Source: Thiomicrorhabdus aquaedulcis (lineage in GTDB: Bacteria > Pseudomonadota > Gammaproteobacteria > Thiomicrospirales > Thiomicrospiraceae). Taken from it: DNA of 64,000 nt. Positions 1 through 64,000 of this stretch are shown one piece after another. The DNA lies in contig NZ_AP018722.1 of NCBI RefSeq assembly GCF_004001325.1, positions 930,001 to 994,000 of the forward strand, written 5' to 3'. The first letter of the stretch is position 1; every line of letters starts with the position of its first letter. Both the position numbers and the translations under genes were made by a program. Below the pieces are notes generated by a model, which worked only from the letters and a program-made list of their open reading frames with translations, made no database searches and had not been told where the DNA came from.

Positions 1-383
1 GGTGGCATGGGGTTGTGGGCAATTTCGGTGACGACGGCCACGTTTTCGAGCGCGGTTAAGCTGGGAATAAGATTGTAAAACTGAAACACAAAGCCCACAT
101 CAAACCGCCGATAGTCGGTAAGTTGCGGTTGGCCGGCGGCGGCTAAATTTTGCAGGCCATACCAAACTTGGCCGGTGGTGGGTGAGTCAAGGCCGCCCAA
201 AATGTTTAAAAGCGTGGATTTGCCACTGCCCGATGCGCCTAAAATGACCACAAACTCACCGTGATATAAGGTTAAATCAATGCCTTGCAATGCCACGACC
301 TCAACCTGTCCCATTTGATAGACTTTGGTGACGCTCTTTAGGGTAAAAAGCGCGGTTTGAGCAGGGTTGGTGTGTTGAGTCAT
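1..383 (-). CDS. ABC transporter ATP-binding protein (LolD/MacB-like), partial
   Basis: The gene runs off the left edge, so only about 127 N-terminal residues are visible, starting from the ATG complementary to 381-383. The translation has a Walker A motif GASGSGKST at about residue 50 and a Q-loop region [16 protein letters not shown] at about residue 103. This pairing is typical of the COG1136 group (LolD, MacB, SalX), which powers FtsX-like permeases in lipoprotein release or efflux. Walker B and the signature motif lie outside the window, so the substrate cannot be assigned. In related bacteria lolCDE often sits next to a DUF2062 gene and comEC, which fits LolD here, but that is inference. 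Confidence 0.85.
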
Positions 384-549
384 GAGGCGACTTACCGAGC
401 ATGGATTGAGTTTTAGTATAGCAAATCCAGGTTAGGCTAAGGCTTTCTAAGCCTGTCTGGCTTAGGATTTGGGGGAGATTTGGCGAAAGGCTTGTTTTAA
501 GATAATTTTTTAAATAATCCTAAAAAGACGGGTAGATTTTGTTGGCGGT

Positions 550-639
550 GGTTATAAGATGTTTATTACTGCTTATAATTGCTTATTACTAATTATAACT
601 GCTCATAACCGCGTATGATTGCTTAGAGTTGTTTATAGA
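550..639. repeat. Nine-unit degenerate tandem decamer repeat
   Basis: Starting at 550 the sequence divides into nine consecutive 10-bp units with no indels, for example TGTTTATTAC, TGCTTATAAT, TGCTTATTAC, TGCTCATAAC and TGCTTAGAGT. The approximate consensus is TGCTTATAAY. The array fills the end of the gap between the ABC ATPase start and the DUF2062 stop, and its last unit overlaps that stop codon (633-635). The period is close to one helical turn. No function is assigned. Confidence 0.7.
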
Positions 640-1175
640 GAGGTATCGGTTTTTTTGCGTTTGCGTGCGGCAATGCGTTCTTGCCAGCTTTTAACCACAT
701 GCCAGCGCCACACAAGGTTGATTGTAAAATAGGCGACAAACGCCAGCACCACACCCACCACAAAACTGCCTAAATACAGCGGTTGCCATAAATCGCCCAG
801 CACGTTGATTATCCAATGCCAACTGAGTTCAAAATCAATGGATTCATCGGTTTTTTGCCCTAATAAATACGTACCTATTGTGTAATTAAAGTAGAAAATA
901 GGCGGCATGGTCAGTGGGTTGCTTATCCATACTAATGCAACACTTAAAGGCAAGTTAGCACGAAACACAATTGCCGCCAGTGCGGCAAACAGCATTTGCG
1001 AGGGAATGGGAATGGACATCCAAAACAGGCCAATAAAAAAAGCTTTAGCCACACTGTGGCGATGCAGGTGCCACAGTGCTGGATTGTGCAGCCAAGTGCC
1101 TAAAAACCCTAACCCTTTCATGGACTTGATTTTTTCTGGTGTAGGAAGGTAACGCTTAATGAATTTTCTAGGCAT
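633..1175 (-). CDS. DUF2062 family inner-membrane protein
   Basis: The product is about 180 aa starting at MPRKFIKRYLP; a frame-open extension 12 codons upstream lacks family similarity and would intrude further into comEC. It shows the DUF2062 pattern: a short basic N-terminus, hydrophobic helices around residues 45-95 with a conserved SxPxP-like turn (MSIPIPSQM) and NP motif (ISNPLTMPP), then a C-terminal membrane helix and a lysine/arginine-rich tail. The biochemical role of the family is not established. It is divergent from comEC and their start codons overlap by 17 bp, so both promoters must lie in the opposing gene. DUF2062 next to comEC is a common gammaproteobacterial arrangement. 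Confidence 0.85.
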   Translation of the reverse strand: MPRKFIKRYLPTPEKIKSMKGLGFLGTWLHNPALWHLHRHSVAKAFFIGLFWMSIPIPSQMLFAALAAIVFRANLPLSVALVWISNPLTMPPIFYFNYTIGTYLLGQKTDESIDFELSWHWIINVLGDLWQPLYLGSFVVGVVLAFVAYFTINLVWRWHVVKSWQERIAARKRKKTDTSL

Positions 1176-3798
1176 GTTTATTCTTTTTGTTTTGGCGTGG
1201 ATTAGCGCCATTATTCTGTTTTTTCAAATGCCTAGTTTTCCACCGGTTTGGGTGGGCTTGCTGGGGCTGTTGTTAAGCATTGTATTGGGGTCTATGATTT
1301 GGCTTAAACCTTTTAAAAGCCGCTTGACGCTCGGTTATTCAAGGTTAACCATGGCACTTTACAACATTTTTTTGGGTTTTATTATAGGCGGGACGTGGGT
1401 GTTTTGGCAGTCTTTTTTTCAACCGAATGTGGCACCCGAATTTTTGAATCAATCGGTGATGGTATCGGGGCAAATCATCGAGCTGCCGGAGCTGACTAAT
1501 TTAAATTTAAACGGCACTCAAAAGCGCCGAGTTCGTATGACCATGGCGCTTAATTCAATTAGTACAATTCCTTTAAATTTTAAACCTGACCAGGCCTGGT
1601 CAGGTTTAAAACCTATTTTGATTATTAATTGGTATCAAACGCAAGCCGATACCGTGGCATTTTTGGCACCCAAATTAGGCGAAACCTGGCAGTTTAAGGT
1701 TAAGTTGTCGTCTAATCATGCGGCCATTAACCCTGCAGGAATGGATTACGAACGCTGGTTGTTTGGGCAGTATGTAAGCGCCAAAGGCTATGTGCAAGGC
1801 CAGTCACCCAAAAATGCACAAAGTCAGGTGCAAGACCTCTCCCCCATTAATGACCACTACGCAAAGCGAATAGACGATTGGGGAGTGTGGAGTTGGCGCG
1901 CTTCAATGGCCGAGCATTTAAGCATGACCTTGGCGCACAGTCCGTATCAAGGCGTGTATAAAGCCTTGTTGTATGGCGACGACTCGGCTATTGAACCCAG
2001 TGATTGGACGCTGCTTCAAAGCACAGGAACGATTCATTTAATGGCTATTTCGGGTTTGCACATGGCCTTGGTGGCATTTCTTGGAATATTGTTGGCCAAA
2101 GGATTATGGCAAATATGGGCTTACCGATGGACTGGCATGGATTTGCCCATGTTGAGTTTGGTGTTCTCTGTGGGTTTTGCAACAGCCTATTTAGCCATGT
2201 CTGGCGCGGCTATTCCCACCCAAAGAGCTTGGATTATGGTGGTGGCTATTTTGGGTTTTTTGCTTTTGCAACGCCGTTTTCAGCGTTGGCAAGTTTTGGC
2301 CATGGCCGCTTTGCTGGTGGTGATGTGGGATCCTCGGGCTGTGTTGAGTTACGGGTTTTGGTTGTCGTTTGGAGCCGTGGTATTAATTTTTGTGAGTTTA
2401 ACCAGGCCTGGTCAACCTCAACTTGATAATAATAAAGCTGCTAATACCCAAATGGGTAAAGTTCTAAGGTGGTTAAGTGGGTTATATGGTTTTTTAAAAA
2501 TACAAACCGTACTTACTTTAGGGTTAGCACCCGCGTTAATTTGGGCGTTTAGCAGTTTGCCTATTTACAGTTTTTTGGCCAATTTATTGGCCGTGCCACT
2601 GGTTAGCTTTGTGGGTTTACCCGCCTTATTTGGCATTGCTTTACTGAGCGTTATCTCAGTGGAATGGGCGCAGTTTTGGGTGGCGCAATTGGATGTGGTA
2701 TGGGGTGGCTTATGGTGGTTTTTGGAGTTGTTAGCCCAGTTACCCCACAGCAATTGGCGCAATGGTGCGCTGTCGTTTTTGGGCATGCTGGGGCTGTACG
2801 CGTTACTGCTTTTAGGCGTTGTGCTCACCAAACCTGCGCTTAAATGGACGGCGTTACTGGCCTTTGTGCTGGGGTTAGGCGGGGTGTTAAGTGACCCCTT
2901 TGTTAAACGCCCGCATTTTGGCCAGGCCTGGGTCACGGTGTTGGACGTGGGTCAAGGGCAGGCCGTGGTGATTGAAACCCAGCATCATGTTACGGTGGTG
3001 GACACCGGTGCCAAGTGGGGCGATACCATGGACGGGGCTAAAATGGCTATTTTGCCCTATCTTCGGGCGCAAAACTGGTCAAAAATAGACACGCTTATTA
3101 TCAGTCACAGCGATTTAGATCACGCCGGAGGCGTACAAACCTTGTTAGACAGTCTGCCAATTAATCAACTGTTAAGTGGGCAAGCTGAGGTGTTAAACAT
3201 TAAACATGCGTTACCAAAAGCTGCGCCCATGCAAGCAAATCATGCCATATTTAAACCCTGTCTGGCACACCAGGCCTGGTCGGTTGATGGCGTTGATTTT
3301 ACAATGTGGTCGCCGTTTAAGGCCGATTTAGAGAGCGGATTAAGATCCGATAATGACTTGTCGTGCGTGCTTAAAGTGGGGCAAGGGGTTAATTCTGTCT
3401 TGATTCCAGGCGATTTAAGCACCGCGGGCGAAAAACGTCTGTTGGCCACACATTCTGTTGAGGCCGGCACACGCCCAGAAACTGCGCACTTGTTACACGC
3501 GGGTTGGCTTGTGGCGGGGCATCATGGCAGTAAACATTCTACTTCTAGCGATTGGCTGCATAGGGTAAATCCGCACACCGTGGTGTTTTCGGCAGGGTAT
3601 TTAAATCGGTTTAACTTTCCTAATGTTCAAACGGTTGAGCGTATTGGTTCGCGCAATATTCGTTGGTTTAATACAGCGTGCTCGGGGGCGGTGCGCTTTG
3701 AATTAGGTGCGTTGGAAGTGCAAGAGTCGCGAAAAACTCAGCGTAAATGGTATCATCACGCGTGTTTAGACACTCAAAAAGGCGTTTTTTTTGAGTAG
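1159..3798 (+). CDS. comEC: DNA internalization competence protein ComEC/Rec2
   Basis: The 879-aa product has the full ComEC architecture. There are N-terminal membrane helices (about 1-85), a periplasmic OB-like domain (about 95-215), a polytopic Competence domain (about 240-570) with a conserved MAISGLHMAL stretch, and a C-terminal metallo-beta-lactamase-like domain. The last carries VLDVGQGQ (about 594), SHSDLDHAGG (about 650) and HHGSKHS (about 787). ComEC forms the inner-membrane channel for incoming single-stranded DNA in natural transformation. The start has a good ribosome site (AGGAAGG at 1143). Four copies or near copies of the ACCAGGCCTGGT palindrome lie in frame, encoding DQAW (144-147), TRPG (415-418), GQAW (588-591) and HQAW (704-707). 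A comEC gene alone does not show that the organism is competent. Confidence 0.93.
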   Translation: MNFLGMFILFVLAWISAIILFFQMPSFPPVWVGLLGLLLSIVLGSMIWLKPFKSRLTLGYSRLTMALYNIFLGFIIGGTWVFWQSFFQPNVAPEFLNQSVMVSGQIIELPELTNLNLNGTQKRRVRMTMALNSISTIPLNFKPDQAWSGLKPILIINWYQTQADTVAFLAPKLGETWQFKVKLSSNHAAINPAGMDYERWLFGQYVSAKGYVQGQSPKNAQSQVQDLSPINDHYAKRIDDWGVWSWRASMAEHLSMTLAHSPYQGVYKALLYGDDSAIEPSDWTLLQSTGTIHLMAISGLHMALVAFLGILLAKGLWQIWAYRWTGMDLPMLSLVFSVGFATAYLAMSGAAIPTQRAWIMVVAILGFLLLQRRFQRWQVLAMAALLVVMWDPRAVLSYGFWLSFGAVVLIFVSLTRPGQPQLDNNKAANTQMGKVLRWLSGLYGFLKIQTVLTLGLAPALIWAFSSLPIYSFLANLLAVPLVSFVGLPALFGIALLSVISVEWAQFWVAQLDVVWGGLWWFLELLAQLPHSNWRNGALSFLGMLGLYALLLLGVVLTKPALKWTALLAFVLGLGGVLSDPFVKRPHFGQAWVTVLDVGQGQAVVIETQHHVTVVDTGAKWGDTMDGAKMAILPYLRAQNWSKIDTLIISHSDLDHAGGVQTLLDSLPINQLLSGQAEVLNIKHALPKAAPMQANHAIFKPCLAHQAWSVDGVDFTMWSPFKADLESGLRSDNDLSCVLKVGQGVNSVLIPGDLSTAGEKRLLATHSVEAGTRPETAHLLHAGWLVAGHHGSKHSTSSDWLHRVNPHTVVFSAGYLNRFNFPNVQTVERIGSRNIRWFNTACSGAVRFELGALEVQESRKTQRKWYHHACLDTQKGVFFE
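1578..1611. repeat. 34-bp perfect palindrome containing ACCAGGCCTGGT (copy 1)
   Basis: The dispersed 12-bp core at 1589-1600 is extended here by 11 matching bases on each side, giving a gapless self-complementary sequence centred at 1594.5. It lies in comEC and encodes a segment containing D-Q-A-W at residues 144-147. Confidence 0.9.
2401..2412. repeat. ACCAGGCCTGGT palindrome (copy 2)
   Basis: An exact copy inside comEC, read as T-R-P-G (residues 415-418). It is the only copy in this reading frame; other coding copies read QAW or PGLV. Confidence 0.9.
2922..2931. repeat. CCAGGCCTGG near copy of the dispersed palindrome
   Basis: The ten central bases match the dispersed element, with outer bases G and G instead of A and T. 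It reads G-Q-A-W at comEC residues 588-591. Confidence 0.6.
3269..3280. repeat. ACCAGGCCTGGT palindrome (copy 3)
   Basis: An exact copy in comEC, read as H-Q-A-W at residues 704-707 inside the metallo-beta-lactamase-like domain. Confidence 0.9.
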
Positions 3799-3850
3799 TT
3801 TAGTCTTAAATAAGCGCCGTACACAGGTAAAAAGAGGGACATAAAAGACA

Positions 3851-4930
3851 ATGAGTTGGCCTAGTTTTTGGATGAATCGGCAGTTGCCCACCCGTTTACT
3901 TGTTCCGTTAAGCGTAATAGTCTGCTGGATCGCGCAACGTCGATTACGTGATTTTAAACATAACCCACCGCTTAAGCGCACGCAAAGTGTCGTTATTGTC
4001 GTGGGCAATGTGGTGGTGGGTGGCACGGGCAAAACTCCCTTTATTGTTTGGCTGGCAACGCGCTTGCACCAACATGGACTGACTGTGGCGGTGATAAGTC
4101 GCGGTTACGGCGGTCAAGCTAAACAGTGGCCTATAGTGGTTACGCCAGAAAGCGACCCTATTTGGGTGGGCGATGAACCGGTATTGCTGGCCAAGCAATT
4201 ACATCCATTAAACTGCGCGGTGGTGGTGTCGCCCAAACGCAATCAATCGGTAGAGTGGTTAGAGAGCCACGCGCCGGTGGACGTCATCATCAGTGACGAT
4301 GGACTGCAGCATTTTGCGATGGCACGCGACCTCGAAATTGTTTTGGTCGACGCGCAACGTCAGTTTGGCAACGGTTATTGCTTGCCGGCGGGCCCATTGC
4401 GCGAGCCTTTAACCCGTTTAAACAGCGTAGATTATCTGGTGTGGAATGGTGGTGTGCCTAAAAACCCAGTTGCATTAAATGCATTTAATGCGCTAACCAT
4501 TAATGCACCGCAATATACTATGACCCTGGTGCCCAGTGGTTTTAGACAGGTGCAAAACCCCAGTCAATGGCTGTCAATAGCTGAGTTTTTAGCGCGTTAT
4601 GCCACGCCTATTAAGGCAGGTAAAGTGCACGCGGTGGCGGGTATTGGCAACCCTCAGCGGTTTTTTGAAAGCTTAAACCAGTTGGGCATTAACGCCACCT
4701 GCCAACCCTTTGCCGATCATTACGCCTACACCGCGCACGATTTTAAGGCCATTGACGATGAAAAACCTTTGCTTATGACGCAGAAAGATGCGGTAAAATG
4801 CCATGCTTTAGCGCAACAAGGTCAAAAAACGCATTGGTGGTATTTGGACGTTAATCCACAGGCCGATGAGGCTTTAATGACGGCGCTTTTAGCGCGCATT
4901 TTACCCAAGACAACTTTAAAAGAGAGCTGA
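3851..4930 (+). CDS. lpxK: Tetraacyldisaccharide 4'-kinase LpxK
   Basis: The 359-aa product matches LpxK, which phosphorylates the 4' position of the lipid A disaccharide at the inner membrane to give lipid IVA. A P-loop GGTGKTP lies at about residue 56, after a short N-terminal hydrophobic segment. The conserved DDGLQH motif (about 149-154) and the later MTQKDAVKC stretch are also family features. Length is normal (E. coli about 328). The start is preceded by AGAGGGA at 3833. The gene is followed after 2 bp by ycaR and then kdsB, the usual lpxK-ycaR-kdsB group for outer-membrane lipopolysaccharide synthesis. The exbBD or msbA genes often found between comEC and lpxK are absent. Confidence 0.95.
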
Positions 4931-4932
4931 TA

Positions 4933-5133
4933 ATGGATCCTAAGTTACTAGAAATTTTGGTGTGTCCGGTGAGTAAAACCAAATTGTTGTTTGATAAAAA
5001 CAGCCATGAACTTATTTCGACCGCCGCACATTTGGCCTATCCGGTACGCGATGGGATTCCCATTTTATTGGAAGACGAAGCTCGCATATTAACCGCGCAA
5101 GACGTTGAACACTATCGCGCACTTAAATCGTAG
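4933..5133 (+). CDS. ycaR: Trm112/YcaR family small protein (UPF0434)
   Basis: The 66-aa product closely follows the E. coli YcaR pattern: [13 protein letters not shown] at the start, then [19 protein letters not shown]. In many relatives a CxxC pair binds zinc. Here the first motif reads CPVS, so the second cysteine is missing, as in a number of family members. Its exact role is unknown; Trm112-like proteins often act as methyltransferase partners. It is tightly packed between lpxK and kdsB and is surely cotranscribed with them. Confidence 0.9.
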
Positions 5134-5156
5134 AACTTATTGTAGAACCTATTATT

Positions 5157-5933
5157 ATGGCCTTTACCGTTATTATTCCCGCCCGTTTTGAATCCAGCCG
5201 TTTAAGCGGTAAGCCGTTAATGGACATTCACGGCAAACCCATGATTGAGTGGACGTGGCGTCAAGCGCAAAAATCGGGTGCCAGTCGCATTATTATTGCC
5301 ACCGAATCGCTTGCCGTGCAAGCGGTGTGCCAAGCCTTTGGTGCCGAGGTGTGTTTAACCGGTGCGCACCATCAGTCGGGTACCGAACGCATTGCTGAGG
5401 TGATTGATTTGGCAAAGCTTGGGGGCGATGAAATTATTGTCAATGTGCAAGGCGACGAACCTATGTTGCCGCCCGAGTTAATTCATCAAGTGGCCGATGG
5501 ATTGGCCGCCCACCCCGAGATTTCGATGGCCACCTTGTGCGAACCCATTAACGATGTTGAAACGGTGTTTAACCCCAATTCGGTTAAAGTGAGCGTGGAT
5601 TTTGCGCGTCGCGCCATTAGTTTTAGCCGTGCACCTTTGCCCTGGTCGCGTGATACGTTTAACACGCAGCCGCCGGTATTGCCCAGTAATTGGGCGTATA
5701 AACGCCACATTGGTTTGTACGCGTACCGCGCCGCGTTTGTAAAACAATATGTGGCCTGGCCAGAGTGTGCGTTAGAACAAGTAGAAAAGTTAGAGCAGTT
5801 GCGGGTATTGTGGCACGGTGAAAAAATTTTGGTGTTAGACGCGCTTTGTCATGCGGGAGTGGGCGTTGACACCCAAGCCGATTTGGATAAAGTAAGGGCA
5901 TTAATGGCAAATAAAACCGGTGCGGTATGCTGA
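5157..5933 (+). CDS. kdsB: 3-deoxy-manno-octulosonate cytidylyltransferase (CMP-KDO synthetase)
   Basis: The 258-aa product activates KDO as CMP-KDO for lipopolysaccharide inner-core synthesis in the cytoplasm. Family landmarks are the N-terminal nucleotide-binding sequence IIPARFESSRLSGKPL (about 5-20), the metal-binding stretch VNVQGDEPMLP (about 97-107) and the C-terminal VDTQADLDKV. Length fits the family (about 250). It follows ycaR by 23 bp, and its last codons overlap the next small gene. Confidence 0.95.
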   Translation: MAFTVIIPARFESSRLSGKPLMDIHGKPMIEWTWRQAQKSGASRIIIATESLAVQAVCQAFGAEVCLTGAHHQSGTERIAEVIDLAKLGGDEIIVNVQGDEPMLPPELIHQVADGLAAHPEISMATLCEPINDVETVFNPNSVKVSVDFARRAISFSRAPLPWSRDTFNTQPPVLPSNWAYKRHIGLYAYRAAFVKQYVAWPECALEQVEKLEQLRVLWHGEKILVLDALCHAGVGVDTQADLDKVRALMANKTGAVC

Positions 5934-6133
5934 AATATTTAACCCTTGCCGGGATTGCATATTTTTTTTACTGGTTAATTAAACACAAACTGCGACAGCG
6001 CAAATTGGCGCAACAAGGCATTTTGGTTCAAGAAAAAGGCTTACGTCCCATCACTTTATTAAGTTTGGTGGTGCTGGTCAGCTACGGGGGCTATGCACTG
6101 TATTACGCTTTGACGGGTCAGGCATCGCATTAA
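5927..6133 (+). CDS. Small two-helix membrane protein, hypothetical
   Basis: A 68-aa open frame begins with an ATG overlapping the kdsB stop region by 7 bp, suggesting translational coupling. The translation shows a hydrophobic helix at residues 3-18 (YLTLAGIAYFFYWLI), a basic loop (KHKLRQRKLAQ) and a second helix around 43-62. I do not recognise a named family. Coupling to kdsB hints at an envelope context but does not establish a function. Confidence 0.6.
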   Translation: MLKYLTLAGIAYFFYWLIKHKLRQRKLAQQGILVQEKGLRPITLLSLVVLVSYGGYALYYALTGQASH

Positions 6134-6140
6134 ATGCTTT

Positions 6141-6305
6141 TTAAGAGGACGCTTTATCTTCTGTATTGATGGGCGGTTTGGCCATCGATTTTAACCGCGT
6201 TTGTTTTATACGTTGCCATTTAAACCAAAGGTGCAGGCCAAAATGCACCGCAATCAAAAACACAAAAAATCCCATCGCAATCGTACCAATATGTTCAATC
6301 CACAC
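6141..6305 (-). CDS. Small single-TM protein, hypothetical (54 aa, GTG start)
   Basis: Reading the minus strand from a GTG at 6303-6305, an AAAAGGA ribosome site lies 8 nt upstream and the frame stays open for 54 codons to a TAA. The product has a hydrophobic helix (IAMGFFVFLIAVHFGLHLWF, about 9-28), then a basic stretch (KWQRIKQTRLKS) and a polar tail. It is convergent with the gene ending at 6133. No family recognised. The ribosome site and the membrane-protein-like composition support it as real. Confidence 0.5.
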   Translation of the reverse strand: MWIEHIGTIAMGFFVFLIAVHFGLHLWFKWQRIKQTRLKSMAKPPINTEDKASS

Positions 6306-6333
6306 AGTTGTTTTCCTTTTATAAATTGTTTTG

Positions 6334-6345
6334 ACCAGGCCTGGT
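6334..6345. repeat. ACCAGGCCTGGT palindrome (copy 4, intergenic)
   Basis: An exact copy flanked by TTG and TAA in the 222-bp gap between the divergent 54-aa gene and the Cache-like membrane protein gene. It lies just upstream of the minus-strand ribosome site and so could affect that promoter. Confidence 0.9.
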
Positions 6346-6527
6346 TAAGTCTGTTTTGGTGCAAGTGACGTTAAGTTAATGCACGTTAATAGGCTATTTT
6401 ATGCGATGTGATGGCCGTGTTATGGCCTATTTATTTATCTATCTGTTTGAAAATCCAATTAAAAGCCCCCGATGGAACGTATTGCGCTTTAAAACGTTCT
6501 AATCATTTAATTAAGCTGGATTTTACG

Positions 6528-7382
6528 ATGCAAGAGTTTTTAAAGGTCTATAAAGAACACCAAGATGAGATTGAGCAGTTTGTGCTGCAAAGTCTTAAAA
6601 ACATGGGTGGCATGACCGACTTTACCGAAAAAGATTTTCAGGCGCTGTTTACCCCCTTTCCGTCGATGGAGCTGATTTACGGTGTCGATAAAAACATGCT
6701 GCAAATCACGCCTAATATTGGGCGCAAAACCATGGACACCGGGGCGGTAGGGCGCGACCGCAGTTACTTAAAACGCAAGTTAACCACGCTAGAAGAAGGT
6801 TTTTGCATCAGTGTGCCGTACGTGAGCTCGGCCAGTGGTGAGTTGTGTGTGACGGTGATGATTGAAGGCCCAAAATGCAATGTGTTTATTGATTTTGAAG
6901 TGTCGGTACTGTTAACCCGCTTGGGGTTGGTGGAGCTGCATGAAAACTTTAACAAGGTGCTCAAAGGCTTTTACATTTTGGTGGGCGGCTTGCTCATGTT
7001 GTTTGCTTTGCTGGCGATTGGCTACGCTATTTTTGAATACGTGAATCATCTATTGACCGACAAAACCTTGAGCTTAGAGCAAATTTTTAAACCCATTGTG
7101 TCGCTCACTTTGGGTTTGGCCATTTTTGATTTGGCCAAAACCATTTTAGAACGCGAGGTGTTTTTTAAGAACTACGCCGAAGACGAAAAAGGCGACAGCC
7201 GTTTGCTGGCTAAGTTTTTAATCGCTATTATTGTGGCCTTGTCGATTGAGGCGCTGATGGTGGTGTTTAAAATCGCCATTAACGATTATTCGCAAATGCT
7301 CTACGCGTTGTATTTAATTATAGGCGTGGCGTTAATTATTTTTGCTTTGGGTTTTTATCAAGCCATGTCGCGCAAAAAATAA
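6528..7382 (+). CDS. Four-TM membrane protein with Cache/PDC-like N-terminal domain
   Basis: The chosen start is MQEFLKVYKEH (284 aa). The open frame continues 40 codons upstream without protein-like features. Residues 1-135 contain a pattern like PDC/Cache ligand-binding sensors: GRDRSYLKRKL, then ISVPYVSSASGELCVTV, ending in a hydrophobic strand. Four hydrophobic helices follow, at about 146-170, 187-205, 222-246 and 252-276. No signal peptide or leading helix and no output domain (kinase, GGDEF, MCP) are present, so the sensor-like domain would be cytoplasmic. The Cache resemblance is pattern recognition only, and I cannot give the protein a function. Confidence 0.75.
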   Translation: MQEFLKVYKEHQDEIEQFVLQSLKNMGGMTDFTEKDFQALFTPFPSMELIYGVDKNMLQITPNIGRKTMDTGAVGRDRSYLKRKLTTLEEGFCISVPYVSSASGELCVTVMIEGPKCNVFIDFEVSVLLTRLGLVELHENFNKVLKGFYILVGGLLMLFALLAIGYAIFEYVNHLLTDKTLSLEQIFKPIVSLTLGLAIFDLAKTILEREVFFKNYAEDEKGDSRLLAKFLIAIIVALSIEALMVVFKIAINDYSQMLYALYLIIGVALIIFALGFYQAMSRKK

Positions 7383-7416
7383 TCGGTATTTTTTTAACAC
7401 GCATGCGGAGCTTGCC

Positions 7417-8211
7417 ATGCTTAAATTAGTGGTGTCCGATTTAGACGGCACACTGTTAAACCCAAAACACAGGTTAACCGCTAAAACCATTGCTACCGTG
7501 CAAAGCCTGGTAAAGAGTGGCGTGCCATTTATGTTGGCCACTGGACGGCATTATCAAGACGTGTATTTGTTGGCTAAGCAGTTGCAAGTGCCCATGTACC
7601 TCATTACCTCTAACGGTGCGCGGGTGCATAAAGCGTGCGGCACTTTGTTGTACGAAGACCACATTCCCGAACCCTTAGTGGCCAAGGTGTTGGCGTTGTC
7701 GGCGGGCTTTGACATTCATCGCAATCTCTACCAACAAGACCTTTGGCTGGTAGAAGAGCCGCACCCTGAACTATTGGCTTTGCACGCCGAATCGGGGTTT
7801 AAGTACCAGCAAACCGACTTTGGCCGCTTGGCATTGCAGCTCATTGATAAAATTTACTTTACCGCCGATCACGCTGTTTTGGTGCCGTTAGAGCAACAAT
7901 TACGCGCTCAGTTGGGTTCGCAATTAATGATTACCTTTACCTCGCCCGAATATTTAGAAGTGATGAACGCTGGAGTGTCTAAAGGCCATGCGTTAGCCAA
8001 ATTGTTGGCGCTAAAAGGCATTAATCCTGCGGATGTGATGGTGCTGGGCGACGGCATGAACGACAAAGAAATGTTGGCGTTGGTAGGGCATCCCGTGATG
8101 ATGGACAACGCCGTACCGGTGGTAAAAGCGTTGCTGCCTAATGCCCCAATAGCACGCTCCAACGCCGAAGACGGTGTGGCGTGTTATTTAACAGACTATT
8201 TTAATTTGTAA
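7417..8211 (+). CDS. Cof-type HAD-IIB family hydrolase (sugar-phosphate phosphatase-like)
   Basis: The 264-aa product starts at MLKLVVSDLDGTLL, after a GGAG at 7407. HAD motif I is DLDGTL (about 8-13), motif II is in the MLATGRHY region, and motif III/IV is GDGMNDKEML near residue 210. The domain order is that of the Cof/YidA/YbiV group (C2B cap), which dephosphorylates small phosphorylated metabolites such as sugar phosphates or pyridoxal phosphate. Substrate cannot be read from sequence. It converges on the metal-transporter operon, with a palindrome copy between them. Confidence 0.9.
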   Translation: MLKLVVSDLDGTLLNPKHRLTAKTIATVQSLVKSGVPFMLATGRHYQDVYLLAKQLQVPMYLITSNGARVHKACGTLLYEDHIPEPLVAKVLALSAGFDIHRNLYQQDLWLVEEPHPELLALHAESGFKYQQTDFGRLALQLIDKIYFTADHAVLVPLEQQLRAQLGSQLMITFTSPEYLEVMNAGVSKGHALAKLLALKGINPADVMVLGDGMNDKEMLALVGHPVMMDNAVPVVKALLPNAPIARSNAEDGVACYLTDYFNL

Positions 8212-8233
8212 GTTTAACCAGGCCTGGTCAAAC
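8212..8233. repeat. ACCAGGCCTGGT palindrome (copy 5) with extended inverted repeat
   Basis: The exact core at 8217-8228 is flanked by GTTTA and CAAAC, giving a 22-bp inverted repeat with one mismatch per arm. It lies between two convergent genes. It could form a hairpin, but no clean T tract follows on either strand, so a terminator role is doubtful. Confidence 0.85.
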
Positions 8234-8268
8234 GTATTTTAAGGTTTTTTAAGGCGTTTTTAAGTGTG

Positions 8269-9198
8269 TTAAATGGATTCATTGGCGGGCGTATTAAAGG
8301 GCTGCTGCTTTTGACGAGAGAGTTGCCATTTTTGCACCGCAATAGTGGCAAACAATAATCCGCCTGCGCTGACCGCAATAGACGCGGATATGGCGCTGTC
8401 GAGCCAAAAAGCCAAACCGTAGCCTAAAATCACCGCCATTTGCGAAAAGCCCACCGCCAACCACAGCATTTGCTTGAGCGAACGAGCTATTAAATACGCG
8501 GTACTGGCGGGAATCACCAACAACGCGACCACCAAAATTGCGCCCACTGCATCAAACGAGGCCACAGTGGTGAGCGACACCAGCGTCATTAAAAAGTAAT
8601 GCCAAAACACTACGTTAATACCCAAAGAGATGGCCAATGCGGGATGAAATGCCACCGCATTAAGGCGCGAAAACCCTATCAGAATCGACGTTAATACCAC
8701 GCCAAACACCACAGCTATGCTCCAAAAGGCGCGCGGGCCAATGTCCCAATAAGTGGCCTGGTTTGCAACGTCGCTTTTTAAGGTGTTTAAAGCACCAATT
8801 GTGATGGTATCAAACGGTATAAAAGCAATTTCACCGTATAAGACGCACTCTTGGTCTAAGTCAATTTGGCCGCTGTACAGCGACACTAAAATCACCCCAA
8901 TTGAAAAAAACAGCGTAAAGACAATGCCAATACTGGCATCGCTTTGCAGCTTGCCAACCCTTTGCAAGCTGTCGCTTAACCAAGCGGTTAATAAGCCAAT
9001 AAACACCGCGCCGGTAAGCATCACGGGCAGGGAGCGGCTGTCGGTGATTAAAAATGCCAAGACCAAACCCAGTAACACCGAATGACTGATGGCGTCGCCC
9101 ATTAATGCTTGGCGGCGTAAAATTAAAAATACGCCCACCAGCGCACAAGACGCGGCCACTAAGGCGGCGGTGGCGACAATCCAAAGATCGTACATCAT
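8269..9198 (-). CDS. Metal (Mn/Zn/Fe) ABC transporter permease, second subunit
   Basis: The 309-aa ABC-3 family permease has about eight to nine hydrophobic helices and the family stretch LRRQALMGDAISHSVLLGLV near residues 28-47. It would form the membrane channel of a divalent-metal importer with the other permease. The ATG overlaps the upstream TGA (ATGA), so translation is coupled. It is last in the operon, corresponding in position to chlamydial YtgD. Metal specificity cannot be read from the permease. Confidence 0.92.
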   Translation of the reverse strand: MMYDLWIVATAALVAASCALVGVFLILRRQALMGDAISHSVLLGLVLAFLITDSRSLPVMLTGAVFIGLLTAWLSDSLQRVGKLQSDASIGIVFTLFFSIGVILVSLYSGQIDLDQECVLYGEIAFIPFDTITIGALNTLKSDVANQATYWDIGPRAFWSIAVVFGVVLTSILIGFSRLNAVAFHPALAISLGINVVFWHYFLMTLVSLTTVASFDAVGAILVVALLVIPASTAYLIARSLKQMLWLAVGFSQMAVILGYGLAFWLDSAISASIAVSAGGLLFATIAVQKWQLSRQKQQPFNTPANESI

Positions 9199-10535
9199 AC
9201 ATTTACTCCCTTAGGCGTAATCATCGGTGCGCTGAGTGTTTTTTCGGCGCTGATGCCCATGTCGTATTCGATTTGATTGGCTTGTGCATCGGTTAAAATA
9301 TGCTCAATGCGTTCGGCTTGTTTGTGGGCTTGCGCCCCGTTTAGAGCCACTTCTTGATTAAGGTAGTTTTCCCATAAACGATGTCGATGGGTAAGCAGCG
9401 CGGCTTGTTCTAATCCCGCAGGGGTTAAGGCAATGCCGTTGGATGTGACGTGTACCAAGCCTTTTTTTGCCAATAAGTTAAGCGTGTGTTTAAGGGTGTT
9501 TAATTCTAAACTTCGTTGCGCTTGGATTTCAGCGTAATGAAATAAAGAATCTTTAAAGTCGTTTCTTTCTAATAGCTTATAGAGTGTTCTTAATACATTT
9601 TCTTTGGCTATTTTGCGACCAAGCCTGCGTCGTTGGAGTGCGCGATTGAGCAGACCCTTGTAGGGGGCAAACAAGAGCGAAATAAAGAATAGCAAAGCAA
9701 GATTGACCACCATCCACGGTCCGGTGGGCATGGCGGGTGCTAAATATGAAATGTGCGTGCTCACCAGAGCGCTGATGGCGCCTAGAGCGGCAGCAATCAT
9801 TAAAATACGCGCCAATTGATTGCTCCAAAATCGTGCAGCCGCCGCAGGTGTTAACAGAACGGCGGCCATAAGAACCACGCCCACCAATTGTAAGCCTACC
9901 ACCACAGCCAGCACAATCAGTAACGCCAGCAGCAATTCGTAACCGGTGACGTTGACACCCAAGGTACGGGCGTATTGGCGGTTAAAGGCAATTAAACGTA
10001 ATTTGTGAAAAAACATCACCACGTTAATAAGCACAAAAATGGTCACAGCCAATAAAAGGTTGATGTCGTCGCGTGTCATAGCGGCGGCTTGACCAAAAAG
10101 AATTTTGTCTAAGCCACTTTTGTTTTCAACTTCTAAGCCTTGAATATACGACAACAACATAAGCCCCAAGGCAAAAAAGAACGAAAGGGTAATGGCCAGG
10201 GCGGCATCGGCTTTAATTTTGGTGTGCTTGGGCAACCAGTCAATGAGGTAAAACCCTACAAAACTGCTTATCATCGCTCCCAATAACATCACCCAGGGGT
10301 CGCGAGTTTGCAACAGTAAAAAAGCCATCATCACCCCAGGTAAGGCTGCGTGTGCTAAGGCATCGCCAATTAAGGCACGTTTACGTAACAGCGCAAAACC
10401 ACCAATAACCGAGGCGCTTATGCCCAGTAGCATACTGCCGGCTAATACCCATACTACGTTCATGTCGTCAAAACGCCAAAAGTGGGTCAAGCTTTGCCAT
10501 ACGGACGGGCTGTTTAGCAGTTCAAAGTGGGGCAT
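9195..10535 (-). CDS. Metal ABC transporter permease fused to DtxR/MntR-like regulator domain
   Basis: The 446-aa product joins two parts. Residues 1 to about 300 are an ABC-3 metal permease with ALLRKRALIGDALAHAALPGV near residues 48-68 and multiple helices. After a basic linker (RALQRRRLGRKIAKENVL) comes about 140 residues resembling a DtxR/MntR repressor. These comprise a winged helix with LNTLKHTLNLLAKKGLVHVT and LTPAGLEQA, then a metal-sensing helix HRHRLWENYL and HKQAERIEHIL, which carries the E/E/H-type ligands seen in MntR. The same permease-regulator fusion is known in chlamydial YtgCR, where the regulator is released by cleavage. Whether cleavage occurs here is unknown. An alternative is that the domain senses metal in cis. 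Confidence 0.9.
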   Translation of the reverse strand: MPHFELLNSPSVWQSLTHFWRFDDMNVVWVLAGSMLLGISASVIGGFALLRKRALIGDALAHAALPGVMMAFLLLQTRDPWVMLLGAMISSFVGFYLIDWLPKHTKIKADAALAITLSFFFALGLMLLSYIQGLEVENKSGLDKILFGQAAAMTRDDINLLLAVTIFVLINVVMFFHKLRLIAFNRQYARTLGVNVTGYELLLALLIVLAVVVGLQLVGVVLMAAVLLTPAAAARFWSNQLARILMIAAALGAISALVSTHISYLAPAMPTGPWMVVNLALLFFISLLFAPYKGLLNRALQRRRLGRKIAKENVLRTLYKLLERNDFKDSLFHYAEIQAQRSLELNTLKHTLNLLAKKGLVHVTSNGIALTPAGLEQAALLTHRHRLWENYLNQEVALNGAQAHKQAERIEHILTDAQANQIEYDMGISAEKTLSAPMITPKGVNV

Positions 10536-10567
10536 GGGCGAATGCTCCTAGTGGTTTTGTTAATAAT

Positions 10568-11365
10568 TTATTGCTCATCGTGAACGGTGTTTAGTTTGGT
10601 GCGGTACATCTCTTGGGTTAAATCGTTTAATAGCGACAAACGCCCGCCGTAGGTTTTGTTGAGGTTGTCTTTGGTTAACACGGTTTCAACTGGACCACAG
10701 GCTATTAATCGGGCATTGATGAAAATAATCCAATCAAAATATTCGCCCACGGTATTTAAATCGTGATGCACGCACACAATGGTTTTTTGTTGTGCTTTTA
10801 ACGTGCTAAACAGCTCAATAATGGCTTTTTCAGTGGTAACGTCTACCCCCGCAAACGGTTCGTCCATTAAGTATAAACAGGCTTGTTGTGCCAAAGCGCG
10901 CGCTAAAAATACCCGTTGTTGTTGACCCCCTGACAGTTCGTTAATTTGACGGTCTTTAAAGTCCCACATTTGTAAATCTTTGAGTGCTTGTTCGGCAATT
11001 TGAATGTCTTCAAGACGCGGTCTTTGCCAAAATTTAAGTTGACCGTGGCGCCCCATTAAAACTACGTCTAGCACATTAATGGGAAAATCCCAGTCAATTT
11101 CTTCACGCTGTGGCACATAGGCCGTAACCAAACGCTTTTGTGCTAAGGGTTCGCCAAAAAATTGCACTTTTCCTTCAGTCAGTGGCTCTAACCCCATGAT
11201 TCCTTTTAGTAAAGTCGATTTACCCGCTCCGTTTGGGCCTACAATAGCAATGGTTTTACCTTGTGGGATTTCAAAACTTACGTCGGTTAACACTGGTTTG
11301 TGTTGATAGCGCATGCTTAAGTTTTCGACCTTTAGGGGCGCAATGGCGGGGCGCGTTTGCGACAT
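10568..11365 (-). CDS. Metal ABC transporter ATP-binding protein
   Basis: The 265-aa ATPase has Walker A GPNGAGKST (about 43-51), Q-loop YVPQREEIDWDFP, signature LSGGQQQR (about 148) and Walker B CLYLMDEP followed by the H-loop VCVHHDL. The EIDWDFP sequence after the Q-loop is typical of the manganese/zinc/iron importer ATPases (MntB, ZnuC, SitB, YtgB). It lies between the binding protein and the permease-regulator fusion, giving the order A-B-C-D. Confidence 0.93.
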   Translation of the reverse strand: MSQTRPAIAPLKVENLSMRYQHKPVLTDVSFEIPQGKTIAIVGPNGAGKSTLLKGIMGLEPLTEGKVQFFGEPLAQKRLVTAYVPQREEIDWDFPINVLDVVLMGRHGQLKFWQRPRLEDIQIAEQALKDLQMWDFKDRQINELSGGQQQRVFLARALAQQACLYLMDEPFAGVDVTTEKAIIELFSTLKAQQKTIVCVHHDLNTVGEYFDWIIFINARLIACGPVETVLTKDNLNKTYGGRLSLLNDLTQEMYRTKLNTVHDEQ

Positions 11366-11438
11366 AGTGTTACCTTTTGGGTTCAGTTAAGTTGAGTTGA
11401 GATGAATTGATGTACAAGCGACTAAATTCTTAATGTGT

Positions 11439-12373
11439 TTATTTTAGGGCTTGTACTACGGTGGTGACGTTGTGCTTAACCATGCCAAAGTAGGTGCCGC
11501 TGGGCGTGCCACTTAAGCCCATAGCATCGGAATACAATTCGCCCCCAACTTGCAAGGCATGGCCTTCGGCGCGACTGCCCTCAACTAATGATTGAATTAA
11601 ACGCGGCGACACGCTGGATTCGATAAAAACGGCTTTAATATTTTGCGCCATAATAAGGTCTTTTAAACGTTTTAAATCTTGCAATCCAAATTCGGATGCC
11701 GTGCTAACCCCTTGTAAACCAAGTACTTTAAGTCCGTATGCTTGACCAAAATAACCAAAAGCGTCGTGTGCGGTAATTAACACGCGTTGCGCGGGCGGAA
11801 TTTGATTGATTTGGGCTTTAATCCAGTCGTTAAGCTCGGTCATATTGCCGAGGTAAGTGTTGGCTTGGGTTTGATAGACGGCACTGTTGTTGGGGTCTTG
11901 TTGCTGAAGATGCGCTAAAACGCGCAGGCCTGCTTGGTGCCACAAGGCTAAATCAAACCAAATGTGAGGGTCAGGATGGCCATCGTGAAACAAGAGTTGG
12001 CTTTTTTCAAGAGTGTCGCTGATGGCAAACACTGGTTTTTTTGAGCCATTTTTTCAAATAAGCTTTGCATTTTGCCTTCAAGCATTAAGCCGTTGTAAAA
12101 AATAATGTCGGCTTGGCTTAAACGGCGTAAATCGCCTTGAGTAGCTTTGTAAAGGTGCGGGTCTACGCCCGAGCCCATCAATGCGGTAACGGTAACGTGT
12201 TTGCCGCCAATGTTTTGCACCAGGTCGGCAATCATGGCGGTGGTGGTGACAATGTTAAGGGGAGCGGTTGTGGTTGGACTGGCGTAGGCGTTTGAGCCAA
12301 ATAAAGTCACCAGGCCTGCTAACAATAACCTTAATAAAGTAGTGCGTGTGGCACAGGTAAAACAGGCGTTCAT
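11439..12373 (-). CDS. Metal ABC transporter substrate-binding protein (ZnuA/MntA/TroA-like), frameshifted
   Basis: The N-terminal part (from MNACFTCATR) has a signal peptide ending near AYASP, then LNIVTTTAMIADLVQNIGG and GSGVDPHLYKAT, carrying the first metal-binding histidine. The C-terminal part has HPDPHIWFD (second histidine), a conserved FIESSVSP (glutamate) and YSDAMG (aspartate). The parts are in different frames. Changing a run of seven A (plus-strand T run 12036-12042) to eight joins them smoothly, giving LFEKMAQKK then PVFAISD. The full protein would be about 311 aa, normal for cluster A-I binding proteins. A one-base sequencing error is more likely than true loss, because all other operon genes are intact. 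Confidence 0.85.
11924..11935. repeat. CAGGCCTG-core near copy of the dispersed palindrome
   Basis: The sequence CGCAGGCCTGCT retains the eight-base CAGGCCTG core, with altered outer bases, in the metal-binding protein gene. It is a weak member and could be chance. Confidence 0.3.
12309..12320. repeat. ACCAGGCCTGCT near copy of the dispersed palindrome
   Basis: One mismatch (C for G at position 11) from the consensus. It lies in the signal-peptide region of the metal-binding protein gene and is read on the minus strand as A-G-L-V. Confidence 0.6.
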
Positions 12374-12410
12374 GGTCAGTTCCTATGTTAAAGCGGGTTA
12401 TTGAATCGGG

Positions 12411-13669
12411 TTAAATTTTAAACACGGGGCGATTTTTCTTGCCTTGTGCATTTTGCGATTTTTTACCGAGTGGTTTTTTTTCTGCCGTGCGGGTAAGTTG
12501 CACCATCACTTCGGCGTGAGTGGTGTGGGCAAACATGTCTACCAGGCCTGCTTGGGTTAAACGGTAACCTTGTTTTTCAAGCTCTTTAATGTCGCGAATT
12601 AAGGTCGCGGCGTTGCACGACACATAAACAATAATGGGCGCGTTCAGTTGTCCCAGTATTTTACACAGCTCAAACGCCCCTTGACGACCGGGGTCTAATA
12701 ATACACTTTGGTAGGTTTTTTTGTAAAACCACGGCATTTGTTCTACATCGGTAAACAGGTCGGCTTTATGAAATGTGGCGTTATTCATTTTATTAAGTTG
12801 GGCGTTGTGTTGCGCTCTGGTCACCAATGGTTTTTCGCCTTCAACGCCTATTACCTGTTTTACGTGTTGCGCAATGGGCAGTGTAAAGTTGCCAATGCCG
12901 CAAAAAAGATCTAGCACCGTATCGTTTGGCGTGAGCTTGAGCCAGTCGATTGCTTGGTTGACCAGGCGCGCATTGAGTTCGCCATTAATTTGAATAAAGC
13001 CGTCGGCTGAAAACTCAAGCGTTAATTCATTTAAACGATAGTGAGGGATTTGTTCGCTGGGCGCGAGTCCAAACACGCCGTTGTCGCCCTGGGCGATGTT
13101 AATTTCTTTGTAAGCGCGACTGGCTTGTTCTAACAGTTGGGGTTTGTGGGCTTGAATGGCTTGGTTAAGCTCTGCGCTAAGAATGGGGCAGTGCTCAATA
13201 TCGACCAGTTCAACCGACTCTTTTTGTCTAAACCCTAAGCGCGCTACTTTGTCTTTTTGCTAATGGCTAAGCCCAGGCGCGCGCGACGACGATAGCCTTG
13301 GTCTTGGCCAAAAATGGGCTCGGCGATGTGGGCGTGGGTGCTGTCAACCGCTTGGGTAAGGCGCGTGATAAAGTTTTGGTTTTTCCAAAAACGTTGGGCT
13401 TCAATGCTTAAATGCTGTAATTGACAGCCACCGCATTGCGCGTAATGCGCGCAAAATGGCGCAACACGTTGTGGTGAAGGTTCAATAATAGACAGCAATT
13501 GCGCTTCGTCGTATTGGTCGCTTTGCACGCGAACTTTGGCGTTGACTACGTCGCCGGGTACTGCGTCGCTAATAAAAATGGCTTTGCCTTCAAAGCGGGC
13601 AATGCCGCGACCGTCGTGACTTAAGCCCTCAATGGTGAGTGATGTTAAAGTTTGGTTAAGGTGCGTCAT
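12411..13669 (-). CDS. rlmD: 23S rRNA (uracil(1939)-C(5))-methyltransferase RlmD, frameshifted
   Basis: The N-terminal part starts at MTHLNQTLTSL and has a TRAM domain (IEGLSHDGRGIARFEGKAIF) and the iron-sulfur cysteines CAHYAQCGGCQLQH. The C-terminal part has SAM motifs VLDLFCGIGNFTLPIA, LDPGRQGA and the catalytic cysteine in YVSCNAATLIRD. The frame breaks after AISKK; restoring one A in a run of five (plus-strand 13254-13258) gives KDKVARLGFRQKESVELVDIEHC without interruption. The full length would be about 420 aa, normal for RlmD (formerly RumA). The chosen ATG is used instead of an upstream TTG that lacks similarity. The shift is probably a sequencing error. Confidence 0.88.
12541..12552. 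repeat. ACCAGGCCTGCT near copy of the dispersed palindrome
   Basis: The same one-mismatch variant as at 12309, here in rlmD and read on the minus strand as A-G-L-V. Confidence 0.6.
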
Positions 13670-13732
13670 GGTGGTCTGCTTTAAAGGTTGTGGTGCGTTG
13701 ATTGGTAATGTAAACAGCGTCAAAATGAATTG

Positions 13733-13744
13733 ACCAGGCCTGGT
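13733..13744. repeat. ACCAGGCCTGGT palindrome (copy 6, intergenic)
   Basis: An exact copy flanked by TTG and TAA between the queE stop and the rlmD start, both on the minus strand. Confidence 0.9.
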
Positions 13745-13781
13745 TAAAATAGTTTTTTATTGGTTTTTTATCAGGTTTAGC

Positions 13782-14426
13782 CTAATCAATCCCCAATATC
13801 TTATGGGTTTGTAAGCTGAGTTTCCACTGTGGGTGCGCTAAACAATAGCGCACGGCCTCTTGAATGTTGCGTTGACTTACGGCGGGGTCATGGTCGTCCA
13901 TGGGTTGTAAATAAAAATGTGCAAAGTTTAAATGCGCCACTTTTTCGGGCAGTAAGTTGGGTTGCGGGTACACCAGTTTAAGCTCTTGACCCTGAGTTAA
14001 AAGCAGCGGCGCGTTGGCTTTGGGGCTTACGCACAGCCAATCAATATCGTGCACTGCCGCTAAGGTGCCATTGGTTTCAACGGCAATTTCAAAGCCTTGC
14101 GCGTGCAGCGCTAAAATGAGTGCATCGTCTACTTGTAATAAAGGTTCGCCGCCGGTAATCACCACAAAAGGCGCTTGTTGGCTGGGTTGCGGCCAAAATG
14201 TTAACAGGTGTTTAGTCAGGGCTTGAGCGGTTTTAAAACGGCCGCCGTTTTGGCCATCGGTGCCAATAAAGTCGGTGTCGCAAAACTGGCAAATGGCGGT
14301 AGCTCGGTCGGCTTCGCGTCCTGTCCATAAATTGCATTTACTCATTCGACAAAAAATAGCCGGACGTCCGCTGTGAAAGCCTTCGCCTTGTAATGAGTAA
14401 AAAACTTCTTTAACTGAATAACTCAT
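13782..14426 (-). CDS. queE: 7-carboxy-7-deazaguanine synthase QueE (radical SAM)
   Basis: The 214-aa product is a small radical SAM enzyme of queuosine/7-deazapurine synthesis, converting carboxytetrahydropterin to 7-carboxy-7-deazaguanine. The start YSVKEVFYSLQGEGFHSGRP and the unusual cluster motif, with cysteines at FCRMSKC and ICQFCDTDF, are typical of QueE. A GGEPLLQ motif (SAM binding) lies at about residue 91, and DDHDPAVSQRN is a C-terminal signature. Length is normal. No other queuosine genes are in the window. Confidence 0.93.
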   Translation of the reverse strand: MSYSVKEVFYSLQGEGFHSGRPAIFCRMSKCNLWTGREADRATAICQFCDTDFIGTDGQNGGRFKTAQALTKHLLTFWPQPSQQAPFVVITGGEPLLQVDDALILALHAQGFEIAVETNGTLAAVHDIDWLCVSPKANAPLLLTQGQELKLVYPQPNLLPEKVAHLNFAHFYLQPMDDHDPAVSQRNIQEAVRYCLAHPQWKLSLQTHKILGID

Positions 14427-14485
14427 GCATCGCCTTTAAATTACGGGGTTTGAAAACGCTTGTGGCGGCTATTTTACCCTTTAGA

Positions 14486-14515
14486 TTGTTAGATGGGGTT
14501 TTGAAATGATATAAT
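14486..14515 (+). promoter_or_regulatory. Candidate sigma-70 promoter of the leuCDB operon
   Basis: TTGTTA at 14486-14491 and TATAAT at 14510-14515 are separated by 18 bp, about 30 bp upstream of the leuC ATG. The -10 hexamer is a perfect consensus. No attenuator-like leader peptide with leucine codons is visible. Confidence 0.4.
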
Positions 14516-14546
14516 TTTGGACTATTTTGATTTTAGGTGGTCAGCT

Positions 14547-15962
14547 ATGTCAGCCAAAACGTTATACGATAAATTGTGGGATGCGCACGTGGTGCGTCAA
14601 GAAGACGATGGAACTGCGTTAATTTATATAGACCGTCAATTGCTGCACGAAGTCACCTCACCGCAAGCTTTTGAAGGCCTGCGCATGGCCAATCGCAAGC
14701 CGTGGCGCATTAACGCCAACTTGGCGACGCCAGACCATAACGTGCCCACCACCGATTTAACCGGCGGTGTTGAAAGCATTACCGACCCTGTGTCGCGTAT
14801 TCAAGTGGTTACCTTGGGTATGAACGCACGTGAATTTGGCATTACCGAATACGCCATGGGCGATTCGCGTCAGGGCATTGTGCATGTGGTGGGGCCAGAA
14901 GCGGGCGCTACCTTGCCGGGCATGACCGTAGTGTGTGGTGATTCGCATACGGCCACGCACGGCGCATTGGGGGCGTTAGCGCACGGCATTGGTACTTCTG
15001 AGGTAGAACACGTTTTGGCCACGCAGTGTTTGCTGCAAAAGAAAATGAAAAACATGCTGATTCGAGTCGACGGTCAATTGCAATCGGGTGTCACGCCAAA
15101 AGATGTGGTTTTGGCCATTATCGGTAAAATTGGTACGGCCGGTGGTAATGGCCACGCCATCGAGTTTGGCGGGCAAGTGTTTCGCGATATGTCTATTGAA
15201 GGACGTATGACCGTTTGCAACATGGCGATTGAAGCCGGAGCGCGCGTAGGCTTAGTGGCGGTGGATGAAAAAACCATAGAATACGTTAAAGGTCGTCCTT
15301 TAGCGCCAACCGCCGAGCAGTGGGATGCTGCAGTGGCCTCTTGGCAAGATTTGCATTCGGACGCGGATGCCCTGTTTGACAAAGTAGTAGAGTTGGATGG
15401 TTCAAGCATTCAACCACAAGTGTCGTGGGGCACTTCGCCCGAAATGGTAATGGACGTAAACGGCTTTGTGCCTAATCCAGACAAAGAGACCGATGCGGTA
15501 AAAGCCAGTGGCATTCGTCGCGCGCTAAATTACATGGGGCTTAAAGCCGACATGGCCATTAAAGACATTCCAGCGCAATACGTCTTTATTGGCTCGTGTA
15601 CCAATTCGCGCATTGAAGATTTGCGCGCGGCAGCGGCCGTGTTAAAAGGCAAAAAAATTGCCAACAGCGTTGAATTAGCGTTGGCGGTACCCGGATCAGG
15701 CCTGGTTAAATTGCAAGCCGAGCAAGAAGGTTTGGATAAGATTTTTATGGACGCTGGTTTTGAATGGCGCAACCCAGGTTGTTCTATGTGTTTAGCCATG
15801 AACGCCGACCGTTTGCCCGAGGGTAAACATTGCGCCTCCACATCCAATCGTAACTTTGAAGGACGACAGGGTGCTGGCGGTAGAACGCATTTGGTTAGCC
15901 CGCAAATGGCGGCCGCAGCGGCCATTGCCGGTCATTTTGTGGATGTTCGTGATTATTTATAA
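14547..15962 (+). CDS. leuC: 3-isopropylmalate dehydratase large subunit
   Basis: The 471-aa product starts at [16 protein letters not shown]; an in-frame ATG 10 codons upstream overlaps the promoter -10 area and is unlikely. It binds a 4Fe-4S cluster through the conserved cysteines in [10 protein letters not shown] and in NPGCSMC, and with LeuD isomerises 2-isopropylmalate to 3-isopropylmalate in leucine synthesis. The DHNVPT and [10 protein letters not shown] motifs are also present. Length matches LeuC (about 466). It heads the leuC-leuD-leuB cluster, and LeuD starts 23 bp downstream. Confidence 0.96.
15695..15706. repeat. ATCAGGCCTGGT near copy of the dispersed palindrome
   Basis: One mismatch (T for C at position 2). 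It lies in leuC and reads S-G-L-V at residues 384-387, a conserved part of the protein, so it may be a constrained or ancestral form. Confidence 0.5.
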
Positions 15963-15985
15963 CCACGCGGTCAAGGAGAGTAAAA

Positions 15986-16627
15986 ATGGATAAGTTTATT
16001 AAAATGACCGCAATTGTTGCCCCAATGGATCGCGCCAATGTGGACACCGATGCGATTATTCCTAAGCAGTTTTTAAAGTCGATTAAACGCACAGGGTTTG
16101 GCCCAAACCTATTTGACGAGTGGCGTTATGAAGACGAAGGCCAACCCGATTCGGATAATTCACACCGCCCATTGCGTAAAGAGTTTGTTTTAAATCAAGC
16201 GCGCTATGCGGGGGCAAAGATTTTATTAGCCCGTGAAAACTTTGGTTGTGGTTCAAGTCGTGAGCACGCGCCGTGGGCGTTAAAAGATTACGGTTTTGAT
16301 GTGGTGATTGCCCCAAGTTTTGCCGATATTTTTTATAACAACTGTTTTAAAAATGGCATTATTCCCATCGTGCTCGATGAAAAAATGATTGATGGTTTGT
16401 TCAACGAGGTGTTTGGCCAAGAGGGGTATGTGCTTACAGTTGATTTAGAAGCGTTGCAAATCGTGAAGCCTAATGGCGAGGTAATTGCCTTTGAAGTTGA
16501 CAGTTTTAGACGTCATTGCTTATTGCACGGTTTGGACGACATTGGCTTAACACTGCAGCACGCCGATGCCATTGCGGCATTTGAAGCGCAAAAGAAAAAA
16601 ACCGCTCCATGGTTGGTGGGTGCTTAA
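15986..16627 (+). CDS. leuD: 3-isopropylmalate dehydratase small subunit
   Basis: The 213-aa product is the swivel-domain partner of LeuC. Conserved features are the N-terminal [20 protein letters not shown], the [14 protein letters not shown] loop at about residues 87-100 and a central [17 protein letters not shown] strong AAGGAGAG ribosome site precedes the ATG. Length matches the family (about 200-215). Confidence 0.96.
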
Positions 16628-16679
16628 ATACAGCCCATTCATTAGACACACAAATTTAAGTAAATTTAAGAGTTTTTAC

Positions 16680-17767
16680 ATGACAACACATTCGCAAACA
16701 AAACAAATATTAGTATTACCCGGTGACGGCATTGGCCCTGAAATTATGGCCGAAGCGGTTAAAGTGTTACACGCTTTAGTAAAAAATGATGGCTTAGACA
16801 TCGCGCTTACCGAAGATTTGGTGGGCGGTGCTGCTTACGATGTTCACGGCGTGCCTTTAGCCGATGAGACCATGGCCAAAGCACACGCCGCCGATGCGGT
16901 GTTGTTGGGCGCGGTTGGCGGTTATAAGTGGGAGTCTTTGGACATTGCTGTGCGTCCCGAAAAAGGGTTGTTGCGTTTGCGCTCTGAAATGCAGTTGTTT
17001 GCCAATTTGCGCCCGGCGTTTTTGTTTCCACAGTTGGCGGCGGCTTCGACCTTAAAGCCCGAAATTGTTTCGGGTTTAGATATTTTGATTGTGCGTGAGC
17101 TTACCGGCGGCATCTATTTTGGACAGCCTCGCGGTGTGCGAATGTTAGAAAACGGCGAGCGTGAAGGCTTTAACACTTACGTTTATCGTGAATCTGAAAT
17201 TAAACGCATCGCCCACGTGGCCTTTAAAGCCGCCATGCAGCGCAACAAAAAACTTACATCGGTCGACAAAGCCAATGTGCTAGAAGTGACCGAGTTGTGG
17301 CGCGAAGTGCTGATTGAAGTGTCGGCAGACTACCCAGAAGTCGAGTTAAAACACATGTACGTTGACAACGCCGCCATGCAATTGGTGTTGCGTCCCAAGC
17401 AGTTTGACGTGATTGTGACGGGTAATATGTTTGGCGATATTTTGTCGGATGAAGCTTCTATGCTGACCGGTTCAATTGGTATGTTGGCGTCGGCCTCACT
17501 CGACGCCAATAACAAAGGCATGTACGAGCCAAGCCATGGTTCGGCACCGGATATTGCGGGTAAGAACCTAGCCAACCCTTTGGCCACAATTTGTCGGCGG
17601 CGATGATGTTACGTTATAGCCTAGGGCGTGAAGATTTGGCGGTTAAGATTGAAAACGCCGTATCCAATGTATTAGACCAAGGTTTGCGTACGGGGGATAT
17701 TTTCTCGGAGGGTATGATCAAGGTATCGTGCAGTCAAATGGGTGAAGCGGTCGTCGCGGCGCTGTAG
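16680..17767 (+). CDS. leuB: 3-isopropylmalate dehydrogenase, frameshifted
   Basis: The product starts at [22 protein letters not shown] and has the full beta-decarboxylating dehydrogenase pattern: [24 protein letters not shown], and the metal/NAD-site sequence [14 protein letters not shown] with [13 protein letters not shown]. The frame breaks after NPLATI. One extra T in the run at 17590-17592 restores [19 protein letters not shown] and continues to a TAG at 17765. The corrected length is about 362 aa, as expected. NAD-dependent oxidation of 3-isopropylmalate completes the leuCDB set. The shift is probably a sequencing error, since the remaining C-terminus is perfectly conserved. Confidence 0.92.
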
Positions 17768-17770
17768 TTT

Positions 17771-18778
17771 ATGATGTTGGCAAAGCGTTTTTTAACGAAC
17801 TCATGGCAAGCCATCGCACTGTCTTCTTTGTTAGTGGGTATGCTGGTGTGGGATGGTGGTGTGTCGTCAAAGTGGCAAGAGACCACTGCGAGCTTTTTAA
17901 ATAATGAGCACGAACACGGCAAATTATTACCTGGGCTTAAGGTGCCAGATGATACAACCCTATTGACAAACTCAACGGTCGCTAAAGGTCATAATTTGAC
18001 CAAAACCGCTTCTGACACTGCCAGCATTGATAAACACTTTATTGCTAAGAGGTTTTCATTTGAAGCGCGTGATTCATCAATGGATGTTGAGGCTCATATT
18101 GATGAGGTACAGGCTCGGCCACTTAATCAACGCCAGAGTTTAGAGGCGTTATTGGATCAACAAGCCGCCGCTCTCAGTGCGAGTGAAGTCGCCCAAAAAT
18201 GGAATGGCATGAGTCATGCCGCTAAAGTGTATATGTTGTCTATGGTGCCAAATGGTCATCCATTGGCTGAGTTTAAGGGGATTAGTAGCTCATTTGGTTT
18301 TAGAACCCACCCCATTACCGGCTTAAGACAAATGCACAGCGGGTTAGATTATCGGGGCGAACGTGGAGACGATATTTTAGCCACTGCAGATGGTTTAGTT
18401 GATTTTTCAAACTTTAGTGAAGGTTCTGGTTTTGGTAATTTAGTCACTATCATGCATGCTAATGGATTTGAAACGCGCTATGGTCACCTTAAACGATCTG
18501 TTGTAAAAGTGGGCGATTACGTTCGTAAGGGTCAAAAAATTGGTGAGATGGGTAATACCGGTCGTTCATCTGGGGTGCATTTACATTACGAAGTGGTGTT
18601 TGTTGAGCGACGTATAGATCCTTCACCGTTTGGAGAGTGGACGTTAACAAACTTTGATACTGTATTAAATGAAGTGAAAGATGTCCCATGGCATGGTTTA
18701 AATCAATTTGTGGAAAATCGTGTAACCCATATGCAAACCCGACTGGCCTTTAAAAGTCCGTTGTTAATTGTCAAATAA
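17771..18778 (+). CDS. M23 (LytM-type) peptidoglycan endopeptidase
   Basis: The 335-aa product has an N-terminal signal-anchor helix (about 12-27), a variable middle region and a C-terminal Peptidase_M23 domain (about 195-290). The zinc ligands are visible: the MHSGLDYRG motif (His and Asp), the later RYGHLK histidine and GVHLHYEV. Such enzymes cut peptide cross-bridges in the periplasmic cell wall. It starts 3 bp after leuB with ATGATG and no clear ribosome site, so coupling to leuB or a later start is possible. In many gammaproteobacteria the corresponding leuB-asd-truA interval holds fimV instead. Confidence 0.88.
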   Translation: MMLAKRFLTNSWQAIALSSLLVGMLVWDGGVSSKWQETTASFLNNEHEHGKLLPGLKVPDDTTLLTNSTVAKGHNLTKTASDTASIDKHFIAKRFSFEARDSSMDVEAHIDEVQARPLNQRQSLEALLDQQAAALSASEVAQKWNGMSHAAKVYMLSMVPNGHPLAEFKGISSSFGFRTHPITGLRQMHSGLDYRGERGDDILATADGLVDFSNFSEGSGFGNLVTIMHANGFETRYGHLKRSVVKVGDYVRKGQKIGEMGNTGRSSGVHLHYEVVFVERRIDPSPFGEWTLTNFDTVLNEVKDVPWHGLNQFVENRVTHMQTRLAFKSPLLIVK

Positions 18779-18785
18779 ATTAAAA

Positions 18786-18815
18786 GCTTTGCACCTCACT
18801 TTGTGCAGAGGTCTC
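18786..18815. repeat. Degenerate inverted repeat resembling ends of the 29.6-kb MITE
   Basis: CTTTGCAC (18788-18795) is followed by GTGCAGAG (18803-18810) and GTCTC. The right part TTGTGCAGAGGTCTC matches 13 of 15 bases of the MITE right end at 29761-29775, and the left part resembles its left end. It could be a mini-relic of the element or simply a hairpin between the M23 gene and asd. Confidence 0.4.
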
Positions 18816-18894
18816 AATATAAAAAAATAAATATTGGGCGTTATGACCGTTTAAAGGTTTACGCTAGATTAAGTTTAAGATTAAAGGGAATAAA

Positions 18895-19917
18895 ATGACC
18901 AAGTTATACGATGTGGCCGTGGTTGGTGCAACTGGTGCGGTTGGCGAAACTATTTTAAAGGTATTAGAAGAACGCAAATTTCCAGTGGGAAAATTATATC
19001 CTTTAGCCAGCAGTCGCTCTGCGGGTAAAAAGGTTGAATTTAACGGACAGTGGATCGAAGTCTTAGATCTTGAAACCTTTGATTTTTCTAAAGCGCAAAT
19101 TGGCTTATTTTCGCCCGGCGCTAGTGTATCAGCCATTTACGCACCCAAGGCGGCCGCGGCAGGTTGTGTGGTTATTGATAACACGTCACAATTTCGCTAC
19201 GACGATGATATTCCGTTAGTGGTACCAGAGGTTAATCCACACGCCATTGCCGATTATAAAAATCGCGGTATTATCGCTAACCCAAACTGTTCAACCATTC
19301 AAATGTTGGTGGCCTTAAAGCCTATTTATGACGCGGTGGGTATTAAACGTATTAACGTAGCCACGTATCAAGCGGTGTCGGGCACGGGCAAAGAAGCCAT
19401 TGAAGAGTTGGCAAAGCAAACAGCCAATTTACTGAACATGAAGTCGGTTGAATGCAATGTGTACCCTAAGCAAATTGCCTTTAACTGCATTCCGCAAATT
19501 GATGTGTTTATGGACAATGGCTACACCAAAGAAGAGATGAAAATGGTGTGGGAAACCAAAAAAATTATGGGCGATGAACGTATTTTGGTTAACCCAACTG
19601 CAGTTCGTGTGCCCGTGTTTTTTGGCCACAGCGAAGCGGTACACATTGAAACTGAACGCAAAATTACGGCACAGCAAGCCAAAGAGTTAATGCGTAATGC
19701 TCCAGGGATTGTATTGATTGATGAGCATGTTGACGGAGGCTATCCAACAGCAGTGAGCGATGCGGCCAATACTGATCCGGTGTATGTTGGGCGAATTCGT
19801 GAAGACATTTCAACTGAAAATGGTTTGAATATTTGGGTAGTTGCAGACAATGTTCGTAAAGGTGCGGCTACCAATACCGTACAAATCGCCGAAGTGTTAA
19901 TTAAAGACTATTTATAA
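18895..19917 (+). CDS. asd: Aspartate-semialdehyde dehydrogenase
   Basis: The 340-aa product has the NADP-binding start VAVVGATGAVGETILKVLEE, the SPGASVSAIYAP stretch and the active-site cysteine in NPNCSTIQM (about 131-139). It reduces aspartyl phosphate to the semialdehyde for lysine/diaminopimelate, threonine and methionine synthesis. A clear AAAGGGA ribosome site lies 6 nt upstream. Length is normal for the Gram-negative type (337-370). It is followed directly by truA, the usual asd-truA-trp order. Confidence 0.96.
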   Translation: MTKLYDVAVVGATGAVGETILKVLEERKFPVGKLYPLASSRSAGKKVEFNGQWIEVLDLETFDFSKAQIGLFSPGASVSAIYAPKAAAAGCVVIDNTSQFRYDDDIPLVVPEVNPHAIADYKNRGIIANPNCSTIQMLVALKPIYDAVGIKRINVATYQAVSGTGKEAIEELAKQTANLLNMKSVECNVYPKQIAFNCIPQIDVFMDNGYTKEEMKMVWETKKIMGDERILVNPTAVRVPVFFGHSEAVHIETERKITAQQAKELMRNAPGIVLIDEHVDGGYPTAVSDAANTDPVYVGRIREDISTENGLNIWVVADNVRKGAATNTVQIAEVLIKDYL

Positions 19918-19920
19918 TTA

Positions 19921-20712
19921 ATGAATAAGCGCATTGCACTCGGTGTTGAGTATATGGGTACACAGTATTGTGGTTGGCAACGTCAACAACATTGTGCCTC
20001 AGTGCAAAGTCATTTAGAGCAGGCGCTTAGCGCCATTGCCGCTACGCCCATTAGCGTGCATTGTGCAGGGCGAACCGACACTGGCGTGCACGCGTTGGGT
20101 CAAGTAGCGCATTTTGAAACTACTGTTATACGTCCTAATCGCGCTTGGTTGCAGGGTGTAAATACTCATCTACCTGGCGACATTAGAGTAGGTTGGGTAA
20201 ACACCAATCTGGCTGATGATTTTCATGCGCGTTTTTCGGCCGTTGCTCGGCAATATCGTTATGTTATTTACAACCGTCCAGTTCACTCGGCAGTACTGTT
20301 CAATCGAGTGACGTGGGAGAAAACACCCTTAGATGCTAACGCCATGCACCAAGCAGCGCAAGCGTTGATTGGTGAGCAAGATTTTTCTTCGTTTAGAGCG
20401 TCAACCTGTCAATCTACGCATGCTCGACGTGAAGTGCAGTGGGTGACCGTTAGCCGTAAAGGTGATTTTGTATTTATTGATGTTCAGGCGAATGCGTTTT
20501 TGCATCACATGGTGCGCAACATTGCGGGCAGTTTACTTCAAGTGGGAAAAGGTGCAGTGGGTATTGAGTGGTTGGCAGAGGTTTTGGCAAAGTTAGATCG
20601 CACCCAAGCCGCACCCACTGCACCGGCTTGCGGACTGTATTTTGTTAATGCACTGTATCCCGACGCATGTGGTATTGAGCGTGTTTCTTTGAATGAAGTC
20701 TTATGGCAGTGA
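19921..20712 (+). CDS. truA: tRNA pseudouridine(38-40) synthase TruA
   Basis: The 263-aa product forms pseudouridine at positions 38-40 of the tRNA anticodon arm. The catalytic aspartate lies in CAGRTDTGVHALGQV (about residue 51), and VQANAFLHHMVRNIAGSLL near residue 190 is the second signature. It begins 3 bp after asd, and its end overlaps the start of trpF. Confidence 0.96.
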   Translation: MNKRIALGVEYMGTQYCGWQRQQHCASVQSHLEQALSAIAATPISVHCAGRTDTGVHALGQVAHFETTVIRPNRAWLQGVNTHLPGDIRVGWVNTNLADDFHARFSAVARQYRYVIYNRPVHSAVLFNRVTWEKTPLDANAMHQAAQALIGEQDFSSFRASTCQSTHARREVQWVTVSRKGDFVFIDVQANAFLHHMVRNIAGSLLQVGKGAVGIEWLAEVLAKLDRTQAAPTAPACGLYFVNALYPDACGIERVSLNEVLWQ

Positions 20713-21338
20713 GTGAATTGATGCGAACTCGTGTTAAAATCTGCGGTCTTACATCAATTGATGATGCGTTGATGGTGGCTGCAAGTGGGGCAGATGCAAT
20801 TGGTTTGGTGTTTTATGAACCCAGTCCTCGCCACGTCACTATAGAGCAGGCGCAAAAGATTGCCCAAGCAATACCAGCGTTTGTAACGAAAACGGCACTG
20901 TTTGTAAATCCAACGGTTGAGTACGTTCAAGACGTATTGCGGATGGTAAAAATTGATTTGTTACAGTTTCACGGGGATGAATCCCCCGCTTTTTGTGAGC
21001 AGTTTGGCTTAAGTTATATAAAAGCCATTCGCATGCAAGCCGACACCAATTTACTTCAGATTGCTCACGCGTATGATTTGAGTGCGGGTTTATTATTGGA
21101 TGCGTACAAAGAAGGTGTGCCAGGCGGCACTGGTGAGCAGTTTAATTGGTCTTGGGTGCCAGCTTGTTTTCCTAAACCAATTATTTTGGCCGGTGGCTTA
21201 GAGCCCGGCAATATTGCAAACGCTATTGCTCAAGTGAAACCTTGGGCGGTTGATGTGAGTGGTGGGGTTGAAGAGAGTAAAGGTGTAAAATCGGGACAAA
21301 AAATAACGCAGTTTATGCAACAAGTGGCAATGCGCTAG
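20703..21338 (+). CDS. trpF: Phosphoribosylanthranilate isomerase
   Basis: The 211-aa TIM-barrel enzyme carries out the Amadori rearrangement in tryptophan synthesis. It has the hallmark VKICGLTSIDDAL start with the catalytic cysteine, LLQFHGDESPAFC, and a phosphate loop AGGLEPGNIANAI followed by AVDVSGGVEESKGVKS. Two starts are possible: ATG at 20703, overlapping truA, or ATG at 20721, giving MRTRVKICGL. The second matches the usual family N-terminus slightly better. trpB and trpA follow. Confidence 0.95.
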   Translation: MAVSELMRTRVKICGLTSIDDALMVAASGADAIGLVFYEPSPRHVTIEQAQKIAQAIPAFVTKTALFVNPTVEYVQDVLRMVKIDLLQFHGDESPAFCEQFGLSYIKAIRMQADTNLLQIAHAYDLSAGLLLDAYKEGVPGGTGEQFNWSWVPACFPKPIILAGGLEPGNIANAIAQVKPWAVDVSGGVEESKGVKSGQKITQFMQQVAMR

Positions 21339-21371
21339 GGTTAAGAGTTAAATACAAAGGATGCGGATAAA

Positions 21372-22577
21372 ATGACGATTGATTATGCAAAATTTCCGGA
21401 TAAAAACGGGCACTTTGGACCTTATGGGGGTATTTTTGCACCTGAAACTCTTATGGCGGCGTTAGAGCAGCTTAACCAAGAATATGAAAGCGTAAAGCAT
21501 GACCCGGCATTTTTAACAGAAATCAGCGATGATTTACGTGATTATGTGGGACGTCCTACCCCTTTGTACCACGCAAAGCGTTGGTCTGAGCACTTGGGTG
21601 GCGCTAAAATTTATTTGAAACGCGAAGATTTAAATCACACGGGTGCGCACAAAATTAACAACACTATTGGCCAAGCTTTGTTGGCTAAACGGTTGGGCAA
21701 AACTCGTATTATTGCAGAAACAGGCGCAGGTCAGCATGGCGTAGCAAGTGCTACCATTGCGGCTCGTCTGGGTCTGGAGTGTGTGGTTTATATGGGGGCG
21801 GACGATGTGATTAGACAATCGCCCAACGTAGCACGCATGAAAATGCTGGGTGCAACGGTGGTGGCGGTTCAGTCGGGAACAAGAACGCTAAAAGATGCTT
21901 TAAACGAGGCTATGCGTGATTGGGTAACCAATGTTGACGACACCTTTTATATTATTGGTACGGTAGCCGGGCCGCATCCCTATCCTGCGATGGTGCGTGA
22001 TTTTCAGGCGGTGATTGGTCAAGAGGCGCGCGCGCAAATATTAGAAAAAGAGGGCCGTTTACCCGATGCCATTATGGCGTGCGTAGGCGGTGGTTCTAAC
22101 GCAATTGGACTGTTTCACAAGTTTTTGCCCGATGACAGTGTAAAAATTTATGGTGTAGAGGCAGCGGGGCATGGTTTAGATACTGATCAGCACGCAGCGC
22201 CCTTGTGCAAAGGTAAACCTGGTGTATTGCACGGCAATCGCACTTACTTGGTTCAAGATAAAAATGGTCAAATCAGCGGCACACATTCAATATCCGCTGG
22301 TATGGATTATCCTGGTGTTGGTCCTGAGCATTCTTGGTTAAAAGACATTGGACGTGTTAATTACGTGGCGGTAAATGACGAAGAGGCCTTGCAAGGCTTT
22401 AGAGATTTAACTCGGTTTGAAGGTATTATTCCGGCGTTAGAGTCGAGTCACGCTTTAGCCTACGCCACCAAATTGGCGCCAACTATGGCAAAAGATCAAA
22501 TTATTATCATTAACCTATCAGGCCGTGGTGATAAAGACATGAATACTATCGCCCAAATCGAAGGGTTTAAGTTTTAA
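21372..22577 (+). CDS. trpB: Tryptophan synthase beta subunit
   Basis: The 401-aa PLP enzyme condenses indole and serine to tryptophan. The PLP lysine lies in [20 protein letters not shown] (about residue 92), and the phosphate loop is [12 protein letters not shown]. The start [14 protein letters not shown] is highly typical. It pairs with trpA, 69 bp downstream, to form the alpha2-beta2 complex. AAAGGA-type spacing before the ATG is present (AAAGGATGCGG). Confidence 0.97.
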
Positions 22578-22646
22578 ATTGACACCTACGCGCGAGTTAA
22601 AGTTAACTCGGTATTAGTGCATGCTGTGTATTTTAAGAGAATGTTT

Positions 22647-23474
22647 ATGAGCAGAATTCAAACTACCTTAGCGGCGTTAAAAGCGGCGCATAAAACCGCG
22701 TTAATTCCTTACATTACCGCCGGTGATCCACAACCCAACGCCACTGTGGCCTTAATGCATTTATTGGTTGAAAAGGGTGCAGACATTATTGAGTTGGGTG
22801 TGCCTTTTTCAGATCCTATGGCCGATGGCCCGGTCATTCAAAAGGCGGTTGAGCGTGCATTGCGTCATAACGTTAGTTTGGACGATGTGCTGGAGTTTGT
22901 GCGGGTATTCCGTGAAAAAAATAGCCGCACGCCTATTATATTGATGGGCTACTTAAATCCCATTGAAGCTCAAGGCTATGAAGCATTTGCTCATGCGGCT
23001 AAGTCGGTGGGTGTAGACGGAGTATTAACCGTGGACATGCCTCCCGAAGAGTCGCAAGGTTATTTACAAGCGTTGCAAGCCGATGGCTTAGACAGAGTGT
23101 TTTTGGTGTCGCCAACCACGCCAGACGGTCGTTTAAATGCTGTGAATCAAAAAGGCAGTGGTTTTGTGTATTACGTTTCATTAAAAGGGGTTACGGGGTC
23201 GAGCGAATTGAATACTCATGCCGTTTCTGACCAAGTAAATGCGTTAAGAACAAAATTAGATTTACCCATTGGCATAGGGTTTGGCATTAATAATGGCCAA
23301 ACGGCTTTTGAAATGGCCAAAGTCGGGGATGCCGTGATTGTCGGTTCAGCCTTAGTAAATTTGATTGAAGCGAATGAGGCGCATGGCTTGTATGACATTG
23401 AATTGGCCATTGGTGAAAAAATGACAGAATTTCGTGATGCGCTCGACCGTGCAGACGCATTAAAAGCGCATTAA
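22647..23474 (+). CDS. trpA: Tryptophan synthase alpha subunit
   Basis: The 275-aa TIM-barrel subunit cleaves indole-3-glycerol phosphate to indole. Catalytic Glu and Asp lie in IIELGVPFSDPMADGPVIQ (about 48-66), and the phosphate-binding GFGINNGQTAFEM is present. The start chosen is MSRIQTTLAAL, with AAGAGA ahead of it; an upstream ATG at 22617 would add ten unlikely residues. accD follows 15 bp later, the conserved trpA-accD order. Confidence 0.96.
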   Translation: MSRIQTTLAALKAAHKTALIPYITAGDPQPNATVALMHLLVEKGADIIELGVPFSDPMADGPVIQKAVERALRHNVSLDDVLEFVRVFREKNSRTPIILMGYLNPIEAQGYEAFAHAAKSVGVDGVLTVDMPPEESQGYLQALQADGLDRVFLVSPTTPDGRLNAVNQKGSGFVYYVSLKGVTGSSELNTHAVSDQVNALRTKLDLPIGIGFGINNGQTAFEMAKVGDAVIVGSALVNLIEANEAHGLYDIELAIGEKMTEFRDALDRADALKAH

Positions 23475-23489
23475 GATTGAGGAGTTGTA

Positions 23490-24343
23490 ATGAACTGGTT
23501 TGAAAAGATTTTACCCAGCATTAAACGTGTGACTGATCGCACCAAGTCGGTACCAGAAGGTTTGTGGACTAAATGCCCAAAATGCGAGAGTACCTTGTAT
23601 CGCTCCGAAGTGTCGCGTAACCAAGAAGTTTGCCCAAAATGTGATCATCATATGCGCTTGTTTGGTCGCAAACGCTTAGCGGTGTTTTTTGATGAAGGTT
23701 CGCATCACGAAATTTCGGCAAATGTGACACCGGTCGACGCACTTAAATTTAAAGACATTAAACGTTACAAAGATCGATTGTCAGCCGCGCAAAAAGACAC
23801 CGGTGAAAAAGATGCGCTTATTACAGAGGTGGGTAAAATAAATGGCCTTGAAGTGGTTGTAGCGGCCTTTGATTTTGACTTTATGGGTGGCTCAATGGGG
23901 TCAGTTGTGGGTGAAAAGTTTGTACGTGCTGTTAATAAAGCGATGGAACTTAATTGTCCGTTTATTTGCTTTTCGGCCAGTGGCGGTGCGCGCATGCAAG
24001 AAGCACTGTTTTCATTAATGCAAATGGCAAAAACCAGTGCAGCCTTGGGGCGTTTACGTGCTAAAGGATTACCCTATATTTCGGTATTAACCGATCCAAC
24101 AATGGGTGGCGTATCGGCAAGTTTTGCGATGTTAGGTGATTTGAATATTGCCGAGCCAAAAGCCTTAATTGGCTTTGCCGGGCCGCGAGTGATTGAACAA
24201 ACTGTTCGTGAAAAATTGCCAGAAGGGTTTCAACGCAGTGAGTTTTATTAGATCACGGTGCGATTGACCGAATTGTACATCGCCATGAGTTACGTAATGA
24301 ACTGTCGGCTATTTGTAAAATGTTAATGAAAAAGCCGGCGTAA
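23490..24343 (+). CDS. accD: Acetyl-CoA carboxylase carboxyltransferase subunit beta, frameshifted
   Basis: The product has the N-terminal zinc ribbon ([12 protein letters not shown], then CPKCDHH) and the carboxyltransferase core with [12 protein letters not shown] and [12 protein letters not shown]. With AccA it transfers carboxyl from biotin to acetyl-CoA, giving malonyl-CoA for fatty acid synthesis. The frame stops early after FQRSEF. Adding one T to the run at 24243-24246 restores [20 protein letters not shown] and reaches a TAA at 24341, giving about 284 aa, which is normal. AccD is essential in bacteria using this pathway, so a real single-copy break is unlikely. A sequencing error is the best explanation. 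Confidence 0.92.
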
Positions 24344-24380
24344 TGCGTGTTTTTTTGAGTATTTTTAAAAAAGAAGGCTT

Positions 24381-25829
24381 ATGAATAAACCAACGCATCA
24401 ATCGAGTTTGTCGCAATGGATTGAGTGGTTACTCAATTTACACGCTAATGAGATTGATTTGGGCATTGAGCGGGTTAAAAAAGTCGCGCTGTGCATGCAA
24501 ATTAACAAACCAGCACCTTTGGTTATAAGCGTAGCGGGCACCAACGGAAAAGGTTCTAGCGTTGCTATCGCCGTGTCTATTTTAAGTGCGGCGGGTTATC
24601 AAGTCGGTGCTTACACCTCACCGCACATTGAACGGTTTAACGAACGTATTCAGGTCAATGGCCAATGTGTCAGCGACAAAAAAATTGTAGATGCGTTTGT
24701 AAGAATAGAAGCGGCTAGACAGGGTGTTAAGCTTACCTATTTTGAGTTTGCCACATTGGCCGCTTTAGTCATTTTTAAGGATATGGCATTGGATGTGGTG
24801 GTGCTGGAAGTGGGCTTGGGTGGTCGTTTAGATGCCGTAAACCTGGTGGACGCTGATGGTGCATTAATAACAGCCATTGATATTGATCATATTGATTGGC
24901 TGGGCAGTGATCGCAGTGTGATTGCCACCGAGAAAGCTGGCATTATGAGAACTGGCAAGTTGGCGGTTTGTTCTGATCCTAAGCCCCCTGAAAGTTTAGC
25001 TCTCTACGCCAAAAAGCACGATGTTGCGTTAAAGCAACTCAATCAAGATTTTAGTTTTACATTAAATGACCAGGCCTGGTCATTTATAACAGCAGATTCG
25101 TTTTTTGATACCAAAAACTATTCTGAATCTACTCTCATTAATTTACCAATGCCTGCGTTAAAAGGTGCTTTTCAGCTCGCTAACGCCGCAGGTGTTGTAG
25201 CGCTATTACAGCTGTTTGGTGCCCGTTTGCCGGTGAGCGAAGCGTCTATTAGGCTCGGTTTGCAAAGGGTTAAACATCCGGGGCGCTTGCAGTCACTTAA
25301 AGTCGGTCAAGCTAATTGGTTGATTGATGTTGCACATAATCCACAATCTGCTCAGGCTTTGGCCGTCTTTTTGGCTAATATAACAGACGCTTCAGTAAAC
25401 GATTTAACCGATACTGCAGTAGATGCTTCTGCAACTCACCAGGCCTGGTTAAATTCTTTAAATACTTTAAATTCTAAAATGTGCTCAACTCAATTGAGTT
25501 CTGCACCACATCCTGCACAACGTGTGGCTATTTTTTCGGTGCTGGCAGATAAAGATGCATTGCCAATGATTGCCGTTATGGCTCCGCATATTCAAACCTG
25601 GTATGTGGCCGATTTAGCCATAGCACGCGCTAGCCAGACGGCTGATATTGTCAATTGGCTTCATCAAGCGGGTGTTGATAATAAAAATATTGTGACATGC
25701 ACATCGATTAGTGATGCAGTAAAGCAGGTGTTGAGCCAAAATTTATCTGATGTGGTAGTTTGGGGGTCATTTTTTACCGTATCTCAAACGTATGCAGCCT
25801 TGAGGCTTCTGGGCAAAATGGATGGATGA
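24381..25829 (+). CDS. folC: Bifunctional dihydrofolate/folylpolyglutamate synthase
   Basis: The 482-aa Mur-ligase-like enzyme adds glutamate to dihydropteroate and folates. The P-loop is SVAGTNGKGSSVA (about 50-62), followed by GAYTSPHIERFNERI and VVVLEVGLGGRLDAVN. AAAAGAAGG before the ATG is a good ribosome site. It is longer than typical FolC (about 420-430 aa). A polar, low-complexity insertion at about residues 335-380, between FLAN and RVAIFSVLADKD, contains one palindrome copy (HQAW), and a second copy reads DQAW at about 230. The end overlaps dedD by 8 bp. Confidence 0.94.
   Translation: MNKPTHQSSLSQWIEWLLNLHANEIDLGIERVKKVALCMQINKPAPLVISVAGTNGKGSSVAIAVSILSAAGYQVGAYTSPHIERFNERIQVNGQCVSDKKIVDAFVRIEAARQGVKLTYFEFATLAALVIFKDMALDVVVLEVGLGGRLDAVNLVDADGALITAIDIDHIDWLGSDRSVIATEKAGIMRTGKLAVCSDPKPPESLALYAKKHDVALKQLNQDFSFTLNDQAWSFITADSFFDTKNYSESTLINLPMPALKGAFQLANAAGVVALLQLFGARLPVSEASIRLGLQRVKHPGRLQSLKVGQANWLIDVAHNPQSAQALAVFLANITDASVNDLTDTAVDASATHQAWLNSLNTLNSKMCSTQLSSAPHPAQRVAIFSVLADKDALPMIAVMAPHIQTWYVADLAIARASQTADIVNWLHQAGVDNKNIVTCTSISDAVKQVLSQNLSDVVVWGSFFTVSQTYAALRLLGKMDG
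25063..25086. repeat. 24-bp perfect palindrome containing ACCAGGCCTGGT (copy 7)
   Basis: The exact core at 25069-25080 is extended by six matching bases on each side. It lies in folC and reads N-D-Q-A-W-S. Confidence 0.9.
25438..25449. repeat. ACCAGGCCTGGT palindrome (copy 8)
   Basis: An exact copy in folC reading H-Q-A-W (353-356), in the middle of a family-atypical polar insertion. Confidence 0.9.
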
Positions 25830-26364
25830 GGTCAGTAAATATCGACTAATGGGTGCCACTATTTGGCTGGGATTATTGGTGTTGATTGTGCCTACTTGGT
25901 ACAGTAACCCGGTTAATTTCTCACCCGTTGGGCACCAACAAGAAGTAGAGCAGTCTACACGGCCTATTGTTGACCAAGCGTACACCTTGTCACCAAAAGA
26001 TCAAAATATTGAAGAGCCACAACTTAATAAGATAGTTGAGTCAACCATCAGCGCGACTACTAATGCAGTCGATAAAGGTTTGCAAACTACTCCAAATAAC
26101 ACCGATTCGGCGCAAGCGCCGCCAAGTTTGTCTGCAAAAAGTCAATGGATTGTGCGAGTATCGTCTTATCCTAGTTCGGTTCAGGCTAAAGCGTTAGAGG
26201 CAGAATTAAAAGCCAACTATAAGGTGGCCATTAAGTATTTTGAAAAAAGTAAAGTGTATTCGGTACGAACAGGGCCTTATGACTCAAAAAATAAGGCCGA
26301 AGCGGATCGAATTAAATTGGATAAGTTATTAGGGACGAAATCTCAAGTCGTTGAGTTTCGTTAA
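25822..26364 (+). CDS. dedD: SPOR-domain membrane protein (DedD-like)
   Basis: The 180-aa product has a short cytoplasmic N-terminus, one membrane anchor (about 10-26, ATIWLGLLVLIVPTWY), a low-complexity periplasmic linker and a C-terminal SPOR domain (about 110-180) with WIVRVSSYPSSVQAKALEAEL and YSVRTGPYDSKNKAEA. SPOR domains bind denuded septal glycan, and DedD acts in cell division. It overlaps folC, the typical folC-dedD order. The cvpA gene that usually lies between dedD and purF is absent. Confidence 0.88.
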   Translation: MDEVSKYRLMGATIWLGLLVLIVPTWYSNPVNFSPVGHQQEVEQSTRPIVDQAYTLSPKDQNIEEPQLNKIVESTISATTNAVDKGLQTTPNNTDSAQAPPSLSAKSQWIVRVSSYPSSVQAKALEAELKANYKVAIKYFEKSKVYSVRTGPYDSKNKAEADRIKLDKLLGTKSQVVEFR

Positions 26365-26436
26365 GATCCGCGCTTATTTGGGCGATAGGCTCCTTTAATA
26401 GGGGTTACTTTTATTTTAAAAAGAGAGTGTGCAAAG

Positions 26437-27954
26437 ATGTGCGGGATCGTTGGGATTGTTTCAGTAAGTCAAACAGCAGTCAATCAAGAAATTTATGATG
26501 CGTTAACTGTATTGCAGCATCGTGGACAAGATGCTGCAGGCATTGTGACCTGTGAAAATGGCCGGTTTTTTCAACGCAAAGCCAACGGCATGGTAAAAGA
26601 CGTGTTTAGAACGCGTCACATGCGTGACTTATACGGCAATATGGGAATAGGTCATGTGCGTTATCCAACGGCGGGTTCATCATCAAGTGCCGAATCACAG
26701 CCGTTCTATGTAAACTCTCCTTACGGAATTGCAATGGGGCATAACGGTAATTTAACCAACGCCGATGAACTGAGTGAAGAGTTGTTTCAACAAGATTTAC
26801 GCCATTTAAACACCAACTCTGATTCAGAAGTGTTATTAAATGTGTTTGCACATGAGTTAATGCAGCAAAAGAAATTGGCTATTGATTACAACGATGTCTT
26901 TAACGCTGTTAAAGGTGTGCACAAGCGTGCCAGGGGTGGTTATGCCGCTGTGGGGATTATTCCTGGTTTGGGCGTGTTTGCGTTTCGTGATCCTTTTGCA
27001 TTGCGCCCAATTGTGGTTGGAAAGCGACAAACCGAGTTTGGAACCGATTACATGGTAGCCTCTGAAAGTGTGGCATTGGTTAGCCTCGGCTTTAAAATAG
27101 AAAAAGACTTAGCGCCAGGCGAAGCCGTAGTGATGACCGAAAATGGTCAAATATTTTACGAGCAGTGTGCCGAAAACCCAGTTATGACACCGTGCATTTT
27201 TGAGTTTGTTTACTTTGCTCGTCCAGATTCCATGATAGACAATATTTCTGTTTATAAATCACGTTTACGCATGGGTGAAAAATTGGCTGAAAAAATTCAG
27301 CGTGAGTGGCCTGATAATGACATTGATGTGGTAATGCCTATTCCTGATACCAGCCGGACTTCGGCTCTAGAATTGGCGGCTAAATTGGGCAAGCCCTATC
27401 GTGAAGGCTTTATGAAAAACCGCTATATTGGCCGCACTTTTATCATGCCAGGCCAACATTTGCGTAAAAAATCGGTACGTCAAAAGCTAAATCCTATTGA
27501 TTTAGAGTTTGAAGGTAAAAACGTTTTATTGGTAGATGATTCGATTGTCCGTGGCACTACTTCGGGTGAAATTGTTCAAATGGCACGTGAAGCGGGCGCT
27601 AAAAAAGTCTATTTTGCATCTGCCGCACCGGCTGTGCGTTATCCCTACGTATACGGCATTGATATGCCATCGGCCTCGGAGTTAGTAGCCAACAATAAAA
27701 CCACCGACGAAGTGGCTGAGTTTATTGGTGCTGATAAGTTAATTTATCAAGACCTAGAAGACTTGGTTGATGCGGTCACCTTTGGCAACTCCAAAGTCAA
27801 AATGTTTGATACCTCGTGCTTTAGTGGTATTTATGCAACTGGCGACATTACGCCTGAATATTTGGCATCGCTAGACACAGCACGTAATGACAGCGCACAG
27901 AGCGTTAAAAACGAAATTAGTAAAGAGACCGTTGGTTTACATAACGGTAATTAA
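26437..27954 (+). CDS. purF: Amidophosphoribosyltransferase
   Basis: The 505-aa enzyme makes 5-phosphoribosylamine, the first step of purine synthesis. It has an N-terminal class II glutamine amidotransferase domain with nucleophile Cys2 ([11 protein letters not shown]) and [11 protein letters not shown], plus a C-terminal phosphoribosyltransferase domain with the PRPP loop [18 protein letters not shown]. The total length is normal (about 505). AAGAGAG precedes the start. metZ follows 75 bp later, a common pairing. Confidence 0.97.
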
Positions 27955-28029
27955 GCGATTTATAGCTTGATAAGTTCTTTGCTATTTTAGGCCACAAAAC
28001 CTTTAGCACTTATTTTAAAGAGTAACAGC

Positions 28030-29208
28030 ATGAACGATTTTGAAATAGAAACCTTAGCGATTCGAGCAGGTTATGATCAAACTGCCGAGCAAGAAAACAG
28101 CGAGGCAATTTTTCCGACATCGAGTTTTCGTTATCATTCGGCCGCTCAAGCGGCGGCGCGGTTTAGCGGTGAAGAAAAAGGCAATGTCTATTCACGTTTT
28201 ACCAACCCAACCGTTAGAGCGTTTGAAAATCGCTTGGCGCTTATGGAGGGCGGTGAAGCGTGTGTGGGAACGGCATCGGGCATGGCCGCAATTTTGTCTA
28301 CCTTTATGGCGTTGTGTCAGTCAGATGATCACGTTGTGTGCTCGCAAAGTGTCTTTGGAACTACTAAAGTGCTTTTTACCAAATACTTGGCAAAGTTTGG
28401 TCTGCAAGTGACTTTTGTTTCGCAAACCGATATTGGCCAATGGCAGGATGCGGTTCAGCCCAATACCAAAGCGTTCTTTTTAGAAACGCCGTCCAATCCC
28501 TTAACCGAAATTGCCGATTTAGCCGCCATCAGCGCGTTAGCCAAACAGCATGATTGCTGGCTTATTGTGGATAACTGCTTTTGCACACCGGTTTTGCAAC
28601 GCCCATTAGAGCAGGGGGCAGACATCGTAATCCATTCGGCCACTAAATTTTTAGACGGTCAAGGACGCGGCATTGGTGGAGCGGTAGTCGGTTCGTTAGA
28701 GTTGGTGGATGAACACGTTCGCGGTTTTATGCGCACTGCTGGACCGTCAATGAGTCCTTTTAATGCGTGGATTTTTTTAAAAGGTCTCGAAACGTTGCCG
28801 GTTAGAATGGCGGCGCACTGCCAGAATGCATTATTGCTGGCGCAATGGTTGTCAGAACACCCGGCGGTTGAGCAAGTCTATTACCCAGGCCTGGTCACTC
28901 ATCCACAATACGCGTTGGCGTGTGTTCAGCAATCTGCTGGCGGTGGTTTGGTGAGTTTTAAAATAAAAGGCGATCGAGCCGCGGCTTGGTCGGTAATTGA
29001 TGACACGCAAATGTTGTCCATTACCGCTAATTTAGGCGACGTTAAAACCAGCATTACTCATCCTGCCACCACAACGCACGTTAGGGTTGAACCAGAAGCA
29101 CGTTTAAAAGCTGGCATTACCGAAAATTTAGTGCGTGTTTCGGTCGGTTTGGAAGCCATTGAAGACATTAAAAAAGATTTGGCGCGCGGTTTAGATAAGT
29201 TGATTTAA
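28030..29208 (+). CDS. metZ: O-succinylhomoserine sulfhydrylase (MetZ-type)
   Basis: The 392-aa Cys/Met-metabolism PLP enzyme has the PLP lysine in IHSATKFLDGQGRGIGG (about 207) and the N-terminal YSRFTNPTVRAFENRLALMEGGEA. The GQGR sequence after the lysine and the adjacency to purF both point to MetZ, which makes homocysteine directly from O-succinylhomoserine and sulfide. A palindrome near copy encodes YPGLV at about 285-289, in the usual YYPGL position of this family. A strong hairpin terminator follows. Confidence 0.93.
   Translation: MNDFEIETLAIRAGYDQTAEQENSEAIFPTSSFRYHSAAQAAARFSGEEKGNVYSRFTNPTVRAFENRLALMEGGEACVGTASGMAAILSTFMALCQSDDHVVCSQSVFGTTKVLFTKYLAKFGLQVTFVSQTDIGQWQDAVQPNTKAFFLETPSNPLTEIADLAAISALAKQHDCWLIVDNCFCTPVLQRPLEQGADIVIHSATKFLDGQGRGIGGAVVGSLELVDEHVRGFMRTAGPSMSPFNAWIFLKGLETLPVRMAAHCQNALLLAQWLSEHPAVEQVYYPGLVTHPQYALACVQQSAGGGLVSFKIKGDRAAAWSVIDDTQMLSITANLGDVKTSITHPATTTHVRVEPEARLKAGITENLVRVSVGLEAIEDIKKDLARGLDKLI
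28884..28895. repeat. CCCAGGCCTGGT near copy of the dispersed palindrome
   Basis: One mismatch (C for A at position 1). It encodes P-G-L-V at metZ residues 286-289, within a family-conserved YPGL motif, so it may owe something to protein constraint. Confidence 0.5.
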
Positions 29209-29219
29209 GCGTGTAAACA

Positions 29220-29251
29220 CACTAAACCCAATTATTAGAATGGGTTTAGTG
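29220..29251. terminator. Bidirectional hairpin between metZ and yhbY
   Basis: Perfect 11-bp arms CACTAAACCCA (29220-29230) and TGGGTTTAGTG (29241-29251) flank a 10-nt loop. It lies between the convergent stops of metZ and yhbY. T-richness downstream on the plus strand is modest, so Rho-independent efficiency is uncertain. Confidence 0.7.
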
Positions 29252-29255
29252 AAGG

Positions 29256-29563
29256 TTACTTTTTAGGCAATGGAAGTTCTGTTTCTTCGTTTTGACGATA
29301 AATTACGCAGGTTTTACCAATTGTTTGCACCAGTAACGCCCCAGTTTGCTGAACAATGTGTTCAACCGTTGCTGCACGTTCAATGCGGTCGTTCGACGCA
29401 ATTTTGATTTTAAGCAGTTCATGGTGCGTTAAAGTACTGTCCAGCTCAGCCATGACGCTGTCGGTAACACCGTTGGCGCCAATCATAATCATTGGGTTTA
29501 GGCCGTGAGCGATGCCTTTAAGGTATTTTTTTGGTTGTTAGAGAGTTTTTCGGGTTGGCGCAT
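29256..29563 (-). CDS. yhbY: YhbY-type CRM-domain RNA-binding protein, frameshifted
   Basis: The visible C-terminal frame has the CRM-domain pattern MIGANGVTDSVMAELD, HELLKIKI and the later ALLVQTIGKTCVIYRQ. Upstream, starting from ATG at 29561-29563 (MRQPEKLSNNQK), the other frame continues as KYLKGIAHGLNPMIMIG if one A is added to a run of seven (plus-strand T run 29526-29532). The corrected product is about 102 aa, normal for YhbY, which binds the 50S ribosomal subunit precursor. It is divergent from rlmE-ftsH as in many gammaproteobacteria. The shift is probably a sequencing error. Confidence 0.88.
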
Positions 29564-29616
29564 TGAAAATTCCAATCGTGATTATTATAAATTTAACTAA
29601 AGTGTAAAAACTTTGA

Positions 29617-29775
29617 GAGACCTTTGCACGAGAGGGGTACGAGAAAAAAATGAGGAAAAATTTTCCTGATTGAGGCGGGAAACACAGTGAATAGCTAGCT
29701 ATTCACAAGTTTTCCAACGAAAAGCAGGCAAATTTTAACCATTTTTGGCCGTACATCCACTCGTGCAAAGGTCTC
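29617..29775. mobile_element. MITE-like element with 16-bp terminal inverted repeats
   Basis: The 159-bp segment begins GAGACCTTTGCACGAG and ends with its exact reverse complement CTCGTGCAAAGGTCTC. It is flanked by the 5-bp direct repeat TTTGA (29612-29616 and 29776-29780), suggesting a target duplication. Inside are a 20-bp perfect palindrome (29687-29706, centred on AGCTAGCT) and a second short palindrome at 29653-29667. There is no open reading frame. The end sequence resembles some IS5-type elements, but I cannot name a parent. It fills most of the gap between divergent yhbY and rlmE. Confidence 0.8.
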
Positions 29776-29802
29776 TTTGACTATTGTAGTAGAAATAAAA
29801 CT

Positions 29803-30420
29803 ATGGCGAGAAGTAAATCCAGTGCAGGTTGGTTAAAAGAGCATTTTGACGACCCTTACGTGTTAAAAGCAAAGCAAGAAGGTTGGCGCTCTAGGGCAGT
29901 TTATAAATTGCAAGAGATTGATGAAAAAGACAAACTCTTTAAACCAAGCATGTGCGTGGTGGATTTGGGTGCGGCACCGGGCGGTTGGTCACAGTGGACG
30001 GCTCACAAGACTGGCTCGGCCGGTGAAGTGTTTGCATTAGATTTATTGCCAGTAGAACCGTTTGCTGGCGTGACGTTTATTCAGGGTGATTTTCAGGATG
30101 AAGCGGTTTATAACCAGTTGTTAAGTGCGTTAGATGGTCGAGAAGTCGATGTGGTGATGTCGGATATGGCACCCAATATGAGCGGTAATAAAGGAGTGGA
30201 TATTCCACGTGCCATGTATTTAGTTGAATTGTCGGTTGAGTTGGCCGATCAGGTGCTAAAACGCAATGGCGATTTACTCATGAAGGTGTTTCAGGGTGAA
30301 GGTTATGATCAACTTTTATTGACACTAAAAGATAAATACCAAAAAGTCATCACCCGAAAACCCAAAGCGTCACGGCCAAGAAGCAAAGAAATTTATCTAT
30401 TGGCACGTGGTAAAAAGTAA
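29803..30420 (+). CDS. rlmE: 23S rRNA (uridine(2552)-2'-O)-methyltransferase RlmE
   Basis: The 205-aa product (FtsJ/RrmJ) has SAM motif VVDLGAAPGGWSQW (about 49-62), DMAPNMSGNK and a C-terminal KVFQGEGYD and KPKASRPRSKEIYLLA, giving the catalytic K-D-K-E set. It methylates U2552 of 23S rRNA in the 50S A-loop. It starts 27 bp after the right end of the MITE, so its native promoter may have been displaced. ftsH follows after 186 bp. Confidence 0.95.
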   Translation: MARSKSSAGWLKEHFDDPYVLKAKQEGWRSRAVYKLQEIDEKDKLFKPSMCVVDLGAAPGGWSQWTAHKTGSAGEVFALDLLPVEPFAGVTFIQGDFQDEAVYNQLLSALDGREVDVVMSDMAPNMSGNKGVDIPRAMYLVELSVELADQVLKRNGDLLMKVFQGEGYDQLLLTLKDKYQKVITRKPKASRPRSKEIYLLARGKK

Positions 30421-30443
30421 CGGCATAATGGTTTAAAGACTTA

Positions 30444-30455
30444 ACCAGGCCTGGT
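30444..30455. repeat. ACCAGGCCTGGT palindrome (copy 9, intergenic)
   Basis: An exact copy in the rlmE-ftsH gap, starting 24 bp after the rlmE stop. No T tract follows it. Confidence 0.9.
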
Positions 30456-30606
30456 AGATTAACAAAATAAGCTGGGTATAAGAATTTCTTATAATTGTTT
30501 TGTGGTAAAGTATTTAGCTATTACGTTAAAAGCAGATTAAGATTAAATTAAATTGTTTGTGGCAATATTGTTCAGTAAACATTTGTGAATTTGACAAGGA
30601 TAACCA

Positions 30607-32559
30607 ATGAAAAATGATATGTTAAAAAATGTATTGGTTTGGACAGTCGTCGCCATGATTTTGATGTCGGTGTTCAATCATTTTAGTGGCCAAAATCAGG
30701 CGGCTTCTAGTCGTTTAGACTATTCGGAATTTATTGATCAAGTTCATCAAGGTCAAGTCAGTAAAGTATCCATTGAGGGTGCCACCATTCGGGGCGTTTA
30801 CCTAAGCGGCGACAGCTTTACTACCTATAACCCAGGTGATCCAGGGTTGATGGGTGACTTACTCGACAACAAGGTAAAGGTGAGTGCGCAAGCCGCTGAG
30901 CAACAAGGCGTGTTAATGCAGATTTTTATCTCTTGGTTTCCTATGTTACTGCTGATTGGAGTGTGGATATTCTTTATGCGCTCTATGGGCGGAGGTATGG
31001 GGGGCAAGGGCGGTCCCATGTCTTTTGGTAAAAGCAAGGCAAGAATGCTGACTGATGACCAAGTTAAAGTCACGCTAGACGATGTGGCCGGTGCGGATGA
31101 AGCCAAGCAAGAAGTTGGCGAAATTGTAGATTTTTTAAAAGACCCTAGTAAATATCAAAACCTGGGTGGCACAATTCCACGTGGTGTTTTAATGGTGGGC
31201 CCTCCAGGAACCGGTAAAACTTTATTAGCCAAAGCGATTGCGGGTGAGGCCAAGGTACCGTTCTTTACTATTTCAGGTTCAGATTTTGTTGAAATGTTTG
31301 TAGGTGTAGGCGCTTCACGTGTTCGCGATATGTTTGAGCAAGCTAAAGCGCATGCGCCGTGCATCATCTTTATAGATGAGATTGATGCCGTTGGTCGTAG
31401 TCGTGGAACCGGAATGGGCGGCGGTAATGATGAGCGTGAGCAAACTTTAAACCAGCTTTTGGTTGAAATGGACGGTTTTGAGGGCAATGAGGGTGTGATT
31501 GTCATTGCCGCTACTAACCGTGCAGATGTTTTGGATAAAGCATTATTACGTCCAGGTCGTTTTGATCGTCAGGTGACGGTTGGTTTGCCAGATATTCGTG
31601 GGCGTGAACAAATTTTGAAAGTGCATATGCGTAAAGTTCCTGTGGGTGAGGATGTAAATCCTTCGTACATTGCTCGAGGAACGCCTGGATTTTCAGGAGC
31701 GGATTTGGCGAATTTGGTTAATGAAGCAGCATTGTTTGCGGCGCGTAGTAATGATAAATTGGTGACGCAAAAGCATTTTGAAATGGCTAAAGATAAAATT
31801 CTTATGGGTGTAGAGCGTAAGAGTATGGTTATGAATGAAAAAGAGCGTCGTATGACGGCCTATCATGAAGCCGGTCACGCTATTGTTGGTTTTATTGTTC
31901 CGGAACATGATCCAGTATACAAAGTAAGTATTATGCCACGTGGTAGAGCATTGGGTGTCACCATGTATTTGCCAGAAGAAGACTCTTATAGCTACAGTAA
32001 GCGTAAGCTCGAAAGTCAGTTGTCGAGTTTGTATGGTGGTCGAATTGCTGAAGAACTTATTTTTGGAAAAGACGCAGTGACAACCGGTGCTAGCAACGAT
32101 ATTGAGCGTGCCACGAGTATTGCTCGCAATATGGTGACTAAGTGGGGGTTGTCAGACAATCTTGGGCCGTTGATGTATGAAGAAGACGATAATGGCAGTT
32201 TTATGGGTACATCGCGTAATGCCAATGTATCTGATGAAGTCTCAAAAGAGATTGATAAAGAGATTCGTAACTTAATTGATCGTAATTATCAACGTGCTAC
32301 CGATATTTTAAAAGAGCATGCGGATAAATTAGAGATTATGACGGACGCTCTGATGCAATATGAAACCATTGATGCGCAGCAAATTAAAAATATAATGGAA
32401 GGTAAGCCACCAGGAGAACCACGTGAGTGGGGGGCGGTAGATGATGTAAGCAAGCCTTCTAATGATGAACCTGCGGCTACCAATAATATTGAAACAGTTG
32501 CAGATGACTTAAGTGGTGATCAATCAGCACCAGATCAAGGTGAGCCCAAGCTTCACTAA
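30607..32559 (+). CDS. ftsH: ATP-dependent zinc metalloprotease FtsH
   Basis: The 650-aa inner-membrane AAA+ protease has two N-terminal helices (about 7-23 and 103-122) flanking a periplasmic segment, and Walker [11 protein letters not shown] (about 199). Walker [10 protein letters not shown], the SRH region [11 protein letters not shown] and the zinc motif AYHEAGHA (about 420) follow. It degrades membrane proteins and regulators such as LpxC and sigma-32 in relatives. The acidic C-terminal tail is low-complexity, as usual. An AAGGA ribosome site lies upstream. A strong intrinsic terminator closes the unit. Confidence 0.97.
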
Positions 32560-32576
32560 GGTTTTATAATGATAAG

Positions 32577-32602
32577 ACCCCGTTTATTCGGGGTTTTTTT
32601 TT
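32577..32602 (+). terminator. Intrinsic terminator after ftsH
   Basis: The stem ACCCCG/CGGGGT (32577-32582 and 32589-32594) with a 6-nt loop is followed by an uninterrupted T run to 32602. It lies 17 bp after the ftsH stop. Confidence 0.9.
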
Positions 32603-32624
32603 GGATAAATAAAGAGAAGCATCG

Positions 32625-33458
32625 ATGAGCATAGTTGCATTAATAAATCAGAAGTTTGCAGACGAACATGGTGCTCCATTGGTTATGGGTATTTTTAATG
32701 CCACTCCAGATTCGTTTTCGGATGGCGGTAAGTTTACTGTGCAAAATAAAATGCAAGCTCAGGTTGAAGCCATGATTAAGGATGGGGCTGATATTATCGA
32801 TGTGGGCGGTGAATCTACTCGCCCAGGAGCTCAGCCAGTCAGTGTGCAGGAGGAGCTTGATCGTGTTATGCCTGTTATCGAGTTTATAACAGCTAATTTT
32901 GACGTCCCTGTGTCGGTTGACACTTATAAAACAGCGGTAATGCGAGCGGCAATTGCAGCTGGCTCAAAAATAGTAAATGATGTAAATGCGCTGCAAGACT
33001 TGGGTGCCGCTGAATTGGTTGCCCAAACCGGTGTTTCAGTTTGTTTAATGCATAAGCAGGGTGGTTTTACGGATATGCAAAACAAACCGCAGTATCATAA
33101 TGTGGTAGATGATGTGACTGAGTTTTTACTCAAGCGTGCTAAAGCCTGCGAGCATGCTGGAATAAACGCAGATAATATTGTATTAGACCCAGGGTATGGA
33201 TTTGGTAAAACCCTTGAGCATAATTTGGCATTATTTGAGCATTTAGACCATTTTGTAAATCTACCATATCCTGTATTGGTGGGGGTGTCACGTAAGAGTA
33301 TGATTGGGCAGTTACTTGGCGATGTACCGGTTGAGGATCGTATGGTTGGAAGTGTAGCAGCCGCCATGTTAGCAACATTAAAAGGTGCCAAAATATTGCG
33401 TGTACACGATGTTAAGCCTACTGTTGAGGCTTTGCGTGTAACGTTGGCTCTACTTTAA
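32625..33458 (+). CDS. folP: Dihydropteroate synthase
   Basis: The 277-aa TIM-barrel enzyme condenses dihydropterin pyrophosphate with p-aminobenzoate. Signature stretches are MGIFNATPDSFSDGGKF (about 21-37), DIIDVGGESTRPGA (about 57-70), IVNDVNALQ and the C-terminal VGVSRKSMIGQLL. The order ftsH-folP-glmM is classical. AAAGAGAAG precedes the start. Confidence 0.96.
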   Translation: MSIVALINQKFADEHGAPLVMGIFNATPDSFSDGGKFTVQNKMQAQVEAMIKDGADIIDVGGESTRPGAQPVSVQEELDRVMPVIEFITANFDVPVSVDTYKTAVMRAAIAAGSKIVNDVNALQDLGAAELVAQTGVSVCLMHKQGGFTDMQNKPQYHNVVDDVTEFLLKRAKACEHAGINADNIVLDPGYGFGKTLEHNLALFEHLDHFVNLPYPVLVGVSRKSMIGQLLGDVPVEDRMVGSVAAAMLATLKGAKILRVHDVKPTVEALRVTLALL

Positions 33459-33490
33459 TAATATAAACCGATGAGATAGGTCAAAGAGTA

Positions 33491-34825
33491 ATGAATAAAG
33501 AGAAAAAATATTTTGGTACTGACGGTATTCGTAATCGTGTTGGTCAAGGAATGATCAAGCCTGATCAAATCTTAAAGTTAGGCTGGGCAACAGGAAAAGT
33601 CATGCGGGCACGTGGTGAAACCAAGGTGATGATTGGTAAGGATACCCGCATTTCGGGTTATATGTTTGAATCTGCACTCGAGGCTGGGTTTATTGCGGCA
33701 GGTATTGATGTTATGTTGCTTGGTCCTATGCCTACTCCTGCGGTAGCGTATTTAACCCAAACGTTTCATGCTGACGCGGGCATTGTTATCAGTGCGTCGC
33801 ACAATCCGCATTACGATAATGGGATAAAATTTTTTTCATCCACGGGCAAAAAAATCAGTGATGACATAGAGCATGCTGTTGAACTTGCCTTTGAGGAAGA
33901 GATGGATGTGGTGTTGTCTGAAAACTTGGGCAAAGCCAAGCGTATTGAGGATGCGGCAGGGCGCTACATCGAGTTTTGTAAAAGCACTTATACGGGTCGC
34001 GTTAAGTTAGATGGGTATAAAATAGCGATTGACTGTTCTCATGGGGCGACCTATCACATAGCGCCACATGTGTTTACTGAATTGGGTGCGCAAGTAGTCA
34101 CTATGGGGGTACAGCCCAACGGTATTAATATTAACCAACATTGCGGCGCTACCGACGTTAAGGCGTTACAAGCCCTGGTATTGAGTGAGAAAGCTCATTT
34201 AGGCATTGCCTTTGATGGCGATGGTGATCGGGTTATCATGATTGACTCATTGGGTAATGTTGTTGATGGTGATTTAATTTTATATATTTTAGCCACTCAT
34301 AGTTCCAGTCCTGTTGAGGGAGTGGTAGGTACGGTTATGAGTAATTTAGGTGTTGAGCTTGCTCTTAATAAAAAAGGTATCGCGTTTGTACGTTCGGCAG
34401 TTGGTGATCGCTACGTTATGGAAAAACTAGTAGAAAACAATTGGTGTTATGGGGCTGAAGCATCTGGACACGTGCTGTGTTTAAATAAAACGACAACAGG
34501 TGATGGAATAGTTGCGGCATTGCAAGTATTAAGCGCTATGGTAGATAAGCAAAAGTCTTTAATGGAAATGACCGCAGAGGTTGAGGTGTATCCGCAGGTT
34601 CTAAAGAATGTACGAGTCCTAAATAATCATGGTGTAAGTGATAATGTTGTTTTAAAACAAGCTATTATCGAAGTTGAGTCCGAGTTGCTAGATAGAGGTA
34701 GAGTATTAATTAGAGCCTCTGGCACAGAACCGCTGATTAGAGTAATGGTAGAAGGTGCTGATAAAGAGCAGGTAGAAAAAGTAGCGGAAAGGCTAGTAAG
34801 CGTGGTTACTTCAGAATTTTCATAA
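33491..34825 (+). CDS. glmM: Phosphoglucosamine mutase
   Basis: The 444-aa alpha-D-phosphohexomutase interconverts glucosamine 6- and 1-phosphate for UDP-GlcNAc, feeding peptidoglycan and lipid A. The phosphoserine loop is [17 protein letters not shown] (about 97-113), the magnesium loop is [10 protein letters not shown] (about 243), and the sugar loop is EASGHVLC. The C-terminal [15 protein letters not shown] binds phosphate. It starts 32 bp after folP, so they are probably one transcript. Confidence 0.97.
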
Positions 34826-34835
34826 AATTGCAATA

Positions 34836-34864
34836 TTGTATTTATCAAAAGAAAACGCTAATAT
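34836..34864 (+). promoter_or_regulatory. Candidate sigma-70 promoter upstream of tpiA
   Basis: TTGTAT (34836-34841) and TAATAT (34859-34864) are separated by 17 bp, ending 29 bp before the tpiA ATG. This would allow tpiA-secG-tRNA-nuo to be transcribed apart from glmM. Confidence 0.4.
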
Positions 34865-34893
34865 TGCCGGACTTTTGTGTTGGAGAATAACGA

Positions 34894-35649
34894 ATGAGAA
34901 AACCATTTGTCGCTGGGAACTGGAAAATGCATGGTTCAAAGGCTAGTATTAAAGAATTAATCGCTGGTTTAAATGCTAAAGTTGAGCAGGTTAGTGGTGT
35001 TGATGTCACAGTATGTCCTCCGGCTATTTACATTGATTATGTGTCTCAATTGTTAAATCCTAGTATTAAAGTTGGTGCTCAAAATGTCGCCCAAGAGCCG
35101 GTTCAGGGGGCTTTTACTGGCGAACATTCGGTTGAGATGCTAAAAGATTTGGGTTGTCAATATGTGATTATTGGTCATTCTGAACGCCGAGCCATTTTTG
35201 GCGAAAGCAATGCACTGGTGGCTGTGAAAGTTAAGGTGGCATTGCAAGCAGGTGTAACACCTATTTTATGCGTGGGTGAAACTTTACAAGAAAGGCAGTC
35301 CGGCGTAATGCAAAGCATTATTTCTGGTCAATTAGATGCCGTTCTTGATTTGGTTGGCATTGAATCATTTGAAAAAATTGTTATTGCTTATGAGCCTGTC
35401 TGGGCTATTGGTACCGGTGTAACCGCTTCTCCTGAACAGGCGCAGGAAGTGCATGCGTTTATTCGTGGCAAATTGGCCAGTTTAAGTTCTGAGGTTGCAC
35501 AAAAAGTCATTATTCAGTACGGCGGAAGCGTCAAGCCGGATAATGCGGTTGAATTATTTGGACAAGCCGATATTGATGGCGGCTTGATTGGCGGAGCATC
35601 CTTAAATGCGGATGATTTTATGGCTATTTGTAAAGCAGCGGGTGCTTAA
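34894..35649 (+). CDS. tpiA: Triosephosphate isomerase
   Basis: The 251-aa glycolytic/gluconeogenic enzyme has the start [10 protein letters not shown] with the active-site lysine, the catalytic histidine in VIIGHSERR (about 90-98) and the catalytic glutamate in [11 protein letters not shown] (about 164-174). The phosphate loop GGSVKPDNA is also present. GGAGAATAACG precedes the ATG. Its stop overlaps the secG start by one base. Confidence 0.97.
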
Positions 35650-35966
35650 TGTTTCAGATCGTATTGGTAATACATTTAATAATTGCGTTTTTATTGATTG
35701 TTTTAGTGCTTATTCAGCACGGAAAAGGTGCTGACGCCGGCGCTAATTTTGGTGGTGGTGGGTCTTCGCAATCGGTATTCGGCAGCGGTGGATCAGCTAC
35801 CTTTTTATCAAGAATGACGGCCGTTGTTGCCACGGTATTCTTTATTACTAGTTTAACATTGGCGTACATTGGTAGTCAGCAAGCAAAAGGTTATCAGAGT
35901 GTGGCCAAAGAGGCTGCTAAAATTGAAGCACCTAAAGATGTTAATACACCGGTGGTACCAAACTAA
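35649..35966 (+). CDS. secG: Preprotein translocase subunit SecG
   Basis: The 105-aa product has two membrane helices (about 1-20 and 53-73) separated by the typical glycine-rich loop [22 protein letters not shown]. SecG joins SecYE and eases preprotein movement. The one-base overlap with tpiA and the following tRNA-Leu and nuoA match the standard gammaproteobacterial order. Confidence 0.94.
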
Positions 35967-36035
35967 AATATGCGTGCGTTGAGCTTGTTATCGTTTGATT
36001 TGCTTGATGTAGTTATACGCTAAGTTATACAAAAA

Positions 36036-36120
36036 GCCGATGTGGTGGAATTGGTAGACACGCTATCTTGAGGGGGTAGTGGCGTAAGCTGTGCGGGTTC
36101 GAGTCCCGCCATCGGCACCA
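36036..36120 (+). tRNA. tRNA-Leu (anticodon GAG)
   Basis: The 85-nt gene folds as a class II tRNA. The acceptor arm GCCGATG pairs with CATCGGC, the anticodon loop is TTGAGGG with GAG at positions 34-36, there is a long variable arm, and the T loop is GGTTCGAGTCC. The CCA end is encoded. Its place between secG and nuoA is conserved in many relatives. Confidence 0.97.
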
Positions 36121-36178
36121 TACACTGAGCTACTGCTTTGCGGTAGTAATTTAAATTGCTAGATGAGGTCTAAAACCA

Positions 36179-36535
36179 ATGCTAGAAAATTATCTTCCCA
36201 TTCTGGTTTTTATTGTACTAGGTATACTTTTTGGAGTAGGCCCTATCTTACTTGGCTATTTGCTAGGTCCACAAAAGCCTGATTCAGAAAAAAACTCACC
36301 CTACGAATGCGGATTTGAAGCATTTGAAGATGCTCGTATGAAATTTGACGTCCGTTTTTACTTGGTGGCTATTTTGTTCATTATTTTTGACCTTGAAATT
36401 GCATTTTTGTTTCCATGGGCCATTGCTTTGGATGAAATTGGTTCTTTTGGCTTATTTTCCATGGCAATATTCTTGATTATTTTAGTCGTTGGGTTTATTT
36501 ACGAGTGGAGAAAAGGGGCGCTAGAATGGGAGTAG
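36179..36535 (+). CDS. nuoA: NADH-quinone oxidoreductase subunit A
   Basis: The 118-aa subunit has three membrane helices (about 5-25, 60-82, 88-108) and the conserved loop [31 protein letters not shown] region between the first two. It is part of the proton-pumping arm of complex I. It heads the nuo operon, and its end overlaps nuoB by 10 bp. Confidence 0.96.
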
Positions 36536-37002
36536 AGGGCGTTTTAAAAGAAGGGATTGTCACAACTTCTGCAGATAAGTTGATTAACTGGGCAAGAACT
36601 GGATCGCTATGGCCTATGACCTTTGGTTTGGCATGTTGCGCAGTAGAGATGATGCATGCAGGTGCTTCACGCTATGATTTAGACCGTTTTGGTATTATTT
36701 TTCGACCTAGTCCAAGACAGTCAGATGTTATGGTGGTAGCAGGTACGCTGGTTAATAAAATGGCTCCTGCTTTGCGTAAGGTTTATGACCAAATGGCCGA
36801 GCCTCGTTGGGTTATATCTATGGGTTCGTGTGCAAATGGGGGTGGTTATTATCATTACTCCTATTCTGTAGTTCGTGGTTGTGATCGAATTGTTCCAGTT
36901 GATGTTTATGTTCCTGGATGTCCTCCTACTGCCGAAGCTCTTTTATATGGAATCATTCAACTACAAAATAAGATTAAGCGCACCAATACCATCGCGCGTT
37001 AA
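36526..37002 (+). CDS. nuoB: NADH-quinone oxidoreductase subunit B
   Basis: The 158-aa subunit carries the terminal N2 4Fe-4S cluster. Its ligands are the tandem cysteines in [12 protein letters not shown], the cysteine in GSCANGGG and the one in [11 protein letters not shown]. The start [10 protein letters not shown] has an AAAAGGGG ribosome site; an in-frame ATG seven codons upstream lies within that site and is unlikely. It sits in the peripheral arm next to quinone. Confidence 0.97.
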
Positions 37003-37037
37003 TTCCGCTTCTTAGAACATAATCAAAGTGGCTAAAT

Positions 37038-37709
37038 ATGAAAAAATCTATACTAGATTTACAAAATAATGTTCAAAAAATATTAGGTGAGCGCATTGTT
37101 GCTCTTAATATTGCATTAGATGAACTAACCATTGAGTTATTGCCATCCAATGCATTAGAGGGTTTGTCATTGCTTAAAACAGCGTTAGGTTTTGAGCAGT
37201 TAATGGATTTGTGCGGTGTTGATTATTTAGATTATGGCCAAGCTAATTGGGAAACCTTTAAAGCCCCCAATAGCGGTTTTAGTCGCGGTGTTTTTGATTT
37301 TGCAGAAGATGATATGACGCAATCTATTGATATGGAAAGACGTTTTGCTGTGGTCTATCACTTGTTGTCAATCCAGCACAATCTAAGGATTCGAGTTAAA
37401 GTCTATCCAAGCAATACCCAAATGCCAATGGTAGACAGTGTAATAGAGGTTTGGAATTGCGCTAATTGGTTTGAGCGTGAGGCTTTTGATTTGTTTGGTA
37501 TTTTGTTTAATGGACATCCTGATTTAAGGCGCATTTTGACAGATTACGGTTTTATTGGGCATCCTTTACGTAAAGACTTTCCTCTGATTGGGCATGTTGA
37601 AATGCGTTACGATGCTGAAAAAGGACGTGTTATCTATGAGCCTGTTTCCATTGAGAATCGTGTAAATGTGCCACGTGTTATTCGTCAAAAATCGTTTAAA
37701 AACGTTTAA
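37038..37709 (+). CDS. nuoC: NADH-quinone oxidoreductase subunit C
   Basis: The 223-aa 30-kDa subunit has the signature [22 protein letters not shown] region (about 141-162) and the C-terminal [19 protein letters not shown]. It is separate from nuoD, unlike the fused NuoCD of E. coli, which argues against an enterobacterial host. It bridges the peripheral arm subunits. Confidence 0.96.
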
Positions 37710-37721
37710 TAGGGAACCGTT

Positions 37722-38975
37722 ATGCCAGAAATTCGTAACTATACTTTAAACTTTGGCCCCCAGCATCCGTCGGCGCATGGTGTATTGCGTTTAGTACTTG
37801 AGTTGGATGGTGAAACGATTGTGCGTTCAGATCCACATATTGGTTTATTGCATCGCGGTACCGAAAAATTAGTTGAATACAAGCCTTACAACCAATCTAT
37901 TGGTTACATGGATCGTTTAGATTACGTTTCAATGATGGCAAATGAACATGCTTATGTTATGGCTATTGAAAAAATGCTGGCATTAGAAGTTCCTGAGCGA
38001 GCTCAGTATATTCGAGTTATGTTCGATGAAATTACACGTGTTTTAAACCATTTAATGTGGCTCGGAGCGCATGCACTTGATATTGGTGCTATGACGGTGT
38101 TTTTATACGCTTTTCGCGAGCGTGAAGATCTTATGGATTGCTACGAAGCCGTTTCGGGTGCAAGGATGCACGCAACTTATTACCGTCCTGGCGGCGTATA
38201 TCGTGATCTTCCAGATACCATGGCCAAGTATTCTAAGTCTAAGTGGCATTCTGGTAAAAATCTTAATCAGTTAAATGAGACTCGTGAAGGTAGCTTGCTT
38301 GATTTTATTGAAGCATTTACACAACGTTTTCCAGGTTACATTGATGAGTATGAAACGCTGTTAACGGATAATCGTATTTGGAAACAAAGAACGGTCGATA
38401 TTGGTATTGTTTCTCCTGAGCGCGCTTTACAACTGGGCTTTACTGGTCCTATGTTAAGAGGTTCAGGGATTGCCTGGGATTTACGCAAAAAACAACCTTA
38501 CGAAGTCTATGATCGTATGAAGTTTGACATCCCAGTGGGTGTAACAGGCGATTGCTACGACCGATATTTGGTTCGTATTGCCGAAATGCGCGAATCCAAT
38601 AAAATTATTAAACAGTGCGTGGATTGGCTTAAAGTTAACCCAGGTTCCGTTATGTCGGATGACAACAAGGTCGCACCGCCATCACGTGAAGATGCCAAGT
38701 CTAATATGGAGGCGTTAATTCACCACTTTAAATTATTTACTGAAGGATATAGTGTGCCTGAAGGTGAGGTGTATTCAGCGGTAGAGCATCCAAAAGGTGA
38801 GTTTGGTATCTATATGGTTTCAGATGGCGCTAATAAGCCCTACAGAATGAAAGTAAGAGCGCCTGGTTTTGCGCATTTAGCGTCGTTAGATGAGATGGTT
38901 AAGGGCCACATGATTGCTGATGTGGTGTCAATTATTGGAACGCAAGATATTGTATTTGGAGAGGTGGATCGATGA
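37722..38975 (+). CDS. nuoD: NADH-quinone oxidoreductase subunit D
   Basis: The 417-aa 49-kDa subunit helps form the quinone site with NuoB. Typical stretches are [33 protein letters not shown] and the C-terminal [14 protein letters not shown]. It is a descendant of hydrogenase large subunits but lacks the nickel cysteines. Its stop overlaps the nuoE start (ATGA). Confidence 0.97.
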
Positions 38976-39475
38976 GTTCATTAGAAAACAATACTGCTAA
39001 TTTTATTCAAGGCGATGTAAAAAACCGCATTGATCGTTGGATAGCTAATTATCCACAAGATCAGCGTCAATCTGCGTGTATGCCAGCCTTAAGAATTGTA
39101 CAAGAAGTACATAACGGTTATTTAACCACTGATTTAATGGATCAAGTTGCTGTATATCTAGACATGACACCTATTGCTGTCTATGAAGTAGCTACGTTTT
39201 ATGGCAACTACGAACATGCTCCTGTCGGTAAACATAAAATTTGTTTGTGTAACAGTATCTCTTGTATGTTGCGAGGCAACGCTGACATTTTGTCACACAT
39301 GGAAAATAAGTTGGGCATTAAACCTGGTGAAGTATCTGCTGATGGTCGCTTTTCAATTAAAAAAGTTGAATGTTTAGGGGCTTGTGCGGGTGCTCCAATG
39401 ATGCAAATTGGTAAACATTACTACGAAAATCTAACAGAAGTCTCTGTAGATCAAATTCTTGACAGTTTGGAGTAA
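38972..39475 (+). CDS. nuoE: NADH-quinone oxidoreductase subunit E
   Basis: The 167-aa 24-kDa subunit has a thioredoxin-like 2Fe-2S domain. Candidate ligands are the two cysteines in [12 protein letters not shown] and the two in [13 protein letters not shown]. The N-terminal helix region carries [12 protein letters not shown], typical of the family. It forms part of the NADH-dehydrogenase module with NuoF and NuoG. Confidence 0.96.
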
Positions 39476-39481
39476 GTTAGT

Positions 39482-40762
39482 ATGGTTCATCAAAATGAAA
39501 ACTGTTTTCGCCTAAACCATCTTGAAAATTCTTGGGATATTGATGTTTATATCGCCAATGGTGGTTACGAAGTTTGGAAAAAAGTATTGGCCGGTGAGCT
39601 AGAACCAAATGAAATTATTGAAGAGGTTAAAGCCTCAAATATACGTGGTCGTGGAGGTGCTGGATTTCCAACAGGTCTAAAGTGGAGTTTTATGAATCGC
39701 TTTGCACCGGGTCAAAAATACATCGTCTGTAACTCAGACGAAGGTGAGCCTGGAACCTGCAAAGATCGCGATATATTGCGCTACAACCCTCACGCTTTAG
39801 TTGAAGGGATGATGATCGCTGGTTATGTAATTGGTGCCAGTGCCGGTTATAACTATATTCGTGGTGAGTTTTGGGAACCGTACAAACGTTTTGATAACGC
39901 GGTCAATCAAGCGCGTGAAGCGGGCTTGCTTGGAAAAAATATTTTAGGTTCCGGTTACGATTTTGATTTATTTACTCATCTGGGTGCAGGCGCTTATATT
40001 TGTGGTGAAGAAACAGCATTAATAGAATCCATTGAAGGGAAAAAAGGCCAACCCCGTTTTAAACCACCTTTTCCAGCAAGCTATGGTTTATACGGACGGC
40101 CTACCACCATTAATAACACTGAAACTTTGGCATCGATTCCAATGATTTTAGCCAAAGGTGGTGAGTGGTTTAATGCACTAGGCGTAAATAATGCAGGTGG
40201 TACTAAGTGTTATTCTGTGTCTGGTCATGTCAATAATCCAGGTAACTTTGAAGTAAGAATGGGTACGCCTTTTAAAGATTTACTGGAACTGGCTGGCGGC
40301 GTTTGGAAAGGTCGTCAATTAAAGGCTGTAATTCCTGGTGGTGCCTCAACGGCGATACTGCCGGCCGAAAAAGCCTTGGCCATGAATATGGACTACGACT
40401 CTATTGCTAAGGCAGGCTCATTTTTAGGCGCTGGATCAATGATTGTTATGGACGATCGCACTGATATTGTGCAGGTAATGGAAAACCTAAGTCACTTTTA
40501 TTGGGATGAGTCATGTGGACAATGCACGCCATGCAGAGAAGGTACCGGCTGGTTGTACCGAGTGCTAAAGCGAATTCGCGAAGGTAAAGGACGCCCAGAA
40601 GATATTGCAGCCCTAAAAGACGTATCCGGAAAAATTATGGGTAATGTTATTTGTGGTTTAGGAGATGCGGCAACCATTGGTTTAAGCAGTGCATTACAGC
40701 ATTATGAGCATGAGTTTAGACATTACATTGAGCACGGTTGCAGTATTTACGATCGTAATTAA
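39482..40762 (+). CDS. nuoF: NADH-quinone oxidoreductase subunit F (NADH/FMN binding)
   Basis: The 426-aa 51-kDa subunit oxidises NADH through FMN. The NADH motif is [15 protein letters not shown] (about 56-70), the FMN region includes [13 protein letters not shown], and the N3 cluster ligands lie in [12 protein letters not shown] (about 348). The start follows nuoE by 6 bp. Confidence 0.97.
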
Positions 40763-40849
40763 TACTATTTATTCGTAATAAATTTAAGTAAATCAATGAT
40801 GTTAGTTGATTTGTAAATTGAATTATTTGAAACCTTGGGTCAGAGAATT

Positions 40850-42964
40850 ATGGTAAAAGTTGAGATAAACGGTCAGGTTATTGAAGCGCATGAAGGTGAC
40901 ATGTTGATTGATGTTGCTGACGGTGCACACATTTCTATTCCCCGTTTCTGCTATCACAAAAAGCTTTCTATTGCTGCCAACTGCCGTATGTGTTTAGTAG
41001 AAGTAGAGGGCGCATGGAAGGCATTGCCTGCTTGTGCTACACCTGTTACAGACGGCATGAAAGTTCATACCAAATCAGCCAAGGCAATCGCTGCACAAAA
41101 ATCAGTAATGGAATTTTTGTTGATCAACCATCCTTTGGATTGCCCTATTTGCGACCAAGGCGGTGAGTGTGAGTTGCAAGATGTGTCTATGGATTATGGT
41201 GATGATGTATCTCGCTACCATGAGGCAAAGCGTGTGGTTAGTGATCGCAATACCGGCTCGCTAATCAAAACCGAAATGACTCGTTGTATTCATTGCACAC
41301 GTTGTGTTCGTTTTGGCCAAGAAATTGCCGGAATGATGGAATTGGGTGCAACAGGTCGAAGCGAGTGGATGGAGATAGGTACATACATTGAAAAGTCGAT
41401 TGATTCTGAAATGTCAGGCAATATGATTGATTTGTGTCCTGTAGGTGCTTTAACCTCAAAGCCATTTCGCTACACCGCGCGTTCTTGGGAGTTAAAAGCT
41501 CACAACGCAATAGCACCACACGATTCCATAGGTTCACATATTATTATTCATTCAAAAAATAATGAAGTTAAACGTGTCGTGCCGCGCGAAAATGAAGCAA
41601 TAAATGAAGTTTGGTTGTCAGATCGCGACCGTTTTTCTTATGAGGCTATTAATTCCGAACAGCGTTTAACTCAACCAATGATTAAGCAAAATGGTTTTTG
41701 GAATGTGGTTGATTGGGAAACGGCTTTGCAGTTTGCGGCAGAGGGATTACAGGGTTTAATAGCTGAGTCGGTCAACGATATTGGTGTTTTAGCGGGAGCT
41801 AATTCGACATTAGAAGAATTGCATTTATTACAAAAGCTGGCTCGTGGACTGGGAATAGAAAATCTTGATCATCGTCATAGACAATCTGACTTTAGTTTAG
41901 ACGCATTAGGTTTCAATCAACCTACGTTAACCATTTCTTTGGCCGAGGTTGAGACTTTAAACTCAGTATTAATGGTGGGAACTTATTTAAGAAAAGAGTT
42001 GCCAATCCTAAATCATCGTGTGCGAAAAGCGGTTTTAAATGGTGCTAAGGCTTTTGTTGTTAATCCAGAGTCTTTAGATTATAACTATAAACTCGCCAAT
42101 ACGCATTCCGAATTAGGCATGATTAAAGAACTGTCTGGGCTTGCCAAAGCTGCACTAGGATTAAATAACAAGACTGACCAGGCCTGGTTAAATACCATTC
42201 AACCAACAGATCAACATATTAAGATGGTCGAAAATTTAAAACAGTCAGAACAATCGGCTTTATTTTTGGGGCAGTTGGCACAATCTCACACCGATTACAC
42301 AGTGATTCAAAAGTTGGCGGCTATTATTGCAACGGAAACTCAATCATCCTTGAGTATTTTGCCAATGAGTGCCAATGAGGTAGGTGCGCATTTAGTACGC
42401 TTTGTTCCGCGCAATGGTTTAAACAGCATGCAAATGATACAAGCTGAAATGAAAGGCTTTATTAATTTGAACATTGAGCCAGAATCTGACTTTACACAAG
42501 GAAATTTAGCCCTTGCCGCAATGCAAAAAGCGCAGTTTGTCATTAATTTAACCGCTTTTGACAGTGCAGCACAGCGTGATTATGCCAACGTACTGCTTCC
42601 TATTGCTACTTTTGCAGAAACCGCTGGTACGTTTGTTAACGCAAATGGACTAAAGCAATCATTTAAGATGTCTGTTGAACCAAAAGGTGATGCAAAGGCC
42701 GCTTGGAAAGTGTTGAGAGTCTTTGCTAATGTATTGAATGTAGACGGTTTTGAGTATACGCACACCAATGAAGTGTTACGCGAAGTGCTAGATAATGTAG
42801 CAACTCAAGTTGATTTTTCAAAGGCAATTTGTATTTTGCCTATGCAAAATAATGATGCAATCGTGCAGCGTGTTTCGCCGTATGCCATTGATTCATTAGT
42901 GCGTAGAGCGGCTTCTTTACAAGCCACCCCGGACGCAAATTTTGCCACAATGGAGAGAGGTTAA
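40850..42964 (+). CDS. nuoG: NADH-quinone oxidoreductase subunit G
   Basis: The 704-aa subunit has an N-terminal 2Fe-2S ferredoxin domain (NCRMCLVEVEG), the His-containing cluster motif DCPICDQGGECELQD and a CIHCTRCVRFGQEIAG cluster, then a molybdopterin-oxidoreductase-like C-terminal region without clear cofactor motifs. It is much shorter than E. coli NuoG (about 908 aa), resembling the alphaproteobacterial/mitochondrial 75-kDa type. The start MVKVEINGQ is used. One palindrome copy encodes TDQAW (442-446) in a variable segment. Confidence 0.95.
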   Translation: MVKVEINGQVIEAHEGDMLIDVADGAHISIPRFCYHKKLSIAANCRMCLVEVEGAWKALPACATPVTDGMKVHTKSAKAIAAQKSVMEFLLINHPLDCPICDQGGECELQDVSMDYGDDVSRYHEAKRVVSDRNTGSLIKTEMTRCIHCTRCVRFGQEIAGMMELGATGRSEWMEIGTYIEKSIDSEMSGNMIDLCPVGALTSKPFRYTARSWELKAHNAIAPHDSIGSHIIIHSKNNEVKRVVPRENEAINEVWLSDRDRFSYEAINSEQRLTQPMIKQNGFWNVVDWETALQFAAEGLQGLIAESVNDIGVLAGANSTLEELHLLQKLARGLGIENLDHRHRQSDFSLDALGFNQPTLTISLAEVETLNSVLMVGTYLRKELPILNHRVRKAVLNGAKAFVVNPESLDYNYKLANTHSELGMIKELSGLAKAALGLNNKTDQAWLNTIQPTDQHIKMVENLKQSEQSALFLGQLAQSHTDYTVIQKLAAIIATETQSSLSILPMSANEVGAHLVRFVPRNGLNSMQMIQAEMKGFINLNIEPESDFTQGNLALAAMQKAQFVINLTAFDSAAQRDYANVLLPIATFAETAGTFVNANGLKQSFKMSVEPKGDAKAAWKVLRVFANVLNVDGFEYTHTNEVLREVLDNVATQVDFSKAICILPMQNNDAIVQRVSPYAIDSLVRRAASLQATPDANFATMERG
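42177..42188. repeat. ACCAGGCCTGGT palindrome (copy 10)
   Basis: An exact copy in nuoG read as D-Q-A-W (443-446), in the poorly conserved C-terminal part of the subunit. Confidence 0.9.
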
Positions 42965-42967
42965 TTC

Positions 42968-44029
42968 ATGTTTGATGCATTACAGGCTTTTTTGTCTATT
43001 TATATGTACCCATGGTTAGCCATTACCATTACATTGGTTATTCAGGCGATTGCTGTAATTTTACCTATTATGCTAGTAGTCGCATGGTTAACGTATGCAG
43101 AACGTAAAGTCATTGGTTACATGCAAGTTCGTCTAGGGCCCAACAGAGTTGGCCCAGCAGGTTTATTGCAGCCTATTGCGGATGCATTAAAGTTAATGAC
43201 CAAAGAAGTTATTTTTCCTGATCAAGCCAATAAATTTTTATTTATTACGGCTCCCGTACTGGCAATAGCGCCTGCTGTTGCCGTTTGGGCAGTTATTCCT
43301 TTTTCAGATGGTGTTGTGGTTACTGATATTAATGCAGGTGTTTTGTATGTATTGGCCGTGTCGTCCATTTTAGTGTACGGAACGATCATTGCTGGTTGGG
43401 CATCAAACTCTAAATACGCATTTTTAGGTGCTATGCGTGGTTCAGCGCAAAAAATTTCATACGAAATTGCCATGGGCTTTGCGCTGGTAACGGTGCTAAT
43501 GATTGCTGGAAGTATGAATTTAACTGAAATTGTTAATGGTCAAAAGGGGGGTATTTGGCATTGGTATCTATTACCATTGTTGCCCATGTTTTTTGTCTAT
43601 TTTATTTCGGGATTAGCTGAAACTAACAGAACGCCATTTGATGTAATTGAGGGTGAAGCTGAGATTGTGGCAGGTTTTCACGTAGATTATTCTGGCATGA
43701 CCTTTGGTGTATTTATGCTTGCTGAATACGCCATGATGATTTTAATTTCGTTTATGACTTCCATTATGTTTTTGGGTGGCTGGTTGTCTCCGTTTGAAGG
43801 AATTCCATTTTTAGAAGCCGCCTTTTCTTGGGTGCCACAATTGGGATGGTTGGCGTTTAAAGTTTCATTTTTGTTATTTGTTTTCTTATGGTTAAGAGCC
43901 ACTTTTCCGCGCTATCGCTATGATCAACTGATGCGCTTAGGCTGGAAGGTATTAATTCCACTGACGATTTTGTGGGTCTTTGTAGTTGGTGCTATGCAGT
44001 ACTTTAGTGTTGGTCCTTGGTTTAACTAA
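42968..44029 (+). CDS. nuoH: NADH-quinone oxidoreductase subunit H
   Basis: The 353-aa membrane subunit connects the quinone site to the proton-pumping arm. It has about eight helices and the signatures [20 protein letters not shown] and [20 protein letters not shown]. It follows nuoG by 3 bp, and its start GTTAATTCATG has a GAGAGG ribosome site. Confidence 0.97.
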
Positions 44030-44042
44030 TTGAGAGGTTGAG

Positions 44043-44534
44043 ATGGTTCGATTTATTAAACATCATGTAAAGACTTGGGGTCTAACAGAGTTATTTAAAG
44101 GTTTAGGTGTTACGGGCAAGTATTTGTTTAAAAAGAAGATAACAGTCCGTTATCCAGAAGAAAAAACACCATTATCACCTCGTTTTAGAGGCCATCATGC
44201 TCTGCGTCGTTACGAGAATGGTGAAGAGCGTTGTATTGCTTGTAAGTTATGTGAAGCGGTGTGTCCTGCCAATGCCATTACAATCGAATCTGAAGAACGA
44301 GATGATGGTTCAAGGCGTACCACTCAATACGATATTGATATGTTTAAATGCATTTACTGTGGTTTTTGTGAAGAAGCTTGTCCCGTAGATGCGATTGTAG
44401 AAACTCGTGTGTTTGAATACGAGTTTCAGGAAAGAGGGCAGCATATTATGACCAAAGATAAGTTATTGGCTTTTGGTGACAAGCACGAAGTGCAAATCGC
44501 AGCTGATCGTAAAGCTGATGCTAAGTATCGATAA
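44043..44534 (+). CDS. nuoI: NADH-quinone oxidoreductase subunit I
   Basis: The 163-aa ferredoxin-like subunit holds clusters N6a and N6b through [16 protein letters not shown] and [16 protein letters not shown], near residues 62 and 102. The segment [18 protein letters not shown] before the first cluster is typical. The ribosome site TTGAGAGG lies 6 nt before the start. Confidence 0.97.
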
Positions 44535-44551
44535 TTTAAAGAGAATTTAAT

Positions 44552-45193
44552 ATGACATTTGAACAATTTATCTTTTACACATTGGCAGCTGTTGCAATCA
44601 TTTCAGGTTTTATGATGATTACTGTCAGAAACCCTGTTAAAGCGGCTTTGTGGTTAGTACTGGCGTTTGTTGCCACTGCCGGAATTTGGATTACAGCGCA
44701 AGCAGAGTTTTTGGGATTGGTGCTTATATTGGTCTATGTGGGCGCGGTGATGGTGTTGTTTTTATTTGTTGTAATGATGTTAGACATCAACTTGACCATT
44801 TTGAAAGAGGGTTTTACTAAGTATCTCCCGTTGGGCGCTATGGCTGCGATTGCTATTTTTGCGATGATGTATTTAGTGTTGGGTCCAGAGCATTTCGGTA
44901 CGGATGTAACAGGCATGCCAATAACACAGGCTGCAGATTACAGTAATACTAAAGCGATTGCCATTCCTCTATACACGACGCATGTTTATGCTTTTATTCT
45001 GGCCGCAGTTTTGCTATTGGTCGGTATTGTAGCGGCAATATCTTTAACATTACGTCGTCGTTCAAGCACAACTGTTTTGTATCAAGACATTGATAAGCAG
45101 GTTAAAACTTTAGCGGTTGATCGTTTTAGAATGGTACAAATGGACAGCGTGGTTGAAAAACACATTGCGTCAAAAAGTGAGGATGACAAATGA
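44552..45193 (+). CDS. nuoJ: NADH-quinone oxidoreductase subunit J
   Basis: The 213-aa membrane subunit has five hydrophobic helices and the conserved [20 protein letters not shown] and [15 protein letters not shown] stretches. Its stop overlaps the nuoK start by 4 bp (ATGA), indicating coupled translation. Confidence 0.95.
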
Positions 45194-45495
45194 TAGCACT
45201 TTCGGATTACCTGCTTTTTGGTGCAGTGTTGTTTATGATTAGTATGGCGGGTATTTTTTTAAACCGTAAAAACGTTCTTGTTTTGTTAATGTCCATTGAA
45301 CTGTTGTTATTGGCCGTAAACACTAACTTGGTCGCGTTTTCGTACTATTTAAATGATGTTACCGGACAGGTTTTTGTCTTCTTTATTTTAACGGTTGCTG
45401 CAGCTGAAGCGGCAATTGGACTAGCCATTCTTGTATTGGTGTTCCGTAATCGTAAGAGCATCAACGTTGATGATCTTGGTTCACTAAAGGGGTAG
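45190..45495 (+). CDS. nuoK: NADH-quinone oxidoreductase subunit K
   Basis: The 101-aa three-helix subunit (MrpC-like) has the conserved glutamates in the second and third helices, in [11 protein letters not shown] and [12 protein letters not shown]. It is part of the proton-pumping arm. nuoL begins within 7 bp. Confidence 0.96.
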
Positions 45496-45501
45496 TTGTT
45501 A

Positions 45502-47475
45502 ATGTTGCACACAATTCTTACGGTTATTTTGCTGGCTCCTTTGTTAGGAGCGATGATCGCAGGCCTGTTAGGCCGTCAGGTTGGACGAAGTGGGGCTCAT
45601 TTTGCAACCATTATCGGTGTTGCCATTTCAATGGTTTTGTCCGCCTACGTGTTTTATCTATTTGTATTTGAAAATGCAGAAGCCTACAACGCCAGTTTGT
45701 ACACTTGGATGGTCAGCGATGGCATAAAGTTTGAGATTGGCTTTTTGATTGATAAGTTGTCGGCCACCATGATGTTGGTGGTGACTTTTGTCTCGTTAAT
45801 GGTGCATATTTATACCGTTGGTTATATGGATCATGATGAAGACTACGATCACAACGATCCTTATTATCAGCGTTTCTTTAGTTATATCTCGTTGTTTACG
45901 TTTTCTATGCTTTCGCTGGTTATGGCCAATAACTTTTTGCAGCTGTTCTTTGGCTGGGAGGCGGTTGGTTTAGTCTCTTATTTATTGATTGGCTTTTACA
46001 TGAAGCGTGAGTCAGCGATTCAAGCAAACTTAAAAGCGTTTTTAGTTAACCGTGTGGGCGATCTTGGTTTTATTTTAGGGATTGCCGTGGTATTTGTTTA
46101 TTTTAATACCATGGATTACAAAGAGTTTTTTGCTCAATTGAGTTCACAACGTGATGTCATGATTGAGATTATTCCGGGTGTGGAATGGTCCATGATTACG
46201 ATGATGTTGGTTCTGCTGTTTATTGGCGCTATGGGTAAATCTGCGCAAATGCCCTTGCACGTATGGCTACCAGAGTCGATGGAGGGCCCAACGCCTATTT
46301 CAGCCTTAATTCACGCTGCCACCATGGTAACGGCCGGTATTTTTATGGTGGCACGTTTGTCGCCCGCCTTTGAAATGTCTGAGGCTGCGCTTAGTTTTGT
46401 CTTAATTATTGGTGCACTTACCGCTTTTATGATGGGTTTATTAGGGTTGATTCAAAACGACATAAAACGGGTCGTTGCCTATTCGACCTTATCACAATTG
46501 GGTTATATGACAGCGGCCTTAGGCGCTTCGGCTTACGCCGCTGGTATGTTCCATGTATTGACTCACGCCTTTTTTAAAGCCTTACTATTTTTGGCGGCGG
46601 GTTCGGTCATTATTGCAATGCACCACAAGCAAGACATTCGTGATATGGGTGGACTCAAAAAGTACATGCCTATTACCTATGTGGCGATGTTGGTGGGTTC
46701 TTTAGCGCTAATTGGATTCCCAGGATTTTCGGGCTTCTTCTCAAAAGACAGTATTTTGTTGTCATTAGATGAAAGTCAGCGATTTGGTTCAACCTTTGCC
46801 TATGTCTTATTAATGGCTGGGGTGTTTATCACCGCGTTTTATAGTTTCCGCATGTTTTTCTTGGTGTTTCACGGTCAAGAAAGTCATTATGTAAAAACCC
46901 ATAAGATTAAAGAGTCGCCTTGGGTCGTAACTGTACCACTTATTTTATTGGCTATTCCTGCGGCCTTCATGGGCATCCCAATGTTTGAACCGATGTTAAC
47001 CGGTGCATATTTTGGTGAGGCTATTCAAGTATTGCCTCAAAACGATACGATGCTTGCGGTGTATAACAATTATTACCAAGGGTTACTACATCTAGTGGTG
47101 AGTTCATTTATGACTCTACCGGTTATTTTGGCGTTGTCTGGAGTTTTGATTGCTTGGATTATGTACATTAAGCGTCCAGATTTACCGGGCAAGTTAAAAA
47201 CAATGTGTCCACGTGGTTTTTATGTTTTGGATAATGCTTACGGGTTTGATCGTTTAAATGAAATAGTTTTTGTCGATGGAACACGTAAATTGGGTCATTT
47301 CTTTACTCGAGTAGTCGATATTAAGCTGATTGATACTGGTATGGTCACCAATACCTTTATGGCTGTGTCAAATGCGGCGCACACGTTGCGCCAGGCTCAA
47401 ACTGGTCTTATGTACCACTATGCATTTGTAATGATTTTTGGCCTGCTAGTGATGCTAGTTTGGGTTTTATGGTAA
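45502..47475 (+). CDS. nuoL: NADH-quinone oxidoreductase subunit L
   Basis: The 657-aa antiporter-like subunit has about 16 helices, including the lateral helix region at the C-terminus. Signatures include FGWEAVGLVSYLLIGF, the proton-pathway lysine region KSAQMPLHVWLPESMEGPTP and VAYSTLSQLGYM. The ATG at 45502 is preferred over a TTG two codons upstream because AAAGGGG lies at a suitable distance. Confidence 0.97.
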   Translation: MLHTILTVILLAPLLGAMIAGLLGRQVGRSGAHFATIIGVAISMVLSAYVFYLFVFENAEAYNASLYTWMVSDGIKFEIGFLIDKLSATMMLVVTFVSLMVHIYTVGYMDHDEDYDHNDPYYQRFFSYISLFTFSMLSLVMANNFLQLFFGWEAVGLVSYLLIGFYMKRESAIQANLKAFLVNRVGDLGFILGIAVVFVYFNTMDYKEFFAQLSSQRDVMIEIIPGVEWSMITMMLVLLFIGAMGKSAQMPLHVWLPESMEGPTPISALIHAATMVTAGIFMVARLSPAFEMSEAALSFVLIIGALTAFMMGLLGLIQNDIKRVVAYSTLSQLGYMTAALGASAYAAGMFHVLTHAFFKALLFLAAGSVIIAMHHKQDIRDMGGLKKYMPITYVAMLVGSLALIGFPGFSGFFSKDSILLSLDESQRFGSTFAYVLLMAGVFITAFYSFRMFFLVFHGQESHYVKTHKIKESPWVVTVPLILLAIPAAFMGIPMFEPMLTGAYFGEAIQVLPQNDTMLAVYNNYYQGLLHLVVSSFMTLPVILALSGVLIAWIMYIKRPDLPGKLKTMCPRGFYVLDNAYGFDRLNEIVFVDGTRKLGHFFTRVVDIKLIDTGMVTNTFMAVSNAAHTLRQAQTGLMYHYAFVMIFGLLVMLVWVLW

Positions 47476-47507
47476 TTAAAGAATAATAAGAGAAGGGAAT
47501 AGATTAC

Positions 47508-49022
47508 ATGCTATCAAGCTTACCTATTTTAAGCACATTAATTTGGCTACCAATTATTGGTGGGCTGTTGGTGCTGTTTGCGGGGCGTAATAATCCAACG
47601 GTTGCTAAGTGGTTGTCTTTATTGACGGTTGTCGCGACGTTTTTACTTTCCATTCCCTTAGTCACTGGGTTTGATACCACTACTGCGTCTATGCAGTTTG
47701 TTGAGCAGGTGGCTTGGGTTCCCATGTTTAACATTCATTACCATTTAGGGGTTGACGGTTTGTCGATGCCTTTGGTGTTGTTAACCACGTTTACACAGGT
47801 GTTAGTCATTGCTTCTGCTTGGGATGTGATTAAAGAGCGTGTTGAACAATACATGGGCGCTTTCCTCATCATGGGCGGCATCATGGTGGGTGTATTTGTT
47901 GCGCTTGACTCAATTTTATTTTACATATTCTGGGAAGCGCTTTTGATTCCTATGTTTATTGTTATTGGTAAATGGGGCGGGCCACGACGTGTTTACGCAA
48001 CCTTAAAGTTCTTTTTGTATACTTTTTTTGGCTCGGTTTTCATGTTGGTGTCGTTTTTATACATGTACCATGAGTCGGGTAGTTTTTCGATTTTAGACTT
48101 CCACGGCATGCAATTAGGTATGACGGCACAGATTTTAATCTTCTTGGCTTTTTTCTTGGCCTTTGCGGTCAAGATTCCAATGTTTCCAGTGCACACTTGG
48201 TTGCCTGACGCGCACGTTGAAGCGCCAACAGCTGGATCGGTTGTGCTTGCCGCCATAATGCTAAAAATGGGTGGTTATGGTTTTGTACGTTTAAGTTTAC
48301 CGGTAACGCCCGATGCTTCGATGACTCTAGACTGGTTAATGATTGGGCTATCGCTTATTGCCATTGTTTACATTGGTATTGTGGCCTTGGTGCAAAATGA
48401 CATGAAAAAGCTTGTGGCTTATTCCTCTATTTCTCACATGGGTTTTGTTACTTTAGGTCTGTTTTTGGTGTACGACATTTTACAAAATACCGGCTCTATT
48501 CAAGGTGCGCAGTTGGGTATGGAAGGTGCGATGGTGCAAATGATTTCGCATGGTTTTATATCCGGTGCGATGTTCTTAGCCATTGGTGTTTTGTACGATC
48601 GAATGCATACGCGTGAAATTTCGGCTTACAGCGGCGTGGTTAATAAAATGCCGTGGTTTGTTATGTTTGCTGTGATTTTTGCGATGGCCAACGTAGGGTT
48701 ACCCGGAACCTCTGGTTTTGTGGGTGAGTTTATGGTTATTTTAAGTGCGTTTAAAGCTAATCTTTGGTACGGAACCTTGGCGGCTCTAACCTTGGTTATT
48801 GGAGCAGCTTATACCTTATGGATGGTTAAGCGGGTGTTCTTTGGTCAGATAACAAATGAAAATGTAGAAAAATTAACGGATTTAAACAAACGCGAGTTTG
48901 CCATTATGGCCACTTTAGCGATTGTCATTATTGCTTTAGGGGTTTTCCCGGCACCGTTAATGGAAGTGATGCATGCATCGGTTGAAAATTTACTGGTGCA
49001 AGCCACAACCTCTAAACTTTAA
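47508..49022 (+). CDS. nuoM: NADH-quinone oxidoreductase subunit M
   Basis: The 504-aa antiporter-like subunit has about 14 helices. The conserved ALLIPMFIVIGKWGG, VKIPMFPVHTWLPDAHVEAP and MKKLVAYSSISHMGF segments are present. Length is typical. It follows nuoL after 32 bp, with AGAAGGG upstream. Confidence 0.97.
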   Translation: MLSSLPILSTLIWLPIIGGLLVLFAGRNNPTVAKWLSLLTVVATFLLSIPLVTGFDTTTASMQFVEQVAWVPMFNIHYHLGVDGLSMPLVLLTTFTQVLVIASAWDVIKERVEQYMGAFLIMGGIMVGVFVALDSILFYIFWEALLIPMFIVIGKWGGPRRVYATLKFFLYTFFGSVFMLVSFLYMYHESGSFSILDFHGMQLGMTAQILIFLAFFLAFAVKIPMFPVHTWLPDAHVEAPTAGSVVLAAIMLKMGGYGFVRLSLPVTPDASMTLDWLMIGLSLIAIVYIGIVALVQNDMKKLVAYSSISHMGFVTLGLFLVYDILQNTGSIQGAQLGMEGAMVQMISHGFISGAMFLAIGVLYDRMHTREISAYSGVVNKMPWFVMFAVIFAMANVGLPGTSGFVGEFMVILSAFKANLWYGTLAALTLVIGAAYTLWMVKRVFFGQITNENVEKLTDLNKREFAIMATLAIVIIALGVFPAPLMEVMHASVENLLVQATTSKL

Positions 49023-49044
49023 TTCGGATAGGTGAGTTAACAAT

Positions 49045-50496
49045 ATGAATTTTGTCATTCCAGATTTTGCTCCAGCCATTCCCGAAATGGTGTTATTGGC
49101 CTTAACCTCATTTATTTTAGTGGCCGACACCTTTTGGGCAAAACGCTCTCAGTTTGCAACTTACTATGCAACCCAAATTGCATTGGTAGTTGTGGCTGTT
49201 CTTATATTAATGAGTTTTTCGACCACTCAAATTATTACCTTTGATGGTAGTTTTGTTAGAGACAGTTTTGCTGATATTTTAAAGCTCTTTGTTTTGGTTA
49301 TATCGATTGGAATTTTTGTATTTTCTAAAGAATATTTGCTTCAACACAAGTTTTTTAGTGGAGAGTTTTTTGTTTTAGGCCTGTTTGGTGTGTTGGGTAT
49401 GTTTGTGATGATTTCATCCTACAACTTCATCACGCTCTATCTTGGGCTAGAAATAATGTCCTTATCCATGTATGCCATGGTCGCCATGAGAAAAGATTCA
49501 GGGGCCGCCGTTGAAGCTGGAATGAAGTATTTTGTGTTGGGCGCATTAGCGACTGGTATGCTGTTATATGGTTTTTCTATGATTTACGGTGCAACCGGAG
49601 AAATTGGTTTTGCACAAGTATCAGAGGTTATCTCTAGCGGTAATGCCGATGGTGTCGTTTTGGCTTTTGGCGTAGTGTTTATTGTTATTGGTTTGGCGTT
49701 TAAGTTGGGTGCGGTGCCTTTTCATATGTGGATGCCAGACGTATACCAAGGAGCACCCACAGCCGTTACCTTGTATTTAGGAACTGCCCCAAAAATTGCT
49801 GGCTTTGCTATCGTCTATAGATTGTTGGCCGAGGCTCTACCAGGCCTGGTAGAAGAGTGGCAGTCATTAATTATTATGCTGTCTATACTTTCTATGGTGT
49901 TAGGTTCTATTGCGGCCATTGTGCAAGACAATTTAAAACGTATGTTGGCGTATTCGGGTATTGGGCATATTGGGTTCTTATTGTTGGGGGTTATAGCCGC
50001 CACACCTGATGGTTATTCGGCCTCTATGTTTTATGTGATTGTGTACGCAATAACTGGTTTAGCTGGTTTTGGGATGATTGTTGCGCTGTCGCGTACTGGC
50101 AATGAATTTGACCGTGTCGTTGATTTTAAAGGCTTAAATGCACGAAATCCATGGTTAGCGGTAATGATGTTGATTGTTATGTTTTCTATGGCAGGTATCC
50201 CACCGTTTATTGGTTTTTGGGCAAAAATTATTGTGATTGAAGAGGTCATTAAAGCAGGCTTTACGTGGATTGCTGTTGTTGCAGTAATTACAGCTGTTAT
50301 TAGTGCCTACTATTATTTGCGCGTGGTTAAAGCGATGTACTTTGATGAACCCGAAGATAACACTAAAATTGAACCGGTTAGCGGCAGTTTAAATTGGACG
50401 GTAAGTTTTGTTGCGCTTTCTTTGCTAGTATTGGGTTTAATGCCAAGTTCATTGATTAACTTGTGTTACCAGAGCATTAATTCACTGGCCTTATAA
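49045..50496 (+). CDS. nuoN: NADH-quinone oxidoreductase subunit N
   Basis: The 483-aa antiporter-like subunit has about 14 helices and the signatures LGLEIMSLSMYAMVAMRK, LGAVPFHMWMPDVYQGAPT and LKRMLAYSGIGHIGFLL. A palindrome copy encodes LPGLV (265-269) in a loop between helices. It is the last nuo gene and is followed by a strong intrinsic terminator. Confidence 0.97.
   Translation: MNFVIPDFAPAIPEMVLLALTSFILVADTFWAKRSQFATYYATQIALVVVAVLILMSFSTTQIITFDGSFVRDSFADILKLFVLVISIGIFVFSKEYLLQHKFFSGEFFVLGLFGVLGMFVMISSYNFITLYLGLEIMSLSMYAMVAMRKDSGAAVEAGMKYFVLGALATGMLLYGFSMIYGATGEIGFAQVSEVISSGNADGVVLAFGVVFIVIGLAFKLGAVPFHMWMPDVYQGAPTAVTLYLGTAPKIAGFAIVYRLLAEALPGLVEEWQSLIIMLSILSMVLGSIAAIVQDNLKRMLAYSGIGHIGFLLLGVIAATPDGYSASMFYVIVYAITGLAGFGMIVALSRTGNEFDRVVDFKGLNARNPWLAVMMLIVMFSMAGIPPFIGFWAKIIVIEEVIKAGFTWIAVVAVITAVISAYYYLRVVKAMYFDEPEDNTKIEPVSGSLNWTVSFVALSLLVLGLMPSSLINLCYQSINSLAL
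49839..49850. repeat. ACCAGGCCTGGT palindrome (copy 11)
   Basis: An exact copy in nuoN read as P-G-L-V (266-269), in a short extramembrane loop. Confidence 0.9.
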
Positions 50497-50548
50497 GCAC
50501 TTAATAATTTAGATGTGATTTAGTTGATTTAGAGTTACCTTATGTAAC

Positions 50549-50580
50549 AAAATAAAGCCCGTTTTAACGGGCTTTATTTT
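50549..50580 (+). terminator. Intrinsic terminator of the nuo operon
   Basis: The 15-bp arms AAAATAAAGCCCGTT (50549-50563) and AACGGGCTTTATTTT (50566-50580) are perfectly complementary, with the GC-rich part followed by a T-rich arm. It lies about 50 bp after the nuoN stop. Confidence 0.92.
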
Positions 50581-50657
50581 GTTAGAAACGCGTGTACTTA
50601 ATTGTACGGGTCAGAATTTTTAAAAGTATTTTTAATAAACCTTTAAAGGACAGCAGA

Positions 50658-50975
50658 ATGGACATCAATCAATCAGTTTGGTTATTACTTTTTACGGCGA
50701 TTGTTTTAGCCAACATTCCATTTTTAATGGCGAATAGATTATTTTTAGTGATTAAAGTACCGCATAAGTCGATAGTGATTAATTTAATTGAGTGGTTTAC
50801 GTATTTTGTCATTACCGGTCTATTTGCTTATTTATTAGAACAGAAAAGCATGGGGCATGTGGCTTCGCAAGGTTGGGAGTTCTATACTATTACTTTGTTT
50901 ATGTTTATGATTTTTGCTTTTCCAGGATTCATCTATCGTTACAATCTCAAAAGTTTTTTAAAGAAACACGGCTAA
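50658..50975 (+). CDS. DUF2818 family membrane protein
   Basis: The 105-aa product starts at MDINQSVWLLLF, with AAAGGA 7 nt upstream. It has three hydrophobic helices (about 7-30, 42-58, 76-95), and the sequence FTAIVLANIPFLMANRLF and WEFYTITLFMFMIFAFPGF fits DUF2818. This family often follows nuoN in proteobacteria, so a complex I-related role has been suspected but not shown. The terminator between nuoN and this gene argues for its own promoter or read-through here. Confidence 0.82.
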   Translation: MDINQSVWLLLFTAIVLANIPFLMANRLFLVIKVPHKSIVINLIEWFTYFVITGLFAYLLEQKSMGHVASQGWEFYTITLFMFMIFAFPGFIYRYNLKSFLKKHG

Positions 50976-51024
50976 TAGTTTAGAGCTTGTTTAACGTGCG
51001 CTTTAGGCGCTGCAGTAGGAAAAA

Positions 51025-52293
51025 ATGTTGGCCTTTCAAAATCAGTTTATAGTTGATTACTTACAAGACCCCCTGGTAAACATGGTGCTGGGTGTTGTAT
51101 TGCTTATTTTTGTTGCCTGGTTGGCCAACTACATTGTTAAGCGCGTCTTATTAAGAGGGCTTTATACGCTGTTGGGCAATCATGCGCCGCAGCCGCATAA
51201 TGGTCACAAGCTTGATTTTTCGTTTATTGATCGGTTATCCCATGTTGTTCCCGCGTTGATTATTTCTACTGGCGTCAGCCGAATCCCTGAACTTCCTAAT
51301 GTAATTGTAGTCGTCACTGAAAATGTTACCAATGCCTTTATGGTGGTTACAGTTGGCTTAGTGTTTACAAGCTTACTCACTTTGTTTAATGGCCTTTACG
51401 AGCGCAAGCCAGAATCTAAAAATAAACCCATCAAGGGTTATATTCAAGTATTGAATATTATCATTTACTTAATTGCAATTATTCTTATGATTGCCGTTTT
51501 GTTCGACCGCTCGCCTCTGATTTTGCTTTCGGGCTTAGGCGCAATGGCTGCTGTGTTGATGTTGATATTTCAAGACACTATTTTGTCATTGGTAGCCAGT
51601 GTGCAAATATCATCTAACGACGTTATTCGTGTAGGCGACTGGGTAGAAATGCCGGATCTAAATGCCGATGGCGATGTGATTGATATTGCTCTGCACACAG
51701 TAAAAATTCAAAACTGGGACAAGACCATTACGACCATTCCAACACGTCGTTTTATGACGGACTCGTTCAAAAACTGGCGTGGAATGCAAGAATCCGGTGG
51801 ACGAAGAATTAAAAGAAGTTTAATGTTTGATCAGCAAACAATTCATTTTTTGGATGCATCAGAAATAACTTGGCTTAAAAAAATTAATCTTTTAAAAGAT
51901 TATATGGCGCATAAAGAGCAAGAAGTCGCTCAATGGAACACGGCGTTAGAACAAAAAGCTTTAGAACCCGTCAACTTTAGACGTTTAACCAATATAGGAA
52001 CCTTTAGAGCCTATGTTATGTGTTATCTGCAGCAACATCCCAAAATTCATCAAGGCATGACACAAATTGTTAGACAGATGTCGCCCACGGCAGAAGGGTT
52101 GCCCATAGAAATATACTGCTTTACCGATACGGTTGTTTGGGCAGAGTACGAGGCTATTCAGTCTGATATTTTTGACCATTTGTACTCGATAGCACCTGAG
52201 TTTGGATTGAGGGTTTTTCAAAGTCCTAGCGGTTATGACTTAATGCAATTGGCTAAGACTGTGATGCCTAAAGGTGCCGTTGACGCTGTCTAA
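51025..52293 (+). CDS. ybdG: MscS-family mechanosensitive channel, YbdG type
   Basis: The 422-aa protein has about five N-terminal helices, then the MscS pore and beta domain. The stretches SGLGAMAAVLMLIFQDTILSLVA, GDWVEMPDLNADGDVIDI, VKIQNWDKTITTIPT and NWRGMQESGGRRIKRS match the YbdG branch rather than small MscS. In E. coli YbdG contributes a small osmotic-downshock conductance. AGTAGGAAAAA precedes the start. It is a single gene between the DUF2818 gene and the Sel1 gene. Confidence 0.9.
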   Translation: MLAFQNQFIVDYLQDPLVNMVLGVVLLIFVAWLANYIVKRVLLRGLYTLLGNHAPQPHNGHKLDFSFIDRLSHVVPALIISTGVSRIPELPNVIVVVTENVTNAFMVVTVGLVFTSLLTLFNGLYERKPESKNKPIKGYIQVLNIIIYLIAIILMIAVLFDRSPLILLSGLGAMAAVLMLIFQDTILSLVASVQISSNDVIRVGDWVEMPDLNADGDVIDIALHTVKIQNWDKTITTIPTRRFMTDSFKNWRGMQESGGRRIKRSLMFDQQTIHFLDASEITWLKKINLLKDYMAHKEQEVAQWNTALEQKALEPVNFRRLTNIGTFRAYVMCYLQQHPKIHQGMTQIVRQMSPTAEGLPIEIYCFTDTVVWAEYEAIQSDIFDHLYSIAPEFGLRVFQSPSGYDLMQLAKTVMPKGAVDAV

Positions 52294-52396
52294 GCGGCTC
52301 AATTCCTATGCGTATTTTTTAGGTTACTTTTAAAGGTCTCTATAAGAATGATTTTAATCAGTGCAAATAAGTCTCTGATAGGCTGGGGTAAGGCAG

Positions 52397-52858
52397 ATGT
52401 GGATAACAAGTGTGACCCGTTTTATGTTGGGTTTTGTGCTGATATTTGCAGCTTATAATTCAGTGGCGGCTGTCGTTCAAAACTCTGAAATGTTACTTTC
52501 AGAAGACGTTAAACACGCGATTAACGCTTACTCAAACAAAGAGTATTCACGCGCAATTCAACTGTTTACGCCGCTAGCCGAGCAAAACAATGTATTTGCC
52601 CAGTTTGGTTTAGCGCAGATGCATCGTTTAGGTCAAGGGGGTGCGGTGGATTATGCCTTGGCTTTAAAATGGTATTTAAAAGCGTCTCAAAGCAGCTATG
52701 GTGTTGCTCAAAGCCAATTGGGTGAAATGTATGAACAAGGTCTTGGCGTACCGGTTGATTTGGCTATGGCAAAAAACTGGTACCAAGTTTCGTGCAGCAA
52801 TCAATGTTCACAAGGCTGTTTAAATTTTTCTAGACTTGAACAAACGGTTCAATATTAA
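52397..52858 (+). CDS. Sel1-repeat (TPR-like) secreted or periplasmic protein
   Basis: The 153-aa product has a signal peptide (MWITSVTRFMLGFVLIFAAY, likely cut after SVAA near residue 25) and two Sel1-like repeats at about 72-140: FGLAQMHRLGQGGAVDYALALKWYLKAS and LGEMYEQGLGVPVDLAMAKNWY. Four cysteines cluster at the C-terminus (CSNQCSQGC), which could form disulfides in the periplasm. Sel1 proteins usually act as scaffolds. No partner can be named from context. Confidence 0.82.
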   Translation: MWITSVTRFMLGFVLIFAAYNSVAAVVQNSEMLLSEDVKHAINAYSNKEYSRAIQLFTPLAEQNNVFAQFGLAQMHRLGQGGAVDYALALKWYLKASQSSYGVAQSQLGEMYEQGLGVPVDLAMAKNWYQVSCSNQCSQGCLNFSRLEQTVQY

Positions 52859-53010
52859 ACATAAGCCAGCGCGTGCGCTTTGCAAACTAAGCGTTGCTAA
52901 GCCATACGAAGCGATATGAAGAAGCAATATGAAACAATATAATTCGGAAGCTCGATTTCCTTAATCTAGTAGCACAACAAACACGTTAAGTTGTAAATAG
53001 AGGTGTCAAG

Positions 53011-53886
53011 TTGTCCCTAGTCTTATACGCAGTAGCCGCGTTAGTGATTTTGGCGTTGGTCTTTATGGCCGCCATTCATTTGGGGTTTAAAGCCCCCCGT
53101 ATGGCAAATCAGCAAACGCCTAAAGAATATGGCTTAGCGTTTAAATCCATTTATGTCCCCAGTCATCAAAACACCACGCTGTCTTGCTGGTGGATGCAAG
53201 CACACCCAAGCAGTTGTGTCAGTGTGATTATTTTGCATGGTTGGGGCGCTAATAAAAGTACTTTACTGCCTTTAGCCAAACCATTTTTAGACTTAGGCAT
53301 TAACGTATTATTAGTGGATGCACATAATCATGGAGACAGTCAAACGCGTGGTACATCGACCATGCCCAAATTTGCAGAAGATTTAGTGTCTGTTACCGAG
53401 TGGCTCAAAATTCATCAACCCCGCCAAAGTCAAACTCTGATTGTATTAGGGCATTCGGTGGGCGCTGCAGCGACCCTGTTAGCCGCTGCAAACACGCCGC
53501 AAGCCGATGGATACATTGCCATTGCCAGCTTTGCGCATCCGCAATTGATGATGCAACGCCAGCTTGGTAAGCTTAACGCTGTGCCGGGGTTGAGTTGGGT
53601 CATAAGCGCTTATGTGCAATGGGTAATTGGTGCGCGTTTTGATGCCATAGCACCGCTCACAAGTGTGAGTAAAATAGTTAAACCTGTCTTGTGCATTCAT
53701 GGCACGTTAGACCAGGTGATTCCGCTAAGTGATTTTAAGCTGTTATGCCAAGCGGCTACGCCTTGGGTTCATTGCGTAGAAATTGCGGGGGCTGATCACG
53801 ATTCGATTGACTTAATTGAGCAACACTTTGATACCATTCGGCTATTTTTGCACAATAGCCTTGGCGTTGATTATGGCCATATTTAA
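53011..53886 (+). CDS. Alpha/beta-hydrolase family protein
   Basis: The 291-aa product starts at a TTG with AGAGG 7 nt upstream. An N-terminal membrane anchor (about 3-25) precedes an alpha/beta-hydrolase fold. The oxyanion HGWG (about 75), the nucleophile serine in VLGHSVGAAAT (about 149), the acid in HGTLDQVIPL and the histidine in GADHDSIDL complete a catalytic triad. The substrate is unknown; it is most like the BAAT/acyl-CoA thioester or serine-aminopeptidase S33 groups. Confidence 0.85.
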   Translation: MSLVLYAVAALVILALVFMAAIHLGFKAPRMANQQTPKEYGLAFKSIYVPSHQNTTLSCWWMQAHPSSCVSVIILHGWGANKSTLLPLAKPFLDLGINVLLVDAHNHGDSQTRGTSTMPKFAEDLVSVTEWLKIHQPRQSQTLIVLGHSVGAAATLLAAANTPQADGYIAIASFAHPQLMMQRQLGKLNAVPGLSWVISAYVQWVIGARFDAIAPLTSVSKIVKPVLCIHGTLDQVIPLSDFKLLCQAATPWVHCVEIAGADHDSIDLIEQHFDTIRLFLHNSLGVDYGHI

Positions 53887-54047
53887 TTGTTGTTAATAAT
53901 GCTTGGATTGGCTGGTTAACCTGTTCTTTTTTAGGTTAAAGCACCCACATAGTGTTAAATAAATGCACTAGTTTTAAAAGTTAAACGCCTCACATCATTT
54001 GCGATTGAGTATTGTGCTGGGTCAATAATTGATTTATGTTTTGTTTG

Positions 54048-55046
54048 TCATGTTGTTTTTATGTCGTTTTGGTGCTGTTGGCTGTGTAATTGACCTTGCG
54101 ATTGATCGCCAGTCACAATGCGCTCCCACTTGGCGTGCTGGGTAAAGACAATGTCCATGGCAATATAAGGGTATTGCTTGCGAAATACTTGGTAAAGAGT
54201 TTCTCGCATGTCATCTTGCGCCTCTACGCTGTCTAAAGACGTATTGGCTTTAACCGTAAAGTAAATATGCACCAATAAAAACCGACCGGTCATTACCAAT
54301 CGCAGGTGATAGCCTTTATGAACCGAGGCGCTCACTACCGAGTCAATTAACGCATGAATGTTATCTTCAATGTCTTCACCCGGGTGCTTGCCCACAATCT
54401 CGTTCCAAGCATCACGAATAATACTTAACGGCACAATAATAATAAACAGCACCAATACAATGACCATTAGCGGATCAAAATAGGGCACCCAGTGAGCATG
54501 TTCACCTTGTTGCATAACCGCTGCCGCAATAAAAACCCCTAACATGGCCGCCGAAATATACCCATCCACCAACCAGTTTTTGGCATCCACTAGGGCCAAA
54601 GGTGAGTGCGCCAGCTCGCCCCAGTGTTTAATGACTGCCGCGCTCACAAAACAACCTATCGTGGCTAACACAGCGTAAAAAATGGCCATGTCTAAAATGA
54701 CCATTTTGCCACCGCCATACAGTGAGCCTATGGCGTTAAATAAGGCGATTGTTAACAGGGTGATAATCATTAAACCTTTGGCCATATTAATCATGGGTTC
54801 GTACATCCAGTAGCCAAACGGATATTCATCGTTACTCGGTTTCATCACCAGTTTAGAGACGCGCAAGGTTAACAGGGCGATTAACAAATGGATAAACGAG
54901 TACAGGCCATCCAACATAATGGCATCCGAAAAGCTGGTAATGGCAAAGCCAACACCAATAATAACCATAAACACATTACCCCAAACCGAAAAGTGTAAGG
55001 CGCGTTTTTCTAACTTAATTAACTGCGCTTGTTTAGCCGCTGACAT
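54048..55046 (-). CDS. Cation diffusion facilitator family transporter
   Basis: The 332-aa product has six predicted helices: DGLYSFIHLLIALLTLRVSKL in helix 2 (with the conserved Asp), EYPFGYWMYEPMINMAKGL after it, and DAKNWLVDGYISAAML in helix 5. A cytoplasmic domain follows. CDF proteins export Zn, Mn, Fe or other divalent metals by proton exchange. The usual HPFGYGR motif is YPFGYWM here, and the helix 5 metal ligand pattern is altered, so substrate is uncertain. The C-terminal tail is rich in Gln and His. Confidence 0.85.
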   Translation of the reverse strand: MSAAKQAQLIKLEKRALHFSVWGNVFMVIIGVGFAITSFSDAIMLDGLYSFIHLLIALLTLRVSKLVMKPSNDEYPFGYWMYEPMINMAKGLMIITLLTIALFNAIGSLYGGGKMVILDMAIFYAVLATIGCFVSAAVIKHWGELAHSPLALVDAKNWLVDGYISAAMLGVFIAAAVMQQGEHAHWVPYFDPLMVIVLVLFIIIVPLSIIRDAWNEIVGKHPGEDIEDNIHALIDSVVSASVHKGYHLRLVMTGRFLLVHIYFTVKANTSLDSVEAQDDMRETLYQVFRKQYPYIAMDIVFTQHAKWERIVTGDQSQGQLHSQQHQNDIKTT

Positions 55047-55116
55047 GGTAATTTCCTATTCTGTTCTTTTATAGCTTTAATGGTAATGTACTTCAATTTT
55101 TGTGCAAGGAACTCTT

Positions 55117-56797
55117 TTAAAACCATCTTGTTACGACCCAAACCAATACGCCAACGCTGATGACGTAAAACAGCATGGGCAGGAGCGTGTAGCGAATAAT
55201 CTGCCCCTCTTTACCCACTAAGTTAACCACTGAAGCCGCCGCCACAACATTGACCACGCAAATCATATTGCCGGCGTTTGCACCCAGCATTTGCAAGGCC
55301 AAAATCCAGTGAGTTGGCAGGCCAGTGGCCAGCGCAGTAGACTCTTGAAATTGCGCAAACATCATATTAGAAAACGTCGCCGATCCGGCAATAAAACTCC
55401 CCAGTGCGCCCACAAACGGTGCGGCTAAAGGCCAGTTGCCTTCAAATGTGGTCGCGGCTAAAGCGGCCAGCTCCATGGGCATTGACAATAATTGCGCCTC
55501 ATTTACCCCAGAATTAAGAAAAATTCGCACCATAGGCACCGAAGCACCTAATGCAATCACCGTGGGCAACATCACTTTAAAAGACTGCCACCAGGCCTGG
55601 TTAGCTTGTTTTAACGGCACTTTATGCAGCCACAAGGTGATGAGCGCCACCACAATAAATAGGCTGCCGGGCAAGTACAACGGCACCAGTTTGGCCGATA
55701 TATCGGTGGCTAAAATCGCCGAAAATTCCAGCGACACGGCGTTAAGTAAGGATTTAAAAGGTAAAAATCTAGGCGACTTAACACTAAAATAACGGCCACC
55801 AAAGCATACGGTAACCAGGCCTGGTAAAGTGACAGATGATGATGTTTATGTGGCTCCATCGCCAAACACGATAATGCCGGTGATTTTTCACACCCTTGTA
55901 TTTTCACCAGGCCTGGTGAATGTTTGTTTAGCACGGGTGTTAAACACTCGGGATGATCAGACTCAAACAACCACACGTTTTTAGGCGTTAAAAACCCTTT
56001 TTTGGCGGCCACCACAGTAATTGCCAGGCCTGCTAAACCGCCTAAAATGGCCGGAAACTCTGGTCCTAAGGTTTTAGCCACCAACAACGCCGGAATCGTA
56101 AACGAAAATCCACCCAATAACGCAAATTTCCACGCGCCCAAACCCTCGCGCCAACTTTTATTTTCACCAAAAAACGCGTTAAAATCAGCACCATAATCAA
56201 CGGTAAAAAACTCGCCACCACCACATCAATAGTGCTGGCGCTCACCGCAATGTGCATAATTTCGTCATAACTCGGGTTGACCAAACCTTGACCCATGCCC
56301 ACAATCACCGGCGTGCCCACGGCACCATACGACACCGCGGCGCTGTCGGCAATTAATGCCAACACCACCGCCGCCATCGCCGGAAAACCCAGCGCTAATA
56401 ACAAGGGCGCTACAATGGCCGCAGGGGTTCCAAAACCGCTTGCGCCTTCTAAAAAGGCCACAAACAACCAGCCGACAATCACCGTTTGTACGCGACGATC
56501 GGGCGAAATGCGAGTAAATCCTTCGCGAATCACCTCAAGCGCTCCACTGACTTTTAAAGTGTTTAGCAGCACAATCGCACCAAAGACGATGATTAAAATA
56601 GACGCAGCAATGACCCAGCCTTCTAAAATCGACGCTGCAATTTGAACCCCAGGCACCTGCCAAACCCACCAAGCCAAAGCGGTTACCAAAGCCAGGCTTA
56701 ACGCCATAGCTCGACTGGCAGGCATGCGTAAAATCACCAAAAAAAACAATACGGCCAGCACTGGCATTGCGGTGGTTAATGCTTGCACAAATGTCAT
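55117..56797 (-). CDS. L-lactate/glycolate permease (LldP/GlcA family), two frameshifts
   Basis: Three overlapping frames together make a normal permease of about 560 aa with some 12-14 helices. The N-terminal frame has [20 protein letters not shown] and [17 protein letters not shown], the C-terminal one [15 protein letters not shown] and [20 protein letters not shown], all LldP signatures. Restoring one base in the A run at 56169-56174 gives [16 protein letters not shown], and one in the run at 55763-55767 gives [17 protein letters not shown]. This family moves lactate or glycolate with protons. The nearby glcDEF genes make glycolate likely. Three exact and one near palindrome copies lie within 450 bp of this gene. 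Confidence 0.88.
55590..55601. repeat. ACCAGGCCTGGT palindrome (copy 12)
   Basis: An exact copy in the permease gene, read on the minus strand as N-Q-A-W in a loop between helices. Confidence 0.9.
55814..55825. repeat. ACCAGGCCTGGT palindrome (copy 13)
   Basis: An exact copy in the permease gene, read on the minus strand as Y-Q-A-W just before a helix ([10 protein letters not shown]). Family members often have AWLPY here. Confidence 0.9.
55906..55917. repeat. ACCAGGCCTGGT palindrome (copy 14)
   Basis: An exact copy, extended to an 18-bp palindrome by TTC and GAA. It is read on the minus strand as P-G-L-V in a hydrophilic loop of the permease. Confidence 0.9.
56023..56034. repeat. GCCAGGCCTGCT near copy of the dispersed palindrome
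   Basis: Two outer positions differ from the consensus, with the ten-base centre mostly kept. It is read on the minus strand as A-G-L-A in the permease. Confidence 0.5.
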
Positions 56798-56851
56798 AAA
56801 GAGTTTCTCAGAAAAAAACGCTAAAAGTCTAAAAAGCCAAAATAATAATAC

Positions 56852-56872
56852 GAGACCTTTTCATGAGCGGGG
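56852..56872. repeat. Possible solo end of the MITE family
   Basis: GAGACCTTTTCATGAGCGGGG resembles the left end of the 29.6-kb element (about 17 of 21 positions, starting GAGACCTTTGCACGAG). It lies in the gap between the divergent permease and SDR genes. No matching right end is nearby. Confidence 0.4.
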
Positions 56873-56950
56873 GGTTGAAATAGAAAAAGACGTAACTATT
56901 CTACCTTTAGGCCATTTAATTTGGCGAGTTAAAACAGTCAGGAGATAGGC

Positions 56951-57691
56951 ATGAAAAAACGCGTGTTAATAACCGGTGGCAATAAAGGCATTGGTTTAGC
57001 ATTGACTCAACTTTTTTTACAAAAAACCGAGTTCGATATTGTGGTGGTGGCGCGTGATTTTAGTGGGTTTAAGATGCTGTCTTGGGCGCAAACACCGCGC
57101 ATTCAGTGCATAGAGTACGATTTAACCGACTTAGACAATCTACCAGGCCTGGTCAACACCGTGGGCGACATTGATGTATTGGTCAATAACGCAGGATTAT
57201 TGCAACCATTAACTTATGATGCCTATCCTATCGCAAATAGGGACTATTCGTTAAAACTGAATATTCAAGCACCGGTTAAGTTAATGGAGTTGTTTGGTGC
57301 GCGGATGGTGCAACGCGCTCAAATAAATGCGCTTCAATCATCGGCGTTAAGGGGACGCATGGTTAATAATGCCTCGATTGCTGGGCAAATTGGTCACCCT
57401 GATATTTGGTATGGTATTGCCAAAGCGGGCTTAATTAACGCGACCAAAAGTTTTTCAAAAGCCTTTGCAGGTCAGGTGATTGTGAATGCCGTAGCGCCCA
57501 GTCCAACCGCCACCGATATGTTAGATTCGATTCCGCAACATCGTCAACAAGCGTTTTTAAAAAAAACCATCAGCCAGCGCTTTGCGACCGCACAAGAGGT
57601 GGCACAAACTTTATTTTGGTTGGCCATCGACTCACCCGAATACATTAACGGGGTGTGCATTGATATTAACAACGGTGCGTTTCCAAGGTAG
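56951..57691 (+). CDS. Short-chain dehydrogenase/reductase family protein
   Basis: The 246-aa Rossmann enzyme has the cofactor loop GGNKGIGLALTQ (about 8-19), VNNAGLLQPL, a catalytic serine in NNASIAGQ and Y-x3-K in YGIAKAGL, then a C-terminal NGVCIDINNGAFPR in the usual position. It oxidises or reduces an unknown alcohol/ketone using NAD(P). AGGAGA precedes the ATG. A palindrome copy reads LPGLV at 64-68. It is followed by an intrinsic terminator. No link with the flanking glycolate genes can be proved. Confidence 0.9.
   Translation: MKKRVLITGGNKGIGLALTQLFLQKTEFDIVVVARDFSGFKMLSWAQTPRIQCIEYDLTDLDNLPGLVNTVGDIDVLVNNAGLLQPLTYDAYPIANRDYSLKLNIQAPVKLMELFGARMVQRAQINALQSSALRGRMVNNASIAGQIGHPDIWYGIAKAGLINATKSFSKAFAGQVIVNAVAPSPTATDMLDSIPQHRQQAFLKKTISQRFATAQEVAQTLFWLAIDSPEYINGVCIDINNGAFPR
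57142..57153. repeat. ACCAGGCCTGGT palindrome (copy 15)
   Basis: An exact copy in the SDR gene read as P-G-L-V (65-68), just before the segment leading to VNNAG. Confidence 0.9.
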
Positions 57692-57725
57692 TGCGCCAAG
57701 GTTTAATAGAAATAATAGGGACAAT

Positions 57726-57751
57726 AAAAAGCGCCGAAAACGGCGCTTTTT
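57726..57751. terminator. Intrinsic terminator between the SDR and aminotransferase genes
   Basis: AAAAAGCGCCG (57726-57736), a GAAAAC-type loop and CGGCGCTTTTT (57741-57751) form a perfect 11-bp stem with T or A tails on both sides. It can therefore end transcription from both convergent genes. Confidence 0.92.
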
Positions 57752-57781
57752 ATTGGCTTTAATTTGCAGTAAAAAAGGTCT

Positions 57782-58897
57782 CTATTTATTTAAAACAGCT
57801 TTTAAGGCCGATAAAAAGAACAACACATTCTCTTCTTTGGCTGAAAAGCCCATTAAACCAATACGCCAGACTTTGCCCGCTAAAGCGCCCAAGCCGGCTC
57901 CAATTTCAAGGTTGTAGGTGTTAAGCAGTTCGGCACGCACGGCCGCATCATCAACGCCTTCGGGAATCCAAACCGAGTTTAATTGCGGTAAGCGGTCATT
58001 TTCATTGACTAAGAACTTGATACCCATCGCTTCTAAGCCGTCACGTAATTTAGCGTGCATGGCGGCGTGACGTGCCCATGAATTTTCTAAGCCTTCTTCT
58101 TTTAACATCACCAACGATTCGTGCAAAGCATACAGTGCGTTAACCGGGGCGGTGTGGTGGTAAGCGCGTTTAACGCCTTGTCCCCAATAGCCCATCACCA
58201 GGTTTAGGTCTAAAAACCAGCTTTGTACTTTGGTTTTACGGTTACGAACTTTTTCGAGTGCGCGCTCGTTAAAGCTTACTGGCGACAAACCAGGGGTGCA
58301 AGAAAGACATTTTTGCGTGCCAGAATAGACTGCGTCCACATTCCATTCGTCGATTTTAAGCGGAACGCCCGCTAAACCTGTTACAGAGTCGACAATGGTT
58401 AAGCAGTTGTATTTGTGAGCAATTTCGCATAATGTTTTAACGTCTGAGCATGCGCCTGTTGAGGTTTCGGCGTGTACAAACGCCACAATTTTAGCGTCTG
58501 GATTAGCAATGAGCGCGGCCTCTAGTTTTTCTGGGCTTACGACCGTTCCCCAGTCGTCATGCACTTCAACGCACACGCCACCGGTGCGTTCAACGTTTTC
58601 TTTCATGCGCCCACCAAACACTCCGTTAATGCACACAATGACTTTATCGCCTGGCTCAACCAGGTTAACAAAGCAAGTTTCCATACCCGCAGAACCGGGT
58701 GCCGACACCGGCATGGTCATTTCGTTTTCGGTTTGAAACGCGTATTTTAATAAGGTTTTTACCTCGTCCATCATGCGCACAAACTCTGGGTCTAGGTGGC
58801 CAATAGTGGGGCGCGCCATAGCCGATAAAATGCGTGGGTGAACGTCCGAAGGACCGGGCCCCATAAGGGTACGAATAGGTGGATTAAAAGATTGCAT
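57782..58897 (-). CDS. Class V aminotransferase (serine/alanine-glyoxylate type)
   Basis: The product, about 371 aa from MQSFNPPIRTL, has AAGGAAG 9 nt upstream; the longer open frame is not used. It has the start LMGPGPSDVHPRIL, the SAPGSAGMET region and the PLP lysine in YSGTQKCLSCTPGLSPVSF (about 187). These features fit the alanine-glyoxylate/serine-glyoxylate aminotransferase group. It would convert glyoxylate to glycine using alanine or serine. Divergent glcDEF, which make glyoxylate, support the role. Amino donor cannot be determined from sequence. Confidence 0.9.
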   Translation of the reverse strand: MQSFNPPIRTLMGPGPSDVHPRILSAMARPTIGHLDPEFVRMMDEVKTLLKYAFQTENEMTMPVSAPGSAGMETCFVNLVEPGDKVIVCINGVFGGRMKENVERTGGVCVEVHDDWGTVVSPEKLEAALIANPDAKIVAFVHAETSTGACSDVKTLCEIAHKYNCLTIVDSVTGLAGVPLKIDEWNVDAVYSGTQKCLSCTPGLSPVSFNERALEKVRNRKTKVQSWFLDLNLVMGYWGQGVKRAYHHTAPVNALYALHESLVMLKEEGLENSWARHAAMHAKLRDGLEAMGIKFLVNENDRLPQLNSVWIPEGVDDAAVRAELLNTYNLEIGAGLGALAGKVWRIGLMGFSAKEENVLFFLSALKAVLNK

Positions 58898-58945
58898 GGT
58901 GTGTAACTTCCTTGTATTGATAGCGGTCACGTTAAATATTGTATT

Positions 58946-59000
58946 TGATATTTTATCTGATATTTTATCTGAGTAAATTCAGAGTCGCTTAGATAAAATA
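58946..59000. promoter_or_regulatory. Repeated TGATATTTTATC sites in the divergent promoter region
   Basis: The 12-mer TGATATTTTATC occurs twice in direct tandem (58946-58957 and 58958-58969). A related inverted copy, GATAAAATA, lies at 58992-59000. The cluster lies between the divergent aminotransferase and glcD starts and could be a regulator-binding array. Confidence 0.4.
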
Positions 59001-59046
59001 CAAAGACAGAAAAAGATATTTAAGGTGATAAAAAAATAAATGAAAC

Positions 59047-59067
59047 TTGATTTAAATCAATTATAAT
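59047..59067 (+). promoter_or_regulatory. FNR/ANR-like box overlapping the glcD promoter
   Basis: TTGATTTAAATCAA (59047-59060) matches the FNR/CRP-family consensus TTGAT-N4-ATCAA exactly. A perfect TATAAT -10 hexamer follows at 59062-59067. Transcription would begin at about 59074-59075, at or next to the glcD ATG, so the message may be leaderless. No ribosome site is visible. The box position suggests repression rather than activation. Confidence 0.5.
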
Positions 59068-59074
59068 CTCAATC

Positions 59075-60511
59075 ATGAACGTTATACAAGAACTGAAAAA
59101 ATCTCTGCCAAGCGGCAGCGTCATCTCTGATAAAGAGCAATGTACTCCCTACGAATGTGATGGGCTTTCGGCCTATCGTCAAACACCCCTTGCGGTGGTT
59201 CTGCCTCACAACATCGATCAAATTATCACCATTTTAGCCATTTGTAAGCGTTTTAACACGCCGGTGATTACCCGTGGCTCGGGCACAGGCCTGGCCGGTG
59301 GGGCTTTGCCCCTGGCCAATGGGATTGTGCTGGGTTTGTCTAAAATGAATAAAATTATTAGCATTGACCCGTTAGCGCGCACAGCCGTGTTGCAACCTGG
59401 GGTGCGAAATATCTCGGTGACTCAAGCGGTTGAAGCCTATGGTTTGTATTACGCCCCCGACCCTTCGTCGCAAGTGGCGTGCTCGATAGGCGGCAATGTG
59501 GCCGAAAATTCTGGCGGGGTACACTGTTTAAAATACGGTTTAACTGTCCATAATGTGTTGTCTATTACCATGGTTAACATGGCCGGCGACATTATTAAGT
59601 TAGATGAAAAAGACGATGGCGTGGATTTACTGGCGCTGTTAAACGGCTCGGAAGGCTTGTTGGGAATTATTGTTGAAGTTAAAGTTAAGTTACTGCCAAA
59701 ACCCGACACCGCACAGCTGGTGATGGCCGGTTTTAGCTCTGTAAGCGCGTGTGCCGACGCGGTTACCAGCGTGCTTGAGCAAGGTATTATTCCGGCGGGT
59801 TTAGAAATGATGGATAAGTTTTCGATTATGGCGGCCGAAGAGTACGCCAAGGTCGGTTATCCACTGGACGCTGAGGCGTTGTTGCTGTGTGAAGTAGACG
59901 GCAGTTTTGATCAAGTTAAAGTCGACACGCAACGTATCTCAACCATATTAGAGCAAGCGGGTGCCACGTCGTTACGCGTGTCACAAAACGAGGCCGAACG
60001 TGTGGCGTTGTGGCAAGGGCGTAAAAATGCCTTTCCGGCGGTGGGGCGTTTTTCGCCCGACTATTATTGTATGGACGGCACCATTCCACGCAAACGTTTG
60101 GCGTTTGTATTGCAAGAAATTGAAAAACTGTCCATAAAATATCAGTTGCAAGTGGCCAATGTTTTTCACGCCGGTGACGGCAATTTGCATCCGCTGATTT
60201 TGTACGATGCAAACGTGCCAGGTCAATTGCATCAAACCGAAAAATTTGGTGCAGAAATTTTAAAACTCTGTTTAGACGTCGGCGGCACCATTACCGGTGA
60301 ACACGGCGTTGGGGTTGAAAAGCTCGATTCGATGTGTCATCAGTTTGCCACGCCCGAATTAGAAATTTTTCACGGCATTAAAAACGTGTTTGATTCCACC
60401 GGACTTATGAACCCAGGCAAAGCCATTCCAACCCTGCACCGTTGTGCCGAAGTGGGGCAGATGCATGTGCATAATAATCAATTGCCTTTTCCTGAATTGG
60501 AGCGTTTTTAA
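59075..60511 (+). CDS. glcD: Glycolate oxidase subunit GlcD
   Basis: The 478-aa FAD-linked oxidase has a PCMH-type FAD domain (TRGSGTGLAGGALPLANGIVL at about 68-88, DPSSQVACSIGGNVAENSGGVHCLKYG at about 129) and a C-terminal FAD-oxidase domain with VFHAGDGNLHPLI and the GGTITGEHGVGVEKLDSM motif. It oxidises glycolate to glyoxylate, passing electrons on through GlcF. It overlaps glcE by one base. Two other substrates in this family are D-lactate and hydroxyglutarate; the neighbours favour glycolate. Confidence 0.93.
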   Translation: MNVIQELKKSLPSGSVISDKEQCTPYECDGLSAYRQTPLAVVLPHNIDQIITILAICKRFNTPVITRGSGTGLAGGALPLANGIVLGLSKMNKIISIDPLARTAVLQPGVRNISVTQAVEAYGLYYAPDPSSQVACSIGGNVAENSGGVHCLKYGLTVHNVLSITMVNMAGDIIKLDEKDDGVDLLALLNGSEGLLGIIVEVKVKLLPKPDTAQLVMAGFSSVSACADAVTSVLEQGIIPAGLEMMDKFSIMAAEEYAKVGYPLDAEALLLCEVDGSFDQVKVDTQRISTILEQAGATSLRVSQNEAERVALWQGRKNAFPAVGRFSPDYYCMDGTIPRKRLAFVLQEIEKLSIKYQLQVANVFHAGDGNLHPLILYDANVPGQLHQTEKFGAEILKLCLDVGGTITGEHGVGVEKLDSMCHQFATPELEIFHGIKNVFDSTGLMNPGKAIPTLHRCAEVGQMHVHNNQLPFPELERF

Positions 60512-61479
60512 TGAGCGAGCCGTGGATTAATCAAATTTGCGACCAAGTTAAGCAAGCCGCATTTGAGCAAAGAACCGTGCAAATTGCTGGCAATCACACC
60601 AAAGTACCACTCGAAAATGGCTTTGAAGAGGTGTCACTTACCCAAAACGTCAGTGCCACAGGCATTGTGGATTATGAACCTTCAGAACTGGTGGTGACGG
60701 TTAAAGCGGGTACGTTGTTGGCCGATTTAAAAGCCGAGTTGGCGCAGCACAAACAGATGCTGGGATTTGAACCGCCCGAATACGGCGGCTCAACCATTGG
60801 CGGCACTTATGCTTGCGCTTTAACCGGGCCTTCGCGGCCGTTTAGAGGTGTGTTGCGTGATTTTGTGTTGGGGGCGAAAATTATTGATGGTCGCGGTCAG
60901 CCACTGGCGTTTGGCGGCAAAATGATTAAAAACGTCGCCGGTTACGATGTGTCGCGCATGTTAGCCGGTTCTAAAGGCTCTATGGCCGTGATCACCGAGC
61001 TGAGCTTAAAGGTGTTGCCGCTGGTGGAAGAGGTAACGTATTGCAAAGCCATACCCGAAAGTGACGCCATTGTATTAATGAATAAAATGGCGGGTACCAC
61101 TTTACCCTTGTCGGGTTGTGCGTATTATGAAGGGTTATTTTATTATCGCGTGTTTGGCGAACACCCTAAACAAACCGACGTAACGGCCTGCACTAATGAC
61201 ATTTGGTTAACCTTAAATCCGTTTAAACCTAAATTACAAGCGCACCAAAAATTATGGCGGGTCGACACCGAAGGCCCCGCACCGTCTATTCCCAATACCC
61301 TTGCAGTGGGCATGTGTGGGCAACGTCGCTGGGTGGTCAGTGAAGATGCACCTGCCGAGTATTCGACGTTATGGCAAAGTTATTTTTCGCCGCGCCATAA
61401 TGACACCTCGCCCATTGCCAACATTAAAGCCGGATTAAAAAACGTCTTTGATCCCTCAAACGTTTTTAAAACGCTTTAA
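60511..61479 (+). CDS. glcE: Glycolate oxidase subunit GlcE
   Basis: The 322-aa product has a single FAD-binding PCMH domain, with FEPPEYGGSTIGGTYACALTG at about residue 85 and GGKMIKNVAGYDVSRMLAGSKG at about residue 131. Such subunits lack the catalytic C-terminal domain of GlcD. It starts on the glcD stop (TAATG), so translation is coupled. The C-terminal FDPSNVFKTL resembles the usual FDPxxxxN ending. Confidence 0.92.
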   Translation: MSEPWINQICDQVKQAAFEQRTVQIAGNHTKVPLENGFEEVSLTQNVSATGIVDYEPSELVVTVKAGTLLADLKAELAQHKQMLGFEPPEYGGSTIGGTYACALTGPSRPFRGVLRDFVLGAKIIDGRGQPLAFGGKMIKNVAGYDVSRMLAGSKGSMAVITELSLKVLPLVEEVTYCKAIPESDAIVLMNKMAGTTLPLSGCAYYEGLFYYRVFGEHPKQTDVTACTNDIWLTLNPFKPKLQAHQKLWRVDTEGPAPSIPNTLAVGMCGQRRWVVSEDAPAEYSTLWQSYFSPRHNDTSPIANIKAGLKNVFDPSNVFKTL

Positions 61480-61493
61480 CCGAACCTTTACTT

Positions 61494-62676
61494 ATGCAAA
61501 CTCAAATTCCTGTCGATTTATTAAAAACCGCCCACGGCCAAACCGCCGATAAGATTTTGCGTTCATGCGTGCATTGCGGTTTTTGTCTGTCGGCCTGCCC
61601 AACCTACGGCTTATTGGGCGACGAGTTGGATTCGCCGCGTGGACGTATTTATTTAATTAAGCAGGCGTTAGAAGGCGGTGAGGTAACGGCCAATTCTCTA
61701 ACCCATCTGGATCGTTGCTTAACCTGCCGTTCGTGCGAAACCACCTGTCCGTCGGGAGTCGAGTACGCCCACTTGCTGGATATTGGCCGAGAGTTTATTG
61801 AAGCCAAAAGCCCGCGCCCTCGCTTGCAGCAGTTTATCCGTTGGGGTTTGCGCAAAACCCTCACCACGCCCTTTTTGTTTAATACTCTAACCACTTTATG
61901 GCCGTGGGCTAAGCACAGTACCGTCAACAAGCCGTTACAAACTTTAGTGCGGCAGGCCAAAGCGCATACGCATGTTAAGCAAGTTTTGTTAATCAGCGGT
62001 TGTGTACAACCCGCCTTAGCGCCCAATATAAATTTGGCGACCATTCATGTGTTGCATAAATTGGGCATTGGTGTAATCGAAACCCCACAGGTGCAATGTT
62101 GCGGTGCGGTTGAGCATCATTTGTCGGGTTCTGAGGACGCATTAAAAAAATAAAACGCAATATTGATGCCTGGACACACGAATTAAATCACGGCGTTGAG
62201 GCGATTATTTCTAACACCAGTGGCTGTGGGGTGATGATTAAAGAGTACGCTCACCTGCTTAAGCACGACCCGTTGTACGCCAAAAAGGCCAAGCGTGTGG
62301 TTGAAAAGACCATGGATATTTCGGAGTATTTGGTCACCCAAGATTTAAGCCAGTTTAAGCGCGATACCCAGCAAAAAATTGTATTTCAATCGCCATGCAC
62401 CTTGCAACACGGTCAAAAGCTACCAGGCCTGGTCGAAAAAACCTTGGTGTCTTTAGGCTTTCAGGTCAGCCCGGTGGTGGACAGTCATTTGTGTTGCGGC
62501 TCGGCCGGAACCTACTCTATTTTTCAAAAGAGTTGTCCATGCAACTGCGTGACAACAAGCTTAATCATTTATTAAAAGACCAACCGCAGGTGATTGTAAC
62601 CGCCAATATTGGCTGTTTAATGCACTTGCAAAATGGTACGACAACCCCTGTAAAACATTGGATTGAGTTACTGTAA
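61494..62676 (+). CDS. glcF: Glycolate oxidase iron-sulfur subunit GlcF, two frameshifts
   Basis: The N-terminal part has two 4Fe-4S motifs, [14 protein letters not shown] and [17 protein letters not shown]. Two CCG-type domains follow: [18 protein letters not shown], then the second set [11 protein letters not shown]. The frame breaks twice. One A added at the run 62144-62150 continues [14 protein letters not shown], and one at 62526-62529 continues [16 protein letters not shown] to the TAA at 62674. The corrected length is about 394 aa (usual about 400). It carries electrons from GlcDE to quinone. Both shifts are probably sequencing errors. A palindrome copy encodes LPGLV near 62423. Confidence 0.9.
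62422..62433. repeat. ACCAGGCCTGGT palindrome (copy 16)
   Basis: An exact copy in glcF read as P-G-L-V between the two C-terminal cysteine clusters. Confidence 0.9.
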
Positions 62677-62726
62677 CGCGCCTTAAACCCGCTGAACACA
62701 CGCTTTACACACAAAGGATGTGCACT

Positions 62727-64000
62727 ATGTCAGATATCGAAATTGCCCAAAAAGCCAATATGAAACCTATTATTGACCTCGCACACGCGGCGTTTGGAAT
62801 TCCGGCCGAGCACCTAGACCCTTATGGGCATTTTAAAGCCAAGTTGTCGTTAGAGTATGTGGACAGTCTGACCCATAAAAAACCCAAGGTAAACTCATTT
62901 TAGTCACGGCCATTAGCCCAACACCGGCCGGCGAAGGTAAAACCACCACCACCGTGGGATTGGGCGATGCGCTTAATCGGTTGGGTAAAAAGACCATTAT
63001 GTGTCTGCGCGAACCGTCTTTAGGGCCGTGTTTTGGCATGAAAGGCGGTGCCGCCGGCGGCGGCTATTCACAAGTCGTGCCGATGGAAGACATTAACCTG
63101 CATTTTACCGGTGATTTTCACGCTATTGGCGTGGCGCACAATTTATTGTCGGCACTGATTGATAACCACATTCACCACGGCAATGCCTTGGGATTAGACA
63201 CGCGCCGCATTAAGTGGAAGCGTGTGGTGGACATGAACGACCGAGCTCTGCGCGATATTACCGTGGGGCAAGGTGGGCCGGCCAACGGCTTTTTACGTGA
63301 AGACGGCTTTGACATTGTGGTGGCCTCGGAAGTGATGGCCATTTTATGTCTAGCGGTAAACCGTGCCGACTTAAAAGAACGGTTGGGGCGCATCGTCGTG
63401 GGCTATAAAACCGACGGTACTACCCCCGTTTACGCCAGTGATTTAAAAGCGCATGGTGCTATGGCGGCGGTGTTAAAAGACGCCATTAAACCCAATATTG
63501 TGCAAACCTTAGAGAATAATTTGGCCATCGTGCACGGCGGGCCTTTTGCCAACATCGCACACGGTTGTAACTCGGTAACCGCCACACAAACCGCCTTAAA
63601 ATTAGCCGATTACGCGGTCACCGAAGCCGGTTTTGGTGCCGATTTGGGTGCCGAAAAATTCTTAAACATAAAATGTCGTTCGGCCAATTTAAAGCCCTCT
63701 GCCGTAGTGATTGTGGCTACTGTGCGCGCGTTAAAGTTTCACGGTGGCGTAGCCAAAGACCATTTAAACCAAGAAAACCTCAGCGCACTCGACAGTGGCT
63801 TTGCCAATTTAGAGCGCCACTTACACAATGTAACGGTTAATTACGGTTTGCCAGCCGTGGTGTGCATTAACCACTTTACCTTTGACAGCGACGCCGAAAC
63901 CGGCTTAATTATGAGCAAGTGCCAAGCGCTAGGCGTGCCGTGCGTGGTGTCCAAACACTGGGCACAAGGTGGCGCAGGTGCCGAAGAGCTTGCGCGTGAA
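62727..64000 (+). CDS. fhs: Formate-tetrahydrofolate ligase, frameshifted and cut by window end
   Basis: The start is [13 protein letters not shown], with AAAGGA 8 nt upstream. After LTHKKPK the frame stops early. One G added at 62888-62889 restores [20 protein letters not shown], the conserved P-loop, and continues without a stop to the window end ([33 protein letters not shown]). Fhs makes 10-formyl-THF from formate, ATP and THF. Next to the glyoxylate aminotransferase and glcDEF it suggests one-carbon use of glyoxylate/glycine products. The shift is probably a sequencing error. The C-terminus is outside the window. Confidence 0.92.

What the first reader, a model, noticed from the sequence alone, without database searches (positions are those of the whole stretch)
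1578..62433. Dispersed 12-bp palindrome ACCAGGCCTGGT, 16 exact copies in 64 kb
Exact copies start at 1589, 2401, 3269, 6334, 8217, 13733, 25069, 25438, 30444, 42177, 49839, 55590, 55814, 55906, 57142 and 62422. One-mismatch copies are at 12309, 12541, 15695 and 28884, with looser ones at 2922 and 56023. A random 12-mer is expected about 0.004 times here. Each copy contains CCAGG and CCTGG (two CCWGG sites) around AGGCCT. Being symmetric, it has no strand orientation, unlike Neisseria or Pasteurellaceae uptake sequences. It behaves more like cyanobacterial HIP1. Possible roles are a methylation or chromosome-organising site, a protein-binding array, or a mobile palindrome; none is shown by the sequence.
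Basis: partly seen in the sequence, partly recalled or inferred. Interest (0 to 1): 0.9.

Follow-up and report, generated by a model that had tools for sequence, protein, structure and literature searches.

The report
Candidate DNA-uptake tag in sulfur bacteria
Hundreds of copies of a short mirror-image DNA word are scattered over this sulfur-oxidising bacterium's chromosome, and related species carry their own variants, which makes the word most likely a self-recognition tag for taking up DNA from kin, a kind of tag known in two other bacterial families but not yet tested here.

Summary
All 16 exact copies are where stated. The genome has 718 in 2.54 Mb, against 0 for the reversed word. The core CAGGCCTG occurs 236-1173 times in 32 of 62 family genomes and at most 74 times in the other 30. 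Six of those 30 carry another abundant word: ACCGGCCGGT (1025 copies in one genome), or the non-palindromic AACAGGCCGGGT, CCAGGTTGGG or CCAGGCTGGG, the last two behind an A-tract. Asymmetric words are about equal on both strands and sometimes form close inverted pairs. Copies are enriched between genes, scarce on the conjugative plasmid (5 against 28 expected) and frequent in comEC, where 29 of 53 sites lie at gap-free columns and so look like substitutions. 21 of 32 core-rich genomes have no C5-methylase hit. The best explanation is a family-wide DNA uptake sequence system with dialects, like Neisseriaceae DUS and Pasteurellaceae USS, but with a palindromic majority word. Uptake is untested, no receptor was found, and competence genes other than comEC were not checked. 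No paper in the searched library holds the 12-mer or pairs 'uptake sequence' with Thiomicrospira.

The parts
1159..3798 (+). comEC/rec2, the DNA-internalisation channel gene; holds three exact copies and one core copy of the word
   Evidence: TIGR00361 E 3e-99, PF03772 E 2.3e-55; core sites counted
1589..1600 (.). exact ACCAGGCCTGGT, in comEC; same alignment column used by 14 of 31 genomes, in a poorly alignable region
2401..2412 (.). exact copy, in comEC; of 31 genomes found only in this one, in a stretch that is a gap in many relatives
2921..2932 (.). two-mismatch copy holding the core CAGGCCTG, in comEC; core at the same column in 8 of 31 genomes
3269..3280 (.). exact copy, in comEC; same column carries the core in 12 of 31 genomes, the others have gap-free homologous codons
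6334..6345 (.). exact copy, intergenic
8217..8228 (.). exact copy, between convergent genes, 5 bp after the upstream stop codon
12309..12320 (.). one-mismatch copy (outer two bases)
12541..12552 (.). one-mismatch copy (outer two bases)
13733..13744 (.). exact copy, intergenic
15695..15706 (.). one-mismatch copy (outer two bases), in leuC
25069..25080 (.). exact copy, in a folC-like gene
25438..25449 (.). exact copy, in a folC-like gene
28884..28895 (.). one-mismatch copy (outermost base), in an O-succinylhomoserine sulfhydrylase gene
30444..30455 (.). exact copy, intergenic, upstream of ftsH
34168..34179 (.). two-mismatch copy without the core; possibly a chance match
42177..42188 (.). exact copy, in nuoG
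49839..49850 (.). exact copy, in nuoN
55590..55601 (.). exact copy, in a lactate-permease-like ORF
55814..55825 (.). exact copy, intergenic
55906..55917 (.). exact copy, intergenic; flanks extend the palindrome
56023..56034 (.). two-mismatch copy holding the core CAGGCCTG
57142..57153 (.). exact copy, in a short-chain dehydrogenase gene
62422..62433 (.). exact copy, near the right end of the window

Best explanation
The word is the local dialect of a DNA uptake sequence: a short tag, spread over the chromosome, that a surface DNA receptor (probably a type IV minor pilin or a similar protein) prefers during natural transformation, so that cells favour DNA of their own kind. The family's commonest word is a dyad of two half-sites built around CAGG|CCTG. 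Some lineages rewrote one half and kept the other with its A-tract, giving an oriented word. Biased uptake followed by recombination then fills the chromosome with the receptor's preferred word through ordinary point mutations, while conjugative DNA stays poor in it. SHOWN: abundance, core, dialects and their near-exclusive distribution, both-strand balance, intergenic enrichment, plasmid depletion, gap-free columns for 29 of 53 comEC sites, and presence of comEC in 56 of 62 genomes.
For: 718 copies, reversed control 0. Core CAGGCCTG 236-1173 copies in 32 of 62 genomes and 0-74 in the other 30, reversed control at most 36. Dialects: ACCGGCCGGT 1025 in G026 and at most 15 in the other 61 (reversed control 1 in G026, up to 19 elsewhere); CCAGGTTGGG 364 in G008 and 400 in G013, at most 7 in the other 60; AACAGGCCGGGT 482 in G022 and 275 in G036, at most 8 in the other 60; CCAGGCTGGG 18 in 120 kb of G007 (not counted genome-wide). 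Asymmetric words on the two strands: 242/240, 137/138, 195/205, 166/198. Their consensus is an A-tract plus core of about 18 bp; Haemophilus USS also has a core and AT-tracts (PMC7811141, passages). Close inverted pairs, starts 20-31 bp apart: 4 in 120 kb of G008, 3 in 100 kb of G013, 1 in 120 kb of G007, and six 22-25 bp apart in the cut-off G036 listing; DUS dialects show inverted pairs too (PMC3630211, section 11). 62 of 132 sites are intergenic against 14.2 expected, densest between convergent genes. The conjugative plasmid C2 has 5 copies against 28.3 expected, P 9e-8. comEC holds 67 cores in 31 core-rich genomes against 27.5 expected. 29 of 53 comEC sites lie at five columns without gaps in the core, the kind of test used for USS (PMC1626085, passages). 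The word of G022 lies inside a clade of AACAGGCCTGTT-like genomes.
Against: No uptake experiment for this family turned up, and the searches made did not show natural transformation described for it: none, none, one search listed 15 of 657 papers, and the one listed paper with both a genus name and 'natural transformation' has the phrase only in its reference list; one search found no mention in PMC6501319. No receptor was identified: the GspH/FimT family hit only 3 of 62 genomes, and the strongest pilin cluster of the own genome is type II secretion. ComEC is present in 5 of 6 motif-less genus relatives and in motif-less G004, so it does not track the motif; only motif-less G050 lacks it. A PilT/PilQ/ComEA/DprA inventory was not made. 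A palindromic uptake sequence is not known to me; the nearest precedent is overlapping dyads in Simonsiella (PMC3630211). Even spacing is not established: 20-kb counts are underdispersed (P 2e-4), but gaps between the first 100 sites fit a random scatter (P 0.18). One phage contig carries 3 copies in 11 kb. comEC enrichment had no matched control gene; type II secretion loci carry 0-3 cores per 3 kb in four core-rich genomes and 9 in 16 kb of the own genome, so comEC may be less special than its P value suggests. 17 of 53 comEC sites lie in poorly alignable or gapped regions and 7 were not displayed. No inverted pairs were found in 80 kb of G022.
Confidence: 0.66

Rival explanations
1. A chromosome-tagging site read inside the cell: a Chi-like recombination site, or the site of a nucleoid or segregation protein that is family-specific and drifts in specificity.
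For: Dispersed on the chromosome and depleted on the plasmid. The palindromic majority word with symmetric flanks fits a dimeric DNA-binding protein. Dialects would follow changes in that protein.
Against: Asymmetric dialects are about equal on both strands, 242/240, 137/138, 195/205 and 166/198. In single-contig genome G008 the plus-strand density of the first 1.006 Mb is 63.6 per Mb against 66.6 for the genome (64 rows counted by hand, computed), so there is no Chi- or KOPS-like polarity there. Absence of the word from seven relatives in 60-100 kb each suits a dispensable trait better than segregation.
Confidence: 0.17
2. A HIP1-like palindrome created or kept by a DNA methyltransferase and methyl-directed repair, as proposed for cyanobacteria.
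For: Palindromic, highly repeated, one-mismatch copies concentrated at the outer bases (41 of 47 at positions 1-2); a bias to first and last bases is reported for HIP1 (PMC4390886, abstract). The own genome has one C5 methylase (C1:743279).
Against: 21 of 32 core-rich genomes have no PF00145 hit, and 13 of 32 have neither PF00145 nor PF01555; two of the 21 (G048, G057) are under 90% complete. Five relatives use asymmetric words. Other methylase families were not searched.
Confidence: 0.1
3. A transcription-terminator hairpin or REP-like repeat.
For: 26 of 62 intergenic copies extend into a stem at least 4 bp longer (19 of 70 genic copies do too), and 18 of 62 also have a T-rich tail, against 3 of 70 genic copies. 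Density is highest between convergent genes.
Against: 70 of 132 copies lie inside reading frames, and few of these look like terminators. The same double use is reported for DUS/USS (PMC13020248, passages), so it does not explain the copies by itself.
Confidence: 0.04
4. A mobile palindromic element.
For: Many dispersed copies; the comEC copy at 2401 sits where many relatives have a gap, and the shared column 720 is in a gapped region.
Against: At five comEC columns (1740, 1977, 2490, 2856, 3195; 29 of 53 sites) carriers and non-carriers align without gaps in the core. Copies share only the word and graded flanks, no fixed element.
Confidence: 0.02

Closest known systems
DNA uptake sequence (DUS) dialects of Neisseriaceae (PMC3630211: abstract and two sections read)
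   Same: Many copies of a 10-12-mer; several dialects with a shared core, usually one per genome; some family members without any; inverted pairs that look like terminators; point-mutated near copies. Simonsiella has overlapping dyad pairs.
   Different: Unrelated sequence; the majority word here is itself a palindrome; copy number lower (here up to about 1,200 against about 900-6,000); near copies are fewer than exact ones here, more numerous in DUS; function and receptor not shown; a ComP orthologue was not sought by sequence.
Uptake signal sequence (USS) of Pasteurellaceae (PMC1626085 and PMC7811141: passages read)
   Same: Core with AT-tracts; many genomic copies; origin by substitution was tested there in the same way; two subclade types.
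   Different: USS is not palindromic; here asymmetric words are the minority. In the asymmetric words here the A-tract lies about 4 bp from the core, on one side only.
HIP1 of cyanobacteria (PMC4390886: abstract, part 1 of section 3.4 and passages read)
   Same: Highly iterated palindrome, lineage-dependent replacement words, one-off copies at the outer bases.
   Different: No C5 methylase hit in 21 of 32 core-rich genomes; asymmetric replacement words exist; longer word with flanking preferences.
Chi sites (recalled)
   Same: Short, over-represented, clade-specific words.
   Different: No strand polarity seen here; palindromic majority form.

Membership tests
DNA uptake sequence (DUS/USS) | Tagged DNA is taken up preferentially by competent cells | not testable with these tools
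   needs an uptake assay; no report found in the searches made
DNA uptake sequence (DUS/USS) | Most over-represented word of its length, hundreds to thousands of copies | tested here: met
   718 copies, control 0; most frequent 12-mer of the window and of a 464-kb sample
DNA uptake sequence (DUS/USS) | Family-specific dialects sharing a core, one dominant word per genome | tested here: met
   four words counted over 62 whole genomes; G007 word from a 120-kb sample; shared elements CAGG or CGG; 17 genomes undetermined
DNA uptake sequence (DUS/USS) | Both orientations equally common | tested here: met
   asymmetric dialects 242/240, 137/138, 166/198, 195/205
DNA uptake sequence (DUS/USS) | Intergenic enrichment and inverted pairs | tested here: met
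   62 of 132 intergenic against 14.2 expected (own genome only); pairs in G008, G013, G007 and G036, none in 80 kb of G022; position of the pairs relative to genes not tested
DNA uptake sequence (DUS/USS) | Scarce on conjugative elements (for DUS: PMC7371117, seen in a listing only) | tested here: met
   one plasmid, C2: 5 against 28.3 expected; Rep3, TraN, TraG, TraH, TraI_2
DNA uptake sequence (DUS/USS) | Sites arise by substitution, not insertion | tested here: met
   comEC only: 29 of 53 sites at five columns without gaps in the core, 17 in gapped or poorly alignable regions, 7 not displayed
DNA uptake sequence (DUS/USS) | Even spacing along the chromosome | tested here: inconclusive
   P 2e-4 for 20-kb counts but P 0.18 for gaps
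DNA uptake sequence (DUS/USS) | Competence machinery present, with a receptor that matches the dialect | tested here: inconclusive
   ComEC in 56 of 62; receptor not found; other competence genes not tested
HIP1-type palindrome | Companion methyltransferase for the word | tested here: not met
   PF00145 without a hit in 21 of 32 core-rich genomes, PF01555 also without in 13 of 32; the own genome has one PF00145 hit; other methylase families not tested
HIP1-type palindrome | Replacement words are palindromes | tested here: not met
   asymmetric replacement words in five genomes
Chi/KOPS-type oriented site | Strand bias along each replication arm | tested here: not met
   plus-strand density in the first 1.006 Mb of single-contig G008 equals the genome mean; position of the origin assumed at coordinate 1
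REP/mobile palindrome | Extragenic and inserted | tested here: not met
   70 of 132 genic; gap-free orthologous columns for 29 of 53 comEC sites

The most novel reading that the evidence does not exclude
This is a third, independently evolved family of DNA uptake sequences, in free-living sulfur chemolithoautotrophs. Its ancestral word is a palindrome that the receptor reads as a dyad of two overlapping half-sites. At least twice (AACAGGCCGGGT; CCAGGYTGGG) lineages turned it into an oriented word by rewriting one half and sharpening the A-tract of the other, and several lineages dropped the tag altogether.
Probability: 0.5. Interest if true: 0.87.

Novelty: new variant of a known kind. Interest (0 to 1): 0.78.

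Why it matters
The passages read here name only two families with self-specific uptake words, Neisseriaceae and Pasteurellaceae (PMC7811141, PMC13020248), which I recall as animal-associated. A further family with a palindromic word and several dialects, among cultivable sulfur-oxidising autotrophs, would allow independent tests of why uptake specificity evolves and how receptor and genome words change together. It would also suggest a simple way to make these organisms genetically tractable by putting the right word on transforming DNA.

Tried and rejected
Even spacing as an argument: the sampled 20-kb counts were underdispersed, but the gap test on the first 100 sites was not, so I do not use it. 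Receptor search: PF12019 hit only 3 of 62 genomes. PF07963, searched in 18 genomes only, gave pilin-like genes in carriers and non-carriers alike, and the best own-genome cluster is type II secretion, so presence or absence did not point to a receptor. A tblastn of the own GspE against the fetched family stretches found GspE copies and one plasmid-borne relative, nothing that I could call PilB or PilT; the stretches cover only part of each genome. Strand polarity of the G022 word looked possible from the cut-off listing (and 16 against 8 for the 9-mer in 80 kb), but whole-genome counts are 242/240, so I rejected it. G030 has several enriched 10-mers; they sit together in two stretches, with a few stray copies elsewhere, and so look like a local repeat, not a dispersed word. 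Methylation: C5 and N4/N6 families only; types PF02384, PF02086 and others were not searched. Mobile element and duplicated segment: rejected. The order-wide search returned the same 62 genomes as the family, so it added nothing. The first comEC alignment lost loci read on the wrong strand and was redone. A ComEC scan of named genomes gave no confirmed relative. A megablast of window 50497-56000 against plasmids found nothing. The comEC tree is a quick tree with long branches and open forks; its 6 state changes are a rough figure. Dialects of 17 genomes without the core were not determined (G001-G003, G014, G016-G020, G024, G037-G040, G043-G045).


Full report
WHAT WAS CLAIMED AND CHECKED. The window holds 16 exact copies of ACCAGGCCTGGT at the stated places, plus the near copies; 23 matches with up to two mismatches against 1.63 expected from shuffles. 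The whole genome (chromosome contig 2,440,205 bp, and contig C2 of 96,830 bp) has 718 exact copies and none of the reversed control word. In a sample of 20 chromosome stretches of 20 kb plus the window (464 kb) there are 132 copies, with each stretch carrying 3-8.

ANATOMY. Beyond the 12-mer the flanks prefer T at the second base out (80%) and the third (54%), mirrored on the other side, with a weaker A/T preference 9-12 bases out. Of 47 one-mismatch copies in the sample, 41 differ at the outer two bases, 0 at the third and 6 at the central three positions of the half. The hard core is therefore CAGGCCTG. Reading-frame offsets are uneven: 33, 28 and 9 for PGLV, QAW and TRPG.

PLACE IN THE GENOME. 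With simple non-overlapping ORFs (89% coverage), 62 of 132 copies are intergenic against 14.2 expected; density is 2.91 per kb between convergent genes, 1.33 and 1.00 between co-directional genes and 0.78 between divergent genes. 26 of 62 intergenic and 19 of 70 genic copies have a stem at least 4 bp longer; 18 of 62 intergenic but 3 of 70 genic ones also have a T-rich tail as intrinsic terminators do. The second contig is a conjugative plasmid (Rep3 initiator, TraN, TraG, TraH, TraI_2 among 10 proteins scanned). It has 5 copies where chromosome density predicts 28.3 (P 9e-8).

DISTRIBUTION. The family search covered 62 genomes (the order holds the same 62). 41 of 62 have at least one copy of the 12-mer; 27 have 84 or more. 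CAGGCCTG is present 236-1173 times in 32 of 62 and 0-74 times in 30 of 62; the reversed control never exceeds 36. A scan of the genome-contig collection (84,980 species by its description; records near the window's own genome may be left out) for TTTGACCAGGCCTGGTCAAA gave 54 stretches: Thiomicrorhabdus arctica, Hydrogenovibrio halophilus, Hydrogenovibrio sp. SC-1, Thiomicrospira sp. WB1, a Thiomicrorhabdus MAG and one gammaproteobacterial MAG. The window's genus is then probably Thiomicrorhabdus (inference).

DIALECTS. Genomes poor in the core were read for their own frequent words. G026 has ACCGGCCGGT, 1025 copies, at most 15 in the other 61; the reversed control is 1 in G026 and up to 19 elsewhere. 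G008 and G013 have CCAGGTTGGG, 364 and 400 copies, at most 7 in the other 60; the full words are AAAATCTGCCAGGTTGGG and AAAATCTACCAGGTTGGGG. G007 has AAAATCTGCCAGGCTGGGG, 18 copies of its core in 120 kb. G022 and G036 have AACAGGCCGGGT, 482 and 275 copies, at most 8 in the other 60; the G022 consensus is AAAACTCAACAGGCCGGGT. Genomes G023, G041, G046 and G047 keep the core but prefer A or G at the second base. Seven genomes showed no dispersed word in 60-100 kb each: G004, G028, G029, G030, G042, G050, G051; enriched 10-mers of G030 belong to a local repeat. The other 17 were not determined. The asymmetric words are about balanced over the strands (242/240, 137/138, 166/198, 195/205). They also occur as inverted pairs with starts 20-31 bp apart: 4 in G008, 3 in G013, 1 in G007, six (22-25 bp) in the cut-off G036 listing, and none in 80 kb of G022.

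EVOLUTION OF SITES. In a codon alignment of comEC from 31 genomes (protein identity to the window's gene 33-47%), 53 sites (50 CAGGCCTG, 3 CCGGCCGG) fall on 15 columns, several of them shared: 14, 12, 8 and 5 genomes at columns 720, 2856, 2490 and 3195. At 1740, 1977, 2490, 2856 and 3195 (29 of 53 sites) non-carriers have homologous codons without gaps in the core, so those sites arose by substitution. Columns 720 and 726 (16 sites) lie in a poorly alignable region, where the word itself may steer the alignment; the window's site 2401 lies where many relatives have a gap; seven single-genome sites were not displayed. In 31 core-rich genomes comEC holds 67 cores against 27.5 expected at genome density; 2 of 31 have none. 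Sites at shared columns are not independent and no matched control gene was run, so the P value (1e-10) overstates the case. Type II secretion loci carry 0-3 cores per 3 kb in four core-rich genomes, and 9 in 16 kb of the own genome. On a quick comEC tree of 51 genomes, 42 of them with a determined state, the states need 6 changes. The palindromic core spans several genera, the CCAGGYTGGG genomes form one clade, and G022 lies within the clade of G023, G041, G046 and G047. Comparing G022 (AAACTCAACAGGCC-GGGT) with G046 (AAACCGAACAGGCC-TGTT) suggests that one half was kept and the other rewritten (inference; the G046 consensus rests on 4 copies, each read on both strands).

METHYLASES. PF00145 has no hit in 21 of 32 core-rich genomes; PF01555 has none either in 13 of 32. 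The window's own genome has one C5 methylase, so methylation there cannot be excluded, but it is not a shared requirement.

COMPETENCE. ComEC is found in 56 of 62 genomes, including motif-less ones; of the seven motif-less genomes only G050 lacks it. No receptor was found. Other competence genes were not searched.

LITERATURE. No paper in the library holds the 12-mer, and none holds 'uptake sequence' together with 'Thiomicrospira'. The combined search listed 25 of 157 papers, and none of the 25 had both an uptake-sequence term and a genus name. One search listed 15 of 657 papers; the one with both a genus name and 'natural transformation' has the phrase only in its references. TerminatorNet (PMC13020248, passages) names only Neisseriaceae and Pasteurellaceae for uptake sequences. 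Frye et al. (PMC3630211; abstract and two sections) describe dialects, a shared core, members without the word, inverted pairs that suggest terminators and, in Simonsiella, overlapping dyad pairs read as a hint of dimeric recognition. Elhai (PMC4390886; abstract, part of one section and passages) ties HIP words to methylases. Most subscription papers, and bioRxiv preprints, are outside the library, so priority is not settled.

VERDICT. The word is a genome-wide, dialect-forming tag found in about half or more of the family's genomes. It meets most indirect marks of an uptake sequence that could be tested, fails two marks of HIP1 and shows no Chi-like polarity; function and receptor are unproven. 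Confidence in the uptake reading is 0.66.

Noticed in passing
L281-L285 (second contig, 96,830 bp): A conjugative plasmid with Rep3 initiator and F-type Tra genes; it also carries a secretin, a type II/IV secretion ATPase and a DUF285 repeat protein in one cluster (L282:1917-9726).
   Followed up: partly
L302:6464-16567: A chromosomal cluster of unusually large proteins with pilin-like N-termini beside a 547-aa ORF without an NCBIfam hit; function unclear.
   Followed up: partly
L147 (viral contig, 11,034 bp): A phage contig (terminase, portal, primase) with three exact copies of the word; four other viral contigs of the same sample also carry it.
   Followed up: partly
L001-L002 (own genome) and L029-L030 (G007): 12-mers repeated about 24-28 times within 40 kb point to a long repetitive stretch in each genome.
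   Followed up: no
L044 and L206 (G030): Several unrelated 10-mers recur within 9.6-16 kb of L044 and 1.2-13.8 kb of L206, as in a large modular repeat.
   Followed up: partly
L052 (G045) and L048 (G039): Frequent G-runs of 9-10 bases in G045 and a few in G039, which may be phase-variable tracts or assembly artefacts.
   Followed up: no
L313 (G022): The ComEC reading frame of G022 is only 594 aa against about 880 in relatives; it may be truncated or broken.
   Followed up: no
window 36036-36120 and 40835-50496: tRNA-Leu(gag) and a NADH dehydrogenase (nuo) operon part that carries only two exact copies of the word in about 10 kb.
   Followed up: no
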